A stretch of DNA of 64,000 nt from Rahnella sikkimica (GTDB taxonomy: Bacteria > Pseudomonadota > Gammaproteobacteria > Enterobacterales > Enterobacteriaceae), in the NCBI RefSeq assembly GCF_002951615.1, contig NZ_CP019065.1:1-64000 (forward strand). The letters run 5' to 3'. Made by a program: the position numbers and the translations under genes. Shown here one piece after another: positions 1 through 64,000 of this stretch. Under the pieces are notes generated by a model. The model searched no databases, was not told the DNA's origin, and saw only the letters and a list, made by a program, of their open reading frames with translations. Position 1 is the first letter of the stretch. Every line of letters begins with the position of its first letter.

Positions 1-526
1 GCGGAACATATACAGCATTTCCTGGCCGCGTTCCTCCAATCCAGTTTTGGCTGATACGTACGTTCCCTGGCTCTTTTTGGGCCCCCTTACACCAGCCAAC
101 AGAATTTTATGAGCTTCAGTTAGTAACCGTACTGATACTGGTAAACCCGTGGGAGACTGGATCTGCTGTCTAACATATTTGTATGCCTGCAAATAGTTCG
201 TTACTCTCTTCAACATCATTGGCATTTGCCACTGATAACCCGGCTTCATTATCGAAGACATCTGTTAGGGTTGCCTGAGTGCCCTCTATTTGCGAAGTGA
301 GGAGTGCTTCTCTGCGTATCGCGCTATAAATCAGCCATTCTCCGGACGCAACCAGGCCTGACATCCCGTCCAACTTGGCCAATGCCAATTCAGCTTTATT
401 GTTAAGGTCACGATAGGATTCAGGTTCAAGGTCGGGCCTCGCTGGAGGCAACGCTGCAGGTATAAATGAGTGTACCTCCTCATTATGGCTTTCAGTGACT
501 ACGTAACTGCCTGTAACTCTATTCAT
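1..526 (-). pseudogene. Fic-family protein, N-terminal part, two frameshifts, cut by window edge
   Basis: Residues 1-118 from the ATG at 526 match the Fic N-terminal region (pattern TSQIEGTQATLTDVF). The frame then stops at about 170. Conceptual translation continues in a second frame (AYKYVRQQIQSPTGLPVSVR) and then a third (SQNWIGGTRPGNAVYVP), the usual continuation before the catalytic Fic core, which lies beyond the window. The breaks fall near 205 (an AGAGAG stretch, one base extra) and near 87 (a run of five G that should be six). Together they restore the original phase. Fic proteins transfer AMP or similar groups to target proteins. It could be a real pseudogene or an intact gene with sequencing indels. 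Three evenly spaced operators lie upstream. Confidence 0.75.
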
Positions 527-604
527 TAAAGATTCCTTTAATAGCGCCGCATCTAATTAAAGATTTCTTTAATAACATTATTGTGGATTAAAAACATCTT
601 TAAT
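525..604. promoter_or_regulatory. Three 18-bp inverted repeats at exact 31-bp spacing
   Basis: Three near-identical palindromes, consensus ATTAAAGATTyCTTTAAT, lie at 525-542, 556-573 and 587-604. The third reads ATTAAAAACATCTTTAAT. Start-to-start spacing is 31 bp both times, about three helical turns, so all three sites face the same side of the DNA. The first overlaps the Fic start codon. This is a textbook arrangement for cooperative repressor binding, probably autoregulation of the Fic gene, whose relatives often carry a C-terminal winged helix. Confidence 0.75.
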
Positions 605-811
605 TATCCCTATGCGTTTAGCATCAAGGGTTAAAACTGACATAGGGACATATACTCCCTATGTCCAAGGCTTTCCCTGAGAAATTTTTCGTCCTCGTCT
701 TTCTTACTCATTTAAGAAATACAGATTAACGTCAGAATAATTAAAGTTCTGCCCTCTTGCTAGTCGCCCCTCTGACCTTAAAACAATCTGCCCTTAAAAA
801 CCTCCTCTAAT

Positions 812-944
812 ATTTCGCATGCGAAATGTGTATTATATATTATCGGTATTGATATTTTATTTTTAATGTAATATAATTAGCCATATAGAGATACGGAAGG
901 CCGTATCTCTGCCCGGCGTAACGCCAGTCTCACAGGAGATATCA
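812..944 (+). promoter_or_regulatory. Leading-region promoter/leader cassette, copy 1
   Basis: The cassette contains, in order: the 16-bp palindrome ATTTCGCATGCGAAAT (812-827); TATC-N6-GATA (841-854); a sigma-70 promoter TTGATA (849-854), 17 bp, TATAAT (872-877); a leader hairpin with a perfect 9-bp stem GAGATACGG/CCGTATCTC and AAGG loop (888-909); a second hairpin GGCG-TAA-CGCC (915-925); and an AGGAG ribosome site before the ATG at 945. It drives the radC-like gene. Confidence 0.85.
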
Positions 945-1414
945 ATGCATCTCGTCAATACAGTTACAAACACATTTGAATCTGACACCACGATCATCGA
1001 AATGGCTAAACAGATACTCCAAGGCCGCATGAAGGTTCTGGATGTGACTTTCAATTCCAGTCAGTCTGTTAAAGATTTTCTGTCTTTGGATTTAGCCGCA
1101 GAGGAGAGAGAAGTTTTTGCGGTCCTATTCCTTAATACTCAAAACAAGCTGATCGAATATCGTCGGATGTTTTTTGGTTCCGTGAAAAGCGTCGATGTTT
1201 ATCCGAGGGAGATTATTCGTGCAGCAATGACGTTGAATGCCAGTGCGTTCATCCTTTCTCATAATCACCCTTCAGGTTATTCAGAGCCAAGCGAAGAAGA
1301 TCGTCGCGTAACGGCTCTAATTGAAAAGGTCGCGGCAATGCTGGGTTGAGTTACTTGATCATATCGTCGTCGTACGGAACTACGGTTTCTTTTGCTGAGC
1401 GTGGTTGGCTTTAA
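945..1414 (+). pseudogene. RadC/JAB-family protein, 3' end frameshifted
   Basis: The first 134 residues are a plasmid RadC-like protein. The metal-binding JAB1/MPN signature SHNHPSGYSEPSEEDRRVT is intact at about residues 105-123. The frame then stops, but the expected tail is still readable in other phases: VELLDHIVV near 1345-1370, then VSFAERGWL with a stop at 1414. Two single-base shifts are needed to join them. The missing tail is about 20 residues. The molecular role of plasmid RadC-like proteins is not established. A cassette promoter and an AGGAG ribosome site lie directly upstream. Confidence 0.8.
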
Positions 1415-1523
1415 TTTTAATTTTGCCGCCCTTGTGGCGGCTTTAGGAGTGTTAAATGGAAATGCAGGCAGTTTACGAAGTCACCCCCTGCACTCTTAGA
1501 AAGAGTGTCTTTTACCTGTTTCG

Positions 1524-1730
1524 TTGGGCTGGGTTGCACCAAATAAAACAGAGCTCTCTTTTGTGTTAACCCAGGCAGGCATGAGTATCCAGGAATTTGC
1601 ATTACTTATGGATGTTGATCAGAACTACGCTAAGAGCTGGCTGGAAACAGACCATAAGGTGCCTTACGCGCTCTGGTCAGTGCTTTGTGTTTGCGCTGGT
1701 TATGGACAAATTTGGAGATGGAAGAGTTAG
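1524..1730 (+). CDS. Small helix-turn-helix-like protein
   Basis: A 68-residue open frame from a TTG. The stretch SIQEFALLMDVDQNYAKSWL followed by VPYALWSVLCVCAGYG looks like a Cro/Xre-type DNA-binding domain followed by a hydrophobic helix. No ribosome site fits the TTG. A stronger start (AGGAG, then ATG at 1456) lies in another phase and runs only about 37 codons, so a frameshift may separate the two parts. A GCCGCC/GGCGGC hairpin precedes that site at about 1423-1442. The palindrome of cassette 2 begins two bases after the stop. No function is assigned. Confidence 0.45.
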   Translation: MGWVAPNKTELSFVLTQAGMSIQEFALLMDVDQNYAKSWLETDHKVPYALWSVLCVCAGYGQIWRWKS

Positions 1731-1732
1731 AG

Positions 1733-1870
1733 ATTTCGCATGCGAAATCATGCGTGTTATTTTAATTATCTATATTGATAATTAGATGTAATGTGAGTTA
1801 TAATACTCACACAGCGACGGAAGGCCGGAGCTGTACCTAGGCGAATACGCCATACTCAAAGGAGCAATTC
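1733..1870 (+). promoter_or_regulatory. Leading-region promoter/leader cassette, copy 2
   Basis: 16-bp palindrome at 1733-1748. An extended inverted repeat AATTATC-N6-GATAATT (1764-1783) overlaps the -35 TTGATA (1775-1780), followed by 18 bp and TATAAT (1799-1804). The leader stem is ACAGC-ga-CGG, loop AAGG, CCG-ga-GCTGT, keeping the pairing of the other copies with different bases. A GGCG/CGCC hairpin and CTCAAAGGAG precede the ATG at 1871. Confidence 0.85.
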
Positions 1871-2938
1871 ATGTCTCAGTCTTTGCAAGAACGTAAAGTA
1901 AGAATCTTATCAACACGCCCTGAGCTTTCAGCTTATCTCATTGATATTCCTTCTGATATCGCTGCGCGCGCTTTTCACAATGTATCGTTCTCCCCAGAAC
2001 AACGTGGCTTAGAAATACAGGTGGAATATGCCTCACGCATTACAGAACAGAAAACCCGTATTACGTTAGAGATTGAAAATGCGATCGCCCGTAATGCGGT
2101 GATCCAGGCAGATTGGCCAGAACAGCTGGAGGAGTGGTTCGAGACTTACCGGCAGCGCATGAAGGTTTTGTTTATGGGCTACTTGGCGACCATGTCTACC
2201 TGTGCAAGCCCTATGATTACAGGCCCTGCCCGTTTCCCTGTAGAGCGTCAGCGTAAACGTAATGCTTCAGCCGATAATAAGTACGCGGCCGTTACTGCTT
2301 ATACGACACATTCCCCTAATCGTTTCCTGAAGCGAGTCATGCCTTTTGGCAATGGCGTTGCTATCGCCTCTAATGCTCCGAACGCCAACGAGCTGCTCAT
2401 CAGTAAGTTGAATGACCGTATTAAGCTTCAGGAAACTATGAAGGCAGCCAACAAAATTGTCGGAAAGGTTTATAAGAAAGGGTCTCCTGCAGGGGTATCT
2501 GCCGAAATGAGAGATCGTTGCGCGCAGCAGTTGGTAGACGAGCTTGCCATCCCATTAGATGAAGCACTGTCCATGCTTAAGTCATCCGATTATTCCGCAA
2601 AAATCATCGCGTTCTGGCCCTATCAGCTTTCAAACAATAATCAAGAAATCCGCCGGCTCGAACAGCGGGTGAAGGACGTAGAGCGTTTGCAGCAGGCTGC
2701 CCCCGAAATTGCTCAGGTATTGGGAAACGGCATCGAGATACGCAAAAGTGATGACGGCAAAATCGAGATCCATTTTGGATACAAGCCAGATGCAGAAGTA
2801 CGCGACTTTTTGTGTAAGAAGGCTTTCAAGTTTTCCCGCTATCGTAACAATACGTGGGTTCGTCGCATCAGCGTCAATGCAGTTGCGGTATTTACTCGGG
2901 AAGTTAAGCCTATGCTTGAAAACTTACCTCAAAAATAA
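1871..2938 (+). CDS. Conserved leading-region protein of unknown function
   Basis: 355 residues, strong ribosome site (CAAAGGAG) and a dedicated cassette promoter. Residues about 175-270 (MKAANKIVGK ... LSNNNQEIRRLEQRVKDVERL) form a segment I associate with many phage and plasmid proteins of unknown function. It ends in a short charged coiled coil. The C-terminus (FKFSRYRNNTWVRR) resembles the small closing domain seen in such proteins. No catalytic motif is recognisable. Position and promoter suggest early expression in the recipient. I do not assign a function. Confidence 0.75.
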   Translation: MSQSLQERKVRILSTRPELSAYLIDIPSDIAARAFHNVSFSPEQRGLEIQVEYASRITEQKTRITLEIENAIARNAVIQADWPEQLEEWFETYRQRMKVLFMGYLATMSTCASPMITGPARFPVERQRKRNASADNKYAAVTAYTTHSPNRFLKRVMPFGNGVAIASNAPNANELLISKLNDRIKLQETMKAANKIVGKVYKKGSPAGVSAEMRDRCAQQLVDELAIPLDEALSMLKSSDYSAKIIAFWPYQLSNNNQEIRRLEQRVKDVERLQQAAPEIAQVLGNGIEIRKSDDGKIEIHFGYKPDAEVRDFLCKKAFKFSRYRNNTWVRRISVNAVAVFTREVKPMLENLPQK

Positions 2939-2939
2939 A

Positions 2940-3038
2940 ATATCGGTGTTGATATCTAAAGATTGAAATGTTAACTTAAGTATTCAGGTGGGCGGCCACC
3001 TGAATACTCAGGCATACGCCAGGCTCAAAGGAGAAATC
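2940..3038 (+). promoter_or_regulatory. Leading-region promoter/leader cassette, copy 3 (degenerate)
   Basis: ATATC-N6-GATAT (2940-2955) overlaps TTGATA (2949-2954). The -10 region is weak (TAACTT near 2972). The leader stem is the longest of the set, ATTCAGGTGG/CCACCTGAAT with a GCGG loop, followed by the GGC-ata-GCC hairpin and CTCAAAGGAG. This copy has no 16-bp palindrome upstream. The nearest one lies 118 bp downstream, just before parA. Confidence 0.7.
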
Positions 3039-3131
3039 ATGATAATCGAAAAAATATCCCTGCTTCTACGCACTAAATTCTCTCTAACTCGATTCGCGCT
3101 GTGTTCTTTTTCTGTTCACGGCGATATCTAG
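3039..3131 (+). CDS. 30-residue ORF behind cassette 3
   Basis: An ATG ideally placed behind the conserved CTCAAAGGAG site opens 30 codons (MIIEKISLLLRTKFSLTRFA ...). It could be a real small protein, a leader peptide for parA, or the stub of a deleted gene, since recombination between repeated cassettes would remove genes. It resembles nothing I know. Confidence 0.4.
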   Translation: MIIEKISLLLRTKFSLTRFALCSFSVHGDI

Positions 3132-3155
3132 CTACGCCATCCAATCACACTACAT

Positions 3156-3171
3156 ATTTCGCATGCGAAAT
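3156..3171. promoter_or_regulatory. 16-bp palindrome upstream of parA
   Basis: A perfect copy of ATTTCGCATGCGAAAT ending 17 bp before the parA ATG. Here it is not followed by a TTGATA/TATAAT promoter, so it is better placed as a ParB-type centromere site or as an operator between an upstream promoter and parA. Confidence 0.75.
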
Positions 3172-3188
3172 TTCAAAAGGAAGTAACG

Positions 3189-4067
3189 ATGAGCATCAAT
3201 CAGGCTTCTGCGCTCGGTAAAGTTATCGTTGTTGGTAATCAGAAAGGTGGCGTAGTTAAATCACAATCGTCTAACGAGATCTCTTATAACCTCCAGCAGT
3301 CAGGCTTTAAAACTCTTTGTATCGATATGGACTGGACCGCCGGCTTTACCGAGCGCACTTTTCCAGAAGGAATGCCGTTAGAAATAGAGCGTGAACCTTT
3401 CAAGCATGAGTTCACACCGGGCGGCGCCCACACGCATCAACTGTTTTTCATAAATACTGACGTTCAGCCCATTGTTTTGGCTGATGGCCGCCATTTTATA
3501 GGTACCACCTATGAGTTGAACGAGATCAACTATCGCCCGACTGATTGCATCTTCGATTTCAAAGATCGCGTTGAAGCGCTTCGGGAAAAATATGATTTCA
3601 TCGTTATCGATTCTAACCCGTCGTATTCAAACGTAATGATAGCGAGCCATCTTGTGGCCGATTATTTGATCATCCCAACGTTGCTTGAGAAGTCATCACG
3701 AAATGGCGTGGCCAAGCAGCTGGCTTACATGCAGAAAATCAAAAAGAACTACAACCCGCGGCTGTCATTCCTCGGCGTATACGTTACTCAAGCTGTGGTG
3801 TCGAATTACAAGAAAGAGTTGCTTGAGGGACGGTTCACCGCAGTAGATACCGAAAACCTCCGGATGCTGTTTGAGATCCTTCAAAACAGTGGATACGACG
3901 ATTCAAAAGTATTGGCGTATATCTCTTACGTAGCTACCACAGCAAAAGAAGCGATAGAGCTGGGTCTGACGTTTAAAGAGTACTCGCCTAACTCGTTACC
4001 GGCTAAACAGTATGACGAACTGACTCATAAGCTGGTGAAGCTGATCCAGGAGGCTGACCGTGGCTAA
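3189..4067 (+). CDS. parA: ParA-family partition ATPase
   Basis: 292 residues, no N-terminal helix-turn-helix extension. A deviant Walker A lies at about residues 18-27 (KGGVVKSQSS, keeping the signature lysine in KGG). The Walker A' region is DMDWTAGFTE, without the common DPQ, and Walker B is VIDSNPSYSN. P1/F-type ParA proteins also vary at the residue before the second lysine (KGGVSK, KGGVYK), so activity is plausible. ParA binds DNA non-specifically and pulls the ParB-centromere complex. The start has AAGGAAG upstream and the 16-bp palindrome 17 bp away. The stop overlaps the GTG of parB. Confidence 0.9.
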   Translation: MSINQASALGKVIVVGNQKGGVVKSQSSNEISYNLQQSGFKTLCIDMDWTAGFTERTFPEGMPLEIEREPFKHEFTPGGAHTHQLFFINTDVQPIVLADGRHFIGTTYELNEINYRPTDCIFDFKDRVEALREKYDFIVIDSNPSYSNVMIASHLVADYLIIPTLLEKSSRNGVAKQLAYMQKIKKNYNPRLSFLGVYVTQAVVSNYKKELLEGRFTAVDTENLRMLFEILQNSGYDDSKVLAYISYVATTAKEAIELGLTFKEYSPNSLPAKQYDELTHKLVKLIQEADRG

Positions 4068-5175
4068 GAATTTCAAGCAGCAAATTGCCGCGCGCAATAA
4101 ACAAGGTGCTCAACAACCCTCGGTACCTGGCGTTCAGGAAAACCTGATCCAGCGAGAAACCGCGGCCGCTCCCGCAGCTGCAGGCGGCGGACATAACTTA
4201 CTGTCAGATATCGCACGTCCTGAACTGATTGCCGGTGGCCAGATAGTACGGGTGCGTTTAAGCGAAGTGTATGCAACGGAGCAGGTGCGTCCAGATGAGG
4301 ATTTCGAAGAGTCGACGTTAGAAGGACTTTCAGACACTTTCTCTGAAGTCGGTATTCTCACCCCTCCTCGGGCTTTTCCGCGCGATAAGGACGGATACCG
4401 CATTTGGTTAGGGGAAACACGTGTCCGGGCAGCACGACGCCGCGGGGATGAGTTCATCGATCTTTATGTAGGCACGCCCCCAGATGATGACAAAAAACGA
4501 CTGCTTGGGCAGCTGATTGAAAACTTACACCAGTCAGGATTAAAGCCACTGGCTACAGCTAACTCAATGCTCAAATTGAAAAATGACTGGGGTATGACTG
4601 GGGAACAGATAGCTAAGTCACTCGGTAAACCGACGGCATTTGTAAGTAAACACATGCGCTTGTGCGATGCGCCGGCGGTGATCACCTCTCTGCTGAAAGA
4701 CAAGATCACTGCTGATGTAGATTTAGTTTATACACTTTGCCAAATCTACGACGCGGCGCCTGAGGAAGCATCTCGTTTAGCGACTATCGCCAGACAGGAA
4801 AAGCTAACGCGTTCGCAGGCGAAATCAGTTCTGGATGGGATTAAGGGCCGTAAACCTAAACAGGCCCCTAAGACAAAAGAAAAACCGCAGTTAACAGACG
4901 ATCTGAAACAGGATGGCGAGCAGCACGAGCCTGATAACGAAACCTTAACAGGCAATGCGCAAACTTCTGCCGATCTGCATCAAGCTGATGTTGTCGTACC
5001 ATCAAGCGATGTTCGTGAGGGGTTGCCAAAAGTAATGGTTACCTTAGGTCAGGAGCATGGCCATATTCTCCTGAAAGTGCCTGCAGAAAGCGACATGATT
5101 TGGGTTCAATTTCCATCCGGTGAAAGATGCGTTGAAGCGATTTCTTTGATTGTCCGGGGAGTGAAGGAAGCATGA
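4060..5175 (+). CDS. parB: ParB-family centromere-binding protein
   Basis: 371 residues from a GTG that overlaps the parA stop by 8 bp, preceded by a GGAGG ribosome site. The ParB/Spo0J N-terminal domain lies at about 60-160 (IWLGETRVRAARRRGDEF, LIENLHQSGLKPL). A helix-turn-helix follows at about 165-205 (MTGEQIAKSLGKPTAFVSKH), then a charged linker and a C-terminal domain. It binds a parS-like site. The best candidate is the 16-bp palindrome that brackets this operon at 3156 and 5950. Its stop overlaps the next gene (ATGA), so translation is probably coupled. Confidence 0.9.
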   Translation: MAKNFKQQIAARNKQGAQQPSVPGVQENLIQRETAAAPAAAGGGHNLLSDIARPELIAGGQIVRVRLSEVYATEQVRPDEDFEESTLEGLSDTFSEVGILTPPRAFPRDKDGYRIWLGETRVRAARRRGDEFIDLYVGTPPDDDKKRLLGQLIENLHQSGLKPLATANSMLKLKNDWGMTGEQIAKSLGKPTAFVSKHMRLCDAPAVITSLLKDKITADVDLVYTLCQIYDAAPEEASRLATIARQEKLTRSQAKSVLDGIKGRKPKQAPKTKEKPQLTDDLKQDGEQHEPDNETLTGNAQTSADLHQADVVVPSSDVREGLPKVMVTLGQEHGHILLKVPAESDMIWVQFPSGERCVEAISLIVRGVKEA

Positions 5176-5615
5176 CTATGAAAATAACCCCGTTTACTCA
5201 AATGTCGGGCGCTTTCCGCGCCCGAATCGTCAAAACCTGGCACATCTCATCCGAGCATAGCCCGGCTGAAGCAGCTGCACGCCTTAATGACATCGCGGTG
5301 GATAATGGCTTTGTCCGCCGGTTGAAGCCTGTGCCAGGAACAGCATTGGCAGAATGGGGGAAGTCAGGAGTTACTCCTCTATGGGCCGCACTCGCCGCGC
5401 TCGTGTTACTTTTGCAAAATGGGTGGCGTCCTGTCGCCGATGAGGAATGGGCTGGTTTTGCTGCACTTTATATTCAGCTTTGTAAATCTAAAGAACTTAC
5501 TGCTTTGCTTGAAGGCCTGCCGGCGTCCATCGATCGGCCGTTGGCAACTGGATGGATATGTGCGGCCATTGAAGAAGATGAGCGCTACCGCTTAACTAAG
5601 AAGGTGGCTCCATGA
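5172..5615 (+). CDS. Unknown protein, third gene of the parAB operon
   Basis: 147 residues starting in the ATGA that ends parB. It contains one hydrophobic helix at about residues 74-89 (LWAALAALVLLLQNGW) and is otherwise a mixed, tryptophan-containing protein. Coupling at both ends (ATGA with parB and with the next gene) indicates a role tied to partitioning or to regulation of this operon. I do not recognise the family. Confidence 0.7.
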   Translation: MTMKITPFTQMSGAFRARIVKTWHISSEHSPAEAAARLNDIAVDNGFVRRLKPVPGTALAEWGKSGVTPLWAALAALVLLLQNGWRPVADEEWAGFAALYIQLCKSKELTALLEGLPASIDRPLATGWICAAIEEDERYRLTKKVAP

Positions 5616-5932
5616 CGTTCATGCAGTTGGAAAAAATCTTGTTGGAGACGGGTAGAAAAAGTGATGGTCGAGCTCTGATTGCATACCTTCTGGACTCCTA
5701 TGATGCAGGAGTTACTGATACCGAAGCGGACTCAGTTGAAGCAGAAACCGGCCTGAAAAAAACCAACATCTCTGCAGTGGCTAAAAAATTAAGCGAAGCC
5801 AAAGTGATTGAGATCCTGTATTTAGATACCAGCGTCGAGGGCTCGACGCTGTCTGTTCTAAGGAACGGTCGCTGGTCAAAACCATTCTATCGGCTAACCC
5901 CGCAAATTTTATCGTTGTATCGCCGTGCCTGA
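5612..5932 (+). CDS. Possible winged-helix protein, fourth gene of the parAB operon
   Basis: 106 residues, start overlapping the previous stop (ATGA). The layout LIAYLLDSYDAG ... ETGLKKTNISAVAKKLSEAKVIEILYLD resembles a winged-helix domain: a helix-turn-helix with a recognition helix, then a strand pair. A DNA-binding regulator is therefore plausible, and it is one candidate to bind the nearby 16-bp palindrome, the other being ParB. This is inference from pattern only. A palindrome copy lies 18 bp after the stop, between this gene and convergent umuC. Confidence 0.65.
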   Translation: MTFMQLEKILLETGRKSDGRALIAYLLDSYDAGVTDTEADSVEAETGLKKTNISAVAKKLSEAKVIEILYLDTSVEGSTLSVLRNGRWSKPFYRLTPQILSLYRRA

Positions 5933-5949
5933 AGTAATGATGGGACCAG

Positions 5950-5965
5950 ATTTCGCATGCGAAAT
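5950..5965. promoter_or_regulatory. 16-bp palindrome downstream of the parAB operon
   Basis: A perfect ATTTCGCATGCGAAAT in the short gap between the convergent ends of the parAB operon and umuC. There is no promoter here to control, which favours a centromere-like (parS) role over a simple operator role. Confidence 0.75.
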
Positions 5966-5969
5966 CTGT

Positions 5970-7235
5970 CTACCCTATTTTTGCTTTCGGAAGCTCGTCC
6001 CATCTTGTTGTGTATGCGGGTGATAGCATCTCTCTTCTCATTTGCCACGCAGGTTCAATTCCCTGGCCTGCGAACCATATTCTCCCAAGCCCTTCCTGAT
6101 TGATTTTATCCACGACCGACATTAATGCCTCACTGCCTGGACGTGGGGATTGGTCATCGAAGAGAGATAGCTGTGCCAACCGCGTAGGAGAAAAGTCATT
6201 AAGCATGACGCCGGCTTTGGCGTAGCGAAATCCAGGCTTCCAGATTCTGTCAATGATGCGCTGGGCTGCAGCTATTATGTCGCGTGAGTCTTGCGTTGCT
6301 GTGAGAAGTTTCTCTGTGCCGGATAGACTACTTTGTGGCTCATTCGCAAAAGGTGACGTTCGCATAAATACAGAAACATGCCGGCAAAACTGTTTCTCCT
6401 GGCGAAGCTTTTCTCCGGCTCGCTCGGCATATCGACAAATAGCCTGCCTCATTTCATGCTCTTCTGATATTCGTTGGCCAAAACTACGGCTGCAGATAAT
6501 TTGCTGCTTCGCAGGAACCATCTCTTCCATTGGTATGCAGCTTTCTCCTCTCAGTTCCCTGACAGTGCGCTCCATCACCACGCCAAAATTTTTCTTTATA
6601 AAGCGGATATCTGTGTCAGCCAGCTGCAGTGCCGTTTCAATCCCCATGACGTTAAGTTTGGCTGTTAACCTCCTGCCGATCCCCCATATTTCACCTATGG
6701 GTTGGAGTGCGAGTAACTTACGTATCCGAATGGGGTCAGTAAGGGCCACAACTCCTTTCGTTGCGGGCCATCTTTTGGAAGCATACTGGCAAGTTTTAGC
6801 TAAGGTTTTCGAGGGTGCTATGCCCACTCCAACCATTAACCCCGTATGTCTGAATACTTCGTTACGAACATGATGACCAAAGCTGTCAAAAGATTGAACG
6901 GCATCGATGCCCGTTACGTCGAGCCAGCTCTCGTCAATAGAGTAAACGCTTGATCTTAATGCCAAGGATTCTAAAACCGTATGCACGCGCGCACTTAAAC
7001 TCGCGTAAAGAGCATAATTTGAACTAAAAACTGCAATATTATGTTTTTTAATATGCGGCTTTAGCTCAAAATAGGGCATTCCCATAGGGATTCCTAAGTT
7101 TTTAAGCTCTTTCGACCTGGCTATAACGCAACCATCATTATTTGACAAAATTGCTATAGGTCTACCGCGTAAATCAGGCCGAAAAAGGCTTTGGCAAGAA
7201 GCGTAAAACGAATTGCAATCTGCTAATGCAAACAT
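5970..7235 (-). CDS. umuC: UmuC-type Y-family DNA polymerase (Pol V subunit)
   Basis: 421 residues, full length for UmuC/MucB/ImpB. The N-terminus ALADCNSFYASCQSLFRPDL carries the first catalytic aspartate. YSIDESWLDV near residue 100 is the second catalytic motif (SIDE). The helix-hairpin-helix and little-finger regions follow, then the C-terminal segment. It performs error-prone translesion synthesis with UmuD'. The start lies 4 bp after the umuD stop, so the two form one operon controlled by the LexA box at 7675. It is one of only two leading-region genes, with umuD, read against the cassette-driven genes. Confidence 0.95.
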   Translation of the reverse strand: MFALADCNSFYASCQSLFRPDLRGRPIAILSNNDGCVIARSKELKNLGIPMGMPYFELKPHIKKHNIAVFSSNYALYASLSARVHTVLESLALRSSVYSIDESWLDVTGIDAVQSFDSFGHHVRNEVFRHTGLMVGVGIAPSKTLAKTCQYASKRWPATKGVVALTDPIRIRKLLALQPIGEIWGIGRRLTAKLNVMGIETALQLADTDIRFIKKNFGVVMERTVRELRGESCIPMEEMVPAKQQIICSRSFGQRISEEHEMRQAICRYAERAGEKLRQEKQFCRHVSVFMRTSPFANEPQSSLSGTEKLLTATQDSRDIIAAAQRIIDRIWKPGFRYAKAGVMLNDFSPTRLAQLSLFDDQSPRPGSEALMSVVDKINQEGLGRIWFAGQGIEPAWQMRREMLSPAYTTRWDELPKAKIG

Positions 7236-7239
7236 TGTC

Positions 7240-7656
7240 TTACCCGCGAGTGCTGTGAATTATGTACGTTACAACGCCAAATATCTCCAAGCTGTCCGGA
7301 TTAACAAACATTGTTGCATAATCGGGATTCATAGCCTCTAAAGCCAGGCGGGGGTGTGTGCATAATCGTTTAACCGTAAACTCACCATCGATGGCCGCCA
7401 CAACAACATCACCATGTCTCGCAGTCTCCGCTCTATCAACAACCAGTAAATCCCCACTACTTATTCCTGCCAAAATCATGGATTCGCCTTCTGCACGAAT
7501 GTAATAACTGGCACTTGGGTGTTTGATGCAGTATTGAGTTAAATCAAGCTCTTGCTCAACAAAATCTGCAGCAGGACTAGGGAATCCACAAGGGCAACTA
7601 TCTAAAAATAGAGGGATTTTCGATGGTATTTCATTGCTTACTGTGAATATTTTCAT
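7240..7656 (-). CDS. umuD: UmuD-type SOS protease/polymerase subunit
   Basis: 138 residues. The autocleavage site Cys-Gly is visible in SCPCGFPSPA (about residues 22-25), with the catalytic serine in GESMILAG and the lysine in GEFTVKRL. This is the complete S24 peptidase layout. RecA-stimulated self-cleavage gives UmuD', which joins UmuC as the mutagenic polymerase. It is the first gene of umuDC, with a LexA box 19-38 bp upstream of the start codon. Confidence 0.95.
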   Translation of the reverse strand: MKIFTVSNEIPSKIPLFLDSCPCGFPSPAADFVEQELDLTQYCIKHPSASYYIRAEGESMILAGISSGDLLVVDRAETARHGDVVVAAIDGEFTVKRLCTHPRLALEAMNPDYATMFVNPDSLEIFGVVTYIIHSTRG

Positions 7657-7674
7657 TATTGCACCAAAAAAAAC

Positions 7675-7694
7675 TACTGATTATATATACAGTA
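7675..7694 (-). promoter_or_regulatory. LexA (SOS) box of umuDC
   Basis: TACTGATTATATATACAGTA has CTG and CAG separated by exactly 10 bp, with AT-rich centre and outer TA/TA, matching the LexA consensus at every key position. It sits just upstream of umuD, so the operon is SOS-induced. Confidence 0.93.
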
Positions 7695-7805
7695 TTATGG
7701 TGTCGGATATTCCTAGATAGCAAGTCTGAGGACGGAGGTTTTTTTATTAGTCTGTTTTACATAAAGAAATAAATACTACAAATTTTGGGTAATTGGGCGT
7801 CCTGT

Positions 7806-7882
7806 CGGCTGTCGTGAACAGAGCCAGCCGAGCTGTCTCTGCCCCTGCGGGCTTTGCCCGCGGGCTTCCATCCTGACGCAAC
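7806..7882. repeat. 77-bp direct repeat, first copy
   Basis: From CGGCTGTCGTGAACAGAGCC to CATCCTGACGCAAC this segment is nearly identical to 15981-16056. It contains a CCTGCGGGC/GCCCGCGGG-type hairpin. Neither copy is coding. It directly precedes the larger structured repeat at 7907 and is part of what I read as a single-strand initiation or ssDNA promoter region. Confidence 0.75.
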
Positions 7883-7906
7883 ACCTTTAGCTCAAATGAC
7901 CGCTCG

Positions 7907-8126
7907 TAAGCCTCAGCGAGCTGAGGCACGCCACGATACAGCTCGCCAGCTCGCAAACGTGGGGCTTCGCCAGCGGCATATTAATCACGGAGCACGTTGT
8001 TCGATTGCCTGGCTTAGCAGGACGAGGGGCGGGCTGAGTGGAATATATACATTAGTGACCGCTGTCGCGGGCTACCGGCGGCGATGGACACCGAGCATTA
8101 ATATCAGCCAGCTGCCGCCTGCAAAA
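7907..8126. repeat. 220-bp structured repeat A (ssi/Frpo-like candidate)
   Basis: Aligns along its length with 13866-14083. Shared blocks include GCCTCAGC..GCTGAGGCACGCC, CAGCTCGC..AGCTCGC, GGGGCTTCGCCAGCG, TGGCTTAGCAGG.CGAGGG, CCGCTGTCGCGGGCTACCGG and GCCGCCTGCAAAA. It is dense in short inverted repeats. Both copies lie in a leading region immediately upstream of a 16-bp palindrome and cassette promoter. F and ColIb-P9 carry folded single-stranded promoters or primer sites (Frpo, ssi) in comparable places. The match here is by position and structure, not by proven sequence identity. Confidence 0.6.
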
Positions 8127-8189
8127 GAACATCCAGCTCACCTAAGCGATCTGATGAAGGGGGAATTCAATAAATGGCAAGGTAGTAAG

Positions 8190-8328
8190 ATTTCGCATGC
8201 GAAATTAATAATGTTTATTTTATATTATCAGCATTGATAATATAGTGTATTTAGCGGTATAATAGACCCTTAAGGACGGAAGGCCGCCCTTACATCCGGC
8301 ATAACGCCAAACTCAAAGGAGTCTTCAA
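8190..8328 (+). promoter_or_regulatory. Leading-region promoter/leader cassette, copy 4
   Basis: 16-bp palindrome at 8190-8205. An extended inverted repeat ATATTATC-N6-GATAATAT (8222-8243) overlaps TTGATA (8234-8239), then 18 bp and TATAAT (8258-8263). The leader stem is TAAGG-a-CGG, loop AAGG, CCG-c-CCTTA, then GGC-ataac-GCC and CTCAAAGGAG before the ATG at 8329. Confidence 0.88.
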
Positions 8329-8559
8329 ATGAAAGATGCAGATATCGTTTTATTACCATCAGGAACCTTTACTCGCGATCAAGCCGAGGCTGTTGCTGCT
8401 GCTTATAGAAATGTGGCTATTGAGGATGATCAAGGGACTCATTTCCGTTTAGTAGTACGCGTATTTGGGCAAATGGTTTGGCGTGCATGGAATTTTGAGC
8501 CTAACGCAGGAGAGGGGCTTAACAAGTACATCTCCAGCGAAGGCGTGAAAAACCAATAA
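8329..8559 (+). CDS. DUF905 family protein (YkfF-like)
   Basis: 76 residues. [33 protein letters not shown] and [12 protein letters not shown] are the hallmark blocks of DUF905, a small family common on enterobacterial conjugative plasmids and in E. coli YkfF. The function is unknown. It is the first gene behind cassette 4 and is followed after 62 bp by the large ParB-like gene, so both are probably one early transcript. A CCGGAGGCT/AGCCTCCGG hairpin lies between them. Confidence 0.9.
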
Positions 8560-8621
8560 GTCATTAAGTTGCCGGAGGCTTAGAGCCTCCGGTATGCCCA
8601 ACAAATACCTGAGGAATTATC

Positions 8622-10691
8622 ATGTCAAACTCTAAAAAAACGACGGCATCCAAATCAGCTAAATTGTCCCCGATAGTGAACCGCGAAGAGCAAATCAAAG
8701 TTACAGAGCAGGCTTTGGTTAACGTGCCGGTAGAAATGGTGCCATTTAGCCAGCTGGCTCTGTCTCCACTCAATGTGCGCAAAGCAGAACCGGATCCGGT
8801 GAAATTGCAAGAACTGGCCGACACCATCAAAGCCGTGGGCGTCCTGCATAATCTTATCGTGCACCGCCTGCCCGAGGGTCAGCTGGGTGCCGCCGCCGGT
8901 GGCCGCCGTTTCCGTGCGCTGAATATCCTGCTTGTCGCGGGGGCGATCGCGCCGGATTACGCCGTGCCGGTGAAAATTGTCGGCGACGACGTGGCAGAGG
9001 TGATTTCTGCCATCGAGAACTTGCAGACCGAAAGCATGCATCCGGCTGACCAGATCATGTCGTTCGCCCGCATCAGTGCCAGCGGAAAAACGGCGGCAGA
9101 AATCGGAGCCGCGATGGGCTACAGCACCAAACACGTTCAGAAATTCCTGCGACTTGCAGGGATGGCTCCGGCATTACTCGCCGAACTGGCTGAAGACAAC
9201 ATCAACGTTGACCAACTGGTGGCTCTGTCTGCCAGCGAAGACCACGAACGTCAGCAAAATACGTGGAAAAATGCCTACGGCATTTACAAAACACCAAAGG
9301 AATTACGCAATGAGGTGCTGCGCGGCGAAGTGGCCGCCGTGGGTAACCGCCTGCTGGAGTTCGTCGGACGTGACGTCTACGAACAGGCGGGCGGCGGGTT
9401 CCGCTATGACCTGTTCACCGACGAAGGGTTTATCAGCGATACCGTACTGCTGCAGACCCTGACCCGACAGAAACTCACCGAAATCGCCGTCGGTATCGCG
9501 CAGGCAGAAGGCTGGTCATGGTCAGAGGGGCGAAGCGAGGGCGTTACCACCTACGGTGAAGACGCTGAGCTTTACCTGCTGCTCGGACAGCCCAATCCGG
9601 CGTTTACCGACGAACAAAGTACGCGCATGGCCGAGCTGGGCAGGCAGCTGGACGAACTGTCAGAGCAGGACGACGGCGATGATGCTGACCATGCCGCACT
9701 GGAACAGGCTGCAGACGCCTGTCAGGCAGAAATGGACGGCATCGAAGGCGCGGCGAAAATTCGGGCATGGTCTGACGATGTCCGTGCCCGAGGCGGGGTG
9801 GTGGTGTCACTGCTGCGCGGTGAACTGTCCGTGCGTCGCGGCATCATGAAGCGCTGCGACCTGCCGGAAACTGAGCGTGATGGCAATAACAGCGGGGTGA
9901 CCCCGCACCTCAGCAGCACCCGTACCGAGAACAGTACGCCGGAGGTTTCGCCAGCGAAAACGCTGTCTGCCGTACTGGCCAAAAGCCTTTCCAGCGAGCG
10001 CACGTTAGCCGTACAGGCCGCGCTGGCAGAGCAGCCGCAGATGGCACTGGTGATTTTTGTCCACGACTGCCTGAAATCCACTTTCAACCACCGGTCTTAC
10101 ACCGCCTCGACCCTCAAGGTGACGCTGCATGCCAAAACCGGCCTGATGCTCGACAATGCGCCGACGTCTGCCGACGGTCTGGCCATGCAGCACCTTACCG
10201 CGATGCACGACGCGTGGCTGAAGCTGCTGCCCGAAGACTGGCATAAAAGCTGGGACTGGCTGCTGACGTGGGATACGCAGCAGCTGATTAATGTGATGGG
10301 CTATTGCCTGGCTAAAACGCTCGACGGCGCATCAGAACGTCTGAGCGACAAAGACGGCAAAGCGGGCAAAGACCTCGAACCGGTCGAGGCGCTGCTGAAC
10401 TTCACGCTGCGCGACTGGTGGTTGCCGACCAAGGCAAACTTCTTCGGACGCATCAGCAAGGAGCAGATTGCTGACAGTCTGCTCGATGCCGGACTGAGCG
10501 GGGCGTCGCGCGATGTCCTCAAAATGAAGAAGGGCGACGCCGCCGAACGGGCTGAAGAGGACATCACACATACCCGCTGGGTGCCTGATTGTATGTTGCC
10601 GGTCATTGCGCCAAGCGCCTTGCCGGAAAGTGACTTGGTCACGGTAACCGACGCCGAAACCCCATCTGAAACCACCGGCATTGCCGCCTGA
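8622..10691 (+). CDS. Large ParB/Spo0J-like protein (YubM-type)
   Basis: 689 residues. The ParB N-terminal domain lies at about 40-140: LALSPLNVRKAEPD, then AAAGGRRFRALN (the GERR-type box) and AIENLQTESMHPAD. A helix-turn-helix follows at about 150-185 (KTAAEIGAAMGYSTKHVQKF). A roughly 450-residue C-terminal part is shared with leading-region proteins of the F-plasmid YubM type. No ParA partner is adjacent. Such proteins are thought to be ParB-like DNA-binding proteins, sometimes called nucleases, but activity is not shown by this sequence. The gene precedes psiB and psiA, as in F-type leading regions. Confidence 0.85.
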   Translation: MSNSKKTTASKSAKLSPIVNREEQIKVTEQALVNVPVEMVPFSQLALSPLNVRKAEPDPVKLQELADTIKAVGVLHNLIVHRLPEGQLGAAAGGRRFRALNILLVAGAIAPDYAVPVKIVGDDVAEVISAIENLQTESMHPADQIMSFARISASGKTAAEIGAAMGYSTKHVQKFLRLAGMAPALLAELAEDNINVDQLVALSASEDHERQQNTWKNAYGIYKTPKELRNEVLRGEVAAVGNRLLEFVGRDVYEQAGGGFRYDLFTDEGFISDTVLLQTLTRQKLTEIAVGIAQAEGWSWSEGRSEGVTTYGEDAELYLLLGQPNPAFTDEQSTRMAELGRQLDELSEQDDGDDADHAALEQAADACQAEMDGIEGAAKIRAWSDDVRARGGVVVSLLRGELSVRRGIMKRCDLPETERDGNNSGVTPHLSSTRTENSTPEVSPAKTLSAVLAKSLSSERTLAVQAALAEQPQMALVIFVHDCLKSTFNHRSYTASTLKVTLHAKTGLMLDNAPTSADGLAMQHLTAMHDAWLKLLPEDWHKSWDWLLTWDTQQLINVMGYCLAKTLDGASERLSDKDGKAGKDLEPVEALLNFTLRDWWLPTKANFFGRISKEQIADSLLDAGLSGASRDVLKMKKGDAAERAEEDITHTRWVPDCMLPVIAPSALPESDLVTVTDAETPSETTGIAA

Positions 10692-10730
10692 CAGGGAATG
10701 CCGTCCCGTTAAGGGACGGCAGTTATCACC

Positions 10731-11177
10731 ATGACTAAGAACGAAATATTAACATTTGCCAAAGTACACGCGATGTCCGGCAGTGAGCTGGAACAGTACG
10801 CAGAGCGCGGGGAAACCGACCGCAGCCACCTGAGCCGCGAGGTGGTTCGCCAGCTCCATCTGCCGGAGGGTTGGGCATGCGATATCGAATACCGCAGTGA
10901 GTTTGGCGGCGATGCACCGGTCAACGTCAGGCTGTCACCGCTGGCGTATCCTGCGGTCACCGTCTGTCTGTTCAGCAGCAGTGCAGACGTGCCTTTCTGG
11001 CGGCTGTGCCTGCCGTTTGATGAGGGGGAGAGCGTGGCGTGGATTTACTGCTCGGAGACGTTCGACCCTGAGCGTATCTTTTATACACTGCAGAGGGTTG
11101 CGACGCTGGTGTCTGCCGGTTTCACCACCGCCGAACGTCTGGCCGCCGCCTTGCGACAGACGGGAGCCGCGGTATGA
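10731..11177 (+). CDS. psiB: PsiB, plasmid SOS inhibition protein
   Basis: 148 residues, usual length for PsiB. The centre DIEYRSEFGGDAPVNVRLSP aligns with the E. coli PsiB block EYGSEFGGFFPVQVRFTP, and the flanking helices are similar. PsiB binds RecA and delays SOS induction when single-stranded plasmid DNA enters the recipient. It lies 39 bp after the ParB-like gene, with a GCCGTCCC/GGGACGGC hairpin in the gap, and its stop overlaps the psiA start. Confidence 0.93.
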   Translation: MTKNEILTFAKVHAMSGSELEQYAERGETDRSHLSREVVRQLHLPEGWACDIEYRSEFGGDAPVNVRLSPLAYPAVTVCLFSSSADVPFWRLCLPFDEGESVAWIYCSETFDPERIFYTLQRVATLVSAGFTTAERLAAALRQTGAAV

Positions 11178-11889
11178 TCCCCCGTCATTTGTCTCTTGTT
11201 CCGGTGAACCCGTTTCAGCGGGCGGCACTGCAGGCCATCATCGAGGTGGAAGAACGTCGGCAGCGCGGTCAGTACCCCTACGCGGTGGCATTGCTCCGCC
11301 AGCTGCGCGGCGGGGGGCAGGACGCATCGGTGCGGCAGACGTGCGCCGTGCGGCGTCAAACTACAATCCGAAAGACCGCGCCGGTGAACCCAAAGCGCGC
11401 TATCTGGCGGCGCTCGATAAGTTGATCGAAAGCCGTGGCAGCGTCTGCCCGCTGCCGCTGTCGGGCTGCGCCGTCGGCCAGTATTTCCCGCAGACCGCCT
11501 ACCGGCACGCCGAGCGTCAACACCGGCGATGGGATGTGGGCTACCGCCGCAGGGAAAACCAGCAGGAAAAGGCGCGGCAGCAAAAGCGCAGGCGGTATCA
11601 GGTCGCGGTGGCACAGGCTGAAATCGAACTGGCGTTCGTCACGCCGTCAGCACTCGCCGCATGGTACAGCCAGCAGGAAAAACGGGGCATCTACGATGAC
11701 GACCTGACGGAGATGCTTCTGGGGTGGGGGCAGAGGTATACAGGCCTGCAGGTCAGGGGATTTTGCTCAGGACAGCCGCTGTGGGCGATCCTCGATGCGC
11801 TGGGAGGCGAACTGACAGAACGGTCGGTGGTTCAGCAGCGGCTCGATGACCAGACGTTGCCTAACCGGCTGAACGATATCCGGAGGTGA
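11174..11889 (+). pseudogene. psiA: PsiA, frameshifted in a G-run
   Basis: The ATG frame gives MIPRHLSLVPVNPFQRAALQ ... ALLRQLRGGG, matching the PsiA N-terminus. At 11312-11317 (six G) the phase is lost. A second frame continues with RIGAADVRRAASNYNPKDRA, SRGSVCPLPL and AQAEIELAFVTPSALAAWY, matching the PsiA C-terminal two thirds, and ends at 11889. One additional G would restore a protein of about 238 residues. PsiA always accompanies PsiB; its own role is unclear. Because the rest is well preserved, a sequencing error or slippage is more likely than decay. Confidence 0.88.
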
Positions 11890-11892
11890 CCG

Positions 11893-12006
11893 ATGTGGCG
11901 ATATCCCCTGCGTTGGCATTATCCGCATATTCCCTGTTCGGGTGCTCCGGTTCTGGTGTCTGAATATGTTTGCGAAGGCACGACGACCGGAATATTTCAG
12001 CGGTAA
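11893..12006 (+). CDS. 37-residue ORF coupled to psiA
   Basis: An ATG four bases after the psiA stop with a strong GGAGGTGAC ribosome site reads MWRYPLRWHYPHIPCSGAPV ... FQR and ends just before a terminator. Position and ribosome site support translation. The product is unknown. Confidence 0.45.
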   Translation: MWRYPLRWHYPHIPCSGAPVLVSEYVCEGTTTGIFQR

Positions 12007-12028
12007 ATAATGTCTTCCCTGCCCCCTC

Positions 12029-12056
12029 AATGCCGTGGTTCGCTGCGGCATTTTTT
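12029..12056 (+). terminator. Rho-independent terminator after psiA
   Basis: AATGCCG ... CGGCATT pairs across a 10-base loop and is followed by a run of T (12051-12056). It ends the DUF905, ParB-like, psiB, psiA transcript. Confidence 0.85.
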
Positions 12057-12442
12057 GTTCACTGACGCCTTTTATCGCAGCTTGCAGCGGCAGATGCCGC
12101 GCCGCTGGCACTGTCCCCGCCAGGGCGGGAACGTTAAGGATGTCGCGTTGCGCCGCCTTCGTTGTTCCTGGTCATTCTTGGTGCCGTAGTCCTGCCCGAC
12201 TGTCGCGGCCTGAACCCTAAAAGTTAGCGCCAACCCCGTGCCCGCACTGTAGACGTGCCGCCTCCCTTCAAAGGGTTCGTAAACCTGCCTTGTCACCCGG
12301 TCACCGGTATTCACGGCGCATTCAGCCCGTTCATACCAGCGCTGCGGCTTCCGCGTCAGCCCTTTTTTGCTCGGCCTATGGCACGTCTGTCGTGGGGGCA
12401 CGGCGCCGGCCGGTTCCGGTTCTCTGTATGTGGAGTGTCGCT
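12057..12442. other. GC-rich gap between psiA terminator and methyltransferase
   Basis: No convincing gene: the open frames here lack ribosome sites and conserved motifs. It contains a short CCCGCC/GGCGGG hairpin near 12117. Composition and hairpins resemble the other structured non-coding stretches of this leading region. Confidence 0.4.
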
Positions 12443-13126
12443 ATGTCCCGTTTTGTGTTGGGTGATTGTCAGCAGGTTATGTCAACTTTTCCGTCCCGTT
12501 CCGTCGATTTTATCCTGACGGATCCGCCGTATCTCGTCGGGTTTACCGACCGTTCCGGGCGTTCCATTGCCAACGATAAGCAGGGGGACTGGTTATTGCC
12601 GGTCAGCCGCGAGATGTTCCGGGTGCTCAAGAATGACAGTCTGGCGGTCAGTTTTTACGGCTGGAACCGCATCGACCAGTTTATGGCCGCGTGGAAAGCC
12701 GCCGGGTTCCGGGTTGTCGGGCACCTCGTATTCACCAAAACCTATTCGTCAAAGTCGGCTTTTGTGGGCTACCGGCATGAATGCGCCTACGTGCTGGCCA
12801 AAGGCCGTCCGCCGCTGCCGGAAAACCCGCTGCCGGACGTAATGCCGTGGGCGTATTCCGGCAATCGCTACCATCCGACAGAAAAGCCGGTGTCTTCCCT
12901 GCGGCCGCTGATCGAATGCTTCACGCAGCCGGGCGATATTGTGCTCGACCCGTTTGGTGGCAGCGCCTCAACCTGCGTGGCGGCCGCGCAGTGCGGGCGT
13001 CGCTGGATTGGCATCGAGCTGTTAGAGCAGTACCACGCGGCGGGCGTGCGCCGTCTGGCAGAATTTCAGCGTCCGCGTTCCGATATGCCGGTTTCAACCT
13101 TTCAGCAGTTCGGGAGTATGGCATGA
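12443..13126 (+). CDS. DNA (N6-adenine or N4-cytosine) methyltransferase
   Basis: 227 residues from the ATG at 12443 (MSRFVLGDC...). A longer upstream frame exists but lacks homology-like sequence. The catalytic motif IV DPPY is at about residues 30-33 (FILTDPPYLVG). The SAM-binding motif I is near the C-terminus (DIVLDPFGGSASTCVAAA), and HPTEKPVSSLRPLI lies just before it. This order, catalytic motif first, is the beta class. No partner endonuclease is adjacent, so it is an orphan methylase, likely modifying plasmid DNA early in the recipient as an anti-restriction or regulatory measure. F-type leading regions carry a similar gene (YubD). Confidence 0.9.
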   Translation: MSRFVLGDCQQVMSTFPSRSVDFILTDPPYLVGFTDRSGRSIANDKQGDWLLPVSREMFRVLKNDSLAVSFYGWNRIDQFMAAWKAAGFRVVGHLVFTKTYSSKSAFVGYRHECAYVLAKGRPPLPENPLPDVMPWAYSGNRYHPTEKPVSSLRPLIECFTQPGDIVLDPFGGSASTCVAAAQCGRRWIGIELLEQYHAAGVRRLAEFQRPRSDMPVSTFQQFGSMA

Positions 13127-13347
13127 GCAACTATCAGAATAATATTGATTTGCGCGTGGATGTGGCGGCGCTGGCAAACGCAACGTTTGAACTTCGCGAG
13201 CAGTTCCGGGCGTTTGAGAAGAAATACTTCTGGGGCAGCGAAGAGTTAACGCAGCGCCTCGCCGGTCAGGTGATCAACCAGCTCAGCGCGCAGATGCTGG
13301 AAATCTATAAACAGGTGAACGAACTCGACCACGCCTTTAAAGACTGA
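13123..13347 (+). CDS. Small helical protein coupled to the methyltransferase
   Basis: 74 residues, start overlapping the methylase stop (ATGA). The sequence is predicted to be nearly all helix (VDVAALANATFELREQFRAF, QVINQLSAQMLEIYKQ), acidic overall, and could form a coiled coil. There is no known motif. Coupling suggests co-expression with the methylase. Confidence 0.65.
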   Translation: MSNYQNNIDLRVDVAALANATFELREQFRAFEKKYFWGSEELTQRLAGQVINQLSAQMLEIYKQVNELDHAFKD

Positions 13348-13865
13348 CAGTAGCAGCATGGCCCCGCGCGGCGGGGCTATAGCCTGCATTCGCTTTTGCC
13401 AGGGCGAACGTCAACGGCCACTGAACAGGCGCTGCTGTGGCTACGCCACTGCGGCTGCCCGTTCTCCCAGATTGGAAAATACCTTCCTATGGAATGAAAG
13501 GCAGAGCCTGATTTCTGACTGTTTGCCAGTGAATGATCGTTGATGTTTTCATTATCCTGCTGTGGCTGCTGTGGCTGCTGTGGCAGGAGTTCGTCCTTTC
13601 CCCACTCGTCCTGAATATTTTCTCCCGCATAAGTCACACACGGGACATGGCCCCCTTCGGCTCATGACCAGCAAGCTGGTCAATCGTCGAGCCCGACTGC
13701 GCTAACCGGCAAGGACAAGCCGGTAAGCTCCGCGTAACCCCGCTGGGGTTACGGCCTACGGCTAGGGTCTGATGGCAACGGCCAGGTCAACCCCCGCAGC
13801 CGGCTTCGCCGCCGCACAGACACTGGCCGGTAAACCGGCCGCTAAGGAAGGGAGTAGTTCCGCCC
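13348..13865. other. Non-coding structured stretch before repeat B
   Basis: No supported gene. Several hairpins are visible: CCCCG/CGGGG near 13365, GACCAGC/GCTGGTC near 13668-13682, GTAACCCC/GGGGTTAC near 13735-13752, and CGGCC-rich pairs near 13827-13842. A CTGCTGTGG-type triplet run lies near 13558. It leads directly into structured repeat B and may be part of the same single-strand element. Confidence 0.4.
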
Positions 13866-14083
13866 GTAGCCTCAGCTAACTGAGGCACGCCCCCTACAGC
13901 TCGCAAGCTCGCTAAGGGGGGCTTCGCCAGCGTCATTATACGTATGGCGTGGTATTTAAGCCCGTATGGCTTAGCAGGGCGAGGGCGGGGAGAGTGCGAT
14001 ATATGCGCCGGAAACCGCTGTCGCGGGCTACCGGCGGCCTTTGACGAACTCGGTTTATGTAACACCGTTGCCGCCTGCAAAAA
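13866..14083. repeat. 220-bp structured repeat B (ssi/Frpo-like candidate)
   Basis: Second copy of the element at 7907-8126, with the same order of blocks and conserved CCGCTGTCGCGGGCTACCGG. Like copy A it ends about 60 bp before a 16-bp palindrome and a cassette promoter. This repeated linkage suggests that structure, palindrome and promoter form one functional unit. Confidence 0.6.
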
Positions 14084-14143
14084 CGGCTTAGGATAACTCT
14101 GCTCGTTTAGGGTAGAAGTGAAGTCTCAGAAGGCGAAAAAACG

Positions 14144-14271
14144 ATTTCGCATGCGAAATATTTTATGTTATCAGTGTTGATTGTGAGAATAAATGGAGTA
14201 TAATTAAGTACATAGAAGCACGGAAGGCCGCGCTTCTATTCGGCGAAACGCCAAACTCAAAGGAGTCCTAT
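14144..14271 (+). promoter_or_regulatory. Leading-region promoter/leader cassette, copy 5
   Basis: 16-bp palindrome at 14144-14159. TTATC-N6-GAT (14168-14181) overlaps TTGATT (14177-14182), then 16 bp and TATAAT (14199-14204). The leader stem is TAGAAGC-a-CGG, loop AAGG, CCG-c-GCTTCTA (14213-14237). GGCG-AAA-CGCC (14242-14252) and CTCAAAGGAG follow, before the ATG at 14272. Confidence 0.88.
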
Positions 14272-14607
14272 ATGTTTTTACCCGAAATCAATGAGTTCGA
14301 TAATCCCGATCGTTCCGAATGGAACTCAGACGCGGAGTCAGTCTATTGGCAGTTGCGTAGCGAACAGTCTTACACCGAAATTAAGGAAATTACTCTAAAA
14401 GCATTTATGGACGCAATTGCGGTGATGTACCCGAAGGACTGGCAGGGGGACGCGAATTGCGAATCTTTCAAGCTTGCGGAAATGGTGTGCGGCGACGTGA
14501 CTGACATTTACGCGAAAGTTGGGGATCGCTATTTCACGTTCTGCGACAAAGCCACTATTACACACTCGTCGATCATCAATCGGATCACGCGGGAGATGGG
14601 GCTATGA
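14272..14607 (+). CDS. Unknown acidic protein behind cassette 5
   Basis: 111 residues with an ideal CAAAGGAG ribosome site. The sequence is acidic and rich in aromatic residues (SVYWQLRSEQSYTEIKEITL). There is no recognised domain. Its promoter and position mark it as an early gene, and its stop overlaps the next start. The small size, net negative charge and location would fit an anti-restriction or inhibitor protein, but this is speculation. Confidence 0.75.
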   Translation: MFLPEINEFDNPDRSEWNSDAESVYWQLRSEQSYTEIKEITLKAFMDAIAVMYPKDWQGDANCESFKLAEMVCGDVTDIYAKVGDRYFTFCDKATITHSSIINRITREMGL

Positions 14608-14804
14608 ATAACACCACCAACAAACACCTGCGCATTTTGCGGGAACCTCTCAAAAGTCAGGACATCGCTGTGCCGCTTAAATCGCTGGGCCGTCACATCG
14701 CCAAATGCCTGCGCAAACGCCAGTCCGTCAGGGTGCCCGCGATGCGGGCGAGTGAACTCGGACAGGTGCTGCGCACGCTGGAACTGAAACGGGCTTACGC
14801 CTGA
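14604..14804 (+). CDS. Small basic protein of unknown function
   Basis: 66 residues, ATGA overlap with the preceding gene, strongly basic (KHLRILREPLKSQ, HIAKCLRKRQSVRVPAMRAS). Basic charge suggests nucleic-acid binding or binding to the acidic protein encoded just upstream. There is no family match that I recognise. A TTGCCGCC/GGCGGCAA hairpin follows. Confidence 0.6.
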   Translation: MNNTTNKHLRILREPLKSQDIAVPLKSLGRHIAKCLRKRQSVRVPAMRASELGQVLRTLELKRAYA

Positions 14805-14852
14805 TTACCTTGCCGCCCTGCGGGGCGGCAATTCAATGACTTTGAGGGGAAC

Positions 14853-15713
14853 ATGATGAGTAAACATGAAATAGCGATAGCGGATTTTGAAATCAACGGA
14901 CAGCAGGCGGGGGAGGTGATCCCGTCCGTTTCGATTGACCGCATTATTGCCCTGCGTGAAAGCGGTCTGAAGCAGTTTACCGACGCGCTGGCGTTGCTCA
15001 GTTCTGCCCGCCGATTGTTTCTGGATGCCTGTAATGTCAAATCACTTTATGGCTATGACATCTGCGTGAAAGACGCCATTAACTGGGAAAGCCAGCCGAA
15101 GCGGGCGCAGGATGCGATCAGAAAAACGATCGACGGCAAAATCTGGCACAGGCTGATGCTTGAAACCGGCATGTATACCCTGATGAGCACCCGCCAGCGC
15201 GATGAATGGGACAGGCAGGTATCGGGCGAAAATATGCCTGAAATTACGCTAGATACGGTGCTGGCGACGTTTAACCAGCTTCACGTAAGTAAAAATGACA
15301 CTTTTGAGCAGGGGGTGATCGACCTGTTTAAATCGCTGTCATGGGATTACAAAACTAACAGCCCGTGCCGGTTTGGCAAAAAAATCATCGTTTCCCGCCT
15401 GATGGAAAGTTACAGCAGCGGCCGCAATTATCTCGGCACGCCTGGGCGGTCAAAGCTTGATGACCTGACCAAAGTGTTCTATCTACTGGAAGGGCGCAAC
15501 GTGCCTGATCACCGCGTGTCTGAGGGGGCGAAATTCGGGGAGTATTTCGAGCGTGAGGGTTTTTCCGGCGCGGTTTACGAGGCGGAATATTTCTCGATGC
15601 GTTATTACATGAAGGGAACGGCGCATATCACCTTTAAACGGCCTGAACTGGTAGACCGTATAAACGACATTGTTGCCCGGCATTATCCGAATATGTTGCC
15701 GCCGAGGCTTTAG
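14853..15713 (+). CDS. DUF4942 domain protein
   Basis: 286 residues. The blocks WHRLMLETGMYTLMS, TLDTVLATFNQLHVSK, FKSLSWDYKTNSPCRFGKKI, LDDLTKVFYLLEG and TFKRPELVDRINDIVARHYP fit the DUF4942 family, found on plasmids and genomic islands. The function is unknown. It is third in the cassette 5 transcript, 48 bp after the previous gene, with a GAGGGGAAC ribosome site. Confidence 0.85.
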   Translation: MMSKHEIAIADFEINGQQAGEVIPSVSIDRIIALRESGLKQFTDALALLSSARRLFLDACNVKSLYGYDICVKDAINWESQPKRAQDAIRKTIDGKIWHRLMLETGMYTLMSTRQRDEWDRQVSGENMPEITLDTVLATFNQLHVSKNDTFEQGVIDLFKSLSWDYKTNSPCRFGKKIIVSRLMESYSSGRNYLGTPGRSKLDDLTKVFYLLEGRNVPDHRVSEGAKFGEYFEREGFSGAVYEAEYFSMRYYMKGTAHITFKRPELVDRINDIVARHYPNMLPPRL

Positions 15714-15980
15714 ACCCGAGCGATGGCGGGGGAGACTCCGCCAAATTTCGCCGCCGTTAAAACCTTTTGCAGGAAACTGCTGCGGCTGCGCCGCGGCGGT
15801 TCCCCCCGCATTTTACAAGCTTGTCCAACCTGATGCGCTATCTCTTTTCCCCCTCATTATTCTTTTCCTGGTACGACTCTTTTTGGTCTTCCTGCTGTAG
15901 CTCTGGTTTTCCCTCTGTTTCTTCCTTCTGTGCTGAGTGTCCGGCGACATGTTCCGGGACTGGGCGTCACCCTGCGGGCA

Positions 15981-16056
15981 CGGCTGTCGTGAACAGAGCC
16001 AGCAAGCTGTCTCTGCCCCTGCGGGCTCTGCCCGCGGGCTTCCATCCTGACGCAAC
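15981..16056. repeat. 77-bp direct repeat, second copy
   Basis: Nearly identical to 7806-7882, apart from AAGCTGT in place of CGAGCTGT and one or two other changes. It is not coding. Here it is followed by the 21-bp perfect hairpin at 16114 rather than by the 220-bp structured repeat. Confidence 0.75.
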
Positions 16057-16113
16057 GGCGGGCTTGCAGCGGCCAAAGGCCGCGCCGCCTGAACTGCCGG
16101 TGATACCGCCACC

Positions 16114-16158
16114 TGCGCTAAGGCCGCCACGACGTTCCGTCGTGGCGGCCTTAGCGCA
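16114..16158. repeat. Perfect 21-bp inverted repeat with 3-base loop
   Basis: TGCGCTAAGGCCGCCACGAC-G and its exact complement are separated only by TTC. There is no T-run on either side, so it is not a normal terminator. On the transferred single strand it would fold into a very stable hairpin. A primer, priming-protein or ssDNA-promoter structure is the likeliest reading. Confidence 0.8.
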
Positions 16159-16355
16159 TCCGTTCCTGGTCGTTGTTTTCATCACGGTTCCGTTACCGCG
16201 CGGGGGGCTAAACCGTAGTGCTGTCTGTGTGCAAAAACAAGGGAGGATAAATGCCGCAAGCGGCCCCTTGTTTCTTGCCCCCATCCCTCACTACGGCGCC
16301 CCTGCCGCGAGATAACAGACCGTTAGATGATTTTCACAAACAGGAGAGAACCCGC

Positions 16356-16757
16356 ATGCACACACATCACGTCAACGACAACACCGCCACAAGAAAAACG
16401 CCCGAAAGATGTGCGCAAATCATCAGCGTTATCGCCGAACAACGCGCTTTATTTCGTCGTCTTGAAAGTGTGGGGGATCTGCAATTCCAGCGTGAACAGG
16501 AAGAAAAGGAAGTCGATTCGTTAGTTGGCCAGCTCGCTGAAAACGTTCTGATATACGGCGTGACTGACTGGTCATGCAGAAAACCGAAGATTTTATGGGA
16601 TATCGCCAGTTTCTGGTTTGCGGCGCAGCGGGTGGCTATCCGCGTATACGGGCAGGCCGGGCGGCTGGCGGTGGAAAATGCCCGCCACGACCTGGCTCAG
16701 ATGCTGATGCATGAAAAATACTATTGGGACGCAGAACGCAGTCCACGTAAACCGTAA
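16356..16757 (+). CDS. Unknown helical protein
   Basis: 133 residues from the ATG at 16356, chosen because of CAGGAGAG 8 bp upstream; a longer open frame from 16251 has no ribosome site. Predicted mostly helical (CAQIISVIAEQRALFRRLES, FWFAAQRVAIRVYGQAGRLA). No domain is recognised. About 640 bp of structured non-coding sequence precedes it, and a GGGGA/TCCCC hairpin lies between it and the next gene. Confidence 0.65.
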   Translation: MHTHHVNDNTATRKTPERCAQIISVIAEQRALFRRLESVGDLQFQREQEEKEVDSLVGQLAENVLIYGVTDWSCRKPKILWDIASFWFAAQRVAIRVYGQAGRLAVENARHDLAQMLMHEKYYWDAERSPRKP

Positions 16758-16815
16758 TTCATTCATTTTTCGATTTAAGGGGAGGCGTTCCCCTCTATTT
16801 TACCAGAGCTAAAAC

Positions 16816-17685
16816 ATGATCTCGATAAGTGCGCTTTCACAAAAATCAGTAACCCGTACACCGGTTGTCGTCGGTTCTGTGGTAACGACAAATTTATATT
16901 GGTTGGGGCGCGGCGTGGTGTATGAAATTCATGGAGAACAAAGGCCGGATACGGTTAAACCCCTGGGCGGCGGCGTCGTTATTTCCGGTGGTCACGCGGA
17001 ATTTGACATTGTGCATGACTGCGGAAAATTCAGCCTCCGCCTGCCGGAGTGTATTTTGCGCGGCGTACAGTGGGACGTTTTAGACGAAATAGCCGACGCG
17101 GAAGAAATTCACCGGCTATATGTGAACGCGAAAGAGAAGGAAGCAGAGGCAAAACGTGAGAAAGAGGAAAATACCACGCGATTTAATGCTGAAGTTGAGC
17201 GGTTAAGAACGGCTCCCGAATATGCGAAACTCGAACAGGGAGAGTGCAGCAGCGGAAAGTTAGCCGCAAAAAATATCCGTAAGGAGCTTAAACAGTTTAC
17301 CGGTGTAAAATTCTCTGTGCGAAACCCTCACTATGGTTCCGTTGATGTGAGCTGGGAAGATGGCCCGACGTGCGAGAAGGTGGACGCCGTGATAAAAAAA
17401 TACAAAGACGGACATTTTAACGCCATGCAGGATATTTACGAATATTTAGAAAGTCCCTTCAACAAGGTCTTTGGTTCGGCAAAATATCCCGATTCTCATC
17501 GTACCTATTCCGATGCAATGGTTGAGAAAGCGATCGCGAAAATATTGCAAGAGTTTCATCTCGGCTATGATACGCCGCCGACGGTCTCCGAATTCAGAAG
17601 CGGGATTCTGTGGTCGGAAAAACGCGAAGTATTCCTGCACGGTTTGCAGTCAAAAACTCATCAGGTATTAGGTGAAATTGAGTGA
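16816..17685 (+). CDS. LPD29-domain protein
   Basis: 289 residues. The segment AAKNIRKELKQFTGVKFSVR ... VSWEDGPTCEKVDAVIKKY ... GHFNAMQDIYEY (about residues 150-220) matches LPD29 (large polyvalent protein-associated domain 29), a domain of phage and plasmid proteins thought to be delivered or expressed early in recipients. A charged coiled coil precedes it (KEKEAEAKREKEENTTRFNA). The function is unknown. The ribosome site is weak. A GGGGTG/CACCCC hairpin just after the stop may be a terminator (17692-17711). Confidence 0.8.
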   Translation: MISISALSQKSVTRTPVVVGSVVTTNLYWLGRGVVYEIHGEQRPDTVKPLGGGVVISGGHAEFDIVHDCGKFSLRLPECILRGVQWDVLDEIADAEEIHRLYVNAKEKEAEAKREKEENTTRFNAEVERLRTAPEYAKLEQGECSSGKLAAKNIRKELKQFTGVKFSVRNPHYGSVDVSWEDGPTCEKVDAVIKKYKDGHFNAMQDIYEYLESPFNKVFGSAKYPDSHRTYSDAMVEKAIAKILQEFHLGYDTPPTVSEFRSGILWSEKREVFLHGLQSKTHQVLGEIE

Positions 17686-17876
17686 GTACATGGGGTGGCA
17701 TCTGTCACCCCTCTATTCTTCCGTTCGCTCGAATACAAGTTAGTTCGCACTGAGCTGGTTCTCTATAAATCCCCGTAATTCACGATGTAAATACAATATT
17801 TTCCATCACCTCTATACTCAGAAGTAACTCTGTTGTTCAACCGAAATAATCATATTTACGCATCATAATTTCAGAT

Positions 17877-18185
17877 TCATTCAGTAGCAGAGTTGCTGAT
17901 TTTTTTTGCTGAACCCATTCTGGATTTCTTAGGAGAATTTAATTTTTCCTTTCTGATAACTTCCTGAATTGCCTTCTCGGTAATGCGAATATCCACCAGT
18001 TCAAGCGCTGATTTTATGTCAGCAGCACTGTACCCTTTCTGGGTTGAAAGCATGACGATATCCTTACTCAGTGATGAAAGAAGGTCATCACGAGAAATTC
18101 TGTTTGGTGATAAATCAGGTAGCGCTTCTAACTTCTGCTTTGCCAGATTCAGTTGTTCCTGTGTGAAAAATTTCTGAATAGCCAT
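17877..18185 (-). CDS. Small basic protein divergent from nikA, beside oriT
   Basis: 102 residues, read away from oriT on the opposite strand to nikA. Two helical blocks (EQLNLAKQKLEALPDLSPNR, SAADIKSALELVDIRITEKA) precede a lysine- and serine-rich tail (KLNSPKKSRMGSAKK). MOBP systems of IncL/M and related plasmids often carry a small accessory mobilisation gene in this place. An accessory relaxosome or regulatory role is plausible but not shown. No catalytic motif is present. Confidence 0.7.
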   Translation of the reverse strand: MAIQKFFTQEQLNLAKQKLEALPDLSPNRISRDDLLSSLSKDIVMLSTQKGYSAADIKSALELVDIRITEKAIQEVIRKEKLNSPKKSRMGSAKKISNSATE

Positions 18186-18319
18186 TGATGTAAACCTTTC
18201 ATGATATTTGAAAACACCATTTCACCCCAAACCCACAGACCTTTCCAGTTTTTTCATTCCCTTTGACGTAAATTCAATTTTCATATATGCAGTGGCAAAT
18301 TCCGTGAAATGATAGTAAA

Positions 18320-18377
18320 ATAAGGGACAGGAAATGTTTTGTCATTACCGTCTGCACGCAGACAGCCATGACAAAAC
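18320..18377 (-). other. oriT: nick sequence plus inverted repeat
   Basis: On the bottom strand, positions 336-324 of this block read CATTTCCTG|TCCC, close to the R64/IncP nick pattern (YATCCTG|Y). The cut would fall between 18328 and 18327. Next to it are nested inverted repeats: GTTTTGTCAT (18336-18345) with ATGACAAAAC (18368-18377), and inside them GTCTGC-AC-GCAGAC (18350-18363), a typical NikA-type recognition site. The strand 5' end points toward lower coordinates, so the 18-to-1 kb side is the leading region. Confidence 0.8.
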
Positions 18378-18428
18378 TACTGGTCAGGGCTTCGCCCCGA
18401 CACCCCAGCACCGAGTTAAGGTTGAGTT

Positions 18429-18770
18429 ATGGCTAAAAGTGAAAAGCGTCAGAGGAACACATTAATTCAACTTCGTTGTACTGAAGCTGAGGCAGAGGCC
18501 ATCAAAAAGAAGGCGATGGCAGCAGGGATTTCAACGTCAGAACTGTTGCGTCGTTCCGCAATGAACCGCCGGATTATGGTGCGAACGGATATCCGAATGA
18601 TGAATGAGCTGAAGCGACTGGGTGGTCTTCAAAAACATCTGTATTCCCAAATGCATGAAACCATGACAACTGAACTTAGCCGTCAATTCTCAGAAGTTCT
18701 TTCCGGTATCGTCATTGCAATCAACGCTCTCGACATGACACCTGTCCCAGCAGAAGAGATTAAAGACTGA
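18429..18770 (+). CDS. nikA: NikA-like relaxosome accessory DNA-binding protein
   Basis: 113 residues. NTLIQLRCTEAEAEAIKKKA ... GISTSELLRRSAMNR is a ribbon-helix-helix domain of the NikA/MobB type: a strand, then two helices with the SxSELLR turn. NikA binds the oriT inverted repeat and recruits the relaxase. It lies 51 bp from the repeat, and its stop overlaps the relaxase start. Confidence 0.88.
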   Translation: MAKSEKRQRNTLIQLRCTEAEAEAIKKKAMAAGISTSELLRRSAMNRRIMVRTDIRMMNELKRLGGLQKHLYSQMHETMTTELSRQFSEVLSGIVIAINALDMTPVPAEEIKD

Positions 18771-20734
18771 TGAACGTTATCATCCCGACAAAGCGTCGCG
18801 ACAAGAAAACCAGCTTCAACAAGCTGGTGTCTTATGTCAGCACGCGTGCCGAAAAGAAAGAGGGTGACGTGGTATCCGCAGAGATTTCGAATACTCATGT
18901 TCCGGGCACAGAGTACGTCACTACTCCTGGCTTCGGACGTCTTATCAGTTATGTTGGCCGGGAAAGCCAAGAGTCATCAACTCAGATTATCAGCATGTCA
19001 CCAGAGGGCATTCAGCGAGTGCTCTCTGGTGAGGTGCTGTGTGAAACCAACTGTTTTTCTTTAGGGTCAGCAGCCGCAGAGATGAACATGACGGCGATGC
19101 AAAACCGTCATTGTAAAGATGCCGTTTATCATTTTATTCTGAGCTGGCAGGGTGATGAAGACCCGACTGCGGACGCTATTTTTTCCAGTGTTCGCTATAG
19201 TCTGGAAAGCCTCGGTATGAAAGACCATCAGTACGTCGCTGCTATTCATCGGGACACTGACAACATTCACTGTCATGTGTCTGCTAACCGTGTTCACCCG
19301 GAAACTTTTCGCGCACAAAATATGTGGAACGATGCGGACACTTTGCAGAAATGCTGTCGTGTACTGGAACGTGAATTGGGCTTTAAGGTTGATAACGGAA
19401 GCTGGAATATGGATGAGTATGGTGACCTACATCGTGCCCGTCGAAATATGCCAGCAGTACCCCGTGGTGCTGCCAAACGTGAGATTTTTTCAGACCGTGA
19501 AAGTCTTCATGGGTACGCCGTTCGTGAAACCCGTGAGGCCATTAGTCATGTAGATGAAAATGGCCGTCTGGACTGGGTATCTTTGCATAATTTACTGCAC
19601 ACCTCAGGGCTCGGATTACGTGAACAGAATGGTGGATTAGCCGTCTATGATTTGATTCGACCGGAAGGCATTAGTGTCAAAGCATCAGACGTTCACCCGG
19701 CTATCAGTCTGCCTGCAATGGAACAGCGCTTTGGTGGTTTCCAGGCGGCACCGCCGACGTTCAATCCTGAATGCCCTGAAGACGGTATCGTTACAATGGA
19801 TACAGTTTATATGCCGCAGCTGCATGTTCGTGACCAGGACATCCGTCGTGAACGTCGCGAGGCGAGGGCTGTTGTGCGTGAAATTCTTCGCGCTCGTTTT
19901 GACGCATATCGCGCAGGTTGGGAGAAGCCAGACCTGCGCGTTCGTGCCCGGTTCCATCAAATTTCGTCACACTGTATGGCGATGAAATCTCACGTACGGC
20001 AGAGCGTCCGTGACCCGTTGTTACGAAAACTTCTGTATCGTGTTGCTGAGTTTGAAAAAATGAAAGCGATGGCTGAGTTACGCCTGCAACTCCGTGAAGA
20101 ACGTAAGGAACTTGCGGAAACCGGAACGGCGCGTCCGCTCACCTGGAAACACTGGGTAGAACGTGAGGCACTACAGGGTAACGTCGCTGCCGTCAGTCAG
20201 ATGCGTGGCTGGGCATATCGGGATAAACGTAAAACACGTCAGCAGGAAAAAACAGTTGGCCAGCCTAACGCGGTTGTACATTTTGGACCAGCCGATGACG
20301 CCCCGTTGTTCCGTTCAAATGAACATGAAACCCACCTTCTACGTGACGGTACAGTTTGTTATCTTCGTGGTGGCCAGCCTGCCGTTACGGACTTTGGTGA
20401 TCGCGTGGAGGTTTACGTTTCTTCAGATGCTAAATCCGACCGTTTTAATAATGATCTGGCTGCGGAGCTTACTGTCTGGAGAAGTGGTGATCATGCTGTA
20501 GTTCAGGGTGAACCAACAGCTGTGAATCGGGTGCTTTATTCAGGTGTCGTTCGCAACCTGAACAATGATGACGGGCGTCATTTCAAGGTTAGTGACAGCA
20601 AGCAGCAGGCGAGTGTCATCGCTACGGAAATCCATTATCGTCAAAGCGATGTCATAACAGAACAGCACAGAATTGAAAGACAACCACGAGACGATGAGAA
20701 TAACCAGCCGTCTATAGCACTACCACGACCTTGA
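18770..20734 (+). CDS. nikB: MOBP relaxase, NikB/MobA-like
   Basis: 654 residues. The N-terminus MNVIIPTKRRDKKTSFNKLV parallels R64 NikB. The catalytic histidine motif HRDTDNIHCHVSANRVHPET is at about residues 160-180. The upstream block SFNKLVSYVSTR contains the candidate tyrosine, and YHFILSW...DEDPTADAIF lies between. It nicks oriT and stays bound to the 5' end. It is shorter than R64 NikB (about 900) and closer to the roughly 650-residue relaxases of IncL/M plasmids. The repeated blocks seen in R64 NikB are mostly absent, while the C-terminal WAYRDKRK region remains. Confidence 0.92.
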   Translation: MNVIIPTKRRDKKTSFNKLVSYVSTRAEKKEGDVVSAEISNTHVPGTEYVTTPGFGRLISYVGRESQESSTQIISMSPEGIQRVLSGEVLCETNCFSLGSAAAEMNMTAMQNRHCKDAVYHFILSWQGDEDPTADAIFSSVRYSLESLGMKDHQYVAAIHRDTDNIHCHVSANRVHPETFRAQNMWNDADTLQKCCRVLERELGFKVDNGSWNMDEYGDLHRARRNMPAVPRGAAKREIFSDRESLHGYAVRETREAISHVDENGRLDWVSLHNLLHTSGLGLREQNGGLAVYDLIRPEGISVKASDVHPAISLPAMEQRFGGFQAAPPTFNPECPEDGIVTMDTVYMPQLHVRDQDIRRERREARAVVREILRARFDAYRAGWEKPDLRVRARFHQISSHCMAMKSHVRQSVRDPLLRKLLYRVAEFEKMKAMAELRLQLREERKELAETGTARPLTWKHWVEREALQGNVAAVSQMRGWAYRDKRKTRQQEKTVGQPNAVVHFGPADDAPLFRSNEHETHLLRDGTVCYLRGGQPAVTDFGDRVEVYVSSDAKSDRFNNDLAAELTVWRSGDHAVVQGEPTAVNRVLYSGVVRNLNNDDGRHFKVSDSKQQASVIATEIHYRQSDVITEQHRIERQPRDDENNQPSIALPRP

Positions 20735-20844
20735 GGGATTTGATGCGAGGCACATAGATATATCAGTATTTATAAGTCGCTGATTGCACAGGGGTTGGAG
20801 CCTGTACAACCAGCTAACCACAACAACCTTACTAGGAGGCTGCA

Positions 20845-21117
20845 ATGGCTGCCATCGATCCTATTCAATTTTCACCTTTGCGCAAGTTTTTTCCAGAATT
20901 GACTGAAATACAATCAGTACACGTTTGTATGTTGGTCTTCGGGGGAATATCCGTTGAAGATATTGCTGAACTCAGAGAAGTTACCTCGGATACTGTTAAG
21001 GAATCCCTCAACTCTACTCAGAAGCGTCTCGGTGTCAGCTCAATGAAATTATTGCGTGCAATAGTTATTAGCAGGGTACTGATGAGTATTTCGCTGTATT
21101 TGTATAATGAAAATTGA
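20845..21117 (+). CDS. LuxR-type HTH regulator
   Basis: 90 residues. LTEIQSVHVCMLVFGGISVE and IAELREVTSDTVKESLNSTQ, followed by KRLGVSSMKLLRAIV, form a GerE/LuxR C-terminal helix-turn-helix without any sensor domain. A strong AGGAGG ribosome site is present. It lies between the mobilisation genes and the pilus/tra clusters and so could control transfer gene expression. Two candidate terminators follow. Confidence 0.8.
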   Translation: MAAIDPIQFSPLRKFFPELTEIQSVHVCMLVFGGISVEDIAELREVTSDTVKESLNSTQKRLGVSSMKLLRAIVISRVLMSISLYLYNEN

Positions 21118-21164
21118 GTTAATTATTATTTAAACTCAAATTTAAAAATCTCAATCTTCCTAAG

Positions 21165-21190
21165 CCTGCGAATTTTGCAGGATTTTATTT
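21165..21190 (+). terminator. Candidate terminator after the LuxR-type gene
   Basis: CCTGC (21165-21169) pairs with GCAGG (21177-21181) and is followed by ATTTTATTTATT. The stem is short but the T-rich tail is good. Confidence 0.55.
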
Positions 21191-21220
21191 ATTAATTAAT
21201 ATTTTCAATGAGATATATCA

Positions 21221-21243
21221 CCCCCCTATAAAAAGGGGGGTTT
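21221..21243 (+). terminator. C6/G6 hairpin, possible terminator
   Basis: CCCCCC, an 8-base AT-rich loop, then GGGGGG and TTT. The T-run is short. The loop is nearly all A/T. Confidence 0.45.
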
Positions 21244-21318
21244 ACATAATTAGGAAAAATCCTATCTAATACTTACATTGCTAACACAAACCATACAGTT
21301 GCTCACGGGAATGCATTC

Positions 21319-21528
21319 ATGCCTGCTCACTATAATAAAAAAGGGATGTCGGTCCTTCTTAGACTGACTCCTGAGATGACTAAAATGTTAAGTGAGGCTG
21401 CTGACCGTTCTGGCCGCAGTAATACCCGTGAAGCGTATGTTCGTCTCGAAGACCATTTAAAGGCTTTTACCGATCTCGCCACACCAGGGCGCCGTTTTAC
21501 TGCCGAAGGCAGCGATACAGATAAATAA
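21319..21528 (+). CDS. Ribbon-helix-helix protein (Arc/TraY-like)
   Basis: 69 residues. GMSVLLRLTPEMTKMLSEAA and DRSGRSNTREAYVRLEDHL follow the Arc/TraY pattern: a strand binding the DNA groove, then two helices with SGRSxxxE. TraY-type proteins act in relaxosome assembly or as transfer regulators. It stands alone between two terminators, so it probably has its own promoter in the 200-bp gap upstream. Confidence 0.82.
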   Translation: MPAHYNKKGMSVLLRLTPEMTKMLSEAADRSGRSNTREAYVRLEDHLKAFTDLATPGRRFTAEGSDTDK

Positions 21529-21537
21529 TCTCTCTTG

Positions 21538-21565
21538 CCGGCATTTATAATGCCGGACTTTTTTT
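21538..21565 (+). terminator. Rho-independent terminator
   Basis: CCGGCATT/AATGCCGG with a 3-base loop, then AC and seven T. It directly follows the ribbon-helix-helix gene. Confidence 0.9.
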
Positions 21566-22123
21566 GAAACTTTATTATGCGCACTCTCACGGGTACGCAG
21601 GGTGTCCCATTATCTTTTCCCGGATGCTCGCTCTTTAACAACGTGCCCGTTTAATCCTGATCTCAAGGTCCTCTCTTGCCGGCATGCATTGCTAATGTGC
21701 GGAAGATGTCCGGAGGCTAAGTCATGGCCTGCCACACATCAGGAGAACCCGCCGGAAGGCGGGGCGGTGTAAAGAGCGAAACTATTAACTAATTTGTTTT
21801 TTGCGCTCATTTCACTGGCCGGGACAACGCGAAGTCGGAATTGTGGTGCGTTACCGTTATCCCCCTACGTACAAATTCGATGTATCCATTTCATGTCCCG
21901 GGGCGATCCGTCGGGCAACCTGTATCTGGAGACGATTAGCACTGCACTATCGTGCGGTCGTGAACGGGCATCCCTGATGGTATCAATCCACATACGCTAA
22001 GTGACAAAGAGCATTCTGTGCAGGCCCACTCCTTTGTGAGTGGGTCGGCCCGGAACCGCTTACGCAGTATATCTTTCTGCTTTATCTGTTGCCCAGGTTG
22101 GTGGGTAGAATTTGAGGTGAAAT
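21566..22123. other. 558-bp gap without a supported gene
   Basis: No frame here has both a ribosome site and protein-like composition. A CCCACTC/GAGTGGG hairpin lies near 22025-22044. The stretch GGAGAACCCGCCGGAAGGCG near 21740-21760 also folds. It could hold a small RNA or the control region for the downstream genes, but I see nothing decisive. Confidence 0.35.
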
Positions 22124-22498
22124 ATGAAACTGACAAAAAGAAAACGTGAAGTGTTGCGCACGAAGTTTGGTGGTTGCTGTGCCTTCTGTGGCAGTGATCT
22201 CCCTGCCCGCGGATGGCACGTAGAAGACATCGGGGAGGTGTATGTTGACGACGGTATTGCTCCCGTCTGCACTGAGTGCCACTCTTCACGCGGTAATGCC
22301 TCTCCCGAAGCGTTTCGCTCCATGCTTGCCGAACAAGTAGAGCGAGCAGAGAGGCACAGCATCAATTTTCGCACAGCTCTGCGCTTTGGCCTGGTCAGTC
22401 CGACCCTTACCCCTGTTAAATTCTGGTTCGAACGGTGTATCGCTGAGCGCTCAGAATCCACTTCAGTCTCTTCTCTCAACATTAGTTCTGCTGCCTGA
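22124..22498 (+). CDS. HNH-nuclease-like protein
   Basis: 124 residues. CCAFCGSDL and APVCTECHSSRGN give two CxxC pairs around GWHVEDI, the layout of an HNH zinc-coordinating nuclease (first His in GWHVED, closing block CxxCHxxRG). The canonical Asn/His near the end is replaced by His-Ser-Ser, so catalysis is uncertain. The ribosome site is GAGGTGAA. It stands alone upstream of the pilus cluster. It could be a homing-type nuclease, a defence protein, or an inactive relative. Confidence 0.7.
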   Translation: MKLTKRKREVLRTKFGGCCAFCGSDLPARGWHVEDIGEVYVDDGIAPVCTECHSSRGNASPEAFRSMLAEQVERAERHSINFRTALRFGLVSPTLTPVKFWFERCIAERSESTSVSSLNISSAA

Positions 22499-22539
22499 AG
22501 GCAGGTCATTCAACTACTATTTATTTTGGGAAATTTCAA

Positions 22540-23151
22540 ATGAACCGAGTTTTAATGCGGCGGGCATCACTTTGCCTCGCATTGCTATCACCACTGCTCG
22601 TTGCGTCATGCTCTACATCTACTCAGGGTTTACCTGCTGTGCCGGTGGCACAGCAGTGTGCAGATTGTGTATTTTTTCAAGTTAAGACTTGGTTTTTTAC
22701 GCCAGATTCAGCAGCAGGGATGCAGGATGTTTTACGGAGCTTGCAGAGTATTTCTCCTTCGTCGCTAAATGAAGGGGATAGACTTCGAATCATTCCTCGT
22801 TCACATGACCGTGCAGTTCCGGGGATTTTCAGTGAACATGGTAGAGTTGATTTGATAACTGAAACCTCATCAGTAACTACTCCTGGGCACCCTATCCCCT
22901 TCGTCACGGGGTCGTCGGCGGGAGTGTTCACCGCAGTACTCAACCCCTTGCCTTTTTCTGGCAAATTCCCCTTGAACTTCGTCAGTTTCGAACTCAGCGC
23001 AAACCTGCCCGAAGGAGGAAGTGCCATACCTGTGAATAAGGTATTTAACTCGGGCCGGATTAAATTTCACAATGGCGAGTCGCTGCTTCTCATCCAGCAG
23101 GTCAAAGACAAGTATGTCGTCTGGCTCGTTCGTGCCGACTTTCCCATTTGA
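22540..23151 (+). CDS. Predicted lipoprotein
   Basis: 203 residues. The lipoprotein signal is clear: RRASLCLALLSPLLVASCST, with the lipobox VASC at about residues 21-24. The mature part has paired cysteines (QQCADCVFF) and a possible beta-rich fold. It lies upstream of the pilus operon where R64 has pilI, pilJ and pilK, so a role at the cell surface in transfer is possible. I do not recognise the family. Confidence 0.7.
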   Translation: MNRVLMRRASLCLALLSPLLVASCSTSTQGLPAVPVAQQCADCVFFQVKTWFFTPDSAAGMQDVLRSLQSISPSSLNEGDRLRIIPRSHDRAVPGIFSEHGRVDLITETSSVTTPGHPIPFVTGSSAGVFTAVLNPLPFSGKFPLNFVSFELSANLPEGGSAIPVNKVFNSGRIKFHNGESLLLIQQVKDKYVVWLVRADFPI

Positions 23152-23578
23152 GGTGAGGGTGGGTATTTTCAGAGATACGATGTTCGCTCAGTTGGAAGGG
23201 GGCGAGTTTTCAACAGACGAGATTGTTATCGACTAACCCGCCCCGGCGGAGTTTGCCGTTTTTGGAGGGATGAATTTCTTATGAAGTAGCAAAACGGGAA
23301 GACCGCAGGCGAATGTCAATGCAACAGTCATGATGTTGCCCTGAGTCGCTAAGTTTGGCGAGCCTGTGTAACGACGGGTCAAGGTTCCTACATCAAAAAT
23401 AGTTCCGGTAAAGCAGCACGACAGCCAGACGTGCACCGGTTATCAGCGGCGATTGAGCGACAGAAGACTCAAAGGCATGAGCGCGGTCACTGCGAGAGTG
23501 TGGCGCAATAATCTGTTGCAGACTCTCCTGCGTTAATCCATTTACAGAAACATCCCCTGCATCTCCGGAGTCACTTCT
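23152..23578. other. 427-bp gap upstream of pilL
   Basis: No convincing gene; an 18-codon ATG frame at about 23180 is too short to support. It probably contains the promoter of the pil operon, but no clear -35/-10 pair was identified. Confidence 0.35.
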
Positions 23579-24577
23579 ATGTCTTTTACCGAACGGGCAG
23601 GGCTGTTTCCGGTCCTGCTGTTGACCGGCTGTGCGTCACCGGCCACCGTCACCGGACCGCCTTCAGGCAGCGTGGTGGACGGCTATCTCACGCGAAGCGC
23701 CGCCGATATTAGTGCCATGCAGTATCGACTTCACCAGAGCGGACCGTCCGCACAGCGGCCAGTTTCGCCTTCAGCCGCTAAACCGTTAACGCCGCTGTTG
23801 TCTCGACCTGCGTTATTTCCCGCGCCTTCCATCAAACCGTCTGTTGTGAGCGTGACGCCGCCTAGTTCAGGTGCCGGTCCCGCCGATGGTTTCGTGCGGC
23901 TGGGGGGCGCTGCACCGACGCTGCGTTCTGCTCTGCGAAAAATCGTCCCGCCCGGACATACGTTGGTGTTTGATAAGACGGTCTTCCCCGACTCGCCCGA
24001 ATTGTGGCAGTGGTCGGGTAATGATCGTTGGGTGAACGTGGCGAACAAACTGCTGGCCACACGCGGTCTTAAGGCAACCATCAATGAGGCCGGTCACACG
24101 GTGGCCGTTGAACCGATACAGTCCGCTCAGTCAGCAAAAATCACAGGTAAAGTTGTCGGCACACCGATGTTGGTCGGGCCGGTAAAACCTGCGGACTTAG
24201 ATCCTCATAACCGAAATCCGTTCCGGGGGGCGTCTTCTCCCCAGGTGAATGGCGGCGTTGTTAAGCCGGGTTCCTTTGTCCAGGTCAGAACACCTGCGCC
24301 TGCCATGAAAGTCTGGAAGATAGATAAAGGCTCCACGCTCCGGCAGGGATTTATGCTCTGGGCCACACAGGAGAATTGTCGGCCCGAAAAAGGCAAATGG
24401 ACGGTGCGCTGGGATACGGGAACGGACTATCCGGTCGATTTTCCCCTGAACTTCACCGCCTCCAACTTTGAAGATGCAACGGCCCAGCTCTTTATCCTGT
24501 GGCGCCATGCGCAGGTACCACTCTTCGTTAATGGCTATCGGCAGCAGTGCCTGATAGTTATCAGTGACGGGAAATAA
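23579..24577 (+). CDS. pilL: PilL, type IV pilus lipoprotein
   Basis: 332 residues. Lipoprotein signal LFPVLLLTGCASP with the lipobox at residues 15-18. The middle block LRSALRKIVPPGHTLVFDK is a secretin-associated (TcpQ-like) fold. The C-terminal block WKIDKGSTLRQGFMLWATQE, ending in FVNGYRQQCLIVI, is the TcpQ C-terminal domain of PilL. It works with the secretin PilN in the outer membrane. A proline-rich linker lies at about 55-90. It is the first gene of the pil cluster. Confidence 0.88.
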   Translation: MSFTERAGLFPVLLLTGCASPATVTGPPSGSVVDGYLTRSAADISAMQYRLHQSGPSAQRPVSPSAAKPLTPLLSRPALFPAPSIKPSVVSVTPPSSGAGPADGFVRLGGAAPTLRSALRKIVPPGHTLVFDKTVFPDSPELWQWSGNDRWVNVANKLLATRGLKATINEAGHTVAVEPIQSAQSAKITGKVVGTPMLVGPVKPADLDPHNRNPFRGASSPQVNGGVVKPGSFVQVRTPAPAMKVWKIDKGSTLRQGFMLWATQENCRPEKGKWTVRWDTGTDYPVDFPLNFTASNFEDATAQLFILWRHAQVPLFVNGYRQQCLIVISDGK

Positions 24578-24579
24578 AG

Positions 24580-24993
24580 ATGGAAAAATTTATTTATGAT
24601 GCCGGGCACACAGTGCAGGGCAAATTAACGCGCGAAGCGTTTTCAGACCTGGTCGTGCAACTGCTGGCCAACAGCAAACCACAGGACGGTGACAATCCTC
24701 TGATGCGCGCGCTGCGCCTTTTCCTGTCCAAGCATGGGACTTATTGCGGGGGTTACCTGCTGTTACATCTGAGCAGGATAACGTGGTTGTGGACCACGCC
24801 GTTCATAAACCCACTTTGTGCTGAAAATGTGGTCATCGTTGAGGTGGACGTCATCGACGATGAGTTCATGGAGATGACCGTCAAAATCGGGGTTCCTGAA
24901 AACTACCCACCCTATCCCCCGCTTTTCTTTGATGAACGGTATACCGGGCGGGAACGGGTAATTTATCTCTTCACCCCTCAGGCAACGGAATGA
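24580..24993 (+). CDS. Unknown protein after pilL
   Basis: 137 residues, start 2 bp after the pilL stop, so probably in the same transcript. Composition is acidic with many aromatic residues and a PPYPPLFF segment; no signal peptide and no known domain. It occupies the place of pilM in R64 but is not PilM, which is found at 34956. Its 3' end overlaps the convergent ADP-ribosyltransferase-like gene by 23 bp. Confidence 0.6.
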   Translation: MEKFIYDAGHTVQGKLTREAFSDLVVQLLANSKPQDGDNPLMRALRLFLSKHGTYCGGYLLLHLSRITWLWTTPFINPLCAENVVIVEVDVIDDEFMEMTVKIGVPENYPPYPPLFFDERYTGRERVIYLFTPQATE

Positions 24994-25519
24994 TTTCCCA
25001 TGGCAAATTGTCGACGAGCAATATTGCATCGTTGGCGAATTTTGCTCTTTTCATTTGTAGCAGCGCGTGAATTGCAGGTGTGCGTCCGGAAGATTTATTT
25101 GTGGGCATGCACAGCGCGTGCGTGATCTCAGTACCCAGATGCAGATCACGTGGAATACGGCAACTTTGGGTAATCGGCAGGGAGTTGCTTAACTCCGTTA
25201 TGTTTTCAATGTTAAACGAACCAGGTCTGAGCCTCCACTTGTTCATAACCTCGTCATAGTCTGTTTCAAGTTCAGCCGTATTCAAATTCATCCTGTAAAT
25301 ACTGAATGCGCTTTCCTGATGCTGGATAGCAAGCATGTTGCCGTAATGTATTGCCATCGCGGGGTTTACGGTCAGGTAAACATAACCCGGCGTTGTCTTC
25401 AACGCGTCACAGACATTCATAAGAGATCCTGCCTGGGCGAGAATTTTTCCCGTTCGCGTGATTTCCTTTGCGCGGGACAGCGTTGTGCCGTGGTACAGCG
25501 TCAGCAAGGTTTCCGTCAT
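24971..25519 (-). CDS. ADP-ribosyltransferase-like protein
   Basis: 182 residues on the opposite strand to the pil operon. LYHGTTLSRAKEITRTGKIL is the first strand/helix of the ART/RNA-phosphotransferase fold, with the conserved His in YHGTT. GYVYLTVNPAMAIHYG has the position of the second (Tyr) motif. The third catalytic residue is not obvious. It may be an ADP-ribosylating protein or an inactive relative. No signal peptide. It looks like an insertion between pilL and pilN. An ART-like domain also occurs in the primase at 41041. Confidence 0.65.
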   Translation of the reverse strand: MTETLLTLYHGTTLSRAKEITRTGKILAQAGSLMNVCDALKTTPGYVYLTVNPAMAIHYGNMLAIQHQESAFSIYRMNLNTAELETDYDEVMNKWRLRPGSFNIENITELSNSLPITQSCRIPRDLHLGTEITHALCMPTNKSSGRTPAIHALLQMKRAKFANDAILLVDNLPWEIIPLPEG

Positions 25520-25654
25520 AGCCGTCTCTCTATTTTTCTCTTATTCCGGGCAAGCATACCCGCAAAGCCGGGGCATTTTCATCGATTAATCCGTCAGGGA
25601 TTACCTGCTGCCGTCTGCCGCAGTGCCTGACCGTCATTCGCGACAGGAAACATC

Positions 25655-27370
25655 ATGCTAAAAAAATCAATTCTGGCTGTGCTGACAGGCACCGTTCTGC
25701 TGTCAGGCTGCGCTTTTGAACGTATTAATGACGTTAACCGGTCCGCCGGTGTTACGGCGGATAAAGCCTCCGACCTTATCCGCCAGGCGAGTGAGAATCG
25801 CCCGGTGGTGCAGTTTCAAAACAACCAGTACGTCAGTCCGATACCGCTACCTGACCCAAAGTATAATGCTCCCCGTGAGGTCGTGAACTGCGATATGCCT
25901 TACCGGGCCAAGACACCGCAGGACATCTGGCAATTTAGCCAGGATATTGCAACGGTCTGCCACATCCGGACGCGGGTTACGCCGGATGCTGTTTCGGTTC
26001 TCAGCGATCAGGGCACCGAAAGTGGTTCACCGACACAACGCCTGGCCCAGGTTCCATCCCCAGCGCTTTCTGCCAGCGGCCAGATGCGCCCTCTGGGAGA
26101 GTTCGGGACCGGCGCTCCAGTTGCAACAACGTTGGCCAGCGGGGGGGAGTCCTCACGTAAATTCTCGGATGTGAGCTACAGCGGAAATCTTGGAGGGCTG
26201 CTGGATATTGTGACTGCCCGTCTGGGTATCTCCTGGAAATATGAAGATGGCATGGTGACCTTCTTTTACTTGCAAACGGCGCGGTTCGACATTGAACCTT
26301 CGGATGCCAAATACGCCCTGACCGGCTCTGTGATAAGCGGTGTTACTAACAGTAGCAGTACAGACAGCAGCGGTCAGGGGGGCGGGGGAGCTGGCGGCGG
26401 GGGCAGTGGGGGCGTTTCTGGCGAAAGTGGCACCAATTTGAAATCAACCGTGGCGATGGGTAACGACCTTTATGCCGATCTTAAATCCACGGCGGAAAGC
26501 ATGCTCACGCCGAAAGTCGGGCGGCTTGATCTTAATAAAACTACCGGTACGGTGGTGGTAACTGACGTACCAGAGGTGGTGAAACGTGTAGGTGAATACT
26601 TAACTTCAGAGAACACAGCACTCAGTCGCCAAGTTAACCTGAAAGTGGTGATCTACAGTATCAACAGTGATACCAGCGACGCGGTAGACCTGAACTGGAA
26701 CGTCATCTATCAGACGTTATCTAGCAAGTACGGCATTAATCTTGCCGGACCGACCAGCTCCACAGCCGATGCTGGTTCGCTCAGCTTTTCCGTGCTTGAT
26801 ACCGCCACCGGTGCTGCAAAACAGTTTGCCGGTTCTTCATTCCTGTTCGACGCCTTATCAAAACAGACAAAAGTGGCCGATGTTCGCACCATTCCGTTAA
26901 TGACCACCAATATGGCCTCAGCCTCGGTGGTGGTTGGGCGTCAGATTGCGTATCTCAAGAGCACGACCAGTACCCCCTATGTTAGCGGAAACAGCACAGT
27001 ACCCTCTGTCACACTAACACCGGGTTCGGTGACGACTGGAACCAACATCACCATTTTCCCAAAAATTCTCGCGGGTGATAACCGCATGATGCTGAACATG
27101 TTCCTGAACATTTCGAGCCTTATCGCCATGCATACAAGTGGGCAAGGCGCTAACCAGATTCAAACACCGGAAGTCGATTCGCGCTCAGTACCACAACGTG
27201 TCTGGCTTAAACCGGGTCAGACCGTTGTTATCAGCGGGCTAGAGCAGAATGTGGATAACGCCAGCAAGCAGGGGATGGGGTCGCCTGACAATATGGTCAC
27301 CGGCGGTGGCCGTTCCGGCGAAAAAACAAAGCAGTCCTTCGTTATTACCGTCACACCTTTTGTCGGATAA
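25655..27370 (+). CDS. pilN: PilN, secretin
   Basis: 571 residues. Lipoprotein signal LAVLTGTVLLSGCAF. N-terminal N-domains (KVGRLDLNKTTGTVVVTDVP) are followed by the secretin domain at about residues 320-560 (VRTIPLMTTNMASASVVVGR, VPQRVWLKPGQTVVISGLEQ). A glycine-rich linker (GGGGAGGGGSGG) lies at about residues 240-255. It forms the outer-membrane pore of the thin pilus. A good ribosome site precedes the ATG; pilO starts 5 bp after its stop. Confidence 0.93.
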   Translation: MLKKSILAVLTGTVLLSGCAFERINDVNRSAGVTADKASDLIRQASENRPVVQFQNNQYVSPIPLPDPKYNAPREVVNCDMPYRAKTPQDIWQFSQDIATVCHIRTRVTPDAVSVLSDQGTESGSPTQRLAQVPSPALSASGQMRPLGEFGTGAPVATTLASGGESSRKFSDVSYSGNLGGLLDIVTARLGISWKYEDGMVTFFYLQTARFDIEPSDAKYALTGSVISGVTNSSSTDSSGQGGGGAGGGGSGGVSGESGTNLKSTVAMGNDLYADLKSTAESMLTPKVGRLDLNKTTGTVVVTDVPEVVKRVGEYLTSENTALSRQVNLKVVIYSINSDTSDAVDLNWNVIYQTLSSKYGINLAGPTSSTADAGSLSFSVLDTATGAAKQFAGSSFLFDALSKQTKVADVRTIPLMTTNMASASVVVGRQIAYLKSTTSTPYVSGNSTVPSVTLTPGSVTTGTNITIFPKILAGDNRMMLNMFLNISSLIAMHTSGQGANQIQTPEVDSRSVPQRVWLKPGQTVVISGLEQNVDNASKQGMGSPDNMVTGGGRSGEKTKQSFVITVTPFVG

Positions 27371-27375
27371 AACCT

Positions 27376-28731
27376 ATGAAGACAAAAATCAGAAAGCCCG
27401 CCTCTGCCTCGGAGGCTGACCATATCCACGTCCTGACATTTCATCAGCGCAGGTTTGTAGTCGGTCTTACCTGGCAGACGATACGGGCGCAACGCAACCC
27501 CATGAAGGAAATCCGGCGCGTCGGAAAAGAGCAGGGGCTGGATTTAGTTGCTGTACGCCAAAGTGACAGTATTCAGGCCGGTTTTGCACCCAAGACACGA
27601 CTCCGCCTTCGCGGTGCATATTCTCTCTCTGTCGCATTGGCTTCTTTGTTGGAGGGGTGCTGTATTGCTGTTGTTGCGCTCGGGAAAGACTCCCAGGGTA
27701 ATGCGCAGTTTACCATGATGGGTAAAACGGAACGCGGGGGGATCCACCCCTTTTCAGACCGTATTTATTCCGAAGTTGACCTCCAGCAATACATTATCGA
27801 CCTGAAGGATCAACTGCGGGGCAGTAAGGGGAACATGGAGATACCCGTCCACGGTGACCCGGCTTTCTCATGGGTTACCACCCCGCTTGACCTCGGGGTA
27901 CTGCTCGCGCCGTCAAATCTGTCCAAAAATTTCAAACTTCGCCCGCTCACATGGGGGATGACGCGTGGCCAGCTCGTTGCAACAGGCGTCGCTGTGGTGT
28001 TAGCCATAATTGCTCTGATGGTGTATTTGCATTTCGAAAACGAACGGGAAGCGGCGGCACGGCAGGCAAGTTTGAAAGAAATTGCCCGTCAGGCCGAGCT
28101 TAACCGGCAGGCGCGTTATAAGGCCGCATTGGAAGGATTGCGTCATCCCTGGACGGATCAGCCATCGGTGACCACCTTTATTTCCCATTGTCGGGAGGGG
28201 CTTGACCGGGTGCCCATTTCCATTAAGGGGTGGATCTCGACTGTCGTAGTTTGTACGCCCTCGGATATCAGCGTGCAGTCCGTGCGCAGAACGAACTCGG
28301 CAACAACGACAGCTCAATATGTTCAGGCAGTTAAGACGTTGTTTGGTGTTACCGCCGTGTTTAATTTTCAAAACAGCAGCCTGACCTCCTTTTCTCTTCC
28401 GCAGACATTATCGCCGGAAGGTGATGATCCGATGGTGCCAGTGGGCGAGCGGCTGATGAACTTCATTTCGTTGTTTCAGGCGCTGAATATTGATCTATCC
28501 GTCTCAGCGGTTCCGATAAAGAAAGCAGAAAAGAATAAGCAGGGTGAGGAGATGCCACAACAGGACTGGCTGACTTACACCTTTTCCGCAGAAACGGACA
28601 TTCCCCCGCAGCAGATTTTCACCGGTAACAGTTACACGGGGATCCGGCTTTCAAGTATCACCCTTGCGGTCAACAGCGCCGATGGTTCACTCCGATATAA
28701 AATATCAGGATCACTTTATGGAAAACCTTAA
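27376..28731 (+). CDS. pilO: PilO, pilus accessory protein
   Basis: 451 residues. A soluble N-terminal half, one membrane helix at about residues 200-218 (VATGVAVVLAIIALMVYLHF), then a coiled coil and a periplasmic C-terminal half. This is the bitopic layout of PilO of the R64/TCP type. It bridges the inner-membrane platform and the secretin. Its 3' end overlaps pilP. Confidence 0.85.
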   Translation: MKTKIRKPASASEADHIHVLTFHQRRFVVGLTWQTIRAQRNPMKEIRRVGKEQGLDLVAVRQSDSIQAGFAPKTRLRLRGAYSLSVALASLLEGCCIAVVALGKDSQGNAQFTMMGKTERGGIHPFSDRIYSEVDLQQYIIDLKDQLRGSKGNMEIPVHGDPAFSWVTTPLDLGVLLAPSNLSKNFKLRPLTWGMTRGQLVATGVAVVLAIIALMVYLHFENEREAAARQASLKEIARQAELNRQARYKAALEGLRHPWTDQPSVTTFISHCREGLDRVPISIKGWISTVVVCTPSDISVQSVRRTNSATTTAQYVQAVKTLFGVTAVFNFQNSSLTSFSLPQTLSPEGDDPMVPVGERLMNFISLFQALNIDLSVSAVPIKKAEKNKQGEEMPQQDWLTYTFSAETDIPPQQIFTGNSYTGIRLSSITLAVNSADGSLRYKISGSLYGKP

Positions 28732-29149
28732 ATACGCAGTGTTGTTTCTCCTGACGTGTGGCATCGCGCATGCGGATCAGGATGTCAAAACGGTGGGGGA
28801 CCTTGACCATTTACAAAGCGGACGCGTGTTTTATGACGCGCAGACCGCCTTTAATCGGTCAAAAATGGCGGCTGGGCAGGCGGATACCGTGCAGGTGCCC
28901 AGCGCTCCTGTCACTTCTGTTACGACTACCCCCGGAAGCCCCGCTGTCACGCCGCCTGTTCCTGTAAATACGCTGCCTGTCCTTGAAAAGGTGGCGGGGG
29001 CAGTGGCTACTCTCAATTTTGCTGATGGTTCGTCAGCAATGGCCAGAGTGGGCGACAGTATTCAGGGCGGCTTTACGGTGAAGTCTGTTTCGATGCGCGG
29101 GGTGGTTATTCGCCGCAGTGCAGATGGCCATGAATTTACTCTGAATTAA
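28718..29149 (+). CDS. pilP: PilP, pilus biogenesis protein
   Basis: 143 residues from the ATG at 28718, within the pilO 3' end; a longer frame from 28664 would start inside pilO. Signal peptide YAVLFLLTCGIAHA. A proline/threonine-rich linker is followed by a small beta domain (ATLNFADGSSAMARVGDSIQ, VKSVSMRGVVIRRSADG) typical of PilP. Confidence 0.85.
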   Translation: MENLKYAVLFLLTCGIAHADQDVKTVGDLDHLQSGRVFYDAQTAFNRSKMAAGQADTVQVPSAPVTSVTTTPGSPAVTPPVPVNTLPVLEKVAGAVATLNFADGSSAMARVGDSIQGGFTVKSVSMRGVVIRRSADGHEFTLN

Positions 29150-29158
29150 GGTGCCATT

Positions 29159-30670
29159 ATGAATCTGAGTGAAAGTACACATACGTTGCTCTCCCTGTCG
29201 CAACTGCTATCAGGGAAAGTTTTCTCAACGGACGTCAGGGAGAATATTCGCCTGATAAGGGAGAACGAGACGCAGGGGCTGTGTCTGTATGTTCTCAAAG
29301 AGGTTGACCAACACACGGAGTTTTTTGAGATCCGCGAATTGCTGCGTAAACAGGGGCACGATACCTCTGTGATGTGGTGCGACCGCGAAGAACTCGAAAA
29401 AATTTCCCAACAGTTCAGCGCCGAAGATGAGGCTATTGCTGGCAGCAGCGATTTTCAGAACCTGAATCTCAGTCTTATTGAAGAGGCCGTCAGTCTGCGC
29501 GGCTCAGATATACACATACGTATTGAGAGCAAGTTCACGAGTGTGTTGTACCGTATTGACGGTAATCTGCGTCGTATGCGCACCGAGTCAGCGGAATGGG
29601 GGACGCGGATGATGAACACCCTGTTCAATTCCATGAGCGAGCAGCAGAGTCACTCGTCGCTCAGCTATAACGAACCCTGCGATGCGCGCGTGCGTGAGGA
29701 GTTCGTGAATAGTTACGGGTTAAGTACCTGCCGTTTCGCCAGCCGTCCGGGCGGGCAGGGGCGGCTGGCCGTTGCGATTCGCCTCGTCAGCCGGCGTAAA
29801 AAAAGCCTGAGTTTTGATGAGTTAGGACTCACACCATCGGAAGAAAACATACTTCGCCGGAGGCTTAGCTCGGGCGGCACGTTTTATAGCGGGCCTACCG
29901 GACACGGTAAATCCACCGTGTGCCAGTGTTCAGCAGAATTCCTGGCGGTGGAGGATACGGGTGAAAACTTCATGTCAGTTGAAGACCCGATTGAATCCCC
30001 GATAGAGGGGCTTTTCCAGACACCCCGAGGTAAGCAGACATTTGGTGAAGCCATCCGCAATATGCTCCGTATGGATCCAGACCGGCTTTACATCGGTGAG
30101 ATCCGTGAGGCGGACAGTGCCATTGCCACAATAGAGGGAATACTGACCGGTGTCTCTGTTATAACGACCATCCACAACCAGAATCCGGTGGATATTCTTC
30201 AGCGACTGAGAAACTTTGGTGTTGAGTTAGATCTGCTGTTTGACCCCACTATTATCTCCTGCCTGGTTGGCTTGCGTTTGGTGCCGCTGCTGTGTCCGAA
30301 ATGCCGGGTGCCCTGGCACGTAGGGCGGGAAAGCGTCAGTCCGTACATGCGCGACCTGGTGGAAACCTATGCGGGCAGCGAAGGGGTTTATCTGCGCGAG
30401 CCGGACGGATGTGATTGCTGCGACCAAAGTGGCATCAGGGGCAGAATCGGCGTCTTTGAGGTCATTGAAACCGACAACGAATTTATGCGGTTGTATGCCG
30501 GTAAAGGCAAGCTAACCGCCTATCTCAACTGGATGGAGAAAGGGGGCGTCACGCTGTGCGCGAATGCGACCCGGCTGATTAAAGAAGGGCGCGCGGATCC
30601 GGTTTGGGTTCATCGTCGTATTTGTAATCTTGACCGGGACGCCAGGCTGAAGATGGGGAGTGAGTTATGA
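29159..30670 (+). CDS. pilQ: PilQ, pilus assembly ATPase
   Basis: 503 residues, GspE/PulE family. Walker A is SGPTGHGKST at about residue 243 (His where Ser is usual), the aspartate-box region is EDPIESPIEG, Walker B is DPDRLYIGEIRE, and the His box is TTIHNQNP. Near the end CPKCRVPW and CDCC give the four-cysteine zinc motif of assembly ATPases. It powers pilus extension. Its stop overlaps the pilR start (ATGA). Confidence 0.94.
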   Translation: MNLSESTHTLLSLSQLLSGKVFSTDVRENIRLIRENETQGLCLYVLKEVDQHTEFFEIRELLRKQGHDTSVMWCDREELEKISQQFSAEDEAIAGSSDFQNLNLSLIEEAVSLRGSDIHIRIESKFTSVLYRIDGNLRRMRTESAEWGTRMMNTLFNSMSEQQSHSSLSYNEPCDARVREEFVNSYGLSTCRFASRPGGQGRLAVAIRLVSRRKKSLSFDELGLTPSEENILRRRLSSGGTFYSGPTGHGKSTVCQCSAEFLAVEDTGENFMSVEDPIESPIEGLFQTPRGKQTFGEAIRNMLRMDPDRLYIGEIREADSAIATIEGILTGVSVITTIHNQNPVDILQRLRNFGVELDLLFDPTIISCLVGLRLVPLLCPKCRVPWHVGRESVSPYMRDLVETYAGSEGVYLREPDGCDCCDQSGIRGRIGVFEVIETDNEFMRLYAGKGKLTAYLNWMEKGGVTLCANATRLIKEGRADPVWVHRRICNLDRDARLKMGSEL

Positions 30671-31734
30671 ATAAGATCGCACGCTTTATCTATCAGGCCA
30701 CGTTTAATGCGCGGGACCGTATTGAGATTTATGACGATTTCCGCCAGTACCTGCTCGATGGCCGTTCCGCAAAGGAAACCTTTCAAAAACTCATTGATAA
30801 CTACAGCCGGCGCGGGAAAAATCCGGGCGACCCGGTGGCGCAAATCCTTCAAGAGTGTAGCGATAATCTCGCTGCCGGATTTGGCCTCGCCGGTGCCCTG
30901 CGGGAGTGGTTCCCCGACCAGGAGTTGAGCATCATAGAGTCATGTGATATTTCGGGAAATCCAGAAGATGGCTTTCTCAATGCCATGGGTATTGCCGCTG
31001 GTACTTCGCGGATAGGACGCGTGGTCAAAGCCACGACGATGATTTCGGGGTATCTGCTGATGCTGTCCGTGGGGGTAGTGACATTGTTTTGTGTGATGCT
31101 CGTCCCGGTGATCATGCAGGCCGTGCCGCTCAGCCAGTGGAACAGCTTGCAGACGGGCGTGTACTACTTCTACCTGTCGATAACACAATACTGGTGGGCC
31201 ATTATCCTTTTACTCGGCGGCTCGGTGTCGCTGACGGCCTTTTCATTACCACGGCTGACCGGGCGTCTGCGGTATTTTCTGGACCGTTTCCCCCCGTGGT
31301 CGATTTACCGGCGCATACACGGGGCGGCATTTATCATGAACGTGAATGCGATGTTTTCTGCGGGGATACCGATGAAGGATGCTATTCGTGGCATGAAAGA
31401 ATCCACCCGTTCGGCCTGGCTGTATGAGCGCTTAGATGCCCTGGAAAGAGCAATCCCCGACGGTGAGATGAACCTCGGGCAAGCGCTGGACGTCACCGGC
31501 TACGACTTCCCGGATGAGCGGGCCATTATCAAACTCCAGAGTCTGTTTGATACTAAAAACAGTGAAGGTTCGCTGAAACGTTTTGCCGACAGCTGGCTGG
31601 AAAAGACGGTAGCAGATGTGGAGATAACTGGCGACAGAATGCGTATCGGCAGCCTGTTACTGTGTGCCGCACTGGTTGGCGCACTGATACTCATTATGTT
31701 CAGTCTTCTACAGAAGGCTTTCTTCTTTAATTAG
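30667..31734 (+). CDS. pilR: PilR, inner-membrane platform protein
   Basis: 355 residues, GspF/PilC family. Two cytoplasmic T2SF domains (about 60-120 and 215-330) flank hydrophobic segments at about 120-145, 170-195 and 325-350. The MFSAGIPMKDAIRGMKEST block is the second T2SF domain. It is the membrane anchor that PilQ drives. Confidence 0.92.
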   Translation: MNKIARFIYQATFNARDRIEIYDDFRQYLLDGRSAKETFQKLIDNYSRRGKNPGDPVAQILQECSDNLAAGFGLAGALREWFPDQELSIIESCDISGNPEDGFLNAMGIAAGTSRIGRVVKATTMISGYLLMLSVGVVTLFCVMLVPVIMQAVPLSQWNSLQTGVYYFYLSITQYWWAIILLLGGSVSLTAFSLPRLTGRLRYFLDRFPPWSIYRRIHGAAFIMNVNAMFSAGIPMKDAIRGMKESTRSAWLYERLDALERAIPDGEMNLGQALDVTGYDFPDERAIIKLQSLFDTKNSEGSLKRFADSWLEKTVADVEITGDRMRIGSLLLCAALVGALILIMFSLLQKAFFFN

Positions 31735-31850
31735 CCCTCTACCCATCCCCTTCGCTGTTTGGGTGTTCTGAAATCTTCAACTCGATTTTATATATTCCCG
31801 CAGGTCAATCCTGCGCTCATTTGTTACGTCTGAAACAAAGGAAAGATGAC

Positions 31851-32354
31851 ATGAAATTCATGAAAAAAGGTATCTCCAATATTACCGATTCCATCAGTGC
31901 GCTGGGCATCACGGTTCTCCTGATCGGTGCGGTTCTGGCGGCAGTGACGATCGCTTACTACCTACTGAACAGCACTAGCCAAGTTACATTGCTGACCTCC
32001 GTCATCAGCGAAACGCGTAACTTAAGAAACTCTGACGGGTATGGTACTGCGGACTATGTGCCCGCCCTGGTGGCCGGTGGGAGTATTGCCAGAAACTACA
32101 ACGTCACGAACGGTAAGATTTATAACAAATCAGGGGGGCTCATCACCATCACCGGAAATGGCCTGGGATTCATCGTGGTAGACAATGGAGAGCCCCAGCG
32201 CGACTGCGTGAAAGTTGCCAAGAGTATCGGGACGGCGGATATGGCATCCACCCAGATTAATTCCACCACCATCACCGGCGAAGTGACCGCCGCCGATGCT
32301 GCTACTGCGTGTGTGGATGGCAATAATACTCTGACATTCACAACCAAATCCTAA
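31851..32354 (+). CDS. pilS: PilS, major prepilin
   Basis: 167 residues from the ATG at 31851, chosen for AAGGAAAG upstream; a frame from 31821 is longer but lacks a site. A short basic leader (MKFMKKG) precedes a hydrophobic helix (ALGITVLLIGAVLAAVTIAYYLL), then a globular pilin with two cysteines (about residues 122 and 158). Processing by the PilU peptidase is expected. A perfect 10-bp hairpin follows the stop. Confidence 0.87.
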   Translation: MKFMKKGISNITDSISALGITVLLIGAVLAAVTIAYYLLNSTSQVTLLTSVISETRNLRNSDGYGTADYVPALVAGGSIARNYNVTNGKIYNKSGGLITITGNGLGFIVVDNGEPQRDCVKVAKSIGTADMASTQINSTTITGEVTAADAATACVDGNNTLTFTTKS

Positions 32355-32365
32355 CCTTACCCCTC

Positions 32366-32389
32366 ACCGCTGTAATTTTTTACAGCGGT
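32366..32389 (+). other. Hairpin after pilS (attenuator or mRNA stabiliser)
   Basis: ACCGCTGTAA pairs perfectly with TTACAGCGGT around a TTTT loop. No T-run follows. The usual meaning for such a hairpin behind a highly expressed pilin gene is protection of its 3' end or partial termination before the next genes. Confidence 0.65.
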
Positions 32390-32412
32390 CCTCGCTGTCT
32401 CTGGAAAAACTT

Positions 32413-33354
32413 ATGACATTCACAACGCTCCGGGAGTCGGACTTTATCGATCTCTATCTCGGCGAAGATTACGCCGAAATCAAAGGACTTGTCGGGGGTG
32501 CCGGGCTTTTGGTGCCCGTCCCCGACAATCTGACCGATGATGCTAAACAGTTGCATGAGCTTTGCATTGCGCGACATGTTGAAACGGGGCGCAGTGAATT
32601 TTCCTGTTTTTATGACTCTCGCCTGTACCGTGTCACCGTCTCGCATGATCTTTTCAACCGGGTGAGTTTGGTGCTTCGTCAGACGCCGACGGACATTCGC
32701 GCGTTTGCCGACGTTCCGCTCAGTACCTCCCTGCGCCGTTCCGTTGAGCTGCCTAGGGCTGCCGGACTTTTTCTGATTGCCGGGGAAATGGGCTCTGGCA
32801 AAACCACCACAGCGGCCTCGGTACTCCGGCATCGGATTGCCCTCACCGGCCAACTGGGAGTTGCTATTGAGGACCCGCCGGAAACTATGCTCCAGGGACG
32901 ACACGGGAAAGGGCGGTGTATACAGCTTGAGGTCAGGGAAAACGAGGGCTACGCCAGTGCAACGCGTAAAGCGTACCGGATGGGGGCAGCAGCCTTTCTG
33001 CTCGGTGAAATCCGCGATGGTGCCACGGCACATGAGGTGCTGAAGGCGTCGCTGAGTATGTTCGTGGTGTCAACCATTCATGCTTCATCGGTTATCGAAG
33101 CGCTGGAGCGTTACGCGATGTTCTGTGAGGAAATCAGCCCGACAGCCAAATCGAACATAGCGAGCACACTCTTTGTTGTTGCACACCAGACGATGCGGAT
33201 TAACACAACGAACAATCAGCGTAATGTTGATATTACGGGATTTAACCTGCGCAACACCTCCATAGCGGGCACTATAAAGGCAAAAATTGCAGCGGGGAAT
33301 TTTCAGTCATTGGCCGACCAGTTTTCCTCTATTACTTATGACTTTAAGGACTAA
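32413..33354 (+). CDS. PilT-type retraction-like ATPase
   Basis: 313 residues, a second secretion ATPase in the pilus cluster. Walker A is AGEMGSGKTTTA at about residue 125, the aspartate-box region EDPPETMLQ, Walker B AAFLLGEIRD, and the His box VSTIHASS. It is shorter than PilQ and has no four-cysteine motif, like PilT retraction ATPases. In R64 the gene named pilT encodes a transglycosylase and no second ATPase is known, so this is an additional component. It lies between pilS and pilV, 3 bp before pilV. Confidence 0.85.
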   Translation: MTFTTLRESDFIDLYLGEDYAEIKGLVGGAGLLVPVPDNLTDDAKQLHELCIARHVETGRSEFSCFYDSRLYRVTVSHDLFNRVSLVLRQTPTDIRAFADVPLSTSLRRSVELPRAAGLFLIAGEMGSGKTTTAASVLRHRIALTGQLGVAIEDPPETMLQGRHGKGRCIQLEVRENEGYASATRKAYRMGAAAFLLGEIRDGATAHEVLKASLSMFVVSTIHASSVIEALERYAMFCEEISPTAKSNIASTLFVVAHQTMRINTTNNQRNVDITGFNLRNTSIAGTIKAKIAAGNFQSLADQFSSITYDFKD

Positions 33355-33357
33355 ACC

Positions 33358-34644
33358 GTGAAAACACTGAAACGGGGGATCGCGCAAACTACCGACGCCA
33401 TTTCCGGGTTAACCATTGTGTCCGTCATCCTTGTTGTTTTGTTGATCCCGCTAAGCCAATGGGCAGCTGAAGAGTATCGGATGAACGCGGCTGCCGGACA
33501 GGCGAATACGGTGCAGAAAGCGGTTAACCGCTACATTGCGGACCAACAGGCGGCGATCGCAGCTGGTAGCAGTTCGTCGAGTGCGTTTACCCTAACAGTT
33601 CCTATGCTGGTGACGGCGGGGTATTTGCCGTCGGGTTTTTCATCTACGAATACTTATACCGCGACGTACCGGACACTGATTTTTCAGCCTACAGCAAACA
33701 AATTCCACGCGATGACGTTTATGTCCGGTGGTTCAACGTTGACGCTAAGTCAGGCCCGTAAACTGGCAAATTATATCGGTGCCGCCGGCGGATACATTCA
33801 GAGCGGCGTTGCTAAAGGTGCGCTGGGCAGCTGGCAGGAAAATCTGTCGGCCTTTGGTGGCTACAACCCCGGTGATGGCAGCGTAGTTATTGCTGGTTTT
33901 TACTCCAACGGAGCGTTGGTAAACGACTATCTCTATCGTCATAGCGTGGCCGGGCATCCCGAACTTAACACCATGGGCACCGCACTGGATATGGGCGGCA
34001 ATGACATAAACAGCGCAAACAACGTGAACGCCAACAACGGCAATTTCTCACAGACGGTCAATGGCCAGACGCTGAATGCGTCCGGGGATGTGAATACAGC
34101 CCGTCTGACGGCGCAGCAAAGTGTTCAGTCAAATGGGTGGATCACGGCAAACGGCAATATTACCTCAAACAGCAGCATAAATGCGGCAGGGAATATTACG
34201 GCAAACGGCAACATTACCTCTAACAGCAGCATAAATGCGGCAGGGAATATTACGGCCAATAATGATGTGACGGCAGCGGGTACGCTTCGGGGCAATAATG
34301 ACCTGGTACTGGGCGGTGTTATGAAACTTGGGCAGGTCAATACCGCAGGTGCTTATTGTGATACCTGGGGCGCAGTAAGCCGCGACGCGTCTGGCGGCAT
34401 ACTTTCCTGCCAATCAGGCACGTGGAAATCTTCAGGAATAAGTAAAACAATCGTGCGAACAGGAAGTGCAAAAACCGTGGCCAGTGCGTCATGCGCGGAT
34501 AATGAAATCCTGCTTGGGGGAGGCGGTTCGTGCGATGCCGGTTCAGATAACAGATTAAAGTGGAGTGCCCCGTCGGGGAACGGGTGGGGCGTGGCATGCC
34601 CTGATGCGACGACTTACGCGTATGCCATTTGTGGCCAAAACTGA
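33358..34644 (+). CDS. pilV: PilV, minor pilin/tip adhesin
   Basis: 428 residues. N-terminal hydrophobic helix (ISGLTIVSVILVVLLIPLSQ) after a short basic leader, then a pilin domain. Tandem 18-residue repeats lie at about 265-300, and the conserved LSCQSGTWKSSG lies at about residues 350-361, where R64 PilV switches into its shufflon-encoded tail. The variable tail here is ISKTIVRTGSAKTVASASC ... AYAICGQN. In R64 the tail selects the recipient lipopolysaccharide. The start is a GTG at 33358 directly after the ATPase stop. Confidence 0.9.
   Translation: MKTLKRGIAQTTDAISGLTIVSVILVVLLIPLSQWAAEEYRMNAAAGQANTVQKAVNRYIADQQAAIAAGSSSSSAFTLTVPMLVTAGYLPSGFSSTNTYTATYRTLIFQPTANKFHAMTFMSGGSTLTLSQARKLANYIGAAGGYIQSGVAKGALGSWQENLSAFGGYNPGDGSVVIAGFYSNGALVNDYLYRHSVAGHPELNTMGTALDMGGNDINSANNVNANNGNFSQTVNGQTLNASGDVNTARLTAQQSVQSNGWITANGNITSNSSINAAGNITANGNITSNSSINAAGNITANNDVTAAGTLRGNNDLVLGGVMKLGQVNTAGAYCDTWGAVSRDASGGILSCQSGTWKSSGISKTIVRTGSAKTVASASCADNEILLGGGGSCDAGSDNRLKWSAPSGNGWGVACPDATTYAYAICGQN
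34150..34257 (+). repeat. Two tandem 54-bp repeats inside pilV
   Basis: Two 54-bp units (34150-34203 and 34204-34257) differ at only a few bases and encode NGNITSNSSINAAGNITA twice. Asn/Ser-rich repeats of this kind usually form a spacer in a pilin stalk. Confidence 0.85.
34407..34425 (+). repeat. sfx-like site of a shufflon in pilV
   Basis: CTGCCAATCAGGCACGTGG differs from the R64 sfx consensus GTGCCAATCCGGTNNNTGG at only a few positions and sits at the same place in the protein (SCQSGTW). It marks the junction between the constant and variable parts of PilV. I found no second clear copy nearby. Confidence 0.65.
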
Positions 34645-34659
34645 GCATTAATTCGGGCC

Positions 34660-34942
34660 CTACCGGTAGCCCACAACGGTAAAAGTACCAGGTGAACAGC
34701 CATATGAGGGATTCGTATTCGTCACAATCTTGAAGCTAGCATTTACAGGCACAGGTTGCCTGTGCAGAACGACGTCTCCCCCTCCCGGTGCGGTTCTTGT
34801 CAATGACAGTCGGTGGGGTCTCATAAAACCTTTATAACGACAGTCTCCACCCGATAGCGTTCAATCCGTATGCGCTGGGAACACGTCCCGGTGCAGGATT
34901 TCTTTGGCCCGTATTCTGGTTCAGCACCTCTACCTTTAGGTC
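34660..34942 (-). pseudogene. Silent, inverted PilV-type tail (shufflon remnant)
   Basis: Between pilV and pilM no plus-strand gene is seen. The minus strand reads toward the pilV end, with one frame change near 34853 in CGGG. The upstream part gives VEVLNQNTGQRNPAPGRVPS and AYGLNAIG. The downstream part gives GGDCRYKGFMRPHRLSLT, then FKIVTNTNPSYGCSPGTFTV and VGYR before the stop. Size, orientation and ending resemble an alternative PilV tail carried in inverted orientation. No flanking sfx copy and no recombinase gene is present. Confidence 0.55.
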
Positions 34943-34955
34943 CTACAGGTGAGAA

Positions 34956-35384
34956 ATGAAAGCCTCTCTCTTCTTTACTGCGTTTTTTTTGGCTGCGGTC
35001 AGCATTCTGCTTTCTGTCGTGATCAACATACAGAAAGAGACTATTGCCGTCGTCACACAGCAACAGCTTTCCAGTCTGTTTCTCAATTATGCCGAGGCGC
35101 TCAACGACCGATACCTCTCCGGAACACCCGCTGACGGTGACATGACTGCAACGATAACGCTGCCTGTTTGGCAACCGAGAAGCAGCCAAATTGTTGTCCG
35201 TGTAAGCGGTGGGGTGGGGTACATATTTATGCCTTCATCGCCAGGTGTTCTCTCGCAACTCCTGCAGGATACCGAAAACAGTGCGCATATTGGGCTTTCG
35301 GATGCGACAGGTATTCGCACACCCGCTGGTGTGGTTCCCCGGCCCTCTTTTATCCCTGCCGGATATGTTGTTTACGTGAGATAA
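34956..35384 (+). CDS. pilM: PilM, pilus protein
   Basis: 142 residues with an N-terminal membrane anchor (ASLFFTAFFLAAVSILLSVV) and a small periplasmic domain; the length (about 145) and layout match R64 PilM. The block PTPADGDMT..TLPVWQPRSSQ is typical. In R64 pilM follows pilL; here it lies after pilV. The ribosome site AGGTGAGAA precedes the ATG, and pilU starts 2 bp after its stop. Confidence 0.78.
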   Translation: MKASLFFTAFFLAAVSILLSVVINIQKETIAVVTQQQLSSLFLNYAEALNDRYLSGTPADGDMTATITLPVWQPRSSQIVVRVSGGVGYIFMPSSPGVLSQLLQDTENSAHIGLSDATGIRTPAGVVPRPSFIPAGYVVYVR

Positions 35385-35386
35385 CG

Positions 35387-36001
35387 ATGATGCTGATAGT
35401 GCCTTTTGTCGTGATTTTTGCCTTGTTCCTCGCCTTCAATCTCCCAAGGCTTTATGAAAGCGCAAAGGATTCTGCTTTTCGTTCGTGCGAGGAGACTGAA
35501 AAAAGGCAGAATACGGCGCGCACACGCCCCCTTCTGGCGGTCATTCTGCTGAGCGGCGGCGTGTTGCCCGCCTGGTTGATTACCCACAGTCCCCTTTTTT
35601 CGCTCTTTGTCCTGCTACTTGGCAGCGCGGCATACATAGACTGCGTCACGCAATGGGTGCCCGACGTGTTGATATTTTCGCTTTCATGGTCCGCACTTTG
35701 TACCGTGTTGCCCCAGGAGCCAGATGCATTGCCTGCTCTGGCTGGGGCGGCCACCATGCTCATCCCAGTTCTGACGTTGAACTTTATTGCCACACTCCGC
35801 GGTCAGCCTCCGGCACTGGCGTTCGGTGACCTCTATGTATTGCCTGCTTTGGGTGTTTGGCTTACACCAAACTCGGCCGCAATTTGCCTGTCAATCAGCC
35901 TTACCCTGGCAATGCTCGCCGGTAAATATTTGCGCGATGTGCCTTTTATTACCGTTCTTTATCCGGTCTTTATGGGGGGCTTCCTGTGTGGCGGCTGGTG
36001 A
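35387..36001 (+). CDS. pilU: PilU, prepilin peptidase
   Basis: 204 residues from the first of two adjacent ATGs. Six or seven hydrophobic segments. The two aspartyl-protease motifs of the type IV leader peptidase family are visible: AAYIDCVTQWVPD (first Asp) and AFGDLYVLPALGVWL (GxGD-like second Asp). The usual methyltransferase half is missing, as in R64 PilU. It cleaves the PilS and PilV leaders. Its stop overlaps pilT by 16 bp. Confidence 0.88.
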   Translation: MMLIVPFVVIFALFLAFNLPRLYESAKDSAFRSCEETEKRQNTARTRPLLAVILLSGGVLPAWLITHSPLFSLFVLLLGSAAYIDCVTQWVPDVLIFSLSWSALCTVLPQEPDALPALAGAATMLIPVLTLNFIATLRGQPPALAFGDLYVLPALGVWLTPNSAAICLSISLTLAMLAGKYLRDVPFITVLYPVFMGGFLCGGW

Positions 36002-36468
36002 TCTTCCTGTTTTTCCTGACCGGAGCTGCGTCAGGGGCCACATTTAAGAGGCTACCTCCGCCAGGAACTGCGTTGTGTTTCCGAGAGGCCGGTGTGAAGT
36101 TCGGTGTGGATTGGCGGCTGTTGCAGGCCATTGCCGAGGTGGAAAGCGGTCTTAATCCTCAGGCCATCGGACTGAACAAAAGAAACGGCAGGGTTCTCAG
36201 TGAAGATGTCGGGATGATGCAGATTAATTCCTCCTGGTTTCCAGTGTTGAAACCGATGGGGATAACCCGTGAGATGTTGCTGAAAAACCCATGCCAAAAC
36301 ATCCACGTTGGGGCCTGGATACTGGCAAAGAACATTGCGCAGAACGGCGTGAACTGGACGTCTGTCGGTGCTTATAACGCTGGATTTAAAGAGGCTAATG
36401 AGCCCTTCAGAATGAAGTACGCCAGAAAGGTTTATGACCGTTATCTTGAACTCACCGGTGCTGGCTGA
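35986..36468 (+). CDS. pilT: PilT, lytic transglycosylase
   Basis: 160 residues from a GTG inside the pilU end. Signal peptide RLVIFLFFLTGAASGA. SLT domain with the catalytic Glu in AIAEVESGLNPQAIG, the SEDVGMMQINS block and SVGAYNAGF. It opens peptidoglycan for the pilus. A second transglycosylase of similar type is encoded at 37731. Confidence 0.9.
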   Translation: MWRLVIFLFFLTGAASGATFKRLPPPGTALCFREAGVKFGVDWRLLQAIAEVESGLNPQAIGLNKRNGRVLSEDVGMMQINSSWFPVLKPMGITREMLLKNPCQNIHVGAWILAKNIAQNGVNWTSVGAYNAGFKEANEPFRMKYARKVYDRYLELTGAG

Positions 36469-36513
36469 CAGGTCGTCTTATGATGGTAATTACAGGTAAT
36501 TTAAGGAATGACA

Positions 36514-37014
36514 ATGCAATATGACCATAAACAAGAAGCGAAGCAGTTCAGGAGGGTAATGCTCGATGTGATGGAGATTTGCCCGCAGCGATTTCAGGAA
36601 GATATTCTCCTGAGCATGGCAATGTTAGATGAAACCCGGGATTTTTTCTTTCCAGGTGAAATTGCTGACCTGTTGGATTTCTTTCACCGACTGCAAGGCG
36701 GGCGGCTCGTCAGCCGCTATAGTGCGCACCAGAAGGCTCTGCTGAGTAACATCATTCTATGGCTTGAAGCCGCTCACCTCCATCACTACAGGAAAAGCTA
36801 TTGCCACCTTACTGGCGAACCCCGCTATAAAGAGTTTCTGCGCCTAAAGCAGGCACAGAAACAAGATTTAGAAAGAATGATGTCCTCTATTCGTAAGAGC
36901 GGCGCACGGGAAATCATCATCACTGACCTGCCATATGTATCGTCGTTATCGATTGGGCTCATTATTTTTGTCTCGTTGACGCTAGCGATAGCGTTCTACC
37001 ACTTCTATCACTGA
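36514..37014 (+). CDS. Unknown protein with C-terminal membrane anchor
   Basis: 166 residues from the ATG at 36514, which has AAGGA at good spacing; the ATG at 36508 is too close to it. Mostly helical, basic, with one membrane segment at the end (SLSIGLIIFVSLTLAIAFYHF), i.e. a tail-anchored topology with the bulk in the cytoplasm. No family recognised. It starts the AT-rich block between pilT and the tra operon. Confidence 0.65.
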   Translation: MQYDHKQEAKQFRRVMLDVMEICPQRFQEDILLSMAMLDETRDFFFPGEIADLLDFFHRLQGGRLVSRYSAHQKALLSNIILWLEAAHLHHYRKSYCHLTGEPRYKEFLRLKQAQKQDLERMMSSIRKSGAREIIITDLPYVSSLSIGLIIFVSLTLAIAFYHFYH

Positions 37015-37030
37015 AACTCGAGGAACGGCG

Positions 37031-37171
37031 ATGAAATACAATTTCAAACATGAATCTCAACTCAGTAGAAAAAATAAACCGATTTACTTATTTGGGTTTG
37101 TTGAAGTTTTAATTTTTATGCTACTGACTTTTAGTCTTGTTTTTATGTTGATGACCTTGTTTTTAAATTAA
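37031..37171 (+). CDS. 46-residue single-pass membrane protein
   Basis: An ATG at 37031 with a GAGGAACG ribosome site opens 46 codons. The first 19 residues are polar and basic (KYNFKHESQLSRKNKP). The rest is one membrane helix (FVEVLIFMLLTFSLVFMLMT). It begins 16 bp after the previous stop, so it is probably co-transcribed. Such small hydrophobic proteins often act as inhibitors or assembly partners, but nothing specific can be said. Confidence 0.6.
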   Translation: MKYNFKHESQLSRKNKPIYLFGFVEVLIFMLLTFSLVFMLMTLFLN

Positions 37172-37208
37172 GCATCGCATTAATTAATTCACTTTAAAGG
37201 AATTGTAA

Positions 37209-37613
37209 ATGGTTAAGCGGTTATGCATATTTACCGTTATATTTTTGTTTGGCTGGTCTGCATGTTTGGGTTTGTTAGGCTTCACTTATCATTATAATTT
37301 CACTACGGGTGGCGATGGTGATCTCAGACCTATGCTCACAGCGTTCATCGTTAAGCAGTGTCGTGATGAGAATAAAGGTTTGATGAATGAAGTGGTGAAA
37401 AATAGGATGAAAATAGATGACTACTTTATATCGTCGTTTGAGTGCCAAAATAAAAAATCAGACAAGATAATTTATCAAATGTCAATGGCGTCTGCTGGAT
37501 ATCAATATATGGCTTGTGTTGGTAAAGCGGAGAGCACGGGTGAAAACGAAAGGCTACGATGTAAATCTAACTTAGATATGAAAATCGCGATTATAAAAGC
37601 GGTGGGTTATTGA
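37209..37613 (+). CDS. Unknown exported or membrane-anchored protein
   Basis: 134 residues with an N-terminal membrane/signal segment (LCIFTVIFLFGWSACLGLLG) and a polar C-terminal domain with four cysteines that could form disulfides. Codon use is AT-rich (AAA, AAT, ATA), unlike the flanking pil and tra genes. It has a ribosome site (AAAGGAATTG). Unknown function; probably periplasmic. It could affect exclusion or surface properties, but this is not supported by any motif. Confidence 0.6.
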   Translation: MVKRLCIFTVIFLFGWSACLGLLGFTYHYNFTTGGDGDLRPMLTAFIVKQCRDENKGLMNEVVKNRMKIDDYFISSFECQNKKSDKIIYQMSMASAGYQYMACVGKAESTGENERLRCKSNLDMKIAIIKAVGY

Positions 37614-37730
37614 GTATTTATCCTTTCATTTTTTATTTACTCCTGAATTTTTAAATCATTTCTTCAAATACCCATGCACATAAACGAACTTGCCATGAGA
37701 CCGAAAGTTTCTGCGCCGGAGATATTCTTT

Positions 37731-38201
37731 ATGCGATTTTTTTTGTCTTGCGCGTTAACAACAATGCTCACCGGCCTGATGTTTTTCTCATTAAATGCGC
37801 AGGCATTCTGCTTTAACGAGGCGGGGATGCGCTATCACGTTGCACCCCAACTGCTTAGAGCTATCGCCGAGGTTGAGAGCGGAATGAACCCTGCTGCGAC
37901 GGGGTATAACCGTGACAGGCAAGGACGCATCACCAGTCGGGATTACGGACTGATGCAAATTAACTCAACGCACATCCCGCAGTTGAAGGCGATGGGCGTT
38001 ATCCGCAGTGAAAACGACTTACTGACGCAGCCCTGTCTGAATGTGCAGACCGGTGCCTGGATCCTCGCACGGCACCTGCAGGTATGCGGGCTCACCTGGC
38101 AGTGCCTCGGCAGTTATAACGCCGGTTTTGCCGACAGCAATCAGGCCCGCCGCATGATTTACGCCCGAAAGGTTTACACCCTGTGGCTGGCGAGCCGCTA
38201 A
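37731..38201 (+). CDS. Second lytic transglycosylase (TrbN-like)
   Basis: 156 residues from the ATG at 37731, chosen because a signal peptide (FFLSCALTTMLTGLMFFSLNA) and GGAG start there; longer frames from 37674 or 37692 lack a site. SLT fold: AIAEVESGMNPAATG with the catalytic Glu, SRDYGLMQINS, and CLGSYNAGFADSN. Closest in layout to PilT here and to the VirB1-type enzymes. It precedes traH by 62 bp and probably serves the conjugation channel, while PilT serves the pilus. Confidence 0.85.
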   Translation: MRFFLSCALTTMLTGLMFFSLNAQAFCFNEAGMRYHVAPQLLRAIAEVESGMNPAATGYNRDRQGRITSRDYGLMQINSTHIPQLKAMGVIRSENDLLTQPCLNVQTGAWILARHLQVCGLTWQCLGSYNAGFADSNQARRMIYARKVYTLWLASR

Positions 38202-38263
38202 AAGAACGCAAGAACCCCTTCTGCCTCATTTCCTAAGAATTCTGACTATTTCCCGGAGACATC

Positions 38264-38734
38264 ATGAAAATCTTCATTCCCGTCGCGTGCCTGGCGGCCG
38301 TTTTGCTGTCTGGATGTCAGGCAGTGTCTAACGGTAATACCGTACCGCCGACGCCTGTTGCGTCGACCTCACCGACGTCAACCGGGGTAGTACTCCAGCA
38401 GCAGCGCCTGTGGCTGGAGGGTGACATGTCAGCCGATACACCGCTGCCGGTGACCACTATTCGCGCAGACAGTGACCGGGTCACGCTGTCCTGGCACGGT
38501 GATGCCGTCGAGTTGCTTACTGCGCTTGCCCGAGCGCGTGGTCAGGCCTTCAGCTATGCAGGCGTGCGTCTGCCACTTCCGGTCGACATTGATGTTCAGG
38601 GTGTTACTTACTCGAACCTGCTGCGCATCATTGAAATGCAGACGGTCTGGCGAGCAACCTTCACGCAATACCCCGGCCAGATGGTGCTGGCGTTTATGCC
38701 AACAATCTCAGAGCGACGCGGAGGCAGACGATGA
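38264..38734 (+). CDS. traH: TraH (DotD-like lipoprotein)
   Basis: 156 residues. Lipoprotein signal FIPVACLAAVLLSGCQA. C-terminal part VTLSWHGDAVELLTALARAR and PVDIDVQGVTYSNLLRIIEM is the secretin N0-like fold of DotD. It forms part of the outer-membrane core ring of the type IVB system. It is the first gene of the traHIJK block. Its end overlaps traI (ATGA). Confidence 0.85.
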   Translation: MKIFIPVACLAAVLLSGCQAVSNGNTVPPTPVASTSPTSTGVVLQQQRLWLEGDMSADTPLPVTTIRADSDRVTLSWHGDAVELLTALARARGQAFSYAGVRLPLPVDIDVQGVTYSNLLRIIEMQTVWRATFTQYPGQMVLAFMPTISERRGGRR

Positions 38735-39555
38735 AATCCTGGTTTTGCGTCCTCTTTTTACCTGCACTGCTCACGGGGTGTGCGGGATTTCACCTGACCA
38801 AACCGTCGGGGCCAGTGGGGCCGGATGGGGCACCGCCGCCCGGCCCGGACGCCTATCTTTCGCCACAGAAACGCGATACCGCCGACGTCTCCGATAACCG
38901 TCGCGAAATGCTCACCGATGCCGCCCGCACCCTGGGTTTTCGCGGGGGAAAGGCGCAGCGAGCCTGGGAGTTAAAGCGTGACCTGGAGTCACGGGCTTCC
39001 CGACTCGATGCCACCTATGACTTCCGCCCACTCATCAGCTCACGCGGCTGGTTGCCGCCGGTCATTACGGAAGCGGTTGACGTCGCACACGTGACGTCAG
39101 ATCAGATCCGAACAGCCAGTCATGTCTACGAAATCATTCAGCCGGAGCGTTTTGTCAGTAACCCGCCGACATGGCGTACCTGGCTGATGGCAGGGCTGAG
39201 TACGGCGCGGCCTGATGGCCCTGAAGGCTCGTTGGTACCGGAAAACGGAGTTCAGCGCGATATCTGGCAGGCGGCGCTGACAGCGGGATGGGCTGAGGGG
39301 CGTCAGAGTGCTGATGACACGCTTGAAGCGAACGTCAACCGTCTGACCCGCGATTACAACGGCATGCTGCAGTACGTCCTGCTGCGTCGCCAGAACCTCA
39401 TTACCGCGCCGGTGGTCACTGACCGTCAGCAAACCGTCACGGGTGACAGCAACAAGCTCACCACCGGCGATCGCGAACGTCGTCTTGAAAGCCGTGCAGG
39501 GTTTATCACCGACCGGTCTAAGTGGAAACCGGTCATCAATACGGAGAAACGCTAA
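38731..39555 (+). CDS. traI: TraI (DotC-like lipoprotein)
   Basis: 274 residues. Lipoprotein signal FCVLFLPALLTGCAG. The body contains the DotC-like blocks FRPLISSRGWLPPVITEA, ASHVYEIIQPERFVSNPPTW and ALTAGWAEGRQSADDTLEAN. It works with TraH and TraN in the outer-membrane ring. This is the IncI TraI, not the F relaxase of the same name. The stop overlaps the traJ start. Confidence 0.88.
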   Translation: MKSWFCVLFLPALLTGCAGFHLTKPSGPVGPDGAPPPGPDAYLSPQKRDTADVSDNRREMLTDAARTLGFRGGKAQRAWELKRDLESRASRLDATYDFRPLISSRGWLPPVITEAVDVAHVTSDQIRTASHVYEIIQPERFVSNPPTWRTWLMAGLSTARPDGPEGSLVPENGVQRDIWQAALTAGWAEGRQSADDTLEANVNRLTRDYNGMLQYVLLRRQNLITAPVVTDRQQTVTGDSNKLTTGDRERRLESRAGFITDRSKWKPVINTEKR

Positions 39556-40724
39556 TGCCTGAAAAAACCTTTGCGCCCTACGCCTTTGACGGCGGGCTTA
39601 CCCCTGAGACGCTGCGCAGTTTTATGGTCTGGTGTGCCCGTCAGCAGTCCAGCGATATTCACCTGCAGGGTGATAATCACTTTGTCATCGGCCGCCATGG
39701 GAGACTGGTGCGCGCTAGCCCGTTTGCGGTGGCTGACGATACGCTGGCCAAACTGATGGACGATGTGTTTACGCCCGAACTGCGCCCGATGGTGCGCGGG
39801 GGTGTTTCGGTAGACAGGGCACTACAGCTCGACGGCAACGCGGACGGACGCTACGGACTCGAGCGAGGTGAGCGCATCCGTTTTCGCGTGAACCTGCTAC
39901 AGGGCACAGCCGGACGTCAGGACAGTACCATCGGCTGGACGTTGCGCGTTATTCCTTCGGTCATTCCTCCGCTGGAGGAGATGGAACTCCCCGCTGAACT
40001 GATGGAGCACATTCTGCCGGCTAAGGGGCTCGCCCTGTGGGGCGGCATTACCGGTTCGGGAAAAAGCACGGCGCTGGCCTCCACTTACCGTTATTGCATG
40101 GACCATTACCCGGACAGAAAAGTCACCACGAAAGAAGACCCCATCGAGTTTATCCTCGGGCGTCCGGGAGATATTTTGCCGGCGCTGCAGTCGCAGATTG
40201 GTAAGGACATTCCGGACTTTGCCACGGGGATCCGCGCCGACCTTCGGCGCGCGCCGTCGGTTATCGGTGTGGGTGAAATGCGCGACCGTGAAACTATCGA
40301 TGCCGGTATTCGTGCTGGCCAGCTCGGTCACCTGTGTTTATCGACGACTCACATTGATTCCCCGGGTGAGGTATTTGCGCGCCTGATCAATGAGTTTGCG
40401 CATGAGAGTCGTGAAGCTATGGCCTGGGCACTGCTGGGCGTACTGCAGTACGTGGTGGTGCAGACGCTTTTGCGCACGACAGATGGCAAGCGCACGGCCG
40501 TGCGTGAGTACATCATCATTGACGATCATCTGCGCGAAAAATTGGGTGAAATGCCCTGGTCGCAGTGGGGTAAGCACGTCAACAGCCTCATCCGCCTTGA
40601 AAAGCGCCGCATTGTTGATCAGGCCTGGTTGCTCTATCAGCAGGGGCGTATTGATGCCGCCGAGCTGGCAGTGGTGATGTCTCCCCGTCAGCGTCGCGAA
40701 CTTGAGGCAGAGAGCATCGCATGA
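39555..40724 (+). CDS. traJ: TraJ (DotB-like ATPase)
   Basis: 389 residues from the ATG at 39555 overlapping the traI stop (TAATG); an upstream start at 39522 is inside traI. PilT/VirB11-like ATPase: Walker A GGITGSGKSTALA near residue 165, EDPIEFILG, the DLRRAPSVIGVGEMRD Walker B region, and the His box LSTTHIDSPG. Energises the type IVB channel. Confidence 0.92.
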   Translation: MPEKTFAPYAFDGGLTPETLRSFMVWCARQQSSDIHLQGDNHFVIGRHGRLVRASPFAVADDTLAKLMDDVFTPELRPMVRGGVSVDRALQLDGNADGRYGLERGERIRFRVNLLQGTAGRQDSTIGWTLRVIPSVIPPLEEMELPAELMEHILPAKGLALWGGITGSGKSTALASTYRYCMDHYPDRKVTTKEDPIEFILGRPGDILPALQSQIGKDIPDFATGIRADLRRAPSVIGVGEMRDRETIDAGIRAGQLGHLCLSTTHIDSPGEVFARLINEFAHESREAMAWALLGVLQYVVVQTLLRTTDGKRTAVREYIIIDDHLREKLGEMPWSQWGKHVNSLIRLEKRRIVDQAWLLYQQGRIDAAELAVVMSPRQRRELEAESIA

Positions 40725-41008
40725 ATGACAATAAACAGCACTGGCCGCCCGGTTATTGGCGCTACGCAGGCCTCAGTTTGAATGTCTACGGCGTACCTGG
40801 TTGGCTCTTTCTCCTCTATCTCTTTTGGTTCCGCTTCCCTTCAATGGACACCCTCTATGTTGTCAGCGGTGCTATCGCTGTATTCCGCATTCTGCAGATG
40901 TTCGGCTGGTCGGTGGGCGCACTCATTTCACGCCTGATGCGTCTGGCCCGCGGGAAAAGCCTGAGCGGGCGTCCCTGGTGGTATCGGCGATTCACCGACG
41001 GCGAATAG
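40721..41008 (+). CDS. traK: TraK (IcmT-like membrane protein)
   Basis: 95 residues with membrane segments at about 25-40 (YGVPGWLFLLYLFWF) and 45-70, and a basic C-terminal part. The WPPGYWRYAG..YGVPGWLFLLYLFWFR pattern and the length match IcmT/TraK. Its start overlaps traJ by 4 bp. Confidence 0.85.
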   Translation: MNDNKQHWPPGYWRYAGLSLNVYGVPGWLFLLYLFWFRFPSMDTLYVVSGAIAVFRILQMFGWSVGALISRLMRLARGKSLSGRPWWYRRFTDGE

Positions 41009-41040
41009 CCTTTTCATAATCTGAGTTTTCAGGAGGCCTT

Positions 41041-44000
41041 ATGGAACACCCTGAACCTGAAATGCGCATCTGGCTGGCCATCCCCCATGATGAACGCCAG
41101 ACGGCCGTCACTGCAGGCGGCAAACTGGCCGATGGCCTCAACGCCATTATCTGGAGTAAAGAAGAGCAGTTATGGTATGCCCGCCCCGGCGCAGACCCCG
41201 AACGTATCAAACCCTGGCTGCCTGACCGCACACTTCGAAGCGGAGGCGGAGATCCAGCATCCGAATTTTATGATGCGATGACCTCGGAAGGCCTGATCCT
41301 TAAGGGGTTGCCGGTGATGGATGGCAAACGTCACCGCGTGGCCACGTTGGAAGATAAATCCGGCAAACAGAGTGGCGTCTACCGGGGATTTCTTGACGGA
41401 CGACCTGCCGGCTGGTTCATCAACTATCACCGTGCAGAAACCGAAAAGAGCGTGACCAACTGGAAGGCCAGCGGCGGAGAAGCGGATCCGCACGTACGGC
41501 TGCATATCCGTGCGGTTATGCAGCAATCTCAGGACGACGCGGCGCGGGAAAGAGCGGCGACCTATGCGACACAAACCGCGAAAGCCCACGCGCTGTATGA
41601 CCGTTTGCCACCTGCAGACCCCGCGCATCCTTATCTTCAGCGAAAAGCCATTACACCCACGGATGACCTGCGGCAAACCCGCAACGGTGCCCTGGTAGTC
41701 CCTTTTTATGACGTATACGGGGCCTTTCAGACCCTCCAGTACATTCCGCCTGAAGGCGATAAATACCTGTTTAAGGATGCGCCCAAAGTCGGGCACTACC
41801 TGGTGGTGGGCGGGGCGCTGCGTAACGGCGACCCCATCCTTTACGCAGAGGGCTACGCTACGGCGCGTAGCCTGTCGATGGTCACCGACCGCCCGGTCGT
41901 GATGACCATCGACGCTGGCAACATGCTGGCGGTGGCCGGCGTGCTTAAGGCGAGCTACCCCGACAGTCCGCACCTGTTTATGGCCGATGTCGACCACGCA
42001 AAAGAAATAAACAAGGGTGTGCTTTCTGCCGAACGCGCGGCGGCTGTCACTGGCGGCATCGTACTGTTGCCGGACCTGACAGCCGCTGAAATCGAGCGCG
42101 GCTATACCGACTTCAATGACCTGCACGTGTTCCGCGGAGTTGACCGCCTGCGTGAGACGCTGCTTCCCGCTATTGCTCAGGCTCTTGAGCAGCTCAACGA
42201 TAAGGATACCTCCATGGCCACACCTGATGACGCTCAGCCTGCGCCGGATAATCTTGCCGCCGCGACCCCGGATGCCGCAGTGGACTCCACTCCGCCCCGC
42301 CGGCCCGGTACGGCTAAAGAAAAAACGTACGAAATACTGAAGTTACGCGATGAAGGGCTGAAGCCCGCGCAGATTGCGGAGCAGCTAGGCATCGGCCAGA
42401 CCAGCGTTTACCGCATTCTGAAGGCGCAGCAGCCTGAAGCCGCAGTGCCAGAACCGGCAGCGGCAGACATGCCAGCCGGCGGGGGTAACGATTTACCCGC
42501 TGCGCCCCCTGCGACTGAGCGTGAAACTATCACCCTGTACCATGGCTCACCTGCCACCTTTAGTGCCATTGACGCTGAAAAAATAGGGTCAGGTCAGAAC
42601 TTTATGGGGCGGGGATTTTATACAGATACATCTGTTATAGGCTTGCACTATGCGATGGAGGAAATAAATCATCCGGACTATCACGTTTATGAATTAGAAA
42701 TACCTTCTCACTCGATTATTTTAGATCGCTGGGACAGTTCATCACTGACGGACGCATTGCGTGAGCGAATCAGAGAAGCCGGTAAAACGTTTGATCAGCA
42801 ACGTATAGAGAAAGGGGATACTTCACGGTTGGGGATCGGAGATTCACTGGCCGACTGCGAGAAAATAGATGCGACATTTTTTATGCACGCCAGCAGCCCC
42901 GAAGGTATGCGTATTCTTAATGAGGCAGGGATCGATGCCCTGAAAGACAATAGTTATATAGCCATTATCAACACAGATCTGATTGATAACCTTCGGTTGC
43001 GTTCTGCAGTAGGGACTATAAGAACCGAAATGACGCAATACATTGATAAGGCGTTAGGTAATGCCGTTCAGGACGCCTCAAAACTGTCAGATATCCTGCA
43101 GGAAAAACCGGATGTTTCAATTCATTATGATGCCATCCGTTCAGAACTGGTCAGTCTGGCAAAGGCTCAGAATAAGCCAGAAGAAGCAGAAAGGCTGACC
43201 GCTCTGCTTACGCATACTTTGGTTGAAACTATTGATAGCACCCCTGACAGAAAAACAACTATTACCCCGTTAAACCGGCTGTATGCGGAAGCAATAAGAA
43301 GCCTTGGCCTGAATCACGATAATAGTTCTGCAACGCTGGGTCACCTGATTGATAGCGCTGTTATCAACATTAATCCTCACCATAAACCTGTTGCTGACCC
43401 GGTTAAACCAGAATCAGCTGCAGCTGACGCGACGTCTGCCCCTGAGTCGGTCGTTGCGCCGCCGGTGATTCAGGGCGAGCTGCGCGAGGCGCTGGATGCA
43501 TCAGGAGAGGTGGTTGATGCCCCGACCTATGCCGGGGCTACTCTGGAGCAGATGGCTGCGCAGGCCCGTCACGATACGGACTTTGCCAGACAGCAAGCGG
43601 TGTCAGAAACAACATTATCCGCTGCACCTGCTGCTGCGGCTGAATTACCCGCGACAAATGCACAGGATTTGGCGTCGCAGGTGCAGGCATTGTCTCAGCA
43701 GGGCCGTTCTCTGGTTCAGATTGCCGCAGAGCTGAACCTCGGCGTGAGTCAGACACATCGTCTGCTGCAAACGCTGGAGTCACCGGCGGTACCGGATACG
43801 GCGACGTCTGATTTACCGATTTCAGCAGAAAGCTTACCCGTCTCACCGGGCGCTGAAACCTCTGTTGCACCTCAGCCGGCGACGATGAATACAGGAGCCG
43901 AAGAGGCAATCTCTCCTCTTAATACGGCGCAGGCAGAAAGGGCTGAAAGTGAACCTGCCCAGACAGCAGGCGAGGCGGTAAATCAGACCGAAGCATTCCT

Positions 44001-45930
44001 CGATGATCGGGTGCGCGATATCGAGATGCCGTATCCGCCTCGTGATGGTGGTAGAAAAAGTGAGTTCACAGACGAATTTTCTGACGTTGAGCTACGTATG
44101 CGAACGTTGCTCAGTAATGCCGATACATTGAACGCTGAACAATTCGCTACGCAGTTTTCCAAGCTTGTGATCGAACGCAAAGCTCACACTGGGATAGGGA
44201 TGAGCTCAGATGAGTCTGACGCGGGGATCTACCCAGACGAAGTTTGCATCGCGCTTGAAAAGCAGCTGGAAGCGAAGATGGAGCAGAAGTTTGACAGTGA
44301 GACCGTTGCCCCTGCTGCCTCTGTGCCTGGAGAAAAAGATGCCATTCTGACCGGACCGCGCCGCATGACACCGTCGGATGAGCCGGTGCCAGAAGCGCTC
44401 AGGCGCATCGACCTGGATAAGCTGCTGAGCCGCATGACGGATGAACTGCATCCTGATGGTAAAAGTGTGCTCTTTAAGCTCGACGGTGAGCATGCCTTTA
44501 CCGATTACGGCAATCGCCTGGTGATGGCGGAGGGAGCCAGTCATCACGAAGAGAAAGTGCTGGCGGCGCTCCTGACGGCCGCCCAGTACTATCACGGGCG
44601 CATCGAGCTGACGGGGAGTGATGCCTTTAAGTCTTATGCCATCAGCCTCATCGTGGCACACAATTTGGACGTCACGATGAAAGTGGCCTCCCAGCAGGCT
44701 GAACTGACCGCCGCGCGCCGCGCAACCGGGCAACCCGACGCCCCCGCCGATGCGGTTGCCGGGACTGACCCAGGGCCCGCACCGATAAACCCCCAGTCAG
44801 ACCGGGCATCAGCGCCGACAGCCCCACCAACAGAACCCGCTGTGGCAACCCGTACTGAACCAGTGACAGCGTCACGAGGTAATGCGTCGACAGTGCCGGA
44901 GACGCCGCCTGAAAAAGAAACTTCCACCATTAAACCGTCCGTGCATACCCCAGCTGAAAAAGCCCGCGAGCCGGTTACTGGCAAGGTCACTGCCTGCGGG
45001 CAGGCGCCGTTCCGTTTCGAGGCCGGCGAGTCCGAAAGCACCTTTATTACCTTGCGCAGTAAAGAAGGATCCCAGACATTTTGGGGCAAGGAGCTGGCCG
45101 GACTTTTGCGTGAAACCCGACTGGAACCCGGACGCATGGTCACGCTGCAATGGCATGGGAAACAGCCCGTCACCGTCAAGGTCCCCAAAAAGGATCAGAA
45201 CGGCGTAGTGATGCGCTATGACTCGGTCGACACCCACCGTAACCAGTGGTCCCTGACGCCGGTCGGCGGGGATCGGGTGCAGACCGGCAACGACCAACTG
45301 GTGACAATGGCCGCGTTTGATGCTGCACGCTTTACACAGGTTCAGCACGCTGTAGTCACCCGCCTGGGGCTGGACATGCCCGCTCCACCGGTGCCGGCAG
45401 ACGGCCTGTACTGGCTGCGACCTGACGGGCAGGGGAGTCAGAACCCGGGCGATGCGCTCTCCGCCCCCCGACCTGAGATTAACGATAAAGCCGGTGCGCC
45501 CGTGATGTCATCGTGGGCAGAAGACGGTTCGGTTGACCTCTATCTGGTCCAGGGCGACGGTCATTACCTGCAGGGCGTGGTGCGCCGTGAAGGCGAGTAT
45601 CAGCACGTGCTGGTGAGTCTGTCAGGCAATAAAGAGGCGCCGCCGATGGTATTCAATGTGCTCACGCCAGACGGTGCAGTGCCGATTGGTAGCGGGAATG
45701 GCATCAATCGCGCAAACGGCAATCCTGTTCCACGGGAAAACCTTGTTGTGCATTTACAAGGGGATGAACAACGGCGGATTGCCAAACTGGAAGCCCCGTC
45801 AGATATGTCACCCGCACTGCACGCCCGCCTCGGTTTTGATGAGCGTTACAAAGCTGAGGCGGCTTTCCCAAAGGAGTGGCCGGCGGCGGCACCTCAGGCG
45901 GCGCCGGTTACGCCGCCGCGTCCGGTTTAA
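41041..45930 (+). CDS. Giant TOPRIM primase with ADP-ribosyltransferase-like domain
   Basis: 1629 residues. Domains in order: DUF5710-like (about 7-60); TOPRIM primase (about 200-375) with the Glu in LYAEGYATA and DxD in MADVDHAKE; helix-turn-helix (about 425-460, LKPAQIAEQLGIGQTSVYRI); ART-like domain (about 494-660: TLYHGSP with His, GRGFYTDT with Tyr, closing AGIDALKDNSYIAIIN); a second HTH (about 880-905); an LPD7 domain (about 1115-1220); and a C-terminal region. It occupies the sog position of R64, whose primase is carried into the recipient. The ART block uses ATA, TTA and AGA codons unlike its surroundings, so it looks inserted. A second role in the recipient is possible. Confidence 0.85.
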   Translation: MEHPEPEMRIWLAIPHDERQTAVTAGGKLADGLNAIIWSKEEQLWYARPGADPERIKPWLPDRTLRSGGGDPASEFYDAMTSEGLILKGLPVMDGKRHRVATLEDKSGKQSGVYRGFLDGRPAGWFINYHRAETEKSVTNWKASGGEADPHVRLHIRAVMQQSQDDAARERAATYATQTAKAHALYDRLPPADPAHPYLQRKAITPTDDLRQTRNGALVVPFYDVYGAFQTLQYIPPEGDKYLFKDAPKVGHYLVVGGALRNGDPILYAEGYATARSLSMVTDRPVVMTIDAGNMLAVAGVLKASYPDSPHLFMADVDHAKEINKGVLSAERAAAVTGGIVLLPDLTAAEIERGYTDFNDLHVFRGVDRLRETLLPAIAQALEQLNDKDTSMATPDDAQPAPDNLAAATPDAAVDSTPPRRPGTAKEKTYEILKLRDEGLKPAQIAEQLGIGQTSVYRILKAQQPEAAVPEPAAADMPAGGGNDLPAAPPATERETITLYHGSPATFSAIDAEKIGSGQNFMGRGFYTDTSVIGLHYAMEEINHPDYHVYELEIPSHSIILDRWDSSSLTDALRERIREAGKTFDQQRIEKGDTSRLGIGDSLADCEKIDATFFMHASSPEGMRILNEAGIDALKDNSYIAIINTDLIDNLRLRSAVGTIRTEMTQYIDKALGNAVQDASKLSDILQEKPDVSIHYDAIRSELVSLAKAQNKPEEAERLTALLTHTLVETIDSTPDRKTTITPLNRLYAEAIRSLGLNHDNSSATLGHLIDSAVININPHHKPVADPVKPESAAADATSAPESVVAPPVIQGELREALDASGEVVDAPTYAGATLEQMAAQARHDTDFARQQAVSETTLSAAPAAAAELPATNAQDLASQVQALSQQGRSLVQIAAELNLGVSQTHRLLQTLESPAVPDTATSDLPISAESLPVSPGAETSVAPQPATMNTGAEEAISPLNTAQAERAESEPAQTAGEAVNQTEAFLDDRVRDIEMPYPPRDGGRKSEFTDEFSDVELRMRTLLSNADTLNAEQFATQFSKLVIERKAHTGIGMSSDESDAGIYPDEVCIALEKQLEAKMEQKFDSETVAPAASVPGEKDAILTGPRRMTPSDEPVPEALRRIDLDKLLSRMTDELHPDGKSVLFKLDGEHAFTDYGNRLVMAEGASHHEEKVLAALLTAAQYYHGRIELTGSDAFKSYAISLIVAHNLDVTMKVASQQAELTAARRATGQPDAPADAVAGTDPGPAPINPQSDRASAPTAPPTEPAVATRTEPVTASRGNASTVPETPPEKETSTIKPSVHTPAEKAREPVTGKVTACGQAPFRFEAGESESTFITLRSKEGSQTFWGKELAGLLRETRLEPGRMVTLQWHGKQPVTVKVPKKDQNGVVMRYDSVDTHRNQWSLTPVGGDRVQTGNDQLVTMAAFDAARFTQVQHAVVTRLGLDMPAPPVPADGLYWLRPDGQGSQNPGDALSAPRPEINDKAGAPVMSSWAEDGSVDLYLVQGDGHYLQGVVRREGEYQHVLVSLSGNKEAPPMVFNVLTPDGAVPIGSGNGINRANGNPVPRENLVVHLQGDEQRRIAKLEAPSDMSPALHARLGFDERYKAEAAFPKEWPAAAPQAAPVTPPRPV

Positions 45931-45955
45931 TTCTTGACCCTTCCGGGAGCTTTAC

Positions 45956-46306
45956 ATGAAAAAACACACCCTGACCGCTGCGCTTGCAGCGGTTCTCTTT
46001 TGTGTCCCGCTCACCGGCATCGCGGCTACATGCCGCGCCGGTAGCGCCGCACAGACCGGCAGTGATGCCGGCTATAACGCGGCGAAAAAAGCCAGCGATG
46101 CCTGGTCAGCACGGGAAAGTCAGACCTCAGATCAGCTGCAAAACTGCCTGTCGGGCATCCGCAATATCTCCATCAGCCTGCCAAATCTGCCCAGCCTGCA
46201 GGACATCATGAATCAGGCGTCGGAAAAGGTCTGCAGTGCGATGACGGACAAAATCAACAGCAACCTGCCGGACAATATCGATCCCTGGCAGTCATTCGGT
46301 CAGTAA
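45956..46306 (+). CDS. traL: TraL, small exported protein
   Basis: 116 residues with a signal peptide (TLTAALAAVLFCVPLTGIAA). The mature part is helical and has three cysteines. Length and place (after the primase, before traM) fit IncI TraL, whose role is not well defined. Ribosome site GGGAG. Confidence 0.75.
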   Translation: MKKHTLTAALAAVLFCVPLTGIAATCRAGSAAQTGSDAGYNAAKKASDAWSARESQTSDQLQNCLSGIRNISISLPNLPSLQDIMNQASEKVCSAMTDKINSNLPDNIDPWQSFGQ

Positions 46307-46315
46307 GGAGCCCGT

Positions 46316-47008
46316 ATGCATTCCCCTGAAACACAAGCCCCGGCGGCGGCACAGGCCCCTGATGCTATTCCCGATGCGCAGGCCTATGCGCCTGCGCTGA
46401 CGGCGCAGCATGAGCGGGCACTCGGTGCGGCCTTCGCGCACCGCTGCCTGTCGGCGCTGATCTGGAGCGGCAGCGCGAATGTTGTGCTGGCCATGGTCGC
46501 CGCGGTGCTCATCTGGATGGTGTACCACCCACCCACCAAATACTTTGCCACCGAACAGGGCCGACTTACGCAGGCCTACCCGCTGGACCAGCCGGCCTGG
46601 AGTGAAAGCGACGTCTCACAGTTCGGTGCAGATACCATCCGTGACGGCTTCACCCTCGATTTTGTGCATTACCGCAATCAGATGACTGCCGTTTCTCCGC
46701 GTTTCTCTGAAGAAGGGTTCGTGGGCTACAACCAGGCGCTGACCAGTTCCAACGTACTGGCTGCGGTACGCGATAAGCGAATGAACCTGACGACGTCGAC
46801 CGAACCCGGCGTCATTACGAGCCGTGGTGTCATCAACGGGCGCTACGCCTGGGAATTCCAATATCCCGTGACGTTACGTCTGCAAGGGCAAAATTCTAAC
46901 AGTCCGCCGCTGCGCTACATCTTTACGTTGCGCATCCAACAGGCTGACGTCCGCTTCAAGCCGCAGGGCCTCGAAGTGACACAGACCATCACCAACAACG
47001 CGGGATAA
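46316..47008 (+). CDS. traM: TraM (DotI/IcmL-like inner-membrane protein)
   Basis: 230 residues. A cytoplasmic N-terminus, one membrane helix at about residues 58-78 (ANVVLAMVAAVLIWMVY), and a periplasmic IcmL domain (DTIRDGFTLDFVHYRNQM, FPVTLRLQGQN-type strands). It is part of the inner-membrane complex. Confidence 0.9.
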   Translation: MHSPETQAPAAAQAPDAIPDAQAYAPALTAQHERALGAAFAHRCLSALIWSGSANVVLAMVAAVLIWMVYHPPTKYFATEQGRLTQAYPLDQPAWSESDVSQFGADTIRDGFTLDFVHYRNQMTAVSPRFSEEGFVGYNQALTSSNVLAAVRDKRMNLTTSTEPGVITSRGVINGRYAWEFQYPVTLRLQGQNSNSPPLRYIFTLRIQQADVRFKPQGLEVTQTITNNAG

Positions 47009-47018
47009 GGACTTAAAC

Positions 47019-47969
47019 ATGAGAACGTTACGTTATCTGCCGCTGTGGTTCGCCCTTTCTGGCAGCGCCGTGGCGGCTGACTCGCCACCCACACCTGCTG
47101 CCGGGCAAACGGCGGCCTCCGCAGGCACCGCGCAGACGGCGGCAAGCAGAGGGCCGCAACCGGGAGACGCGTTGCCACCCCCAACCTCGGCGCAGTATGA
47201 CCAGGCAGAGGCCTCGGTGGCACCGTTGTCCGCCGAAGAAATCCGCCGCTTGCGTCAATTACAGTCCGAGCAGGAGAGGGCCATGGCCACGCCGGGCGTC
47301 ACGGCGGTGCCGCGCATCAGTGCGCAGACCGTGAGCCTGGCACCGGGGGCCAGTCTGCCGCTGGTACGTAATGCGGTGAACTGGCCGGCTACGGTCAGCT
47401 TTATCGACAGCACGGGGGCACCCTGGAAAATTCTCGCTCAACCGATCAGCGGCTCGCCAGATATTGACGTGAAGTGGACGCCTGGGGCGTCAGCTATGAC
47501 GATTATTGCGAAGCGGGACTTTGTGAGTACCAGCGTCACGCTGGGTCTCGACGGGCTGGCGGTGCCTATCACACTCAGTGTAATGAGCGGTGAGCCGGAT
47601 ACGGCGAAGAAAACCTGGGTGGTTGATGCGCGATTGGATTTGCGTATTCCGCGCCGCGGGCCGGGTGCGGCTGCTGATGCACCGCCACCGTCACGGATTG
47701 GACTGCATGATGATGTATTGCAGGCATTTCTGGACGGAGTGCCCCCGCAGGGCGCAAAGCGACTGAAAACCACCGGCGATGTGCCTGATACCGCCGTGTG
47801 GCAGCAGGGCGACGACCTGTATATCCGCTCGCGTGCGGACATCCGTGATGAATTCGACACCACGCTGTCATCTGCGGACGGCACGCATCTGTGGAAACTG
47901 CCTGTCACGCCGCGCGTCGCGTTCTCCGTTGACGGGCACACCGAAGCCCTCAGCATTGCTCTGGAGTGA
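47019..47969 (+). CDS. traN: TraN (DotH/IcmK-like outer-membrane core protein)
   Basis: 316 residues with a signal peptide (LPLWFALSGSAVAADSPP). Blocks LSAEEIRRLRQLQSEQERA, SLAPGASLPLVRNAVNWPAT and FIDSTGAPWKI match IcmK/DotH, a VirB9-like ring component. The stop overlaps traO (ATGA). Confidence 0.9.
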   Translation: MRTLRYLPLWFALSGSAVAADSPPTPAAGQTAASAGTAQTAASRGPQPGDALPPPTSAQYDQAEASVAPLSAEEIRRLRQLQSEQERAMATPGVTAVPRISAQTVSLAPGASLPLVRNAVNWPATVSFIDSTGAPWKILAQPISGSPDIDVKWTPGASAMTIIAKRDFVSTSVTLGLDGLAVPITLSVMSGEPDTAKKTWVVDARLDLRIPRRGPGAAADAPPPSRIGLHDDVLQAFLDGVPPQGAKRLKTTGDVPDTAVWQQGDDLYIRSRADIRDEFDTTLSSADGTHLWKLPVTPRVAFSVDGHTEALSIALE

Positions 47970-49282
47970 CTATGAGTGACCAACAAAATTCCGGCGGCCG
48001 CAACATCATGCTGATGATGAGCCTGATAGGTGCCGCTGTTATCGCCGCCGGTGGCGGGGGATACGCATTGTGGAGCTGGTATGCCAAACCTCCCGAGGCC
48101 GCCTCACGGGTTGATCTCAATCGGGTCGCCGGTACGGCGCAGAGCAGCGCACAGGAGTCGCCGGCTTACCGGGAACTGCTGCGCGAAAACAATGCACGGG
48201 GCGCACAAAGTGCAGCGGCACAAAATGGCAGCTTCATTGCCAGTATTCCGCTGCAGCAAGATGTGATTGTGCCACAGGCGACGGCATCTTCACGGTCTGC
48301 GACGCCGGTTCCGCGTCCTGCTTCGGGTCAACAAACCACAGGGCGTACGCAGGAACAGGAAAAAGCGCTGAATGAAGCGAGGCAGAAAGCCCTCGCTGGA
48401 TTGCTGGTCAGGATGCAGAAAGCCCCTACGGCTGCAGACCTGCCGGAAGCTCAGGTACTGGGGGGTAAGGATGGGGGGTGGTCTGCCTGGCGTGACTCAC
48501 TACCAGGAAGTGACGTACAGCTAGCCGCCGACCGTCGCCGGCAGGATGTGCTCAGCGGTCAGCCGCCGGTTGAAGTCGTTGCACCCTATTGGCGGGGGCC
48601 GGGGGAAATTTACACCGGCGTGAACTCTGACAACGGGGCAACACCTGTGCTGGGCCGATTTACAACCGGTCCTTATGCGGGCGCCGTGCTTAAAGCCTCA
48701 GACGGCGCGAAGCTCTCCGGGGATGGCGTCATCATCCACTTTACAACCATGGCTTTCGCCGGTCAGAACTACAAAATTGATGCCTATGCGCTGCAGGACG
48801 ACACGCTGGTCGCTAACGTTTCCACCGACGTAGAGCATCACTATTTCCGGCGCATCATCCTGCCGTCCATCCTGAAGGGCATTGGGGGGACAGGAGATTT
48901 ATATGCACAATCCAATACGCAGCTGCTGAGCAACGGCTTTAATACCGTGACGACGCGGCCGTCTACGCCGGACGCCTCGGCGGTGGCCGGCGTTATCGTC
49001 GGCGATACTGCAGGCCAGGCGGCACAGGTATTGACCAGCGATGCGGCCCGGTTGCCTGATCGCACGGTGACGGTCAATAACGGTCAGGTGGTCGCCATTC
49101 AGTTTATGCGCGGTGTCTACAGCACCGATGCGGAGGCGCCGCAGGGTGCTTCATCGACCGCCAATAGCGCTGTGGCATTCACGGGCGGTTCGTCTAATCC
49201 AAGCCCGTCTGCCGCACAGCTGCGAACGGAAACCCAGGCGCGTATTCGCGCCGCACAGCAAAAAGAAGGTGCCAATGAGTGA
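47966..49282 (+). CDS. traO: TraO (DotG/IcmE-like core channel protein)
   Basis: 438 residues. N-terminal membrane helix at about residues 12-32 (IMLMMSLIGAAVIAAGGGGY), then a coiled-coil/Ala-rich stretch, and a VirB10-like C-terminal domain from about residue 200 (VLGRFTTGPYAGAVLKASDG, FTTMAFAGQNYKIDAYALQD). Shorter than Legionella DotG, which has extra repeats. It spans the envelope. It overlaps traP by 8 bp. Confidence 0.9.
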   Translation: MTMSDQQNSGGRNIMLMMSLIGAAVIAAGGGGYALWSWYAKPPEAASRVDLNRVAGTAQSSAQESPAYRELLRENNARGAQSAAAQNGSFIASIPLQQDVIVPQATASSRSATPVPRPASGQQTTGRTQEQEKALNEARQKALAGLLVRMQKAPTAADLPEAQVLGGKDGGWSAWRDSLPGSDVQLAADRRRQDVLSGQPPVEVVAPYWRGPGEIYTGVNSDNGATPVLGRFTTGPYAGAVLKASDGAKLSGDGVIIHFTTMAFAGQNYKIDAYALQDDTLVANVSTDVEHHYFRRIILPSILKGIGGTGDLYAQSNTQLLSNGFNTVTTRPSTPDASAVAGVIVGDTAGQAAQVLTSDAARLPDRTVTVNNGQVVAIQFMRGVYSTDAEAPQGASSTANSAVAFTGGSSNPSPSAAQLRTETQARIRAAQQKEGANE

Positions 49283-50015
49283 ATTTGAGAGCTTACCGGC
49301 AGAGACCCCCGTGCCGATTGCACCGCCACCGCCATCCCGGATAAAGCAAAGCCTTCTGACCAGACCACTTATCATGGGGCTGTCCCTGCCCTGGCTGGCC
49401 GGTATCGTTATTGCGCTGGCGGGGGCCGGTTGGTACCTGTTCTGGCCGGCGTCGCCCGTATCTGATGCTGGTCAGCTGGCTTTTGGGCAACCAGCCGGTT
49501 TTCACGCCGTTCAGCCTGCACAGGCCACTGTGGTGCAGACAGGCGGACTGAACGTTCCAGCCACTACTATCGCCCGCGATGTGACCCTGGGGAGCAGCGT
49601 CCCGGAGGAAGTCGTCAAGATGATCCGCGAGGGGCGTGATTATGAGGCCGCCAACCGCGAGGCGATTTCACGATTGTCCGATACCGTGCGCGCACAGAGC
49701 GTTGCGCTGGCCGACCTGCAAAAGCAGCTGACCCAGAGCAGAGCTGAAAATGCCGCCATGGCCAACAAGCTGACCGTTCTCGAAGCCCGGCAGTCATCAC
49801 CCGTTGCGAAGGATGATAAAGCCGTGCGGCATACGGCGCGGCGCTCCGCGCTGTCTGGGATGCAGCTTGAGAGCGTGCAGGACGGCATGGCCTGGGTGAG
49901 CTGGCAGGGCCGCACCTGGGCTGTGCAGCCGGGGCAGCGCCTCGGCGGGGTCACGATTGTTGATGTCAACGCGGGCAACCGAGAAGTGATCACCAGCAGC
50001 GGCGTGCTGCACTAA
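49275..50015 (+). CDS. traP: TraP
   Basis: 246 residues from the ATG inside the traO end; a longer frame begins in traO. Proline-rich cytoplasmic start, membrane helix at about 35-60 (LPWLAGIVIALAGAGWYLFW), a coiled coil at about 130-165 (VALADLQKQLTQSRAENAAM), then a small C-terminal domain (WAVQPGQRLGGVTIVDVNAG). This layout is that of R64 TraP, which occupies the place of DotF/IcmG. Confidence 0.82.
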   Translation: MSEFESLPAETPVPIAPPPPSRIKQSLLTRPLIMGLSLPWLAGIVIALAGAGWYLFWPASPVSDAGQLAFGQPAGFHAVQPAQATVVQTGGLNVPATTIARDVTLGSSVPEEVVKMIREGRDYEAANREAISRLSDTVRAQSVALADLQKQLTQSRAENAAMANKLTVLEARQSSPVAKDDKAVRHTARRSALSGMQLESVQDGMAWVSWQGRTWAVQPGQRLGGVTIVDVNAGNREVITSSGVLH

Positions 50016-50024
50016 GGAGGCGTC

Positions 50025-50564
50025 ATGGGCAGTTCAGTTGACGGCATCACGATGCTGGCAAACCTGGCTTCAGGACTGCAGGGCGCGTTCATTCACCTCG
50101 CCTTTACGCTGGGTATTCTTTTTGCCGTCACGGGCGCCGCCGGCTACCTTGCACGACAATCGTGGCTTGCCCGTAAAGCGCCCGGACAGGCAGCCAGCGG
50201 CGGCAACATGGTGGCCTGGATACTGCTTTGCGGGGGGCTTGCAGGCTTAGATCAGCTTATTGGTGCCGCGGGGCGGCAGCTGGGATGGCAGGTTTCCTTT
50301 GATGCTATCAGTTATGTTTCCGTCGGCACGTTCGGCCAGGGCGCGGTGGCGGCCAATGCTCTGCTGACGTTGCTGCGCATGGTCGGCGTCTGGTTCTGCC
50401 TGACGGGCGTCATGCTCTGGAGGCGCTCCCAAAAAGACGGTCATACCGGCCTGTCGGCCGGTAACGATGTCAACAGCGGTACGGTGAAATTCACCATCGG
50501 CGTAATGATGGTGTGCAGCCCCTATCTGCTTAACGCTATTCAAACCTCCCTCGGCATTCACTGA
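50025..50564 (+). CDS. traQ: TraQ, polytopic membrane protein
   Basis: 179 residues with four membrane segments (about 12-35, 55-72, 100-122, 148-168). Layout and neighbours match TraQ (DotE/IcmC-like). Ribosome site AAGGAGG. Confidence 0.82.
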   Translation: MGSSVDGITMLANLASGLQGAFIHLAFTLGILFAVTGAAGYLARQSWLARKAPGQAASGGNMVAWILLCGGLAGLDQLIGAAGRQLGWQVSFDAISYVSVGTFGQGAVAANALLTLLRMVGVWFCLTGVMLWRRSQKDGHTGLSAGNDVNSGTVKFTIGVMMVCSPYLLNAIQTSLGIH

Positions 50565-50638
50565 TTTATTAACCCGTCCGGATCGGACGATTTTCTCTGG
50601 CCAACTCTGGCCGTGCTAAACCTTGAAGGAAAACTCAC

Positions 50639-51028
50639 ATGCTTACTCGCTTTTACTGCGTGGCGTTCGCGCGCGCGCTGATGCTGTCTGAATCCCTGCG
50701 TCGTCTCATTTTGCGGGGGTTGTGCGCGTATGCCGCACTCCTGTCTCCCCTGGCTCTGGCGGACGATGACCTGGCGGGCATGGCTGACTCTGTGTCACAG
50801 GGCGCCACGTCAGGTACCAAAAGTGCGCTCAACATTGCCCAGTTTATCGGTGTCCTCGGTGTCATCGGGAGCATCATTGCTCTCAAATCCATGAAAAATA
50901 ACCCTCAGGTCAAACCGTGGCACATCGGCTTGGCATTTGTTGGCGGCCTGATCCTGATTGTCATACCGCAAATCATTAAAAAGGGTCAGACCCAAATGGG
51001 CATGACGGCGGTGAGCGTCGGGGGGTGA
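50639..51028 (+). CDS. traR: TraR, small membrane protein
   Basis: 129 residues with an N-terminal signal-like segment and two further helices (IAQFIGVLGVIGSIIALKSM; IGLAFVGGLILIVIPQIIK). It fits TraR, the DotP/IcmD counterpart. R64 has traS after it; here only 88 bp separate traR from traT, so traS is absent. Confidence 0.8.
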   Translation: MLTRFYCVAFARALMLSESLRRLILRGLCAYAALLSPLALADDDLAGMADSVSQGATSGTKSALNIAQFIGVLGVIGSIIALKSMKNNPQVKPWHIGLAFVGGLILIVIPQIIKKGQTQMGMTAVSVGG

Positions 51029-51116
51029 TGGGGCGGGAAGCCGGCGGAAATTGGTCGGCTTCCTCATTTCTTTTAAACATGTCATCAGACCTCTGTTGTC
51101 TGTCTAGGAAAAAACC

Positions 51117-51740
51117 ATGTCTATTTCTGACGCCCCAGGGCAGGAGGCGAGTTCACTATTGCCTCTGTTCCCCGATATCAGTGGCAGCGAAACGTCTCCC
51201 CGACCGGTTGCTGTTGCCTGCGGTGAACGTTGTCGCAGCTGCGGTACACGTGCGCAGCGAGTGTGGAAAGGCCCCGATGCGCAGCCTGCCTGCACGCTCT
51301 GCTGGCTTACGTACAACCTCGACAGTGCCACCGCCGCGCATGGCAACCTTGCCTGGCTGCCTGACGCGCCGGCAGCTGACTTGCTGAACCTGCATCGCCG
51401 GGCGCTTATTGCGCTTCGCAGCAACGACCGCGCCCTGCGCAAAGAAGGGAAGCGCGTCTGGAACTGGCTGGCCCGGCACGCTCGCGAAGTCGAGGCTATG
51501 TGGGGGACGTCGCGGGCACCGGAATTCGCCGCTGCGATGCACCGACTCTCGCCCGCCAAACGACAGGTGATGCAGCAGCGGCTGGAGGGCTGTGTGCTCA
51601 TTTTGCCCCCTGACGTTTTTGAAGACCTGACCTTGTTATTGCCCGTCGGCCGCACTGCCGACCGCGCGGTCCATACGCCCTGCTGGGCCACCTACACACG
51701 GAGCGACCTCTATGCCAAACCGCCTCATCCGCTGGGTTGA
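51117..51740 (+). CDS. traT: TraT (IcmJ/DotN-like zinc protein)
   Basis: 207 residues. CRSCGTRAQRVW ... CTLCW gives two CxxC pairs, as in DotN. It precedes traU with a 29-bp overlap, the same order as icmJ-icmB in Dot/Icm systems. DotN is an adaptor of the coupling complex. This is IncI TraT, not the F surface-exclusion lipoprotein of the same name. Confidence 0.82.
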   Translation: MSISDAPGQEASSLLPLFPDISGSETSPRPVAVACGERCRSCGTRAQRVWKGPDAQPACTLCWLTYNLDSATAAHGNLAWLPDAPAADLLNLHRRALIALRSNDRALRKEGKRVWNWLARHAREVEAMWGTSRAPEFAAAMHRLSPAKRQVMQQRLEGCVLILPPDVFEDLTLLLPVGRTADRAVHTPCWATYTRSDLYAKPPHPLG

Positions 51741-54700
51741 AGACGTCATTACTGCCCTGACGCGCTTTGCCGTATCCCGCGACTTACCCGACTACTGTGA
51801 CCTGCAAACTGTTGTGCGCCTGACTGAAGACGACCGCATCCGTCACCCTGAGTTGAGTGCGCCCTATATCATGGTCACCCAGAGTGGTGATTACCTCACG
51901 GTATACGAGATTGCCGGCAGCTTTCGTGAGTCAGACGACAAGCTACCCTCCGGACATGAAGACGCCTGGCAGGGGCGTCTGCAGCGCATGTCGGAAGCGC
52001 TGACGGCACACTACCGCCGCGCGGGTCACCGCATCAGCGTTGTGCATGAATGCGACCCTGCCGGCGGCAAAGCGGAAGTCGGACGGCTGCTGGCTCCGCA
52101 GTACCGCTCGATTAAACGCACCGGGCTTGACCTGAAGTACCTGCTTGACGAACAGGTGGAGAAGCTTGCGCCCTGGGTGAACCGTGAACGGACGTGGCTG
52201 GTGTGCTACACGGGCCGCGGCGTGCTGGCCGGTCACGAGCTGCGCGATGAGAACGTCCGTCTTAGCGAGTTGGTAAAGGTCAGCCCGGCGGCGGCTTTTG
52301 GTCAGAACCCACTGCTGGCTGAACTCACGGGTCTCAAAATTCGTCACGACGCCTTTCTTACTCAGGTGGAACGGGCGCTCGGCGACAGCGGAAAAGGCGT
52401 GCTGCTACGGCGCATCGATGCCCATGAGGCGGGGCGCATACTGCGCATGCAGACTGATCCGGCGGGCACCGGTGAACACTGGCAGCCGCTGCTGCCGGAC
52501 GATCCCGTGATGCCTCGTGGCGTGCGTCAGGGGGAAGACGCGACCGCGCTGCTGGCTCCCTGGCTAAACTTTCAGGTAATGGGCGCTGGCGTCGATGAGA
52601 TACGCAACAACCTGCTGAAAATCAACGGCGTCTGGCACGGGACGCTTGCCGTGAATCTCGGGCCACAGAACCCACAGAGCTTTTCCCGCCTGCGTGAACT
52701 TATTCCCCGCAGTGTGCCGTTCCGGATTCGTCAGGATCTGATGCCAGGTGGCATGCGCCGCCTTGGCGGCAAGCAGGCCGTGCTGAGCTTTACCGAATGG
52801 GTGCCCGGACTAAAACCTATCTTCCAGTCGATCTCGCTGCTCGCTGAACGTGAACAACAAGAGCCGGTATGCGTGATGACCATCACCGCTGCAACCTGGG
52901 GAGATTCGCCTGAGGACGTCACGCGTAACCTGACGTTGCTGAAGCAGGCGCTGGATTCATGGGGCGTTTGCGGTGTTACGCAGACTTTTGGCGATCCTGT
53001 AAAAGCCTGGGTTGCCACGCTGACCGCTTCGTCTGTCGCAAGTGGTCCCTGCCTGCTGTTTCCGCCACTGTCCGAGGCGCTGAACCTTGTGCCGCTCACA
53101 CGGCCCGCCTCGGCCTGGAACGAGGACGGCAACGCCTTGTACGTGACGCCCGACGGCAAGCTGATGCCGGTAGATCTCGCGCCCTCTAACCAGACCAAGA
53201 AAACCAACATCGTGGCCGGCGAGTCCGGCGGGGGTAAGTCGGTGTTAATTAACCGTCAACCCATCATTCAGGCGATGTCCGCCCAACAGCAGCTGTCCTT
53301 CTATGCCGGCATTGATAAAGGGTTCAGCTCGCAGGGGATGGTCTCAATACTCAGGGGCGCGCTTGCGCCGGAGCGTCAGGACGAGGTGCTGAGTATTGTC
53401 CTGCGTAACGATCCGAACTTCTGCCGAAACCTGTTCGACATTCAGCTGGGACTCACGATGCCATTGAGTTATGAATCCGAGTTTATCCAAAACACGCTGA
53501 TGGCGCTCTGCATTGACCCCGGCACCGGCGTGCCGCCAAACGCCCGTGATACGCCTGGCATTCTGCGTCGCTTGGTTTCGGATGCGTTCAAATCCTGCCG
53601 GGAGGATCCGCGGCGCTATGAGCCTGGACTCGTGCCTGAAGTCGACGCGGCGCTGGAGATGTCCGGCGTGTGGGAAAAAAATCCTAACGCCAGGGACAGT
53701 GCAAAATGGTATGAGGTCCGCGATCTTCTGCAGGATGCTGGCTGCACAGAGGCGGCACAGCGGGCGCAGTTCCAGGCTGTGCCGGAGCTTGCAGACATGG
53801 CGTCGCTGCTGGGAAACGAGGACTTTAAAAGTAACTACGGCACCATTGAGCGTGACGGCAGTCGGGAACAACTCATTACCTACCTGGCCCGCTGTCTGCG
53901 CGACGCCTGCGGTCAGTACCGCATGTTCGCGGGGCGCACGCGCTTTATGATAAGCCCGAAAGCGCGCGTGATCACCGTAGATATCCAGTATGTCGCCGGA
54001 GACAAGTCGCCAGCGGGGTACCTGCAGACCGGCATTATGTACCTTTTTGCCGGACATATTTCCGGTGGTGACTTCGTGCTCCCGCAGTATCAGACCGAGC
54101 TCTTTCCCATGCTTCATAATCGCTGGCATGCACTGCACGCTGCGCGCATCGAACAGCTTGACCAGGAGGTGAAAACGAAACAGTACGATGAGCTGCATAA
54201 TGCGAAGGGCGTGCCGTTTATCTTTCCGATGCTCGAAACCGCAGACCGTGAGCAGCGCAAATTTGGCGTACGCACGGTGCTTTCCTCACAGTACTTTCGC
54301 GACATGCCTGACGCATTGCGACAGTCTGCCAACTCCGTATACATGGTTGGCGTCGATCCGGAAGACCGCATCTTGCTTCAGGAGCGTTTTAACGTCCCGG
54401 ACACCACTCTGGACCGCTTCGCGCGTATGGGCAGCGGCCCGGCGGCAGACGGCAGCGGGGTGCCGTTTCTCGGCATCTTCCGCATCAAGGGCGGCAGCAC
54501 GATTGCCCACATCATGAAAAATACGGTGGGGCCGCAGGAATTATGGGGGCACAGCACGACGCCGGTCGACATGTCGCTGCGCAGAACGCTTGAAAAAGAC
54601 GTCGGTGCCGCCACGGCCCGTCGCATTCTCGGCCGATTCTTCCCGGGCGGCACAGCCGAAAAGATCATTGAATATCGACGCCGCACGGCGGGTGAGGAAA

Positions 54701-54765
54701 GCGGGGATAACGTCATCCGTACGCTCGCCAATGAGCTCATCACTAAGCAGGGTTACGACCTCTGA
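51712..54765 (+). CDS. traU: TraU (DotO/IcmB-like ATPase)
   Basis: 1017 residues, equal to R64 TraU in size. Walker A VAGESGGGKSVLIN near residue 503, Walker B-like region later (KARVITVDIQYVAGDKSPAG), and a conserved C-terminus (RILGRFFPGGTAEKIIEYRR). VirB4-type motor of the type IVB system. Overlaps traT. Confidence 0.93.
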   Translation: MPNRLIRWVEDVITALTRFAVSRDLPDYCDLQTVVRLTEDDRIRHPELSAPYIMVTQSGDYLTVYEIAGSFRESDDKLPSGHEDAWQGRLQRMSEALTAHYRRAGHRISVVHECDPAGGKAEVGRLLAPQYRSIKRTGLDLKYLLDEQVEKLAPWVNRERTWLVCYTGRGVLAGHELRDENVRLSELVKVSPAAAFGQNPLLAELTGLKIRHDAFLTQVERALGDSGKGVLLRRIDAHEAGRILRMQTDPAGTGEHWQPLLPDDPVMPRGVRQGEDATALLAPWLNFQVMGAGVDEIRNNLLKINGVWHGTLAVNLGPQNPQSFSRLRELIPRSVPFRIRQDLMPGGMRRLGGKQAVLSFTEWVPGLKPIFQSISLLAEREQQEPVCVMTITAATWGDSPEDVTRNLTLLKQALDSWGVCGVTQTFGDPVKAWVATLTASSVASGPCLLFPPLSEALNLVPLTRPASAWNEDGNALYVTPDGKLMPVDLAPSNQTKKTNIVAGESGGGKSVLINRQPIIQAMSAQQQLSFYAGIDKGFSSQGMVSILRGALAPERQDEVLSIVLRNDPNFCRNLFDIQLGLTMPLSYESEFIQNTLMALCIDPGTGVPPNARDTPGILRRLVSDAFKSCREDPRRYEPGLVPEVDAALEMSGVWEKNPNARDSAKWYEVRDLLQDAGCTEAAQRAQFQAVPELADMASLLGNEDFKSNYGTIERDGSREQLITYLARCLRDACGQYRMFAGRTRFMISPKARVITVDIQYVAGDKSPAGYLQTGIMYLFAGHISGGDFVLPQYQTELFPMLHNRWHALHAARIEQLDQEVKTKQYDELHNAKGVPFIFPMLETADREQRKFGVRTVLSSQYFRDMPDALRQSANSVYMVGVDPEDRILLQERFNVPDTTLDRFARMGSGPAADGSGVPFLGIFRIKGGSTIAHIMKNTVGPQELWGHSTTPVDMSLRRTLEKDVGAATARRILGRFFPGGTAEKIIEYRRRTAGEESGDNVIRTLANELITKQGYDL

Positions 54766-54791
54766 ATCATTCCCTCCCTTCAGGAGCCTTT

Positions 54792-56012
54792 ATGAACAAA
54801 ACGTTACGCGACCGCGCCGGGCGCCGACTGCTTGCGGCTTGCATTCTGTCCTCGTTTTCACCCTGCGCATTCTCCTACCCGACGGAAGAGATGAGTAGTA
54901 TCCCCATTCAGACCCTGGTCATGCCCGCGCTGCGAACCATGCAGGTCACGCTGGGCGAAATTCTGACGGCCGAAACAGAAACGGGAACTGCCGTCGTTCA
55001 GGCGAGCGACAAAACCACCACGGCCATTACCGAGGCGGCGCGCACGCAGCGTGAGGCAGAAAATTTTAACCGCCAGGCTGATCGGCTTGAAGCCGCGCGA
55101 ACGGCCTACACGGTGCCGGACAACATCTGCAGCGAGTCGGCATCGGGGACGGCCTCGCAGGTCAGTCAGGCCACCCGCGCGGCTGCGTCGAAACTGGCAT
55201 CCGGCGGCGGAGTCTCGAGCGCCGCCGTGCGTGAGACGTTGGCGAGCCTGCCGGTTTCACCCCGACAGGGCGGGTATCGCAGCGCACTTATCCATGCTGC
55301 CTACTGCACGCCGGAAGAAGCCAATGTTTACGGCGGTACCGGAATGTGTCCGGGTGTATCAACGCTTCCCGGTGGGGATATTGAGTTGCGCTCTCTGCTG
55401 GACGGGGCGGGACAGCCGGGCAAGTCGCCGGAGCTGACCTTTACGCAGGCACAGACCGATGCGGCGATGGCCTATGTGAGTAACTCAGCCAGGCATGATG
55501 CCGGTCGCTCTCCGGGCAAGGGGGAAATTCAGACCGCCACCGGGCAGGAATATCAGGGGCTGCTGACGCAGTACAAAGCGATACAGAGTGCGGCAGTTCA
55601 ACCGCAGCTGGACATGGTGGCAGCCAGTCAGCCTTTAGATGCCACGCGTGACGCGCTCACTGAAGCCCGCCAGGCCCCGTCCGCTGAATCTTATTATCAG
55701 CAGACCGCATCCGCCCAGGCAAAACAAACCGGTGAAATGAGTGAGCGAGAATTCGAGGCATTTGAGGTGGGGCGGCGTTATGCAAACACCGCCTGGAATA
55801 CCGACCTGCAGGCAATGAGCGGCGATAACCTGACGCGCGAAGTGGCCCGTCAGCAGAGTCTGGGTAACTGGCTGGCTCTGGGTATAAAAAACGAATTACG
55901 TCAGCAGAATATCATCGCTGGCCAGCAGCTGGCTCTGGCGGCAAAAGCGGACTATGCGCCGCAACTGCAAGCCCTTTCTTCCCAGATGAGCGCCGGTGTA
56001 AGCGTGCAGTAA
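54792..56012 (+). CDS. traW: TraW, exported protein
   Basis: 406 residues with a signal peptide (LLAACILSSFSPCAFSYPTE). The mature protein is Ala/Gln-rich, helical, and has three or four cysteines (NICSESASG, YCTPEEANVY, MCPGVS). Size and neighbours match IncI TraW. The AGGAGCC ribosome site lies before the ATG. Confidence 0.8.
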   Translation: MNKTLRDRAGRRLLAACILSSFSPCAFSYPTEEMSSIPIQTLVMPALRTMQVTLGEILTAETETGTAVVQASDKTTTAITEAARTQREAENFNRQADRLEAARTAYTVPDNICSESASGTASQVSQATRAAASKLASGGGVSSAAVRETLASLPVSPRQGGYRSALIHAAYCTPEEANVYGGTGMCPGVSTLPGGDIELRSLLDGAGQPGKSPELTFTQAQTDAAMAYVSNSARHDAGRSPGKGEIQTATGQEYQGLLTQYKAIQSAAVQPQLDMVAASQPLDATRDALTEARQAPSAESYYQQTASAQAKQTGEMSEREFEAFEVGRRYANTAWNTDLQAMSGDNLTREVARQQSLGNWLALGIKNELRQQNIIAGQQLALAAKADYAPQLQALSSQMSAGVSVQ

Positions 56013-56036
56013 CCCCCTTCTTCATAGAGAACAATA

Positions 56037-56782
56037 ATGACAATACATAAGTGCTTTTCGCCGGATGGCCGCGACCTTCACACCGCGCTGGACGCGGGAC
56101 AGGGGCCACTTGTGGTGCTCGACCCATGTGGTGAGCTCTGGACGCAGTTCTGGCTGGAGAGCCGATGGCAGTTATGGAAGTCCTGGCGACTGATGCCAGG
56201 ACAGGCTGAACGCTACGACAACTGGGATGTGCTTGCCGCGCTGCAAAATGTGAATGTGGACGAGGGCGCCGCGGTGCTGGCCGCCGCGCTCTTTCCCCTG
56301 ATGCAGCCTGAATCTTTGACGCAGCGGCTGATGCACAGCGTGTTGACCTTTGCTGATGACAGCGGCCTTTTTAGCGATCTTCCCGATCTTGCCTCACAGC
56401 TTTGGGCCGACGACCTTTGGACGGTGATTGCGCGCTGGAGTCGGCAGTTTCCATACGATGTGGCTCTGCAGAGGGCCCGCACCCTGCTCACAGAGGAAGG
56501 TGCTGGGGGGCGGTGCTGGCCATCCGCCTGCGCATGATGACGTTCGCCCATCCGCATGTGGCACAGACGTTTCAGGGCGGTTCCGGTTTTCGTCTCAACC
56601 GGCTTCGTCCTCAGCCCGGGCAAATCCTGTTTCTGACGCCTGATATCCGATGCCTTGAGAACCCGGAGCTTATGGGCGTCTATACTTTTATGACGGAATG
56701 CCTGTTGCAGTTGAGCGCGCTACACCATCAGCCGTTCACGTTGTTCAGGCCGGCAGTTGCCACACAAGGAGAAGCGTCATGA
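56037..56782 (+). pseudogene. Transfer protein between traW and traX, frameshifted in a G-run
   Basis: The ATG frame reads MTIHKCFSPDGRDLHTALDA to ARTLLTEEGAGG and is lost at six G (56505-56510). Another frame continues AVLAIRLRMMTFAHPHVAQT to PAVATQGEAS, ending at 56782 with a 4-bp overlap into traX. One more G would give about 248 residues. R64 TraV is one candidate counterpart, but gene order differs (R64 has it before traW), so I leave it unnamed. Probably an intact gene with a sequencing error or slippage. Confidence 0.7.
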
Positions 56783-57357
56783 TATCCGATGATAAAACCG
56801 GGCGTCCCGACCAACCCAAAAAACCGCCGGTGGTGACCGCCAGACGCGCAGGCTGGTTCGCCCTGAACGTATTTGTGCCCGCGTCAGAAGTTTCACAAGT
56901 TTTCCGTTATACCGGTCGCAGTGCTGGCAGGTTATGGCAGCGTCTGCGGGATATCACTGCGGGTCGCGGCGCGGGAGATTACCGCCCCGACAGCTGGGCT
57001 CAGGCGGTGGCGGACACCGGTCTCCCTTCTTCGCGTCTTCGCCGAAATCTCCGCGTGAACCTCTCAATCTGGTGGGGGCTTATGTGGCTGACGGGGCTGC
57101 CGGCGGTGGGGTTTTTGGTGATGCTGCTGAGCGCTGCCCATGACGTGAGCGTGAACGGCTGGCTACGCATCGGCATTGTGCTGCTGGTGTTAGGACTCAT
57201 CAGCGCGACAGGATTTGTGCAGGCGCTGGGGGTGACCTACCGGCTCTGGCAACTGGACGAACGGCGGGTGTCTGCGTCAGAAAAGGGCAGTTTTCGGGAC
57301 TTTCTGAATGAGACGCGCTGGTGCCGCCGCATCCTCAGTGCCGGACTGTTATCCTGA
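56779..57357 (+). CDS. traX: TraX, membrane protein
   Basis: 192 residues from the ATG overlapping the previous stop. Two membrane helices at about 103-124 (LMWLTGLPAVGFLVMLLSAA) and 133-160 (RIGIVLLVLGLISATGFVQA), basic N-terminus. Length (R64 TraX about 195) and position before traY support the name. Confidence 0.8.
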   Translation: MISDDKTGRPDQPKKPPVVTARRAGWFALNVFVPASEVSQVFRYTGRSAGRLWQRLRDITAGRGAGDYRPDSWAQAVADTGLPSSRLRRNLRVNLSIWWGLMWLTGLPAVGFLVMLLSAAHDVSVNGWLRIGIVLLVLGLISATGFVQALGVTYRLWQLDERRVSASEKGSFRDFLNETRWCRRILSAGLLS

Positions 57358-57415
57358 TAGTGTGATCGATTTTGCGAGACGGGCCGCGGCTATTTAAATC
57401 AGAGAGGAGGGAATA

Positions 57416-57835
57416 GTGTTAATTCCGCTTGATGCTTTTGCTGAGATGTTAGACGTCAAACCCGAAGAGCTGCAGCGGGCTATCCGGGCCGGTGGCGAAC
57501 TGGGTGATTTTCCTCTGCCGGCTCATCAACATCTGCTTGGAGCAATGATAATGTTTGACGAAGCAGAAGCGCTCGCATTTGCCCGCAGATGGCATGATTG
57601 TGCCGTTTCGATGACGCATGATACTGGCGTCGAACCGCCGGTATCACTGTTGACGTTTGCAACACAAGCGGGGATAGCACCTCTGGCACTGTACCAGGCA
57701 GTTACCTCCGGGCAAAAATTACGCGGACTCATGCCGCCAGCGCCGATTTCAACCGTGCCGCCGCTGGTGTTTGAACCTGTCGCCGTCCGACACTTTGTTG
57801 AAGCCTTCAGGGGGCTTTTGAAAAAAAACGGATAG
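57416..57835 (+). CDS. Two-repeat HTH-like protein
   Basis: 139 residues from a GTG with GAGGAGGG upstream. It consists of two similar halves: LDAFAEMLDVKPEELQRAIR ... FDEAEALAFARRW and LLTFATQAGIAPLALYQAVT ... FEPVAVRHFVEAFR. Each resembles a small helix-turn-helix with a helical cap. It precedes an Hha-like gene by 7 bp, so the pair may be a regulatory unit inserted between traX and traY. The exact function is unknown. Confidence 0.65.
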   Translation: MLIPLDAFAEMLDVKPEELQRAIRAGGELGDFPLPAHQHLLGAMIMFDEAEALAFARRWHDCAVSMTHDTGVEPPVSLLTFATQAGIAPLALYQAVTSGQKLRGLMPPAPISTVPPLVFEPVAVRHFVEAFRGLLKKNG

Positions 57836-57842
57836 TCGAGAG

Positions 57843-58052
57843 ATGAAAATGACAAAAGAAGAGTGGCTGCTGAAGTTTCGCCGTTGCCACACGCTGGACA
57901 CGTTGGAAAAAGTGTATGAACACCGGAAGTACAACGGGGAGCCCGCTGATGAAGTGGAGATGACGCAGGCTTACGACCATCGCAAGGCGGAGTTTGCCGC
58001 CGGTAAACTGTTTGACCGCGTGCCAGCTCACGTATGGCAGTTTGTGAAGTAA
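57843..58052 (+). CDS. Hha/YmoA-family nucleoid-associated modulator
   Basis: 69 residues. WLLKFRRCHTLDTLEKVYEH, AYDHRKAEFAAGKLFDRVP and VWQFVK align with the full length of Hha ([40 protein letters not shown]). Hha-like proteins bind H-NS and silence horizontally acquired DNA; plasmids such as R100 (RmoA) encode their own. Here it may dampen the fitness cost or transfer gene expression. Confidence 0.9.
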   Translation: MKMTKEEWLLKFRRCHTLDTLEKVYEHRKYNGEPADEVEMTQAYDHRKAEFAAGKLFDRVPAHVWQFVK

Positions 58053-58141
58053 TTTCCCTCTATCAACATACCGTTTTTACAGGCGGTTTCTCACCTTTTT
58101 TCCTACCACCGGCGTTTGCCGACTCTTAATACGGACTCACC

Positions 58142-60277
58142 ATGAAGCTACTGAAACAACTTCAGGCGGCGGCTTTGCTGTGCGCCGCGTCCTGCCCGGC
58201 ATTTGCCGACGGTGTGGATTACCAAACTATCAGCGACGCCGCGCAGAAGACCGGAGATTTATCACGGCAGGCGCTGGTGATGATATTCGGTGACGTGGTC
58301 ACGTCCCCCTTTCAGCCCGGGCAGGCCACACTTATCGGTTCATTATTTGCGGTGCTCAACGGCGTGCTGTGTACCGTCGCGCTGGTGTGGTTTCTTGTTG
58401 TCACACTGAAAACGCTGTTTAAAGGGGGGCAGGACGGCAAAGTGTTCAGTGCCGGGCGCACCATGTTACATCCCTTGATGAGCTTTGCCGGTTTTATCAC
58501 GCTGATCCCCACAGCGTCCGGCTGGTCGCTCTCCCAGCTGGTGATGCTGTGGGCGGCGTCAACGATGGGGGTGGGCAGTGCCAATATCCTCACGGATAAG
58601 GCTGCGGATATGATAAGCAGTGGCATGTCCCTCGTGGTTCAGCCCACGGCACCTTCCACGCGGTCGGCGGCGCGCGCTGTGTTTGAGATGAACCTGTGCA
58701 AATATGCCACCAACCGTGAGCTGGCCATGCTCTATCAGGACGGACAGGCCCGCACGGCGCAGATGACGACCAAAGGCGGGAATGGCGACTACACAACAGG
58801 CAACGGCAGCGCGGTATGCGGCAGCGCCCGAATTCCGCAACCCTCTACCAGCGTATTTGACGGACTGTTCAGCACGCCGGTCAGCACTGACAGCGTGACG
58901 AATGCTGAGCGAGGGGCGCTGGATACCATGCAGTCTACGCTCGATGCCGCCGCGTCGACATTTGTTGACGCCTACCTGTCCCGTCGTGACCAGGACACAG
59001 GCACACTTGTAGATGCAGAAACGACCATTCAGAATGCTGCGGCTGCGTATGAAACCACCGTGAATCAAGCGCTGAACCAGCTGAACTATAAGGACTCATT
59101 ACAGAGTCAGCTGACCACCCAGCTCAAAACCTACGGATGGCTGTCGCTCGGCGCCTGGTATCACACCTTCGCCACGGCAAACAGCAAAACCAACGCCGTA
59201 GCCAACGCCACGCCGGTGACAACCGGACCAAGCCTTCAGGGCGAGACCGGGACAGGCGACCTGTATCATCAGGTGTTCACCGCTTACCGGTCACAGGTGC
59301 AAAACAGCTCCTATACCGCGCCACTGGGCACACAGACCTCCAGTGATGATGGGGCAGCGCTGAATGCCACCGATCCCGATGCGGTATTTATCAGTTTTTA
59401 TAAAAACCCAATGCAGCGGATTACTAAAGCTATAGCAACGGGTGAAATTGGCACTGACGCTGACTTTTCGCATCAGGTAAACCCACTAATCAAGATGCAG
59501 ACTATAGGCGATTACACGCTGCTGGGGGCCGAAACGGCGATGACGACCTGGACCTTGACGCTGGCGGCCGCCTCAACGGCTGATAATTCCGTGATGGGTA
59601 AAATAGGCGGTTTACTGTTTATCAACCCCGGCGCGGTCATCAAGGATGTGCTCACCGAGCTGTCGCCGCCGTTCTACTTTGTGATGCTGTTATTGTTTGC
59701 CGTGGGTTTTTCTCTGGCTGTGTTTCTGCCAGCGGTACCCTTCTTGTACTGGATGGTCGGTGTATTCAACTGGCTTGTCAGCGTGATGGTGGGCTGTGCT
59801 GCCGGGCCGATGTGGTCGGCCACGCACCTCGGGGCGGAGGAAGATAAAGGAAGCCGCAGCGCCTATGGGTATATCTTCCTGATTGATATGATGCTGCGTC
59901 CTTCGCTAATGGTCCTGGGGTTCTTTTTTGCTTCAGTCGCGGTCATGGCGGGCGGCACACTCCTGAATATACTGTTTGCTCCCGCACTGGCCAATGCCAA
60001 TACGGACTCTATTATCGGACTGGTTAAGATGATTGGCTGGTTGATGATTTATGCGCGTATTGCGACCTTTGGCGTGACGCGCGTCTTCGGCTTACAGGCC
60101 ACGCTGGCGGACTACGTGATTACCTTCCTGGGCGGAGCAGGGATGGCGGGGATCATGGGCGGGATGGTTGATGACGTCAAAGGGATGTTTGCGGCGGCGG
60201 GCGGGGGATCGCGCAGGGCTCCAGGTCTGCAGAATGTACCGAACAGGGGCTCAGATAAAGAAGATGGGGTGAAGTGA
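58142..60277 (+). CDS. traY: TraY (DotA-like polytopic membrane protein)
   Basis: 711 residues. Signal peptide (AAALLCAASCPAFADG), membrane helices at about 65-90 and 108-150, a large soluble domain at about 170-440, then a cluster of four or five helices (about 455-690). This is the DotA/TraY topology. In IncI plasmids TraY is the target recognised by the exclusion protein, whose gene follows. Confidence 0.9.
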   Translation: MKLLKQLQAAALLCAASCPAFADGVDYQTISDAAQKTGDLSRQALVMIFGDVVTSPFQPGQATLIGSLFAVLNGVLCTVALVWFLVVTLKTLFKGGQDGKVFSAGRTMLHPLMSFAGFITLIPTASGWSLSQLVMLWAASTMGVGSANILTDKAADMISSGMSLVVQPTAPSTRSAARAVFEMNLCKYATNRELAMLYQDGQARTAQMTTKGGNGDYTTGNGSAVCGSARIPQPSTSVFDGLFSTPVSTDSVTNAERGALDTMQSTLDAAASTFVDAYLSRRDQDTGTLVDAETTIQNAAAAYETTVNQALNQLNYKDSLQSQLTTQLKTYGWLSLGAWYHTFATANSKTNAVANATPVTTGPSLQGETGTGDLYHQVFTAYRSQVQNSSYTAPLGTQTSSDDGAALNATDPDAVFISFYKNPMQRITKAIATGEIGTDADFSHQVNPLIKMQTIGDYTLLGAETAMTTWTLTLAAASTADNSVMGKIGGLLFINPGAVIKDVLTELSPPFYFVMLLLFAVGFSLAVFLPAVPFLYWMVGVFNWLVSVMVGCAAGPMWSATHLGAEEDKGSRSAYGYIFLIDMMLRPSLMVLGFFFASVAVMAGGTLLNILFAPALANANTDSIIGLVKMIGWLMIYARIATFGVTRVFGLQATLADYVITFLGGAGMAGIMGGMVDDVKGMFAAAGGGSRRAPGLQNVPNRGSDKEDGVK

Positions 60278-60279
60278 AT

Positions 60280-60343
60280 ATCACTGGTTTTATATACAGA
60301 GTAGAGTATAATTTAGTCAGAGAAACTGCGGCAGGAGGATGCC
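60280..60343 (+). promoter_or_regulatory. Promoter of excA
   Basis: Between traY and excA a TATAAT (about 60306) sits in TATATACAGAGTAGAGTATA-ATT, followed by GCAGGAGGA before the ATG. A weak -35 (near TTTATA) is at suitable spacing. An independent promoter would keep exclusion on when tra genes are off. Confidence 0.6.
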
Positions 60344-61003
60344 ATGAAAACGGTCCAACGTACTGATTCAAAAGCGGAGACGCTTTGGGTACTTGTCAAA
60401 TTTGTATATTATTTTTTAGCGCTACCTTGCCTTGTTTTCTTTGCGGCAATGAGCCTTATCATTTATTCAAGCAATGAACCTGGAGGGCATGACCCTGCGA
60501 TGTCTGCATTCTTCGTCCTGGTTTGGCTTGCTGTCCTTGTCCCGCTGGGGGCTCGCCGTTACTTCAAAATGTCTCGTCGTAGTAAGTTGCTGAAGATGGT
60601 ATCCATGCTCAGCCGTCCGGATCGTTTTAGCCCGCAGAAGCAGCATCAGGTGTTGGATGCGGGGCGCGGTAAGTATCTCGGTATTGATACTAAAAATGGC
60701 ACCATCCTTTATATTCACATGGTGAAGAAAGGCTTGATCGACGTTATCGGACTGGATATGCAGAGCTGGACGAACCGTGAGCTTGAAGGCAGCGCTTTGC
60801 GGCTTTATACCAAAATGCCTGATGTGCCGGTGCTGAGTGTTTATGCGCATCCCATTGTAGCTAAAAGGCTGTTTGATACGCTGGGCGCCATGGACCAAAA
60901 CAGCTACGGCAACCCCTTCACCGACTCCTGGCCGGTGTATGTGGCTCAGCAAAGTCGCTTTGTGGAGTACGAACACGGCGTGGTAGTTCCCCAGGCTGTC
61001 TGA
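60344..61003 (+). CDS. excA: ExcA-like entry exclusion protein
   Basis: 219 residues, equal to R64 ExcA in size. Two membrane helices at about 17-37 (FVYYFLALPCLVFFAAMSLI) and 49-68, then a cytoplasmic domain containing HQVLDAGRGKYLGIDTKNGT and GLIDVIGLDMQSWTNRELEG. It blocks entry of related plasmids by recognising the donor TraY. Its own promoter and terminator flank it. Confidence 0.85.
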   Translation: MKTVQRTDSKAETLWVLVKFVYYFLALPCLVFFAAMSLIIYSSNEPGGHDPAMSAFFVLVWLAVLVPLGARRYFKMSRRSKLLKMVSMLSRPDRFSPQKQHQVLDAGRGKYLGIDTKNGTILYIHMVKKGLIDVIGLDMQSWTNRELEGSALRLYTKMPDVPVLSVYAHPIVAKRLFDTLGAMDQNSYGNPFTDSWPVYVAQQSRFVEYEHGVVVPQAV

Positions 61004-61034
61004 CCGCTAAATCCCTTCTGACGCTTTTCTTCTG

Positions 61035-61058
61035 ACACCGGCTCTTGCCGGTGTTTTT
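61035..61058 (+). terminator. Terminator after excA
   Basis: ACACCGGC/GCCGGTGT with a TCTT loop, followed by TTTTT. It separates excA from trbA. Confidence 0.85.
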
Positions 61059-61113
61059 ACATCTGTCATTCAGCAGCGGCGCTCGCCCCTGCTTCCGTAT
61101 TCGGAAAAACCTC

Positions 61114-62331
61114 ATGCAAACCTATTCCCCAAACGCCGCCGGCAGTAATGAGCCGGCCGTGGCGATGGTCACCCTTTGTATGGCCGCTGTGCTGTGCTGG
61201 CTTTTCTTCAGCGATTTTGTGCGCTGGAGTTGCTGGTTTCTTTACTGGATGTGGCGATTTGCCGACTTCACCTATATCCACCGTTACGCCGCCGAGCGTA
61301 TCAACCTGCTTGCTGCAACAGGAAACGGGGCGGAGAACGTTAGCCTCGCTGAGTGGCGCGACGTGATGAACCGGACTGCCGGCATTTTATTTGTGCCACT
61401 GGTTCCTCTGCTTGTGCTCAGCAGCTGGAGCGTAGCGCGTCATCCAGCGCTCGGTTTTCGCAGCCGGCGCTGGATAACCGTGCATACGTTACCCCGCGTG
61501 ATGGCCACCTTCGCACCTTCCGTGATACCGGTGCTGGCCAACCACAAAGCCGATGGCCTGATGAACGACACCACGCCGGAGAATGCCTGGGCGATGAAGC
61601 CGGAAGAGTTTGCGCAAGAGCATAACCTGATTAGCCGGCGCGTACTCGACCGCGACGCGGCTCGGGCGGCTTTTGACGCACAGACCGGGGTGGACATGTT
61701 GCCGCCTGCGCAGTGGCAGCCGCACGAGCGTGCGATGCTGGCCGTCTTCGGACTTCAGGTGTTTGCAGACGACCGGACGGCGGCGCAGAAGTTGCTCGAT
61801 GACCTTAACCGCTCCTGCATGATTAAGCGGATTTTCCGGGCGCCGTTGTTTCGCAGCATACCTGACTGGGCCGTGTCAGAAGCTCAGGTATTACGTGTGC
61901 TGGCCTGTCCGGGCGTGGCTCCGTGGCTGGCGATGCATCGCACAGTACGATCAGCGCTTGCCGGGTTGTACGGACGTGACCTGCGCCTGCCGCCCGCCAG
62001 GTTTCGCTGGCTCAAGGGCGTCGACCGGACGCTGTGGTACGGCCTGCAGACGGCCGATACAGCGAAAGTGTTCATTGAAGGGGCCGGTATTGTCGCTCAG
62101 GCCCGCGCAGAGCAGCGGGCAGCGAAGCTCGGGTTGCCCCGTCCGCCGCTGATGACCGACGAAGCCGTGGCTGGGCTGCAGATGGAGCTCGAGACACTCG
62201 GGCTTGTTCATCCCCGCGACGTCAGGCCTATCCTGACGAAGCGTGAACGTGACGTGCCATTCCCTGACGCCCTTTACCTCCCCTCACAGGGTGAAACCGA
62301 TTTCTCCGCTGACGGCGTTGAGACCGTCTGA
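61114..62331 (+). CDS. trbA: TrbA (DotM/IcmP-like)
   Basis: 405 residues from the ATG at 61114; a longer frame starts inside the terminator region. Two or three N-terminal membrane helices (about 17-40, 92-112) and a cytoplasmic domain with HLPR-like blocks typical of IcmP (PVLANHKADGLMNDTTPENA, EWALKPEEFA-like AWAMKPEEFAQEHNLI). DotM is part of the coupling complex. No obvious Shine-Dalgarno site; translation may be coupled. Confidence 0.87.
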   Translation: MQTYSPNAAGSNEPAVAMVTLCMAAVLCWLFFSDFVRWSCWFLYWMWRFADFTYIHRYAAERINLLAATGNGAENVSLAEWRDVMNRTAGILFVPLVPLLVLSSWSVARHPALGFRSRRWITVHTLPRVMATFAPSVIPVLANHKADGLMNDTTPENAWAMKPEEFAQEHNLISRRVLDRDAARAAFDAQTGVDMLPPAQWQPHERAMLAVFGLQVFADDRTAAQKLLDDLNRSCMIKRIFRAPLFRSIPDWAVSEAQVLRVLACPGVAPWLAMHRTVRSALAGLYGRDLRLPPARFRWLKGVDRTLWYGLQTADTAKVFIEGAGIVAQARAEQRAAKLGLPRPPLMTDEAVAGLQMELETLGLVHPRDVRPILTKRERDVPFPDALYLPSQGETDFSADGVETV

Positions 62332-62345
62332 AACAGGATACTCCG

Positions 62346-63458
62346 ATGAAAATAACCTCCCAGTTCGGCCCGTTTGTGGCTGAGATTACCGGTCGTCTGC
62401 TTGCCGTGCGCCGATGTGACATCACCGACACAGGGTTTGATAACGGCAGTATGTTCACCAAAATCGCCGAGACCGCGCTGTTTACGTGTTCCCTGCGACA
62501 GGTGCCCTGGTTCGTGATGCACAGCGACGGGTTGTACGCACAGAATGACCACGACGCGCTTACGCCGATGTACAGAGGCGAAGATGCGCAACAGCTACTA
62601 AGTTGCCTGACGGTAGCGCTGAAGCGCGCGGAGAAGCGGCGAAGTCTGCGCCTGCGGTTAACGGCGGGTGTTGCAGGCATCGCTATTGCCCTGACTGTCT
62701 GGCTGGCCGGTTCATATCAGGAAACCCTCACCAACACACCGACTCGCGACGCGCTACAAGCATTATCACCATCGGTGGTATCGCCGCTTTCTGCTCCTTT
62801 AACACAGCACGCCGGCGCCAACATTGTCGCTAAAACGGCCCCAGCCCCGGCGTTACCCGTTGTCCCTTCGACCGTGCCGGAAAATCCGGCGGTGGCAGAC
62901 CCCGCTGACGGCTGGAATCTGCCGCTCGCCGTGCGAGCCGGCCTCCCGGATAAACTGCAAAAAGCCGCGTCACGCGGACTGTTCACAGTCCCTCTGTCAT
63001 CTGGCCACGCACGGACGCTGTACGTCTTCGCCGACTCAGAATGCCCAAACTGCCTGCGCATGGAGCGTCAGTTTGAAGCCGTGTCGGGACTCGTGAATGT
63101 GGTGGTTTTCCCGGTGACCATCGTTGGCGGTGCCGATTCCCTGAAATCGCTCGCTCCCGTCATGGCGTTGCCAGAGTCCGCACGACCGGCAGCGTGGAAA
63201 CAGCTGTTTTCTGCCGATGCCGGAATGGACGTGCCAGGGCGTACTCCTGACTCCGGTGCGACAGTCACAGACGAGGCCGCACTTGAAACGGCGCGCGGCG
63301 CGCTCGGCGTTAACGAAGTGGCTTTTCGCGCCTACCGACTGCCGGGCACCCCGTGGACTATTTCTGATGACGGCCGCTACGTGCCGCAGGCCGCTCTAAT
63401 CTCACCGGCTGCCTTGCAGGCATTTCTGAACGAAGGGGATGCCCATGACGGACAGTAA
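62346..63458 (+). CDS. trbB: TrbB, thioredoxin-fold (DsbC-like) protein
   Basis: 370 residues. A cytoplasmic N-terminal domain, a membrane helix at about residues 106-121 (AGVAGIAIALTVWLAG), then a periplasmic DsbC-like domain with the active site CPNC (FADSECPNCLRMERQFEAVS). It likely forms or isomerises disulfides in transfer proteins such as TraL and TraW, which carry cysteines. Confidence 0.85.
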   Translation: MKITSQFGPFVAEITGRLLAVRRCDITDTGFDNGSMFTKIAETALFTCSLRQVPWFVMHSDGLYAQNDHDALTPMYRGEDAQQLLSCLTVALKRAEKRRSLRLRLTAGVAGIAIALTVWLAGSYQETLTNTPTRDALQALSPSVVSPLSAPLTQHAGANIVAKTAPAPALPVVPSTVPENPAVADPADGWNLPLAVRAGLPDKLQKAASRGLFTVPLSSGHARTLYVFADSECPNCLRMERQFEAVSGLVNVVVFPVTIVGGADSLKSLAPVMALPESARPAAWKQLFSADAGMDVPGRTPDSGATVTDEAALETARGALGVNEVAFRAYRLPGTPWTISDDGRYVPQAALISPAALQAFLNEGDAHDGQ

Positions 63459-64000
63459 CCACCCGATAGCGCGTGACCGTGTCAACCGGCGCGTTGGTCC
63501 CTCTTGGCTGGCTGACACGCTTTCACAGCCCGGCACGCTGGCGTGGGGGATGGGGGCGGCGGTGGCGACAGGTGTGATATATCCCGTCTCGCTGTTGCTT
63601 AGCCTGCCGGTGCTGTCGTTCTGGTCGCTGGTCGTAGCCCCGGGCGGACGCTGGCAGATGCCGATGCGCATGCCGGCGGACATGGACCGGGAAGACCCAT
63701 CTACCGACCGTGAAGTGCCGGCAAAAGTCTTAGGATTTCTGCCGATCACGCGTATCCGAATCCATACTGACCGTGCGGCAGGCATTCTTTACGCCGGCTA
63801 TCTGCGGGGTAAAAACGCCGGGCGTGAGCTCTGGCTCTCGATGGACGACCTCACGCGCCACGTTCTGATGTTTGGCACCACCGGTGCAGGGAAAACTGAA
63901 ACGCTGTTAGGTTGGGTGTTTAACGCATTGTGTTGGGGGAAGGGGCTGGTATTCAGTGACCACAAGGCGCAGAACGACGTCGCTTTGGCTGTGGCTTCAC
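63445..64000 (+). CDS. trbC: TrbC (DotL/IcmO-like coupling ATPase), partial
   Basis: At least 185 residues, cut by the window end. Start ATG at 63445, overlapping trbB by 14 bp. Two membrane helices (about 28-65), then HVLMFGTTGAGKTETLLGWV with the Walker A lysine. VirD4-type coupling protein that brings the relaxosome to the channel. Confidence 0.9.
   Translation, partial: MTDSNHPIARDRVNRRVGPSWLADTLSQPGTLAWGMGAAVATGVIYPVSLLLSLPVLSFWSLVVAPGGRWQMPMRMPADMDREDPSTDREVPAKVLGFLPITRIRIHTDRAAGILYAGYLRGKNAGRELWLSMDDLTRHVLMFGTTGAGKTETLLGWVFNALCWGKGLVFSDHKAQNDVALAVAS

Follow-up and report, generated by a model that had tools for sequence, protein, structure and literature searches.

Which protein controls a promoter that occurs five times in one plasmid region, each time ahead of a different gene? 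The question is raised by a 64,000-nucleotide stretch of Rahnella sikkimica (NZ_CP019065.1, positions 1 to 64,000; here called the window), in which an initial annotation had described five promoter and leader units. It read them as a regulon equivalent to, but different from, the CUP repeats of pKM101, with its repressor encoded in or near the window.

Anatomy and setting of the five units

All five units were confirmed, at 812, 1733, 2940, 8190 and 14144, and each opens a different gene or operon (at 945, 1871, 3039, 8329 and 14272). The cassettes lie on the forward strand, and their leaders were scored with a model trained on the cassettes of the window, pLT and p2_50K. Cassette 1 (841..947; 71.5 bits) has its box (841-854) over the -35 (849-854), a -10 at 872-877, hairpins around 895-902 and 915-925 and an RBS at 929-938, and opens a RadC-domain ORF (945-1349; Pfam RadC). 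Cassette 2 (1767..1873; 66.1 bits; box 1767-1780, -10 1799-1804, leader, RBS 1855-1864) opens an ORF of 355 aa (1871-2938). Cassette 3 (2941..3041; 59.4 bits; box 2941-2954, leader, RBS 3024-3033), the promoter of the par operon, has a weak -10, TTAACT, at 2971-2976 and opens a 30-codon ORF at 3039 ahead of that operon. Cassette 4 (8226..8331; 73 bits; box 8226-8239, -10 8258-8263, leader, RBS 8312-8321) opens DUF905 (8329), with parB2 and psiB next in line (Pfam), and cassette 5 (14169..14274; 80.2 bits; box 14169-14182, -10 14199-14204, leader, RBS 14256-14265) opens an ORF of 111 aa (14272-14607).

The palindrome ATTTCGCATGCGAAAT is exact in four of the five units, as annotated, at 812..827, 1733..1748, 8190..8205 and 14144..14159. 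Two further exact copies, which had been missed, bring the window to six and stand without a cassette, one just upstream of parA (3156..3171) and one just after the par operon (5950..5965). With up to three mismatches there are 8 matches against 0.36 expected, and none of 100 shuffles reaches 8. The box TATC-N6-GATA and the promoter TTGATA-N16-18-TATAAT had both been placed in every unit. The box is exact in four and reads TATCAGTGTTGATT in copy 5; the promoter is exact in three (0.01 expected), with TTGATA-N16-TTAACT in copy 3 and TTGATT-N16-TATAAT in copy 5. This box is TATCAATATTGATA-like and lies over the -35, as the second operator beside the palindrome. Both operators, palindrome and box, are present in four of the five cassettes (the copy 5 box with one departure), and cassette 3 has the box only, with neither a palindrome nor a good -10. 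When one mismatch is allowed, nine further boxes lie outside the cassettes, one of them exact; the one at 26659 has no leader and sits within a secretin-like ORF (so named by eye) in antisense direction, and was taken as chance. The motif CTCAAAGGAG is exact in four units and varies to CTCACAGGAG in copy 1, just as described, and is weak on its own (with at most one mismatch there are 7 matches where 3.27 are expected, and 3 of 100 shuffles give as many).

Two leader hairpins were likewise found in all five units. Hairpin 1 shows compensatory changes in seven of its nine pairs among 12 related cassettes from three plasmids, with a covariation score of 0.513 compared to 0.130 in shuffles (0/500 reach 0.513), and slid controls do not exceed 0.102; the bare count of seven changed pairs was reached by 42 of 500 shuffles. 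The RBS hairpin and hairpin 2 are nearly constant among the compared cassettes, so that covariation says nothing about them. No Rfam family reached its cut-off within the window. The idea that a host RNA-binding regulator reads a GGA in hairpin 1 was dropped because the leader hairpin of pED208 lacks this motif.

The cassette genes run towards an oriT-like stretch (18318..18406), which shares 77% identity with the ColIb-P9 sequence just before nikA and precedes a nikA-like gene (18429-18770). The region is therefore a leading region, in agreement with the initial annotation. In the CUP/ArdK regulon of pKM101/R46 (IncN), too, several leading-region genes are preceded by a repeated promoter element, and this general likeness of layout (PMC6289460) is what would speak for control of the palindrome by an unrelated CUP/ArdK-type regulator whose gene lies elsewhere. 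We consider such a regulator very improbable: the window gave no match to ArdK or ArdR of R46, the R46 record has neither the palindrome nor the leader, and the palindrome tracks a partition protein, ParB1. Homology to CUP itself was rejected, as the palindrome, the leader model and a DNA query with copy 1 all failed to match R46. The copy 1 query gave only short weak matches (E 0.04 at best in F, E 0.011 in ColIb-P9), which we took as chance. On these sequence comparisons, the cassette regulon is not related to CUP/ArdK. Of the proposed CUP equivalent there remains a repeated cassette on leading-region genes that is unlike CUP; the palindrome tracks a ParB and is a likely parS, and the cassette is the promoter of the partition operon, itself one of the five targets.

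The setting is also that of the Frpo/ssi elements of F and ColIb-P9. A Frpo-like sequence, which represents the other known route for leading-region expression and had been overlooked, lies upstream of cassette 4 on the forward strand (7806..7882); positions 7807-7854 are 87.5% identical to the F Frpo repeat, and 7806-7883 shows 96% identity to elements in a Rahnella plasmid. A possible second one upstream of cassette 5 (13684..13774, forward strand) has no match to F Frpo; it shares 79% identity with two repeats in the leading region of K. michiganensis pC, where one of the two precedes ssb. Could the cassettes themselves be single-stranded DNA promoters of this kind, active on the entering T-strand? 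The presumed T-strand is the template for all five genes, and leader and box can fold on it. However, the cassettes do not match the F Frpo repeats, and a separate Frpo-like sequence is present upstream of cassette 4. Furthermore, the covariation of the hairpin lies downstream of the promoter, and predicted T-strand pairing is low to middling at the -10 (0.05-0.57). The -35 gave 0.51-0.82 in this fold test, which has no working positive control because the -35/-10 scan gave no qualifying pair in the F Frpo repeats; the copy 5 -10 was placed one base off in it. We therefore regard single-stranded promoters as an unlikely description of the cassettes.

The partition operon and its relatives

Cassette 3 leads into an operon of four forward-strand genes. 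The product of parA (3189..4067; 292 aa) matches Pfam AAA_31 with 88.1 bits. That of parB1 (4060..5175; 371 aa), which we propose to be a sliding-clamp regulator binding parS, scores above cut-off with Pfam KorB (50.8 bits), HTH_ParB (31.3) and ParB_N (27.4), domains that place it among the KorB-type regulators, and its profile matches the KorB structure 8qa8 (E 7e-11). The third gene, orf147 (5172..5615), encodes an all-helical protein (AlphaFold pLDDT 90.5) that gave no clear fold match in structure comparison. The fourth, orf106 (5612..5932), encodes a small protein with a predicted winged-helix fold, a candidate reader of the -35 box in a KorA-like role. Pfam and NCBIfam searches at E 0.1 gave it no match to a KorA family, and KorA is absent among the fold matches listed, where the top VIA rows, Rio2 kinase and Wadjet chains, tie with many MarR/ArsR-type regulators. 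The window thus contains good candidates for the regulator that had been expected in or near it.

A megablast search with positions 800-3200 found no match in PLSDB, and a distant search gave matches. We examined 22 named plasmid records, hand-picked from match lists or by accession: 18 with ParB1, drawn from 681 plasmid records matching at E 1e-40, and four for comparison (F, ColIb-P9, R46 and Rahnella H145). Yersinia, Serratia and Pantoea are over-represented, and Serratia proteamaculans plasmids, some of which carry toxin genes, were deliberately left out. A 14-bp core of the palindrome occurs 3-14 times in all 18 ParB1 records, including copies at parAB, and in none of the four comparison plasmids. 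ParB1 was not found in these four either; F gave only a 13-bit match (E 1e-3). In most relatives examined a copy lies just before parA, a copy also follows the par operon, and palindromes occur inside parB1 as well. Nine aligned ParB1 proteins are 44-58% identical to that of the window and the 14-bp core is exact throughout; the Y. pekkanenii genome combines a ParB1 of 57% identity with 4 palindromes. Repeated near parAB, flanking it and conserved with ParB, the palindrome is very probably parS, the predicted binding site of ParB1. The palindrome string was not found in the literature searched; for pED208 we found no description of parS, and the word is absent from PMC8406263.

In 394 genomes of the order, a set poor in such plasmids and too poor for a linkage test, the palindrome occurs in nine and more than once only in G000 (11 copies), G254 (10) and G173 (2). 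As a reversed control pattern matched 5 of the 394, single matches are at chance level. ParB1 matches at 1e-15 in six genomes and closely only in G000. The two copies in G173 have identical flanks, and no match to ten window proteins was found in the 20-kb stretch looked at there. G254 has eight of its copies on one contig, four ahead of promoter-like repeats, and neither box nor leader was detected; the ParB of this contig is only remotely similar to ParB1 (25% over 123 residues, E 4e-4). G254 thus counts against a one-to-one link of palindrome and ParB1, since the palindrome is repeated here without a close ParB1.

The box and leader follow a different gene. In all six of the other ParB1 records first tested, the leader model had a single strong match, which lay at the promoter of parAB. 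Overall the leader was found in 16 of the 18 ParB1 records, two training records included, and these 16 all have orf106. The remaining two, P. heimbachae and M. wisconsensis, which are close to each other, lack the leader, orf106 and a box near parAB, and nevertheless keep 14 and 9 palindromes. The link to orf106 rests on these two closely similar plasmids and on related records. As orf147 is likewise not annotated in either, orf147 and orf106 are not separated as candidates. Two Pantoea plasmids pair a diverged orf106 (E 6e-29) with a diverged parAB box, AATCA-N4-TGATT, and P. vagans has a second box of this type, flanked by a palindrome on one side and on the other by a weak second leader (22.4 bits; other weak extra leader matches are in Citrobacter, 18, and Providencia, 16.1). 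All compared cassettes are related, so the counts are not independent, and the Fisher values (1.4e-4 and 6.5e-3), which ignore relatedness, were not used as proof.

These records show a single cassette at parAB as the usual state, and they link the palindrome with ParB1 and the box and leader with orf106. pED208 and related IncF-type plasmids share with the window the ParA-ParB1-orf147-orf106 operon, the palindrome and the cassette at the parAB promoter, where the position of cassette 3 matches that of the leader upstream of parA; the whole pED208 record has one leader match compared to five here. Y. ruckeri pLT repeats the layout of the window, with five leaders of which four have a palindrome and the par copy has none. 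No exact palindrome lies just upstream of the par copy in the window, pLT, p2_50K, L016 or L045. Rahnella H145 has orthologous genes, with stretches 91.6% and 94.4% identical, and neither leader nor palindrome was found in its record. Since box and leader mark the parAB promoter in the 16 records with orf106, the cassette is the partition-operon promoter, of which this plasmid and some Yersinia relatives carry further copies ahead of other leading-region genes.

A possible role of the partition proteins at entry

Because the five entry genes carry copies of the partition-operon promoter, the partition proteins probably also switch these genes off once the plasmid has settled. A close known parallel in layout is KorB/KorA of RK2/RP4 (IncP), for which the mechanism is described and the RP4 leading operons, including korA-incC-korB, are reported to be zygotically induced (PMC11790492, PMC7314908). 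As there, a ParB-family protein with a KorB domain is encoded in the par operon, ParB-type sites are repeated upstream of several operons, and a short second operator lies at the core promoter, which is the layout of a KorAB-type regulon. Unlike RK2/RP4, the window has other palindromes and a candidate partner of winged-helix type that gave no match to KorA; its leader RNA is structured and conserved, and its leading region is of the F/I type (DUF905-parB2-psiB); RK2 KorB is reported to repress replication and transfer genes in addition.

We favor, at a probability of roughly 0.6, a KorB/KorA-like regulon with two operators that would be open on entry and close once ParB1 and a partner accumulate. 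The promoter and leader of parA-parB1-orf147-orf106 would have been copied ahead of four other leading-region genes. ParB1 would load at the upstream parS and slide 9-20 bp to the promoter, where a second protein of this operon, most likely orf106, would recognize the -35 operator and keep ParB1 in place as KorA holds KorB. All five promoters would thus be kept low in a plasmid-carrying cell. In a fresh recipient they would become active once the second DNA strand has been made, because ParB1 and orf106 are both absent there, and the burst would make ParB1 and orf106 and switch itself off while the partition complex assembles. A probable task of the leader hairpins is to govern translation or the stability of the mRNA. 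What we infer here is that the proteins bind these sites, that they repress instead of activate, and when they do so.

The palindromes could instead serve as parS for partition only, with orf106 (or orf147) alone controlling the promoter at the TATC-N6-GATA box and parS carried along when the promoter was duplicated. This would suit the palindromes that stand without a cassette (3156, 5950 and those inside parB1 of relatives), the fact that box and leader follow orf106 and not ParB1, and the loose spacing between parS and box, which is 9-20 bp here, 26-41 in Yersinia plasmids, 16-17 in Serratia and about 8 in several others. However, parS precedes the box at all four duplicated cassettes here and at all four in pLT, which passive carry-over need not preserve, and ParB1 has a KorB domain. 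We regard partition-only sites as a possible but less probable account.

The direction of control is questioned by NAH7 (IncP-9), whose ParB binds TTTCTCGCATGCGAGAAA in gel shift and is reported to activate, instead of repress, transfer genes from such sites (PMC12421886), which stands against the KorB/KorA-like reading. The 10-bp parS core TCGCATGCGA is identical in both plasmids, which favors parS as the identity of the palindrome, and in both parS copies lie upstream of other plasmid genes, with a transcriptional effect in NAH7. NAH7 differs in its 18-bp site, flanks, transfer-gene targets, activation and a ParR with a KorA domain in the operon. Activation of the leading-region promoters by ParB1 nevertheless seems improbable to us: the promoters look strong by themselves (three of the five have TTGATA/TATAAT), repression is what a box placed over the -35 would suit, and an activator made from the entering operon would be expected to delay early expression, not advance it.

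If the KorB/KorA-like reading is correct, partition proteins would add a second layer to leading-region control, as timer and off-switch. Work on F (PMC9849209) ascribes the early burst to single-stranded promoters and explains its end by the DNA becoming double-stranded. More tentatively, a partition promoter with its centromere may have been turned into a dispersed establishment regulon, in which assembly of the partition complex on new double-stranded DNA would end the entry programme; Frpo-like elements would then act while the DNA is single-stranded, and parS cassettes in the subsequent double-stranded phase. Furthermore, the palindrome supplies a likely parS for the ParB family of the 681 plasmid records, pED208 included. 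As pED208 ParA and ParB1 are reported to be delivered to recipients (PMC8406263), pre-delivered ParB1 would then act directly on the incoming promoters.

A putative parS and its proposed partner ParB1

The palindrome ATTTCGCATGCGAAAT occurs in six exact copies in the window, and a genome-wide search found its 14-bp core nowhere else in the genome save in a repeated contig end. Two of the six, which have no cassette, flank the partition operon parA-parB1-orf147-orf106, lying 17 bases 5' of parA and 17 bases 3' of orf106. The core is present in 3–7 copies in eight other ParB1 plasmid records and in 3–14 copies in ten more, with copies near parAB in each of these 18. It is missing from F, ColIb-P9, R46 and the Rahnella plasmid of H145, and a search of the same four plasmids for ParB1 returned nothing beyond a 13-bit match in F. 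ParB1 contains ParB_N, HTH_ParB and KorB domains; across nine aligned ParB1s the HTH region shows high conservation. The 18-bp parS of plasmid NAH7 shares the TCGCATGCGA core of the window palindrome; ParB is reported to bind this site in gel-shift assays, with an effect on transcription (PMC12421886). Taken together, the record counts, the ParB1 domains and conservation and the NAH7 core indicate that the palindrome is very probably parS.

The palindrome is not restricted to ParB1 of the window type, since another genome of the same taxonomic order (G254) has 10 copies, eight of them on one contig (C21) that also carries a remotely similar ParB. This contig is plasmid-like, with its own ParA-like ORF (identified by eye) as well as the remote ParB, and its locus L033 carries four TGCGGCATATTTTCGCATGCGAAA units at 598, 6794, 11239 and 13776, ahead of different genes; these could possibly form a second, separate parS-promoter regulon. 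In two Serratia plasmids (L038 and L039), the DNA 5' of the par promoter holds seven and five palindromes at spacings of ~160–250 bases, an arrangement that resembles a centromere array.

The par-operon promoter and its copies

The initial annotation described five promoter/leader units near 812, 1733, 2940, 8190 and 14144. All five are found at these places, with box-to-RBS distances kept at 83–88 bases, while some of the motif details do not hold, as the -10 of copy 3 and the box of copy 5 depart from the pattern. Unit 3 is the promoter of the par operon. A covariance model of the leader was trained on 12 cassettes from three plasmids. When other loci were searched with it, pED208 and five more plasmids each yielded a single strong match, 5' of parA and adjoining a TATC-N4-TTGATA box. 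Overall, 17 of 23 records matched, namely 16 of the 18 ParB1 plasmids (including two used in training) and the genome of Yersinia pekkanenii, where ParB1 and orf106 are likewise present.

Five leaders are present in the window's genome (four of them duplicated by the contig end) and in each of two Y. ruckeri plasmids, with two in Y. hibernica p2_50K and two in Y. pekkanenii. In addition to the par copy, the P. vagans plasmid pPV989-94 (L041) carries a second, weak leader (22.4 bits; 7421–7554 of the record) with a palindrome upstream and a diverged box, AATCAATATTGATT, and this is perhaps a second cassette. The remaining leader-bearing ParB1 records have one strong match, accompanied in two of them by a weak one of 16–18 bits. 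A single-copy leader at the partition operon is thus widespread; the plasmid of the window and those of Yersinia show amplification, as perhaps does that of P. vagans. The par copies themselves, which in the window is copy 3, all lack the upstream palindrome in the window, pLT and p2_50K.

The box and leader are linked to orf106, which is found in all 16 leader-bearing ParB1 plasmids. The ParB1 plasmids of P. heimbachae and M. wisconsensis, with 14 and 9 palindromes, lack orf106 from the whole record, have no match to the leader model and show no box in a 7-kb stretch around parAB. Two Pantoea plasmids combine a diverged orf106 (E 6e-29) with a diverged box, AATCA-N4-TGATT. For the orf106 product, a winged-helix fold is predicted with fair confidence, which would suit a palindromic operator. 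This linkage and the predicted fold lead us to propose that ParB1 would bind parS and the orf106 protein would bind the box. The box might alternatively be read by the orf147 product, as orf147 is likewise not annotated in the two plasmids without orf106.

In hairpin 1 of the leader, both sides change in 7 of 9 pairs while the inner GG...CC cap stays constant, which makes selection on the pairing probable, whether in RNA or in single-stranded DNA. The place of the hairpin 3' of the -10 favours RNA. The leader matches no Rfam family; that it sets translation at CUCAAAGGAG is a guess.

Leading-region context

Contig C4, whose first 64 kb make up the window, has 107,727 bases, and its last 10.1 kb (97.6–107.7 kb) repeats window 1–10112 at 99.6% identity with 29 gap openings. 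Since its end repeats its start, C4 is most simply an untrimmed circular plasmid of ~97.6 kb, the repeat probably being overlap with uncorrected indels. A nikA/nikB-type relaxase region starts at 18429, and 18318–18406 matches the oriT side of ColIb-P9. The genes opened by the five units, like the par-operon genes, lie on the + strand and point to this oriT-like stretch, which is a leading-region arrangement; umuC and umuD homologues sit among them on the opposite strand. The RadC-domain ORF of cassette 1 (945–1349) covers positions 1–99 of the 121 in the Pfam profile and, because it stops before the profile end, may be a broken gene. At the window start, ORF 170–526 (- strand) may correspond to the N-terminal portion of a protein of the Fic type. 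The 355-aa protein of cassette 2 (1871–2938) has no Pfam match; its C-terminal half is 31% identical over 189 columns to a 438-aa protein of G254 C21.

Rahnella aquatilis H145 has orthologous stretches of window 8362–11978 (91.6% identical) and 14852–16411 (94.4%), and neither leader nor palindrome was found in its record. There, DUF905 comes after ssb, and the orthologue of the gene at 14272 has a plain upstream region. Judged from these cassette-free orthologues, the cassettes would most simply be additions linked to the ParAB1 module.

The two Frpo regions of F, one upstream of ssb and the other 5.4 kb beyond, repeat each other at 89% identity, in agreement with a published description (PMC9849209). 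Frpo-like stretches in the window lie at 15962–16090 (74% identity to the F regions, E 1e-14) and, upstream of cassette 4, at 7807–7854 (87.5% over 48 bases). The stretch 13684–13774, 5' of cassette 5, matches repeats in a K. michiganensis leading region and has no match in F. The Frpo-like stretch at 15962–16160 runs into a 45-base inverted repeat (93%) at 16114–16158, upstream of an ORF starting near 16251. The stretches 7900–8323 and 13860–14267, comprising cassettes 4 and 5 and the DNA upstream of each, are 69% identical over 440 bases and may thus have spread as a unit. We infer a relay in which single-stranded expression from Frpo-like elements would be followed by double-stranded expression from the cassettes.

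A parallel to KorA and KorB

In RK2, KorA at a core promoter stalls the sliding KorB clamp (PMC11790492), and RP4 transconjugants show transient induction of the leading operons, the kor operon among them (PMC7314908). The proposed pairs parS/ParB1 and box/orf106 parallel OB/KorB and OA/KorA of RK2; the likeness is one of working principle, with orf106 as a candidate counterpart of KorA in role. Among the open-access papers searched, none contains the palindrome string, the top match for the core strings beside parS is the NAH7 paper (PMC12421886), and, among the matches listed, those linking the leading region or zygotic induction with parS, ParB or KorB seem to concern other systems or aspects. 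We read the whole as a putative ParB-centred regulon of the KorAB type, made by copying the partition promoter.
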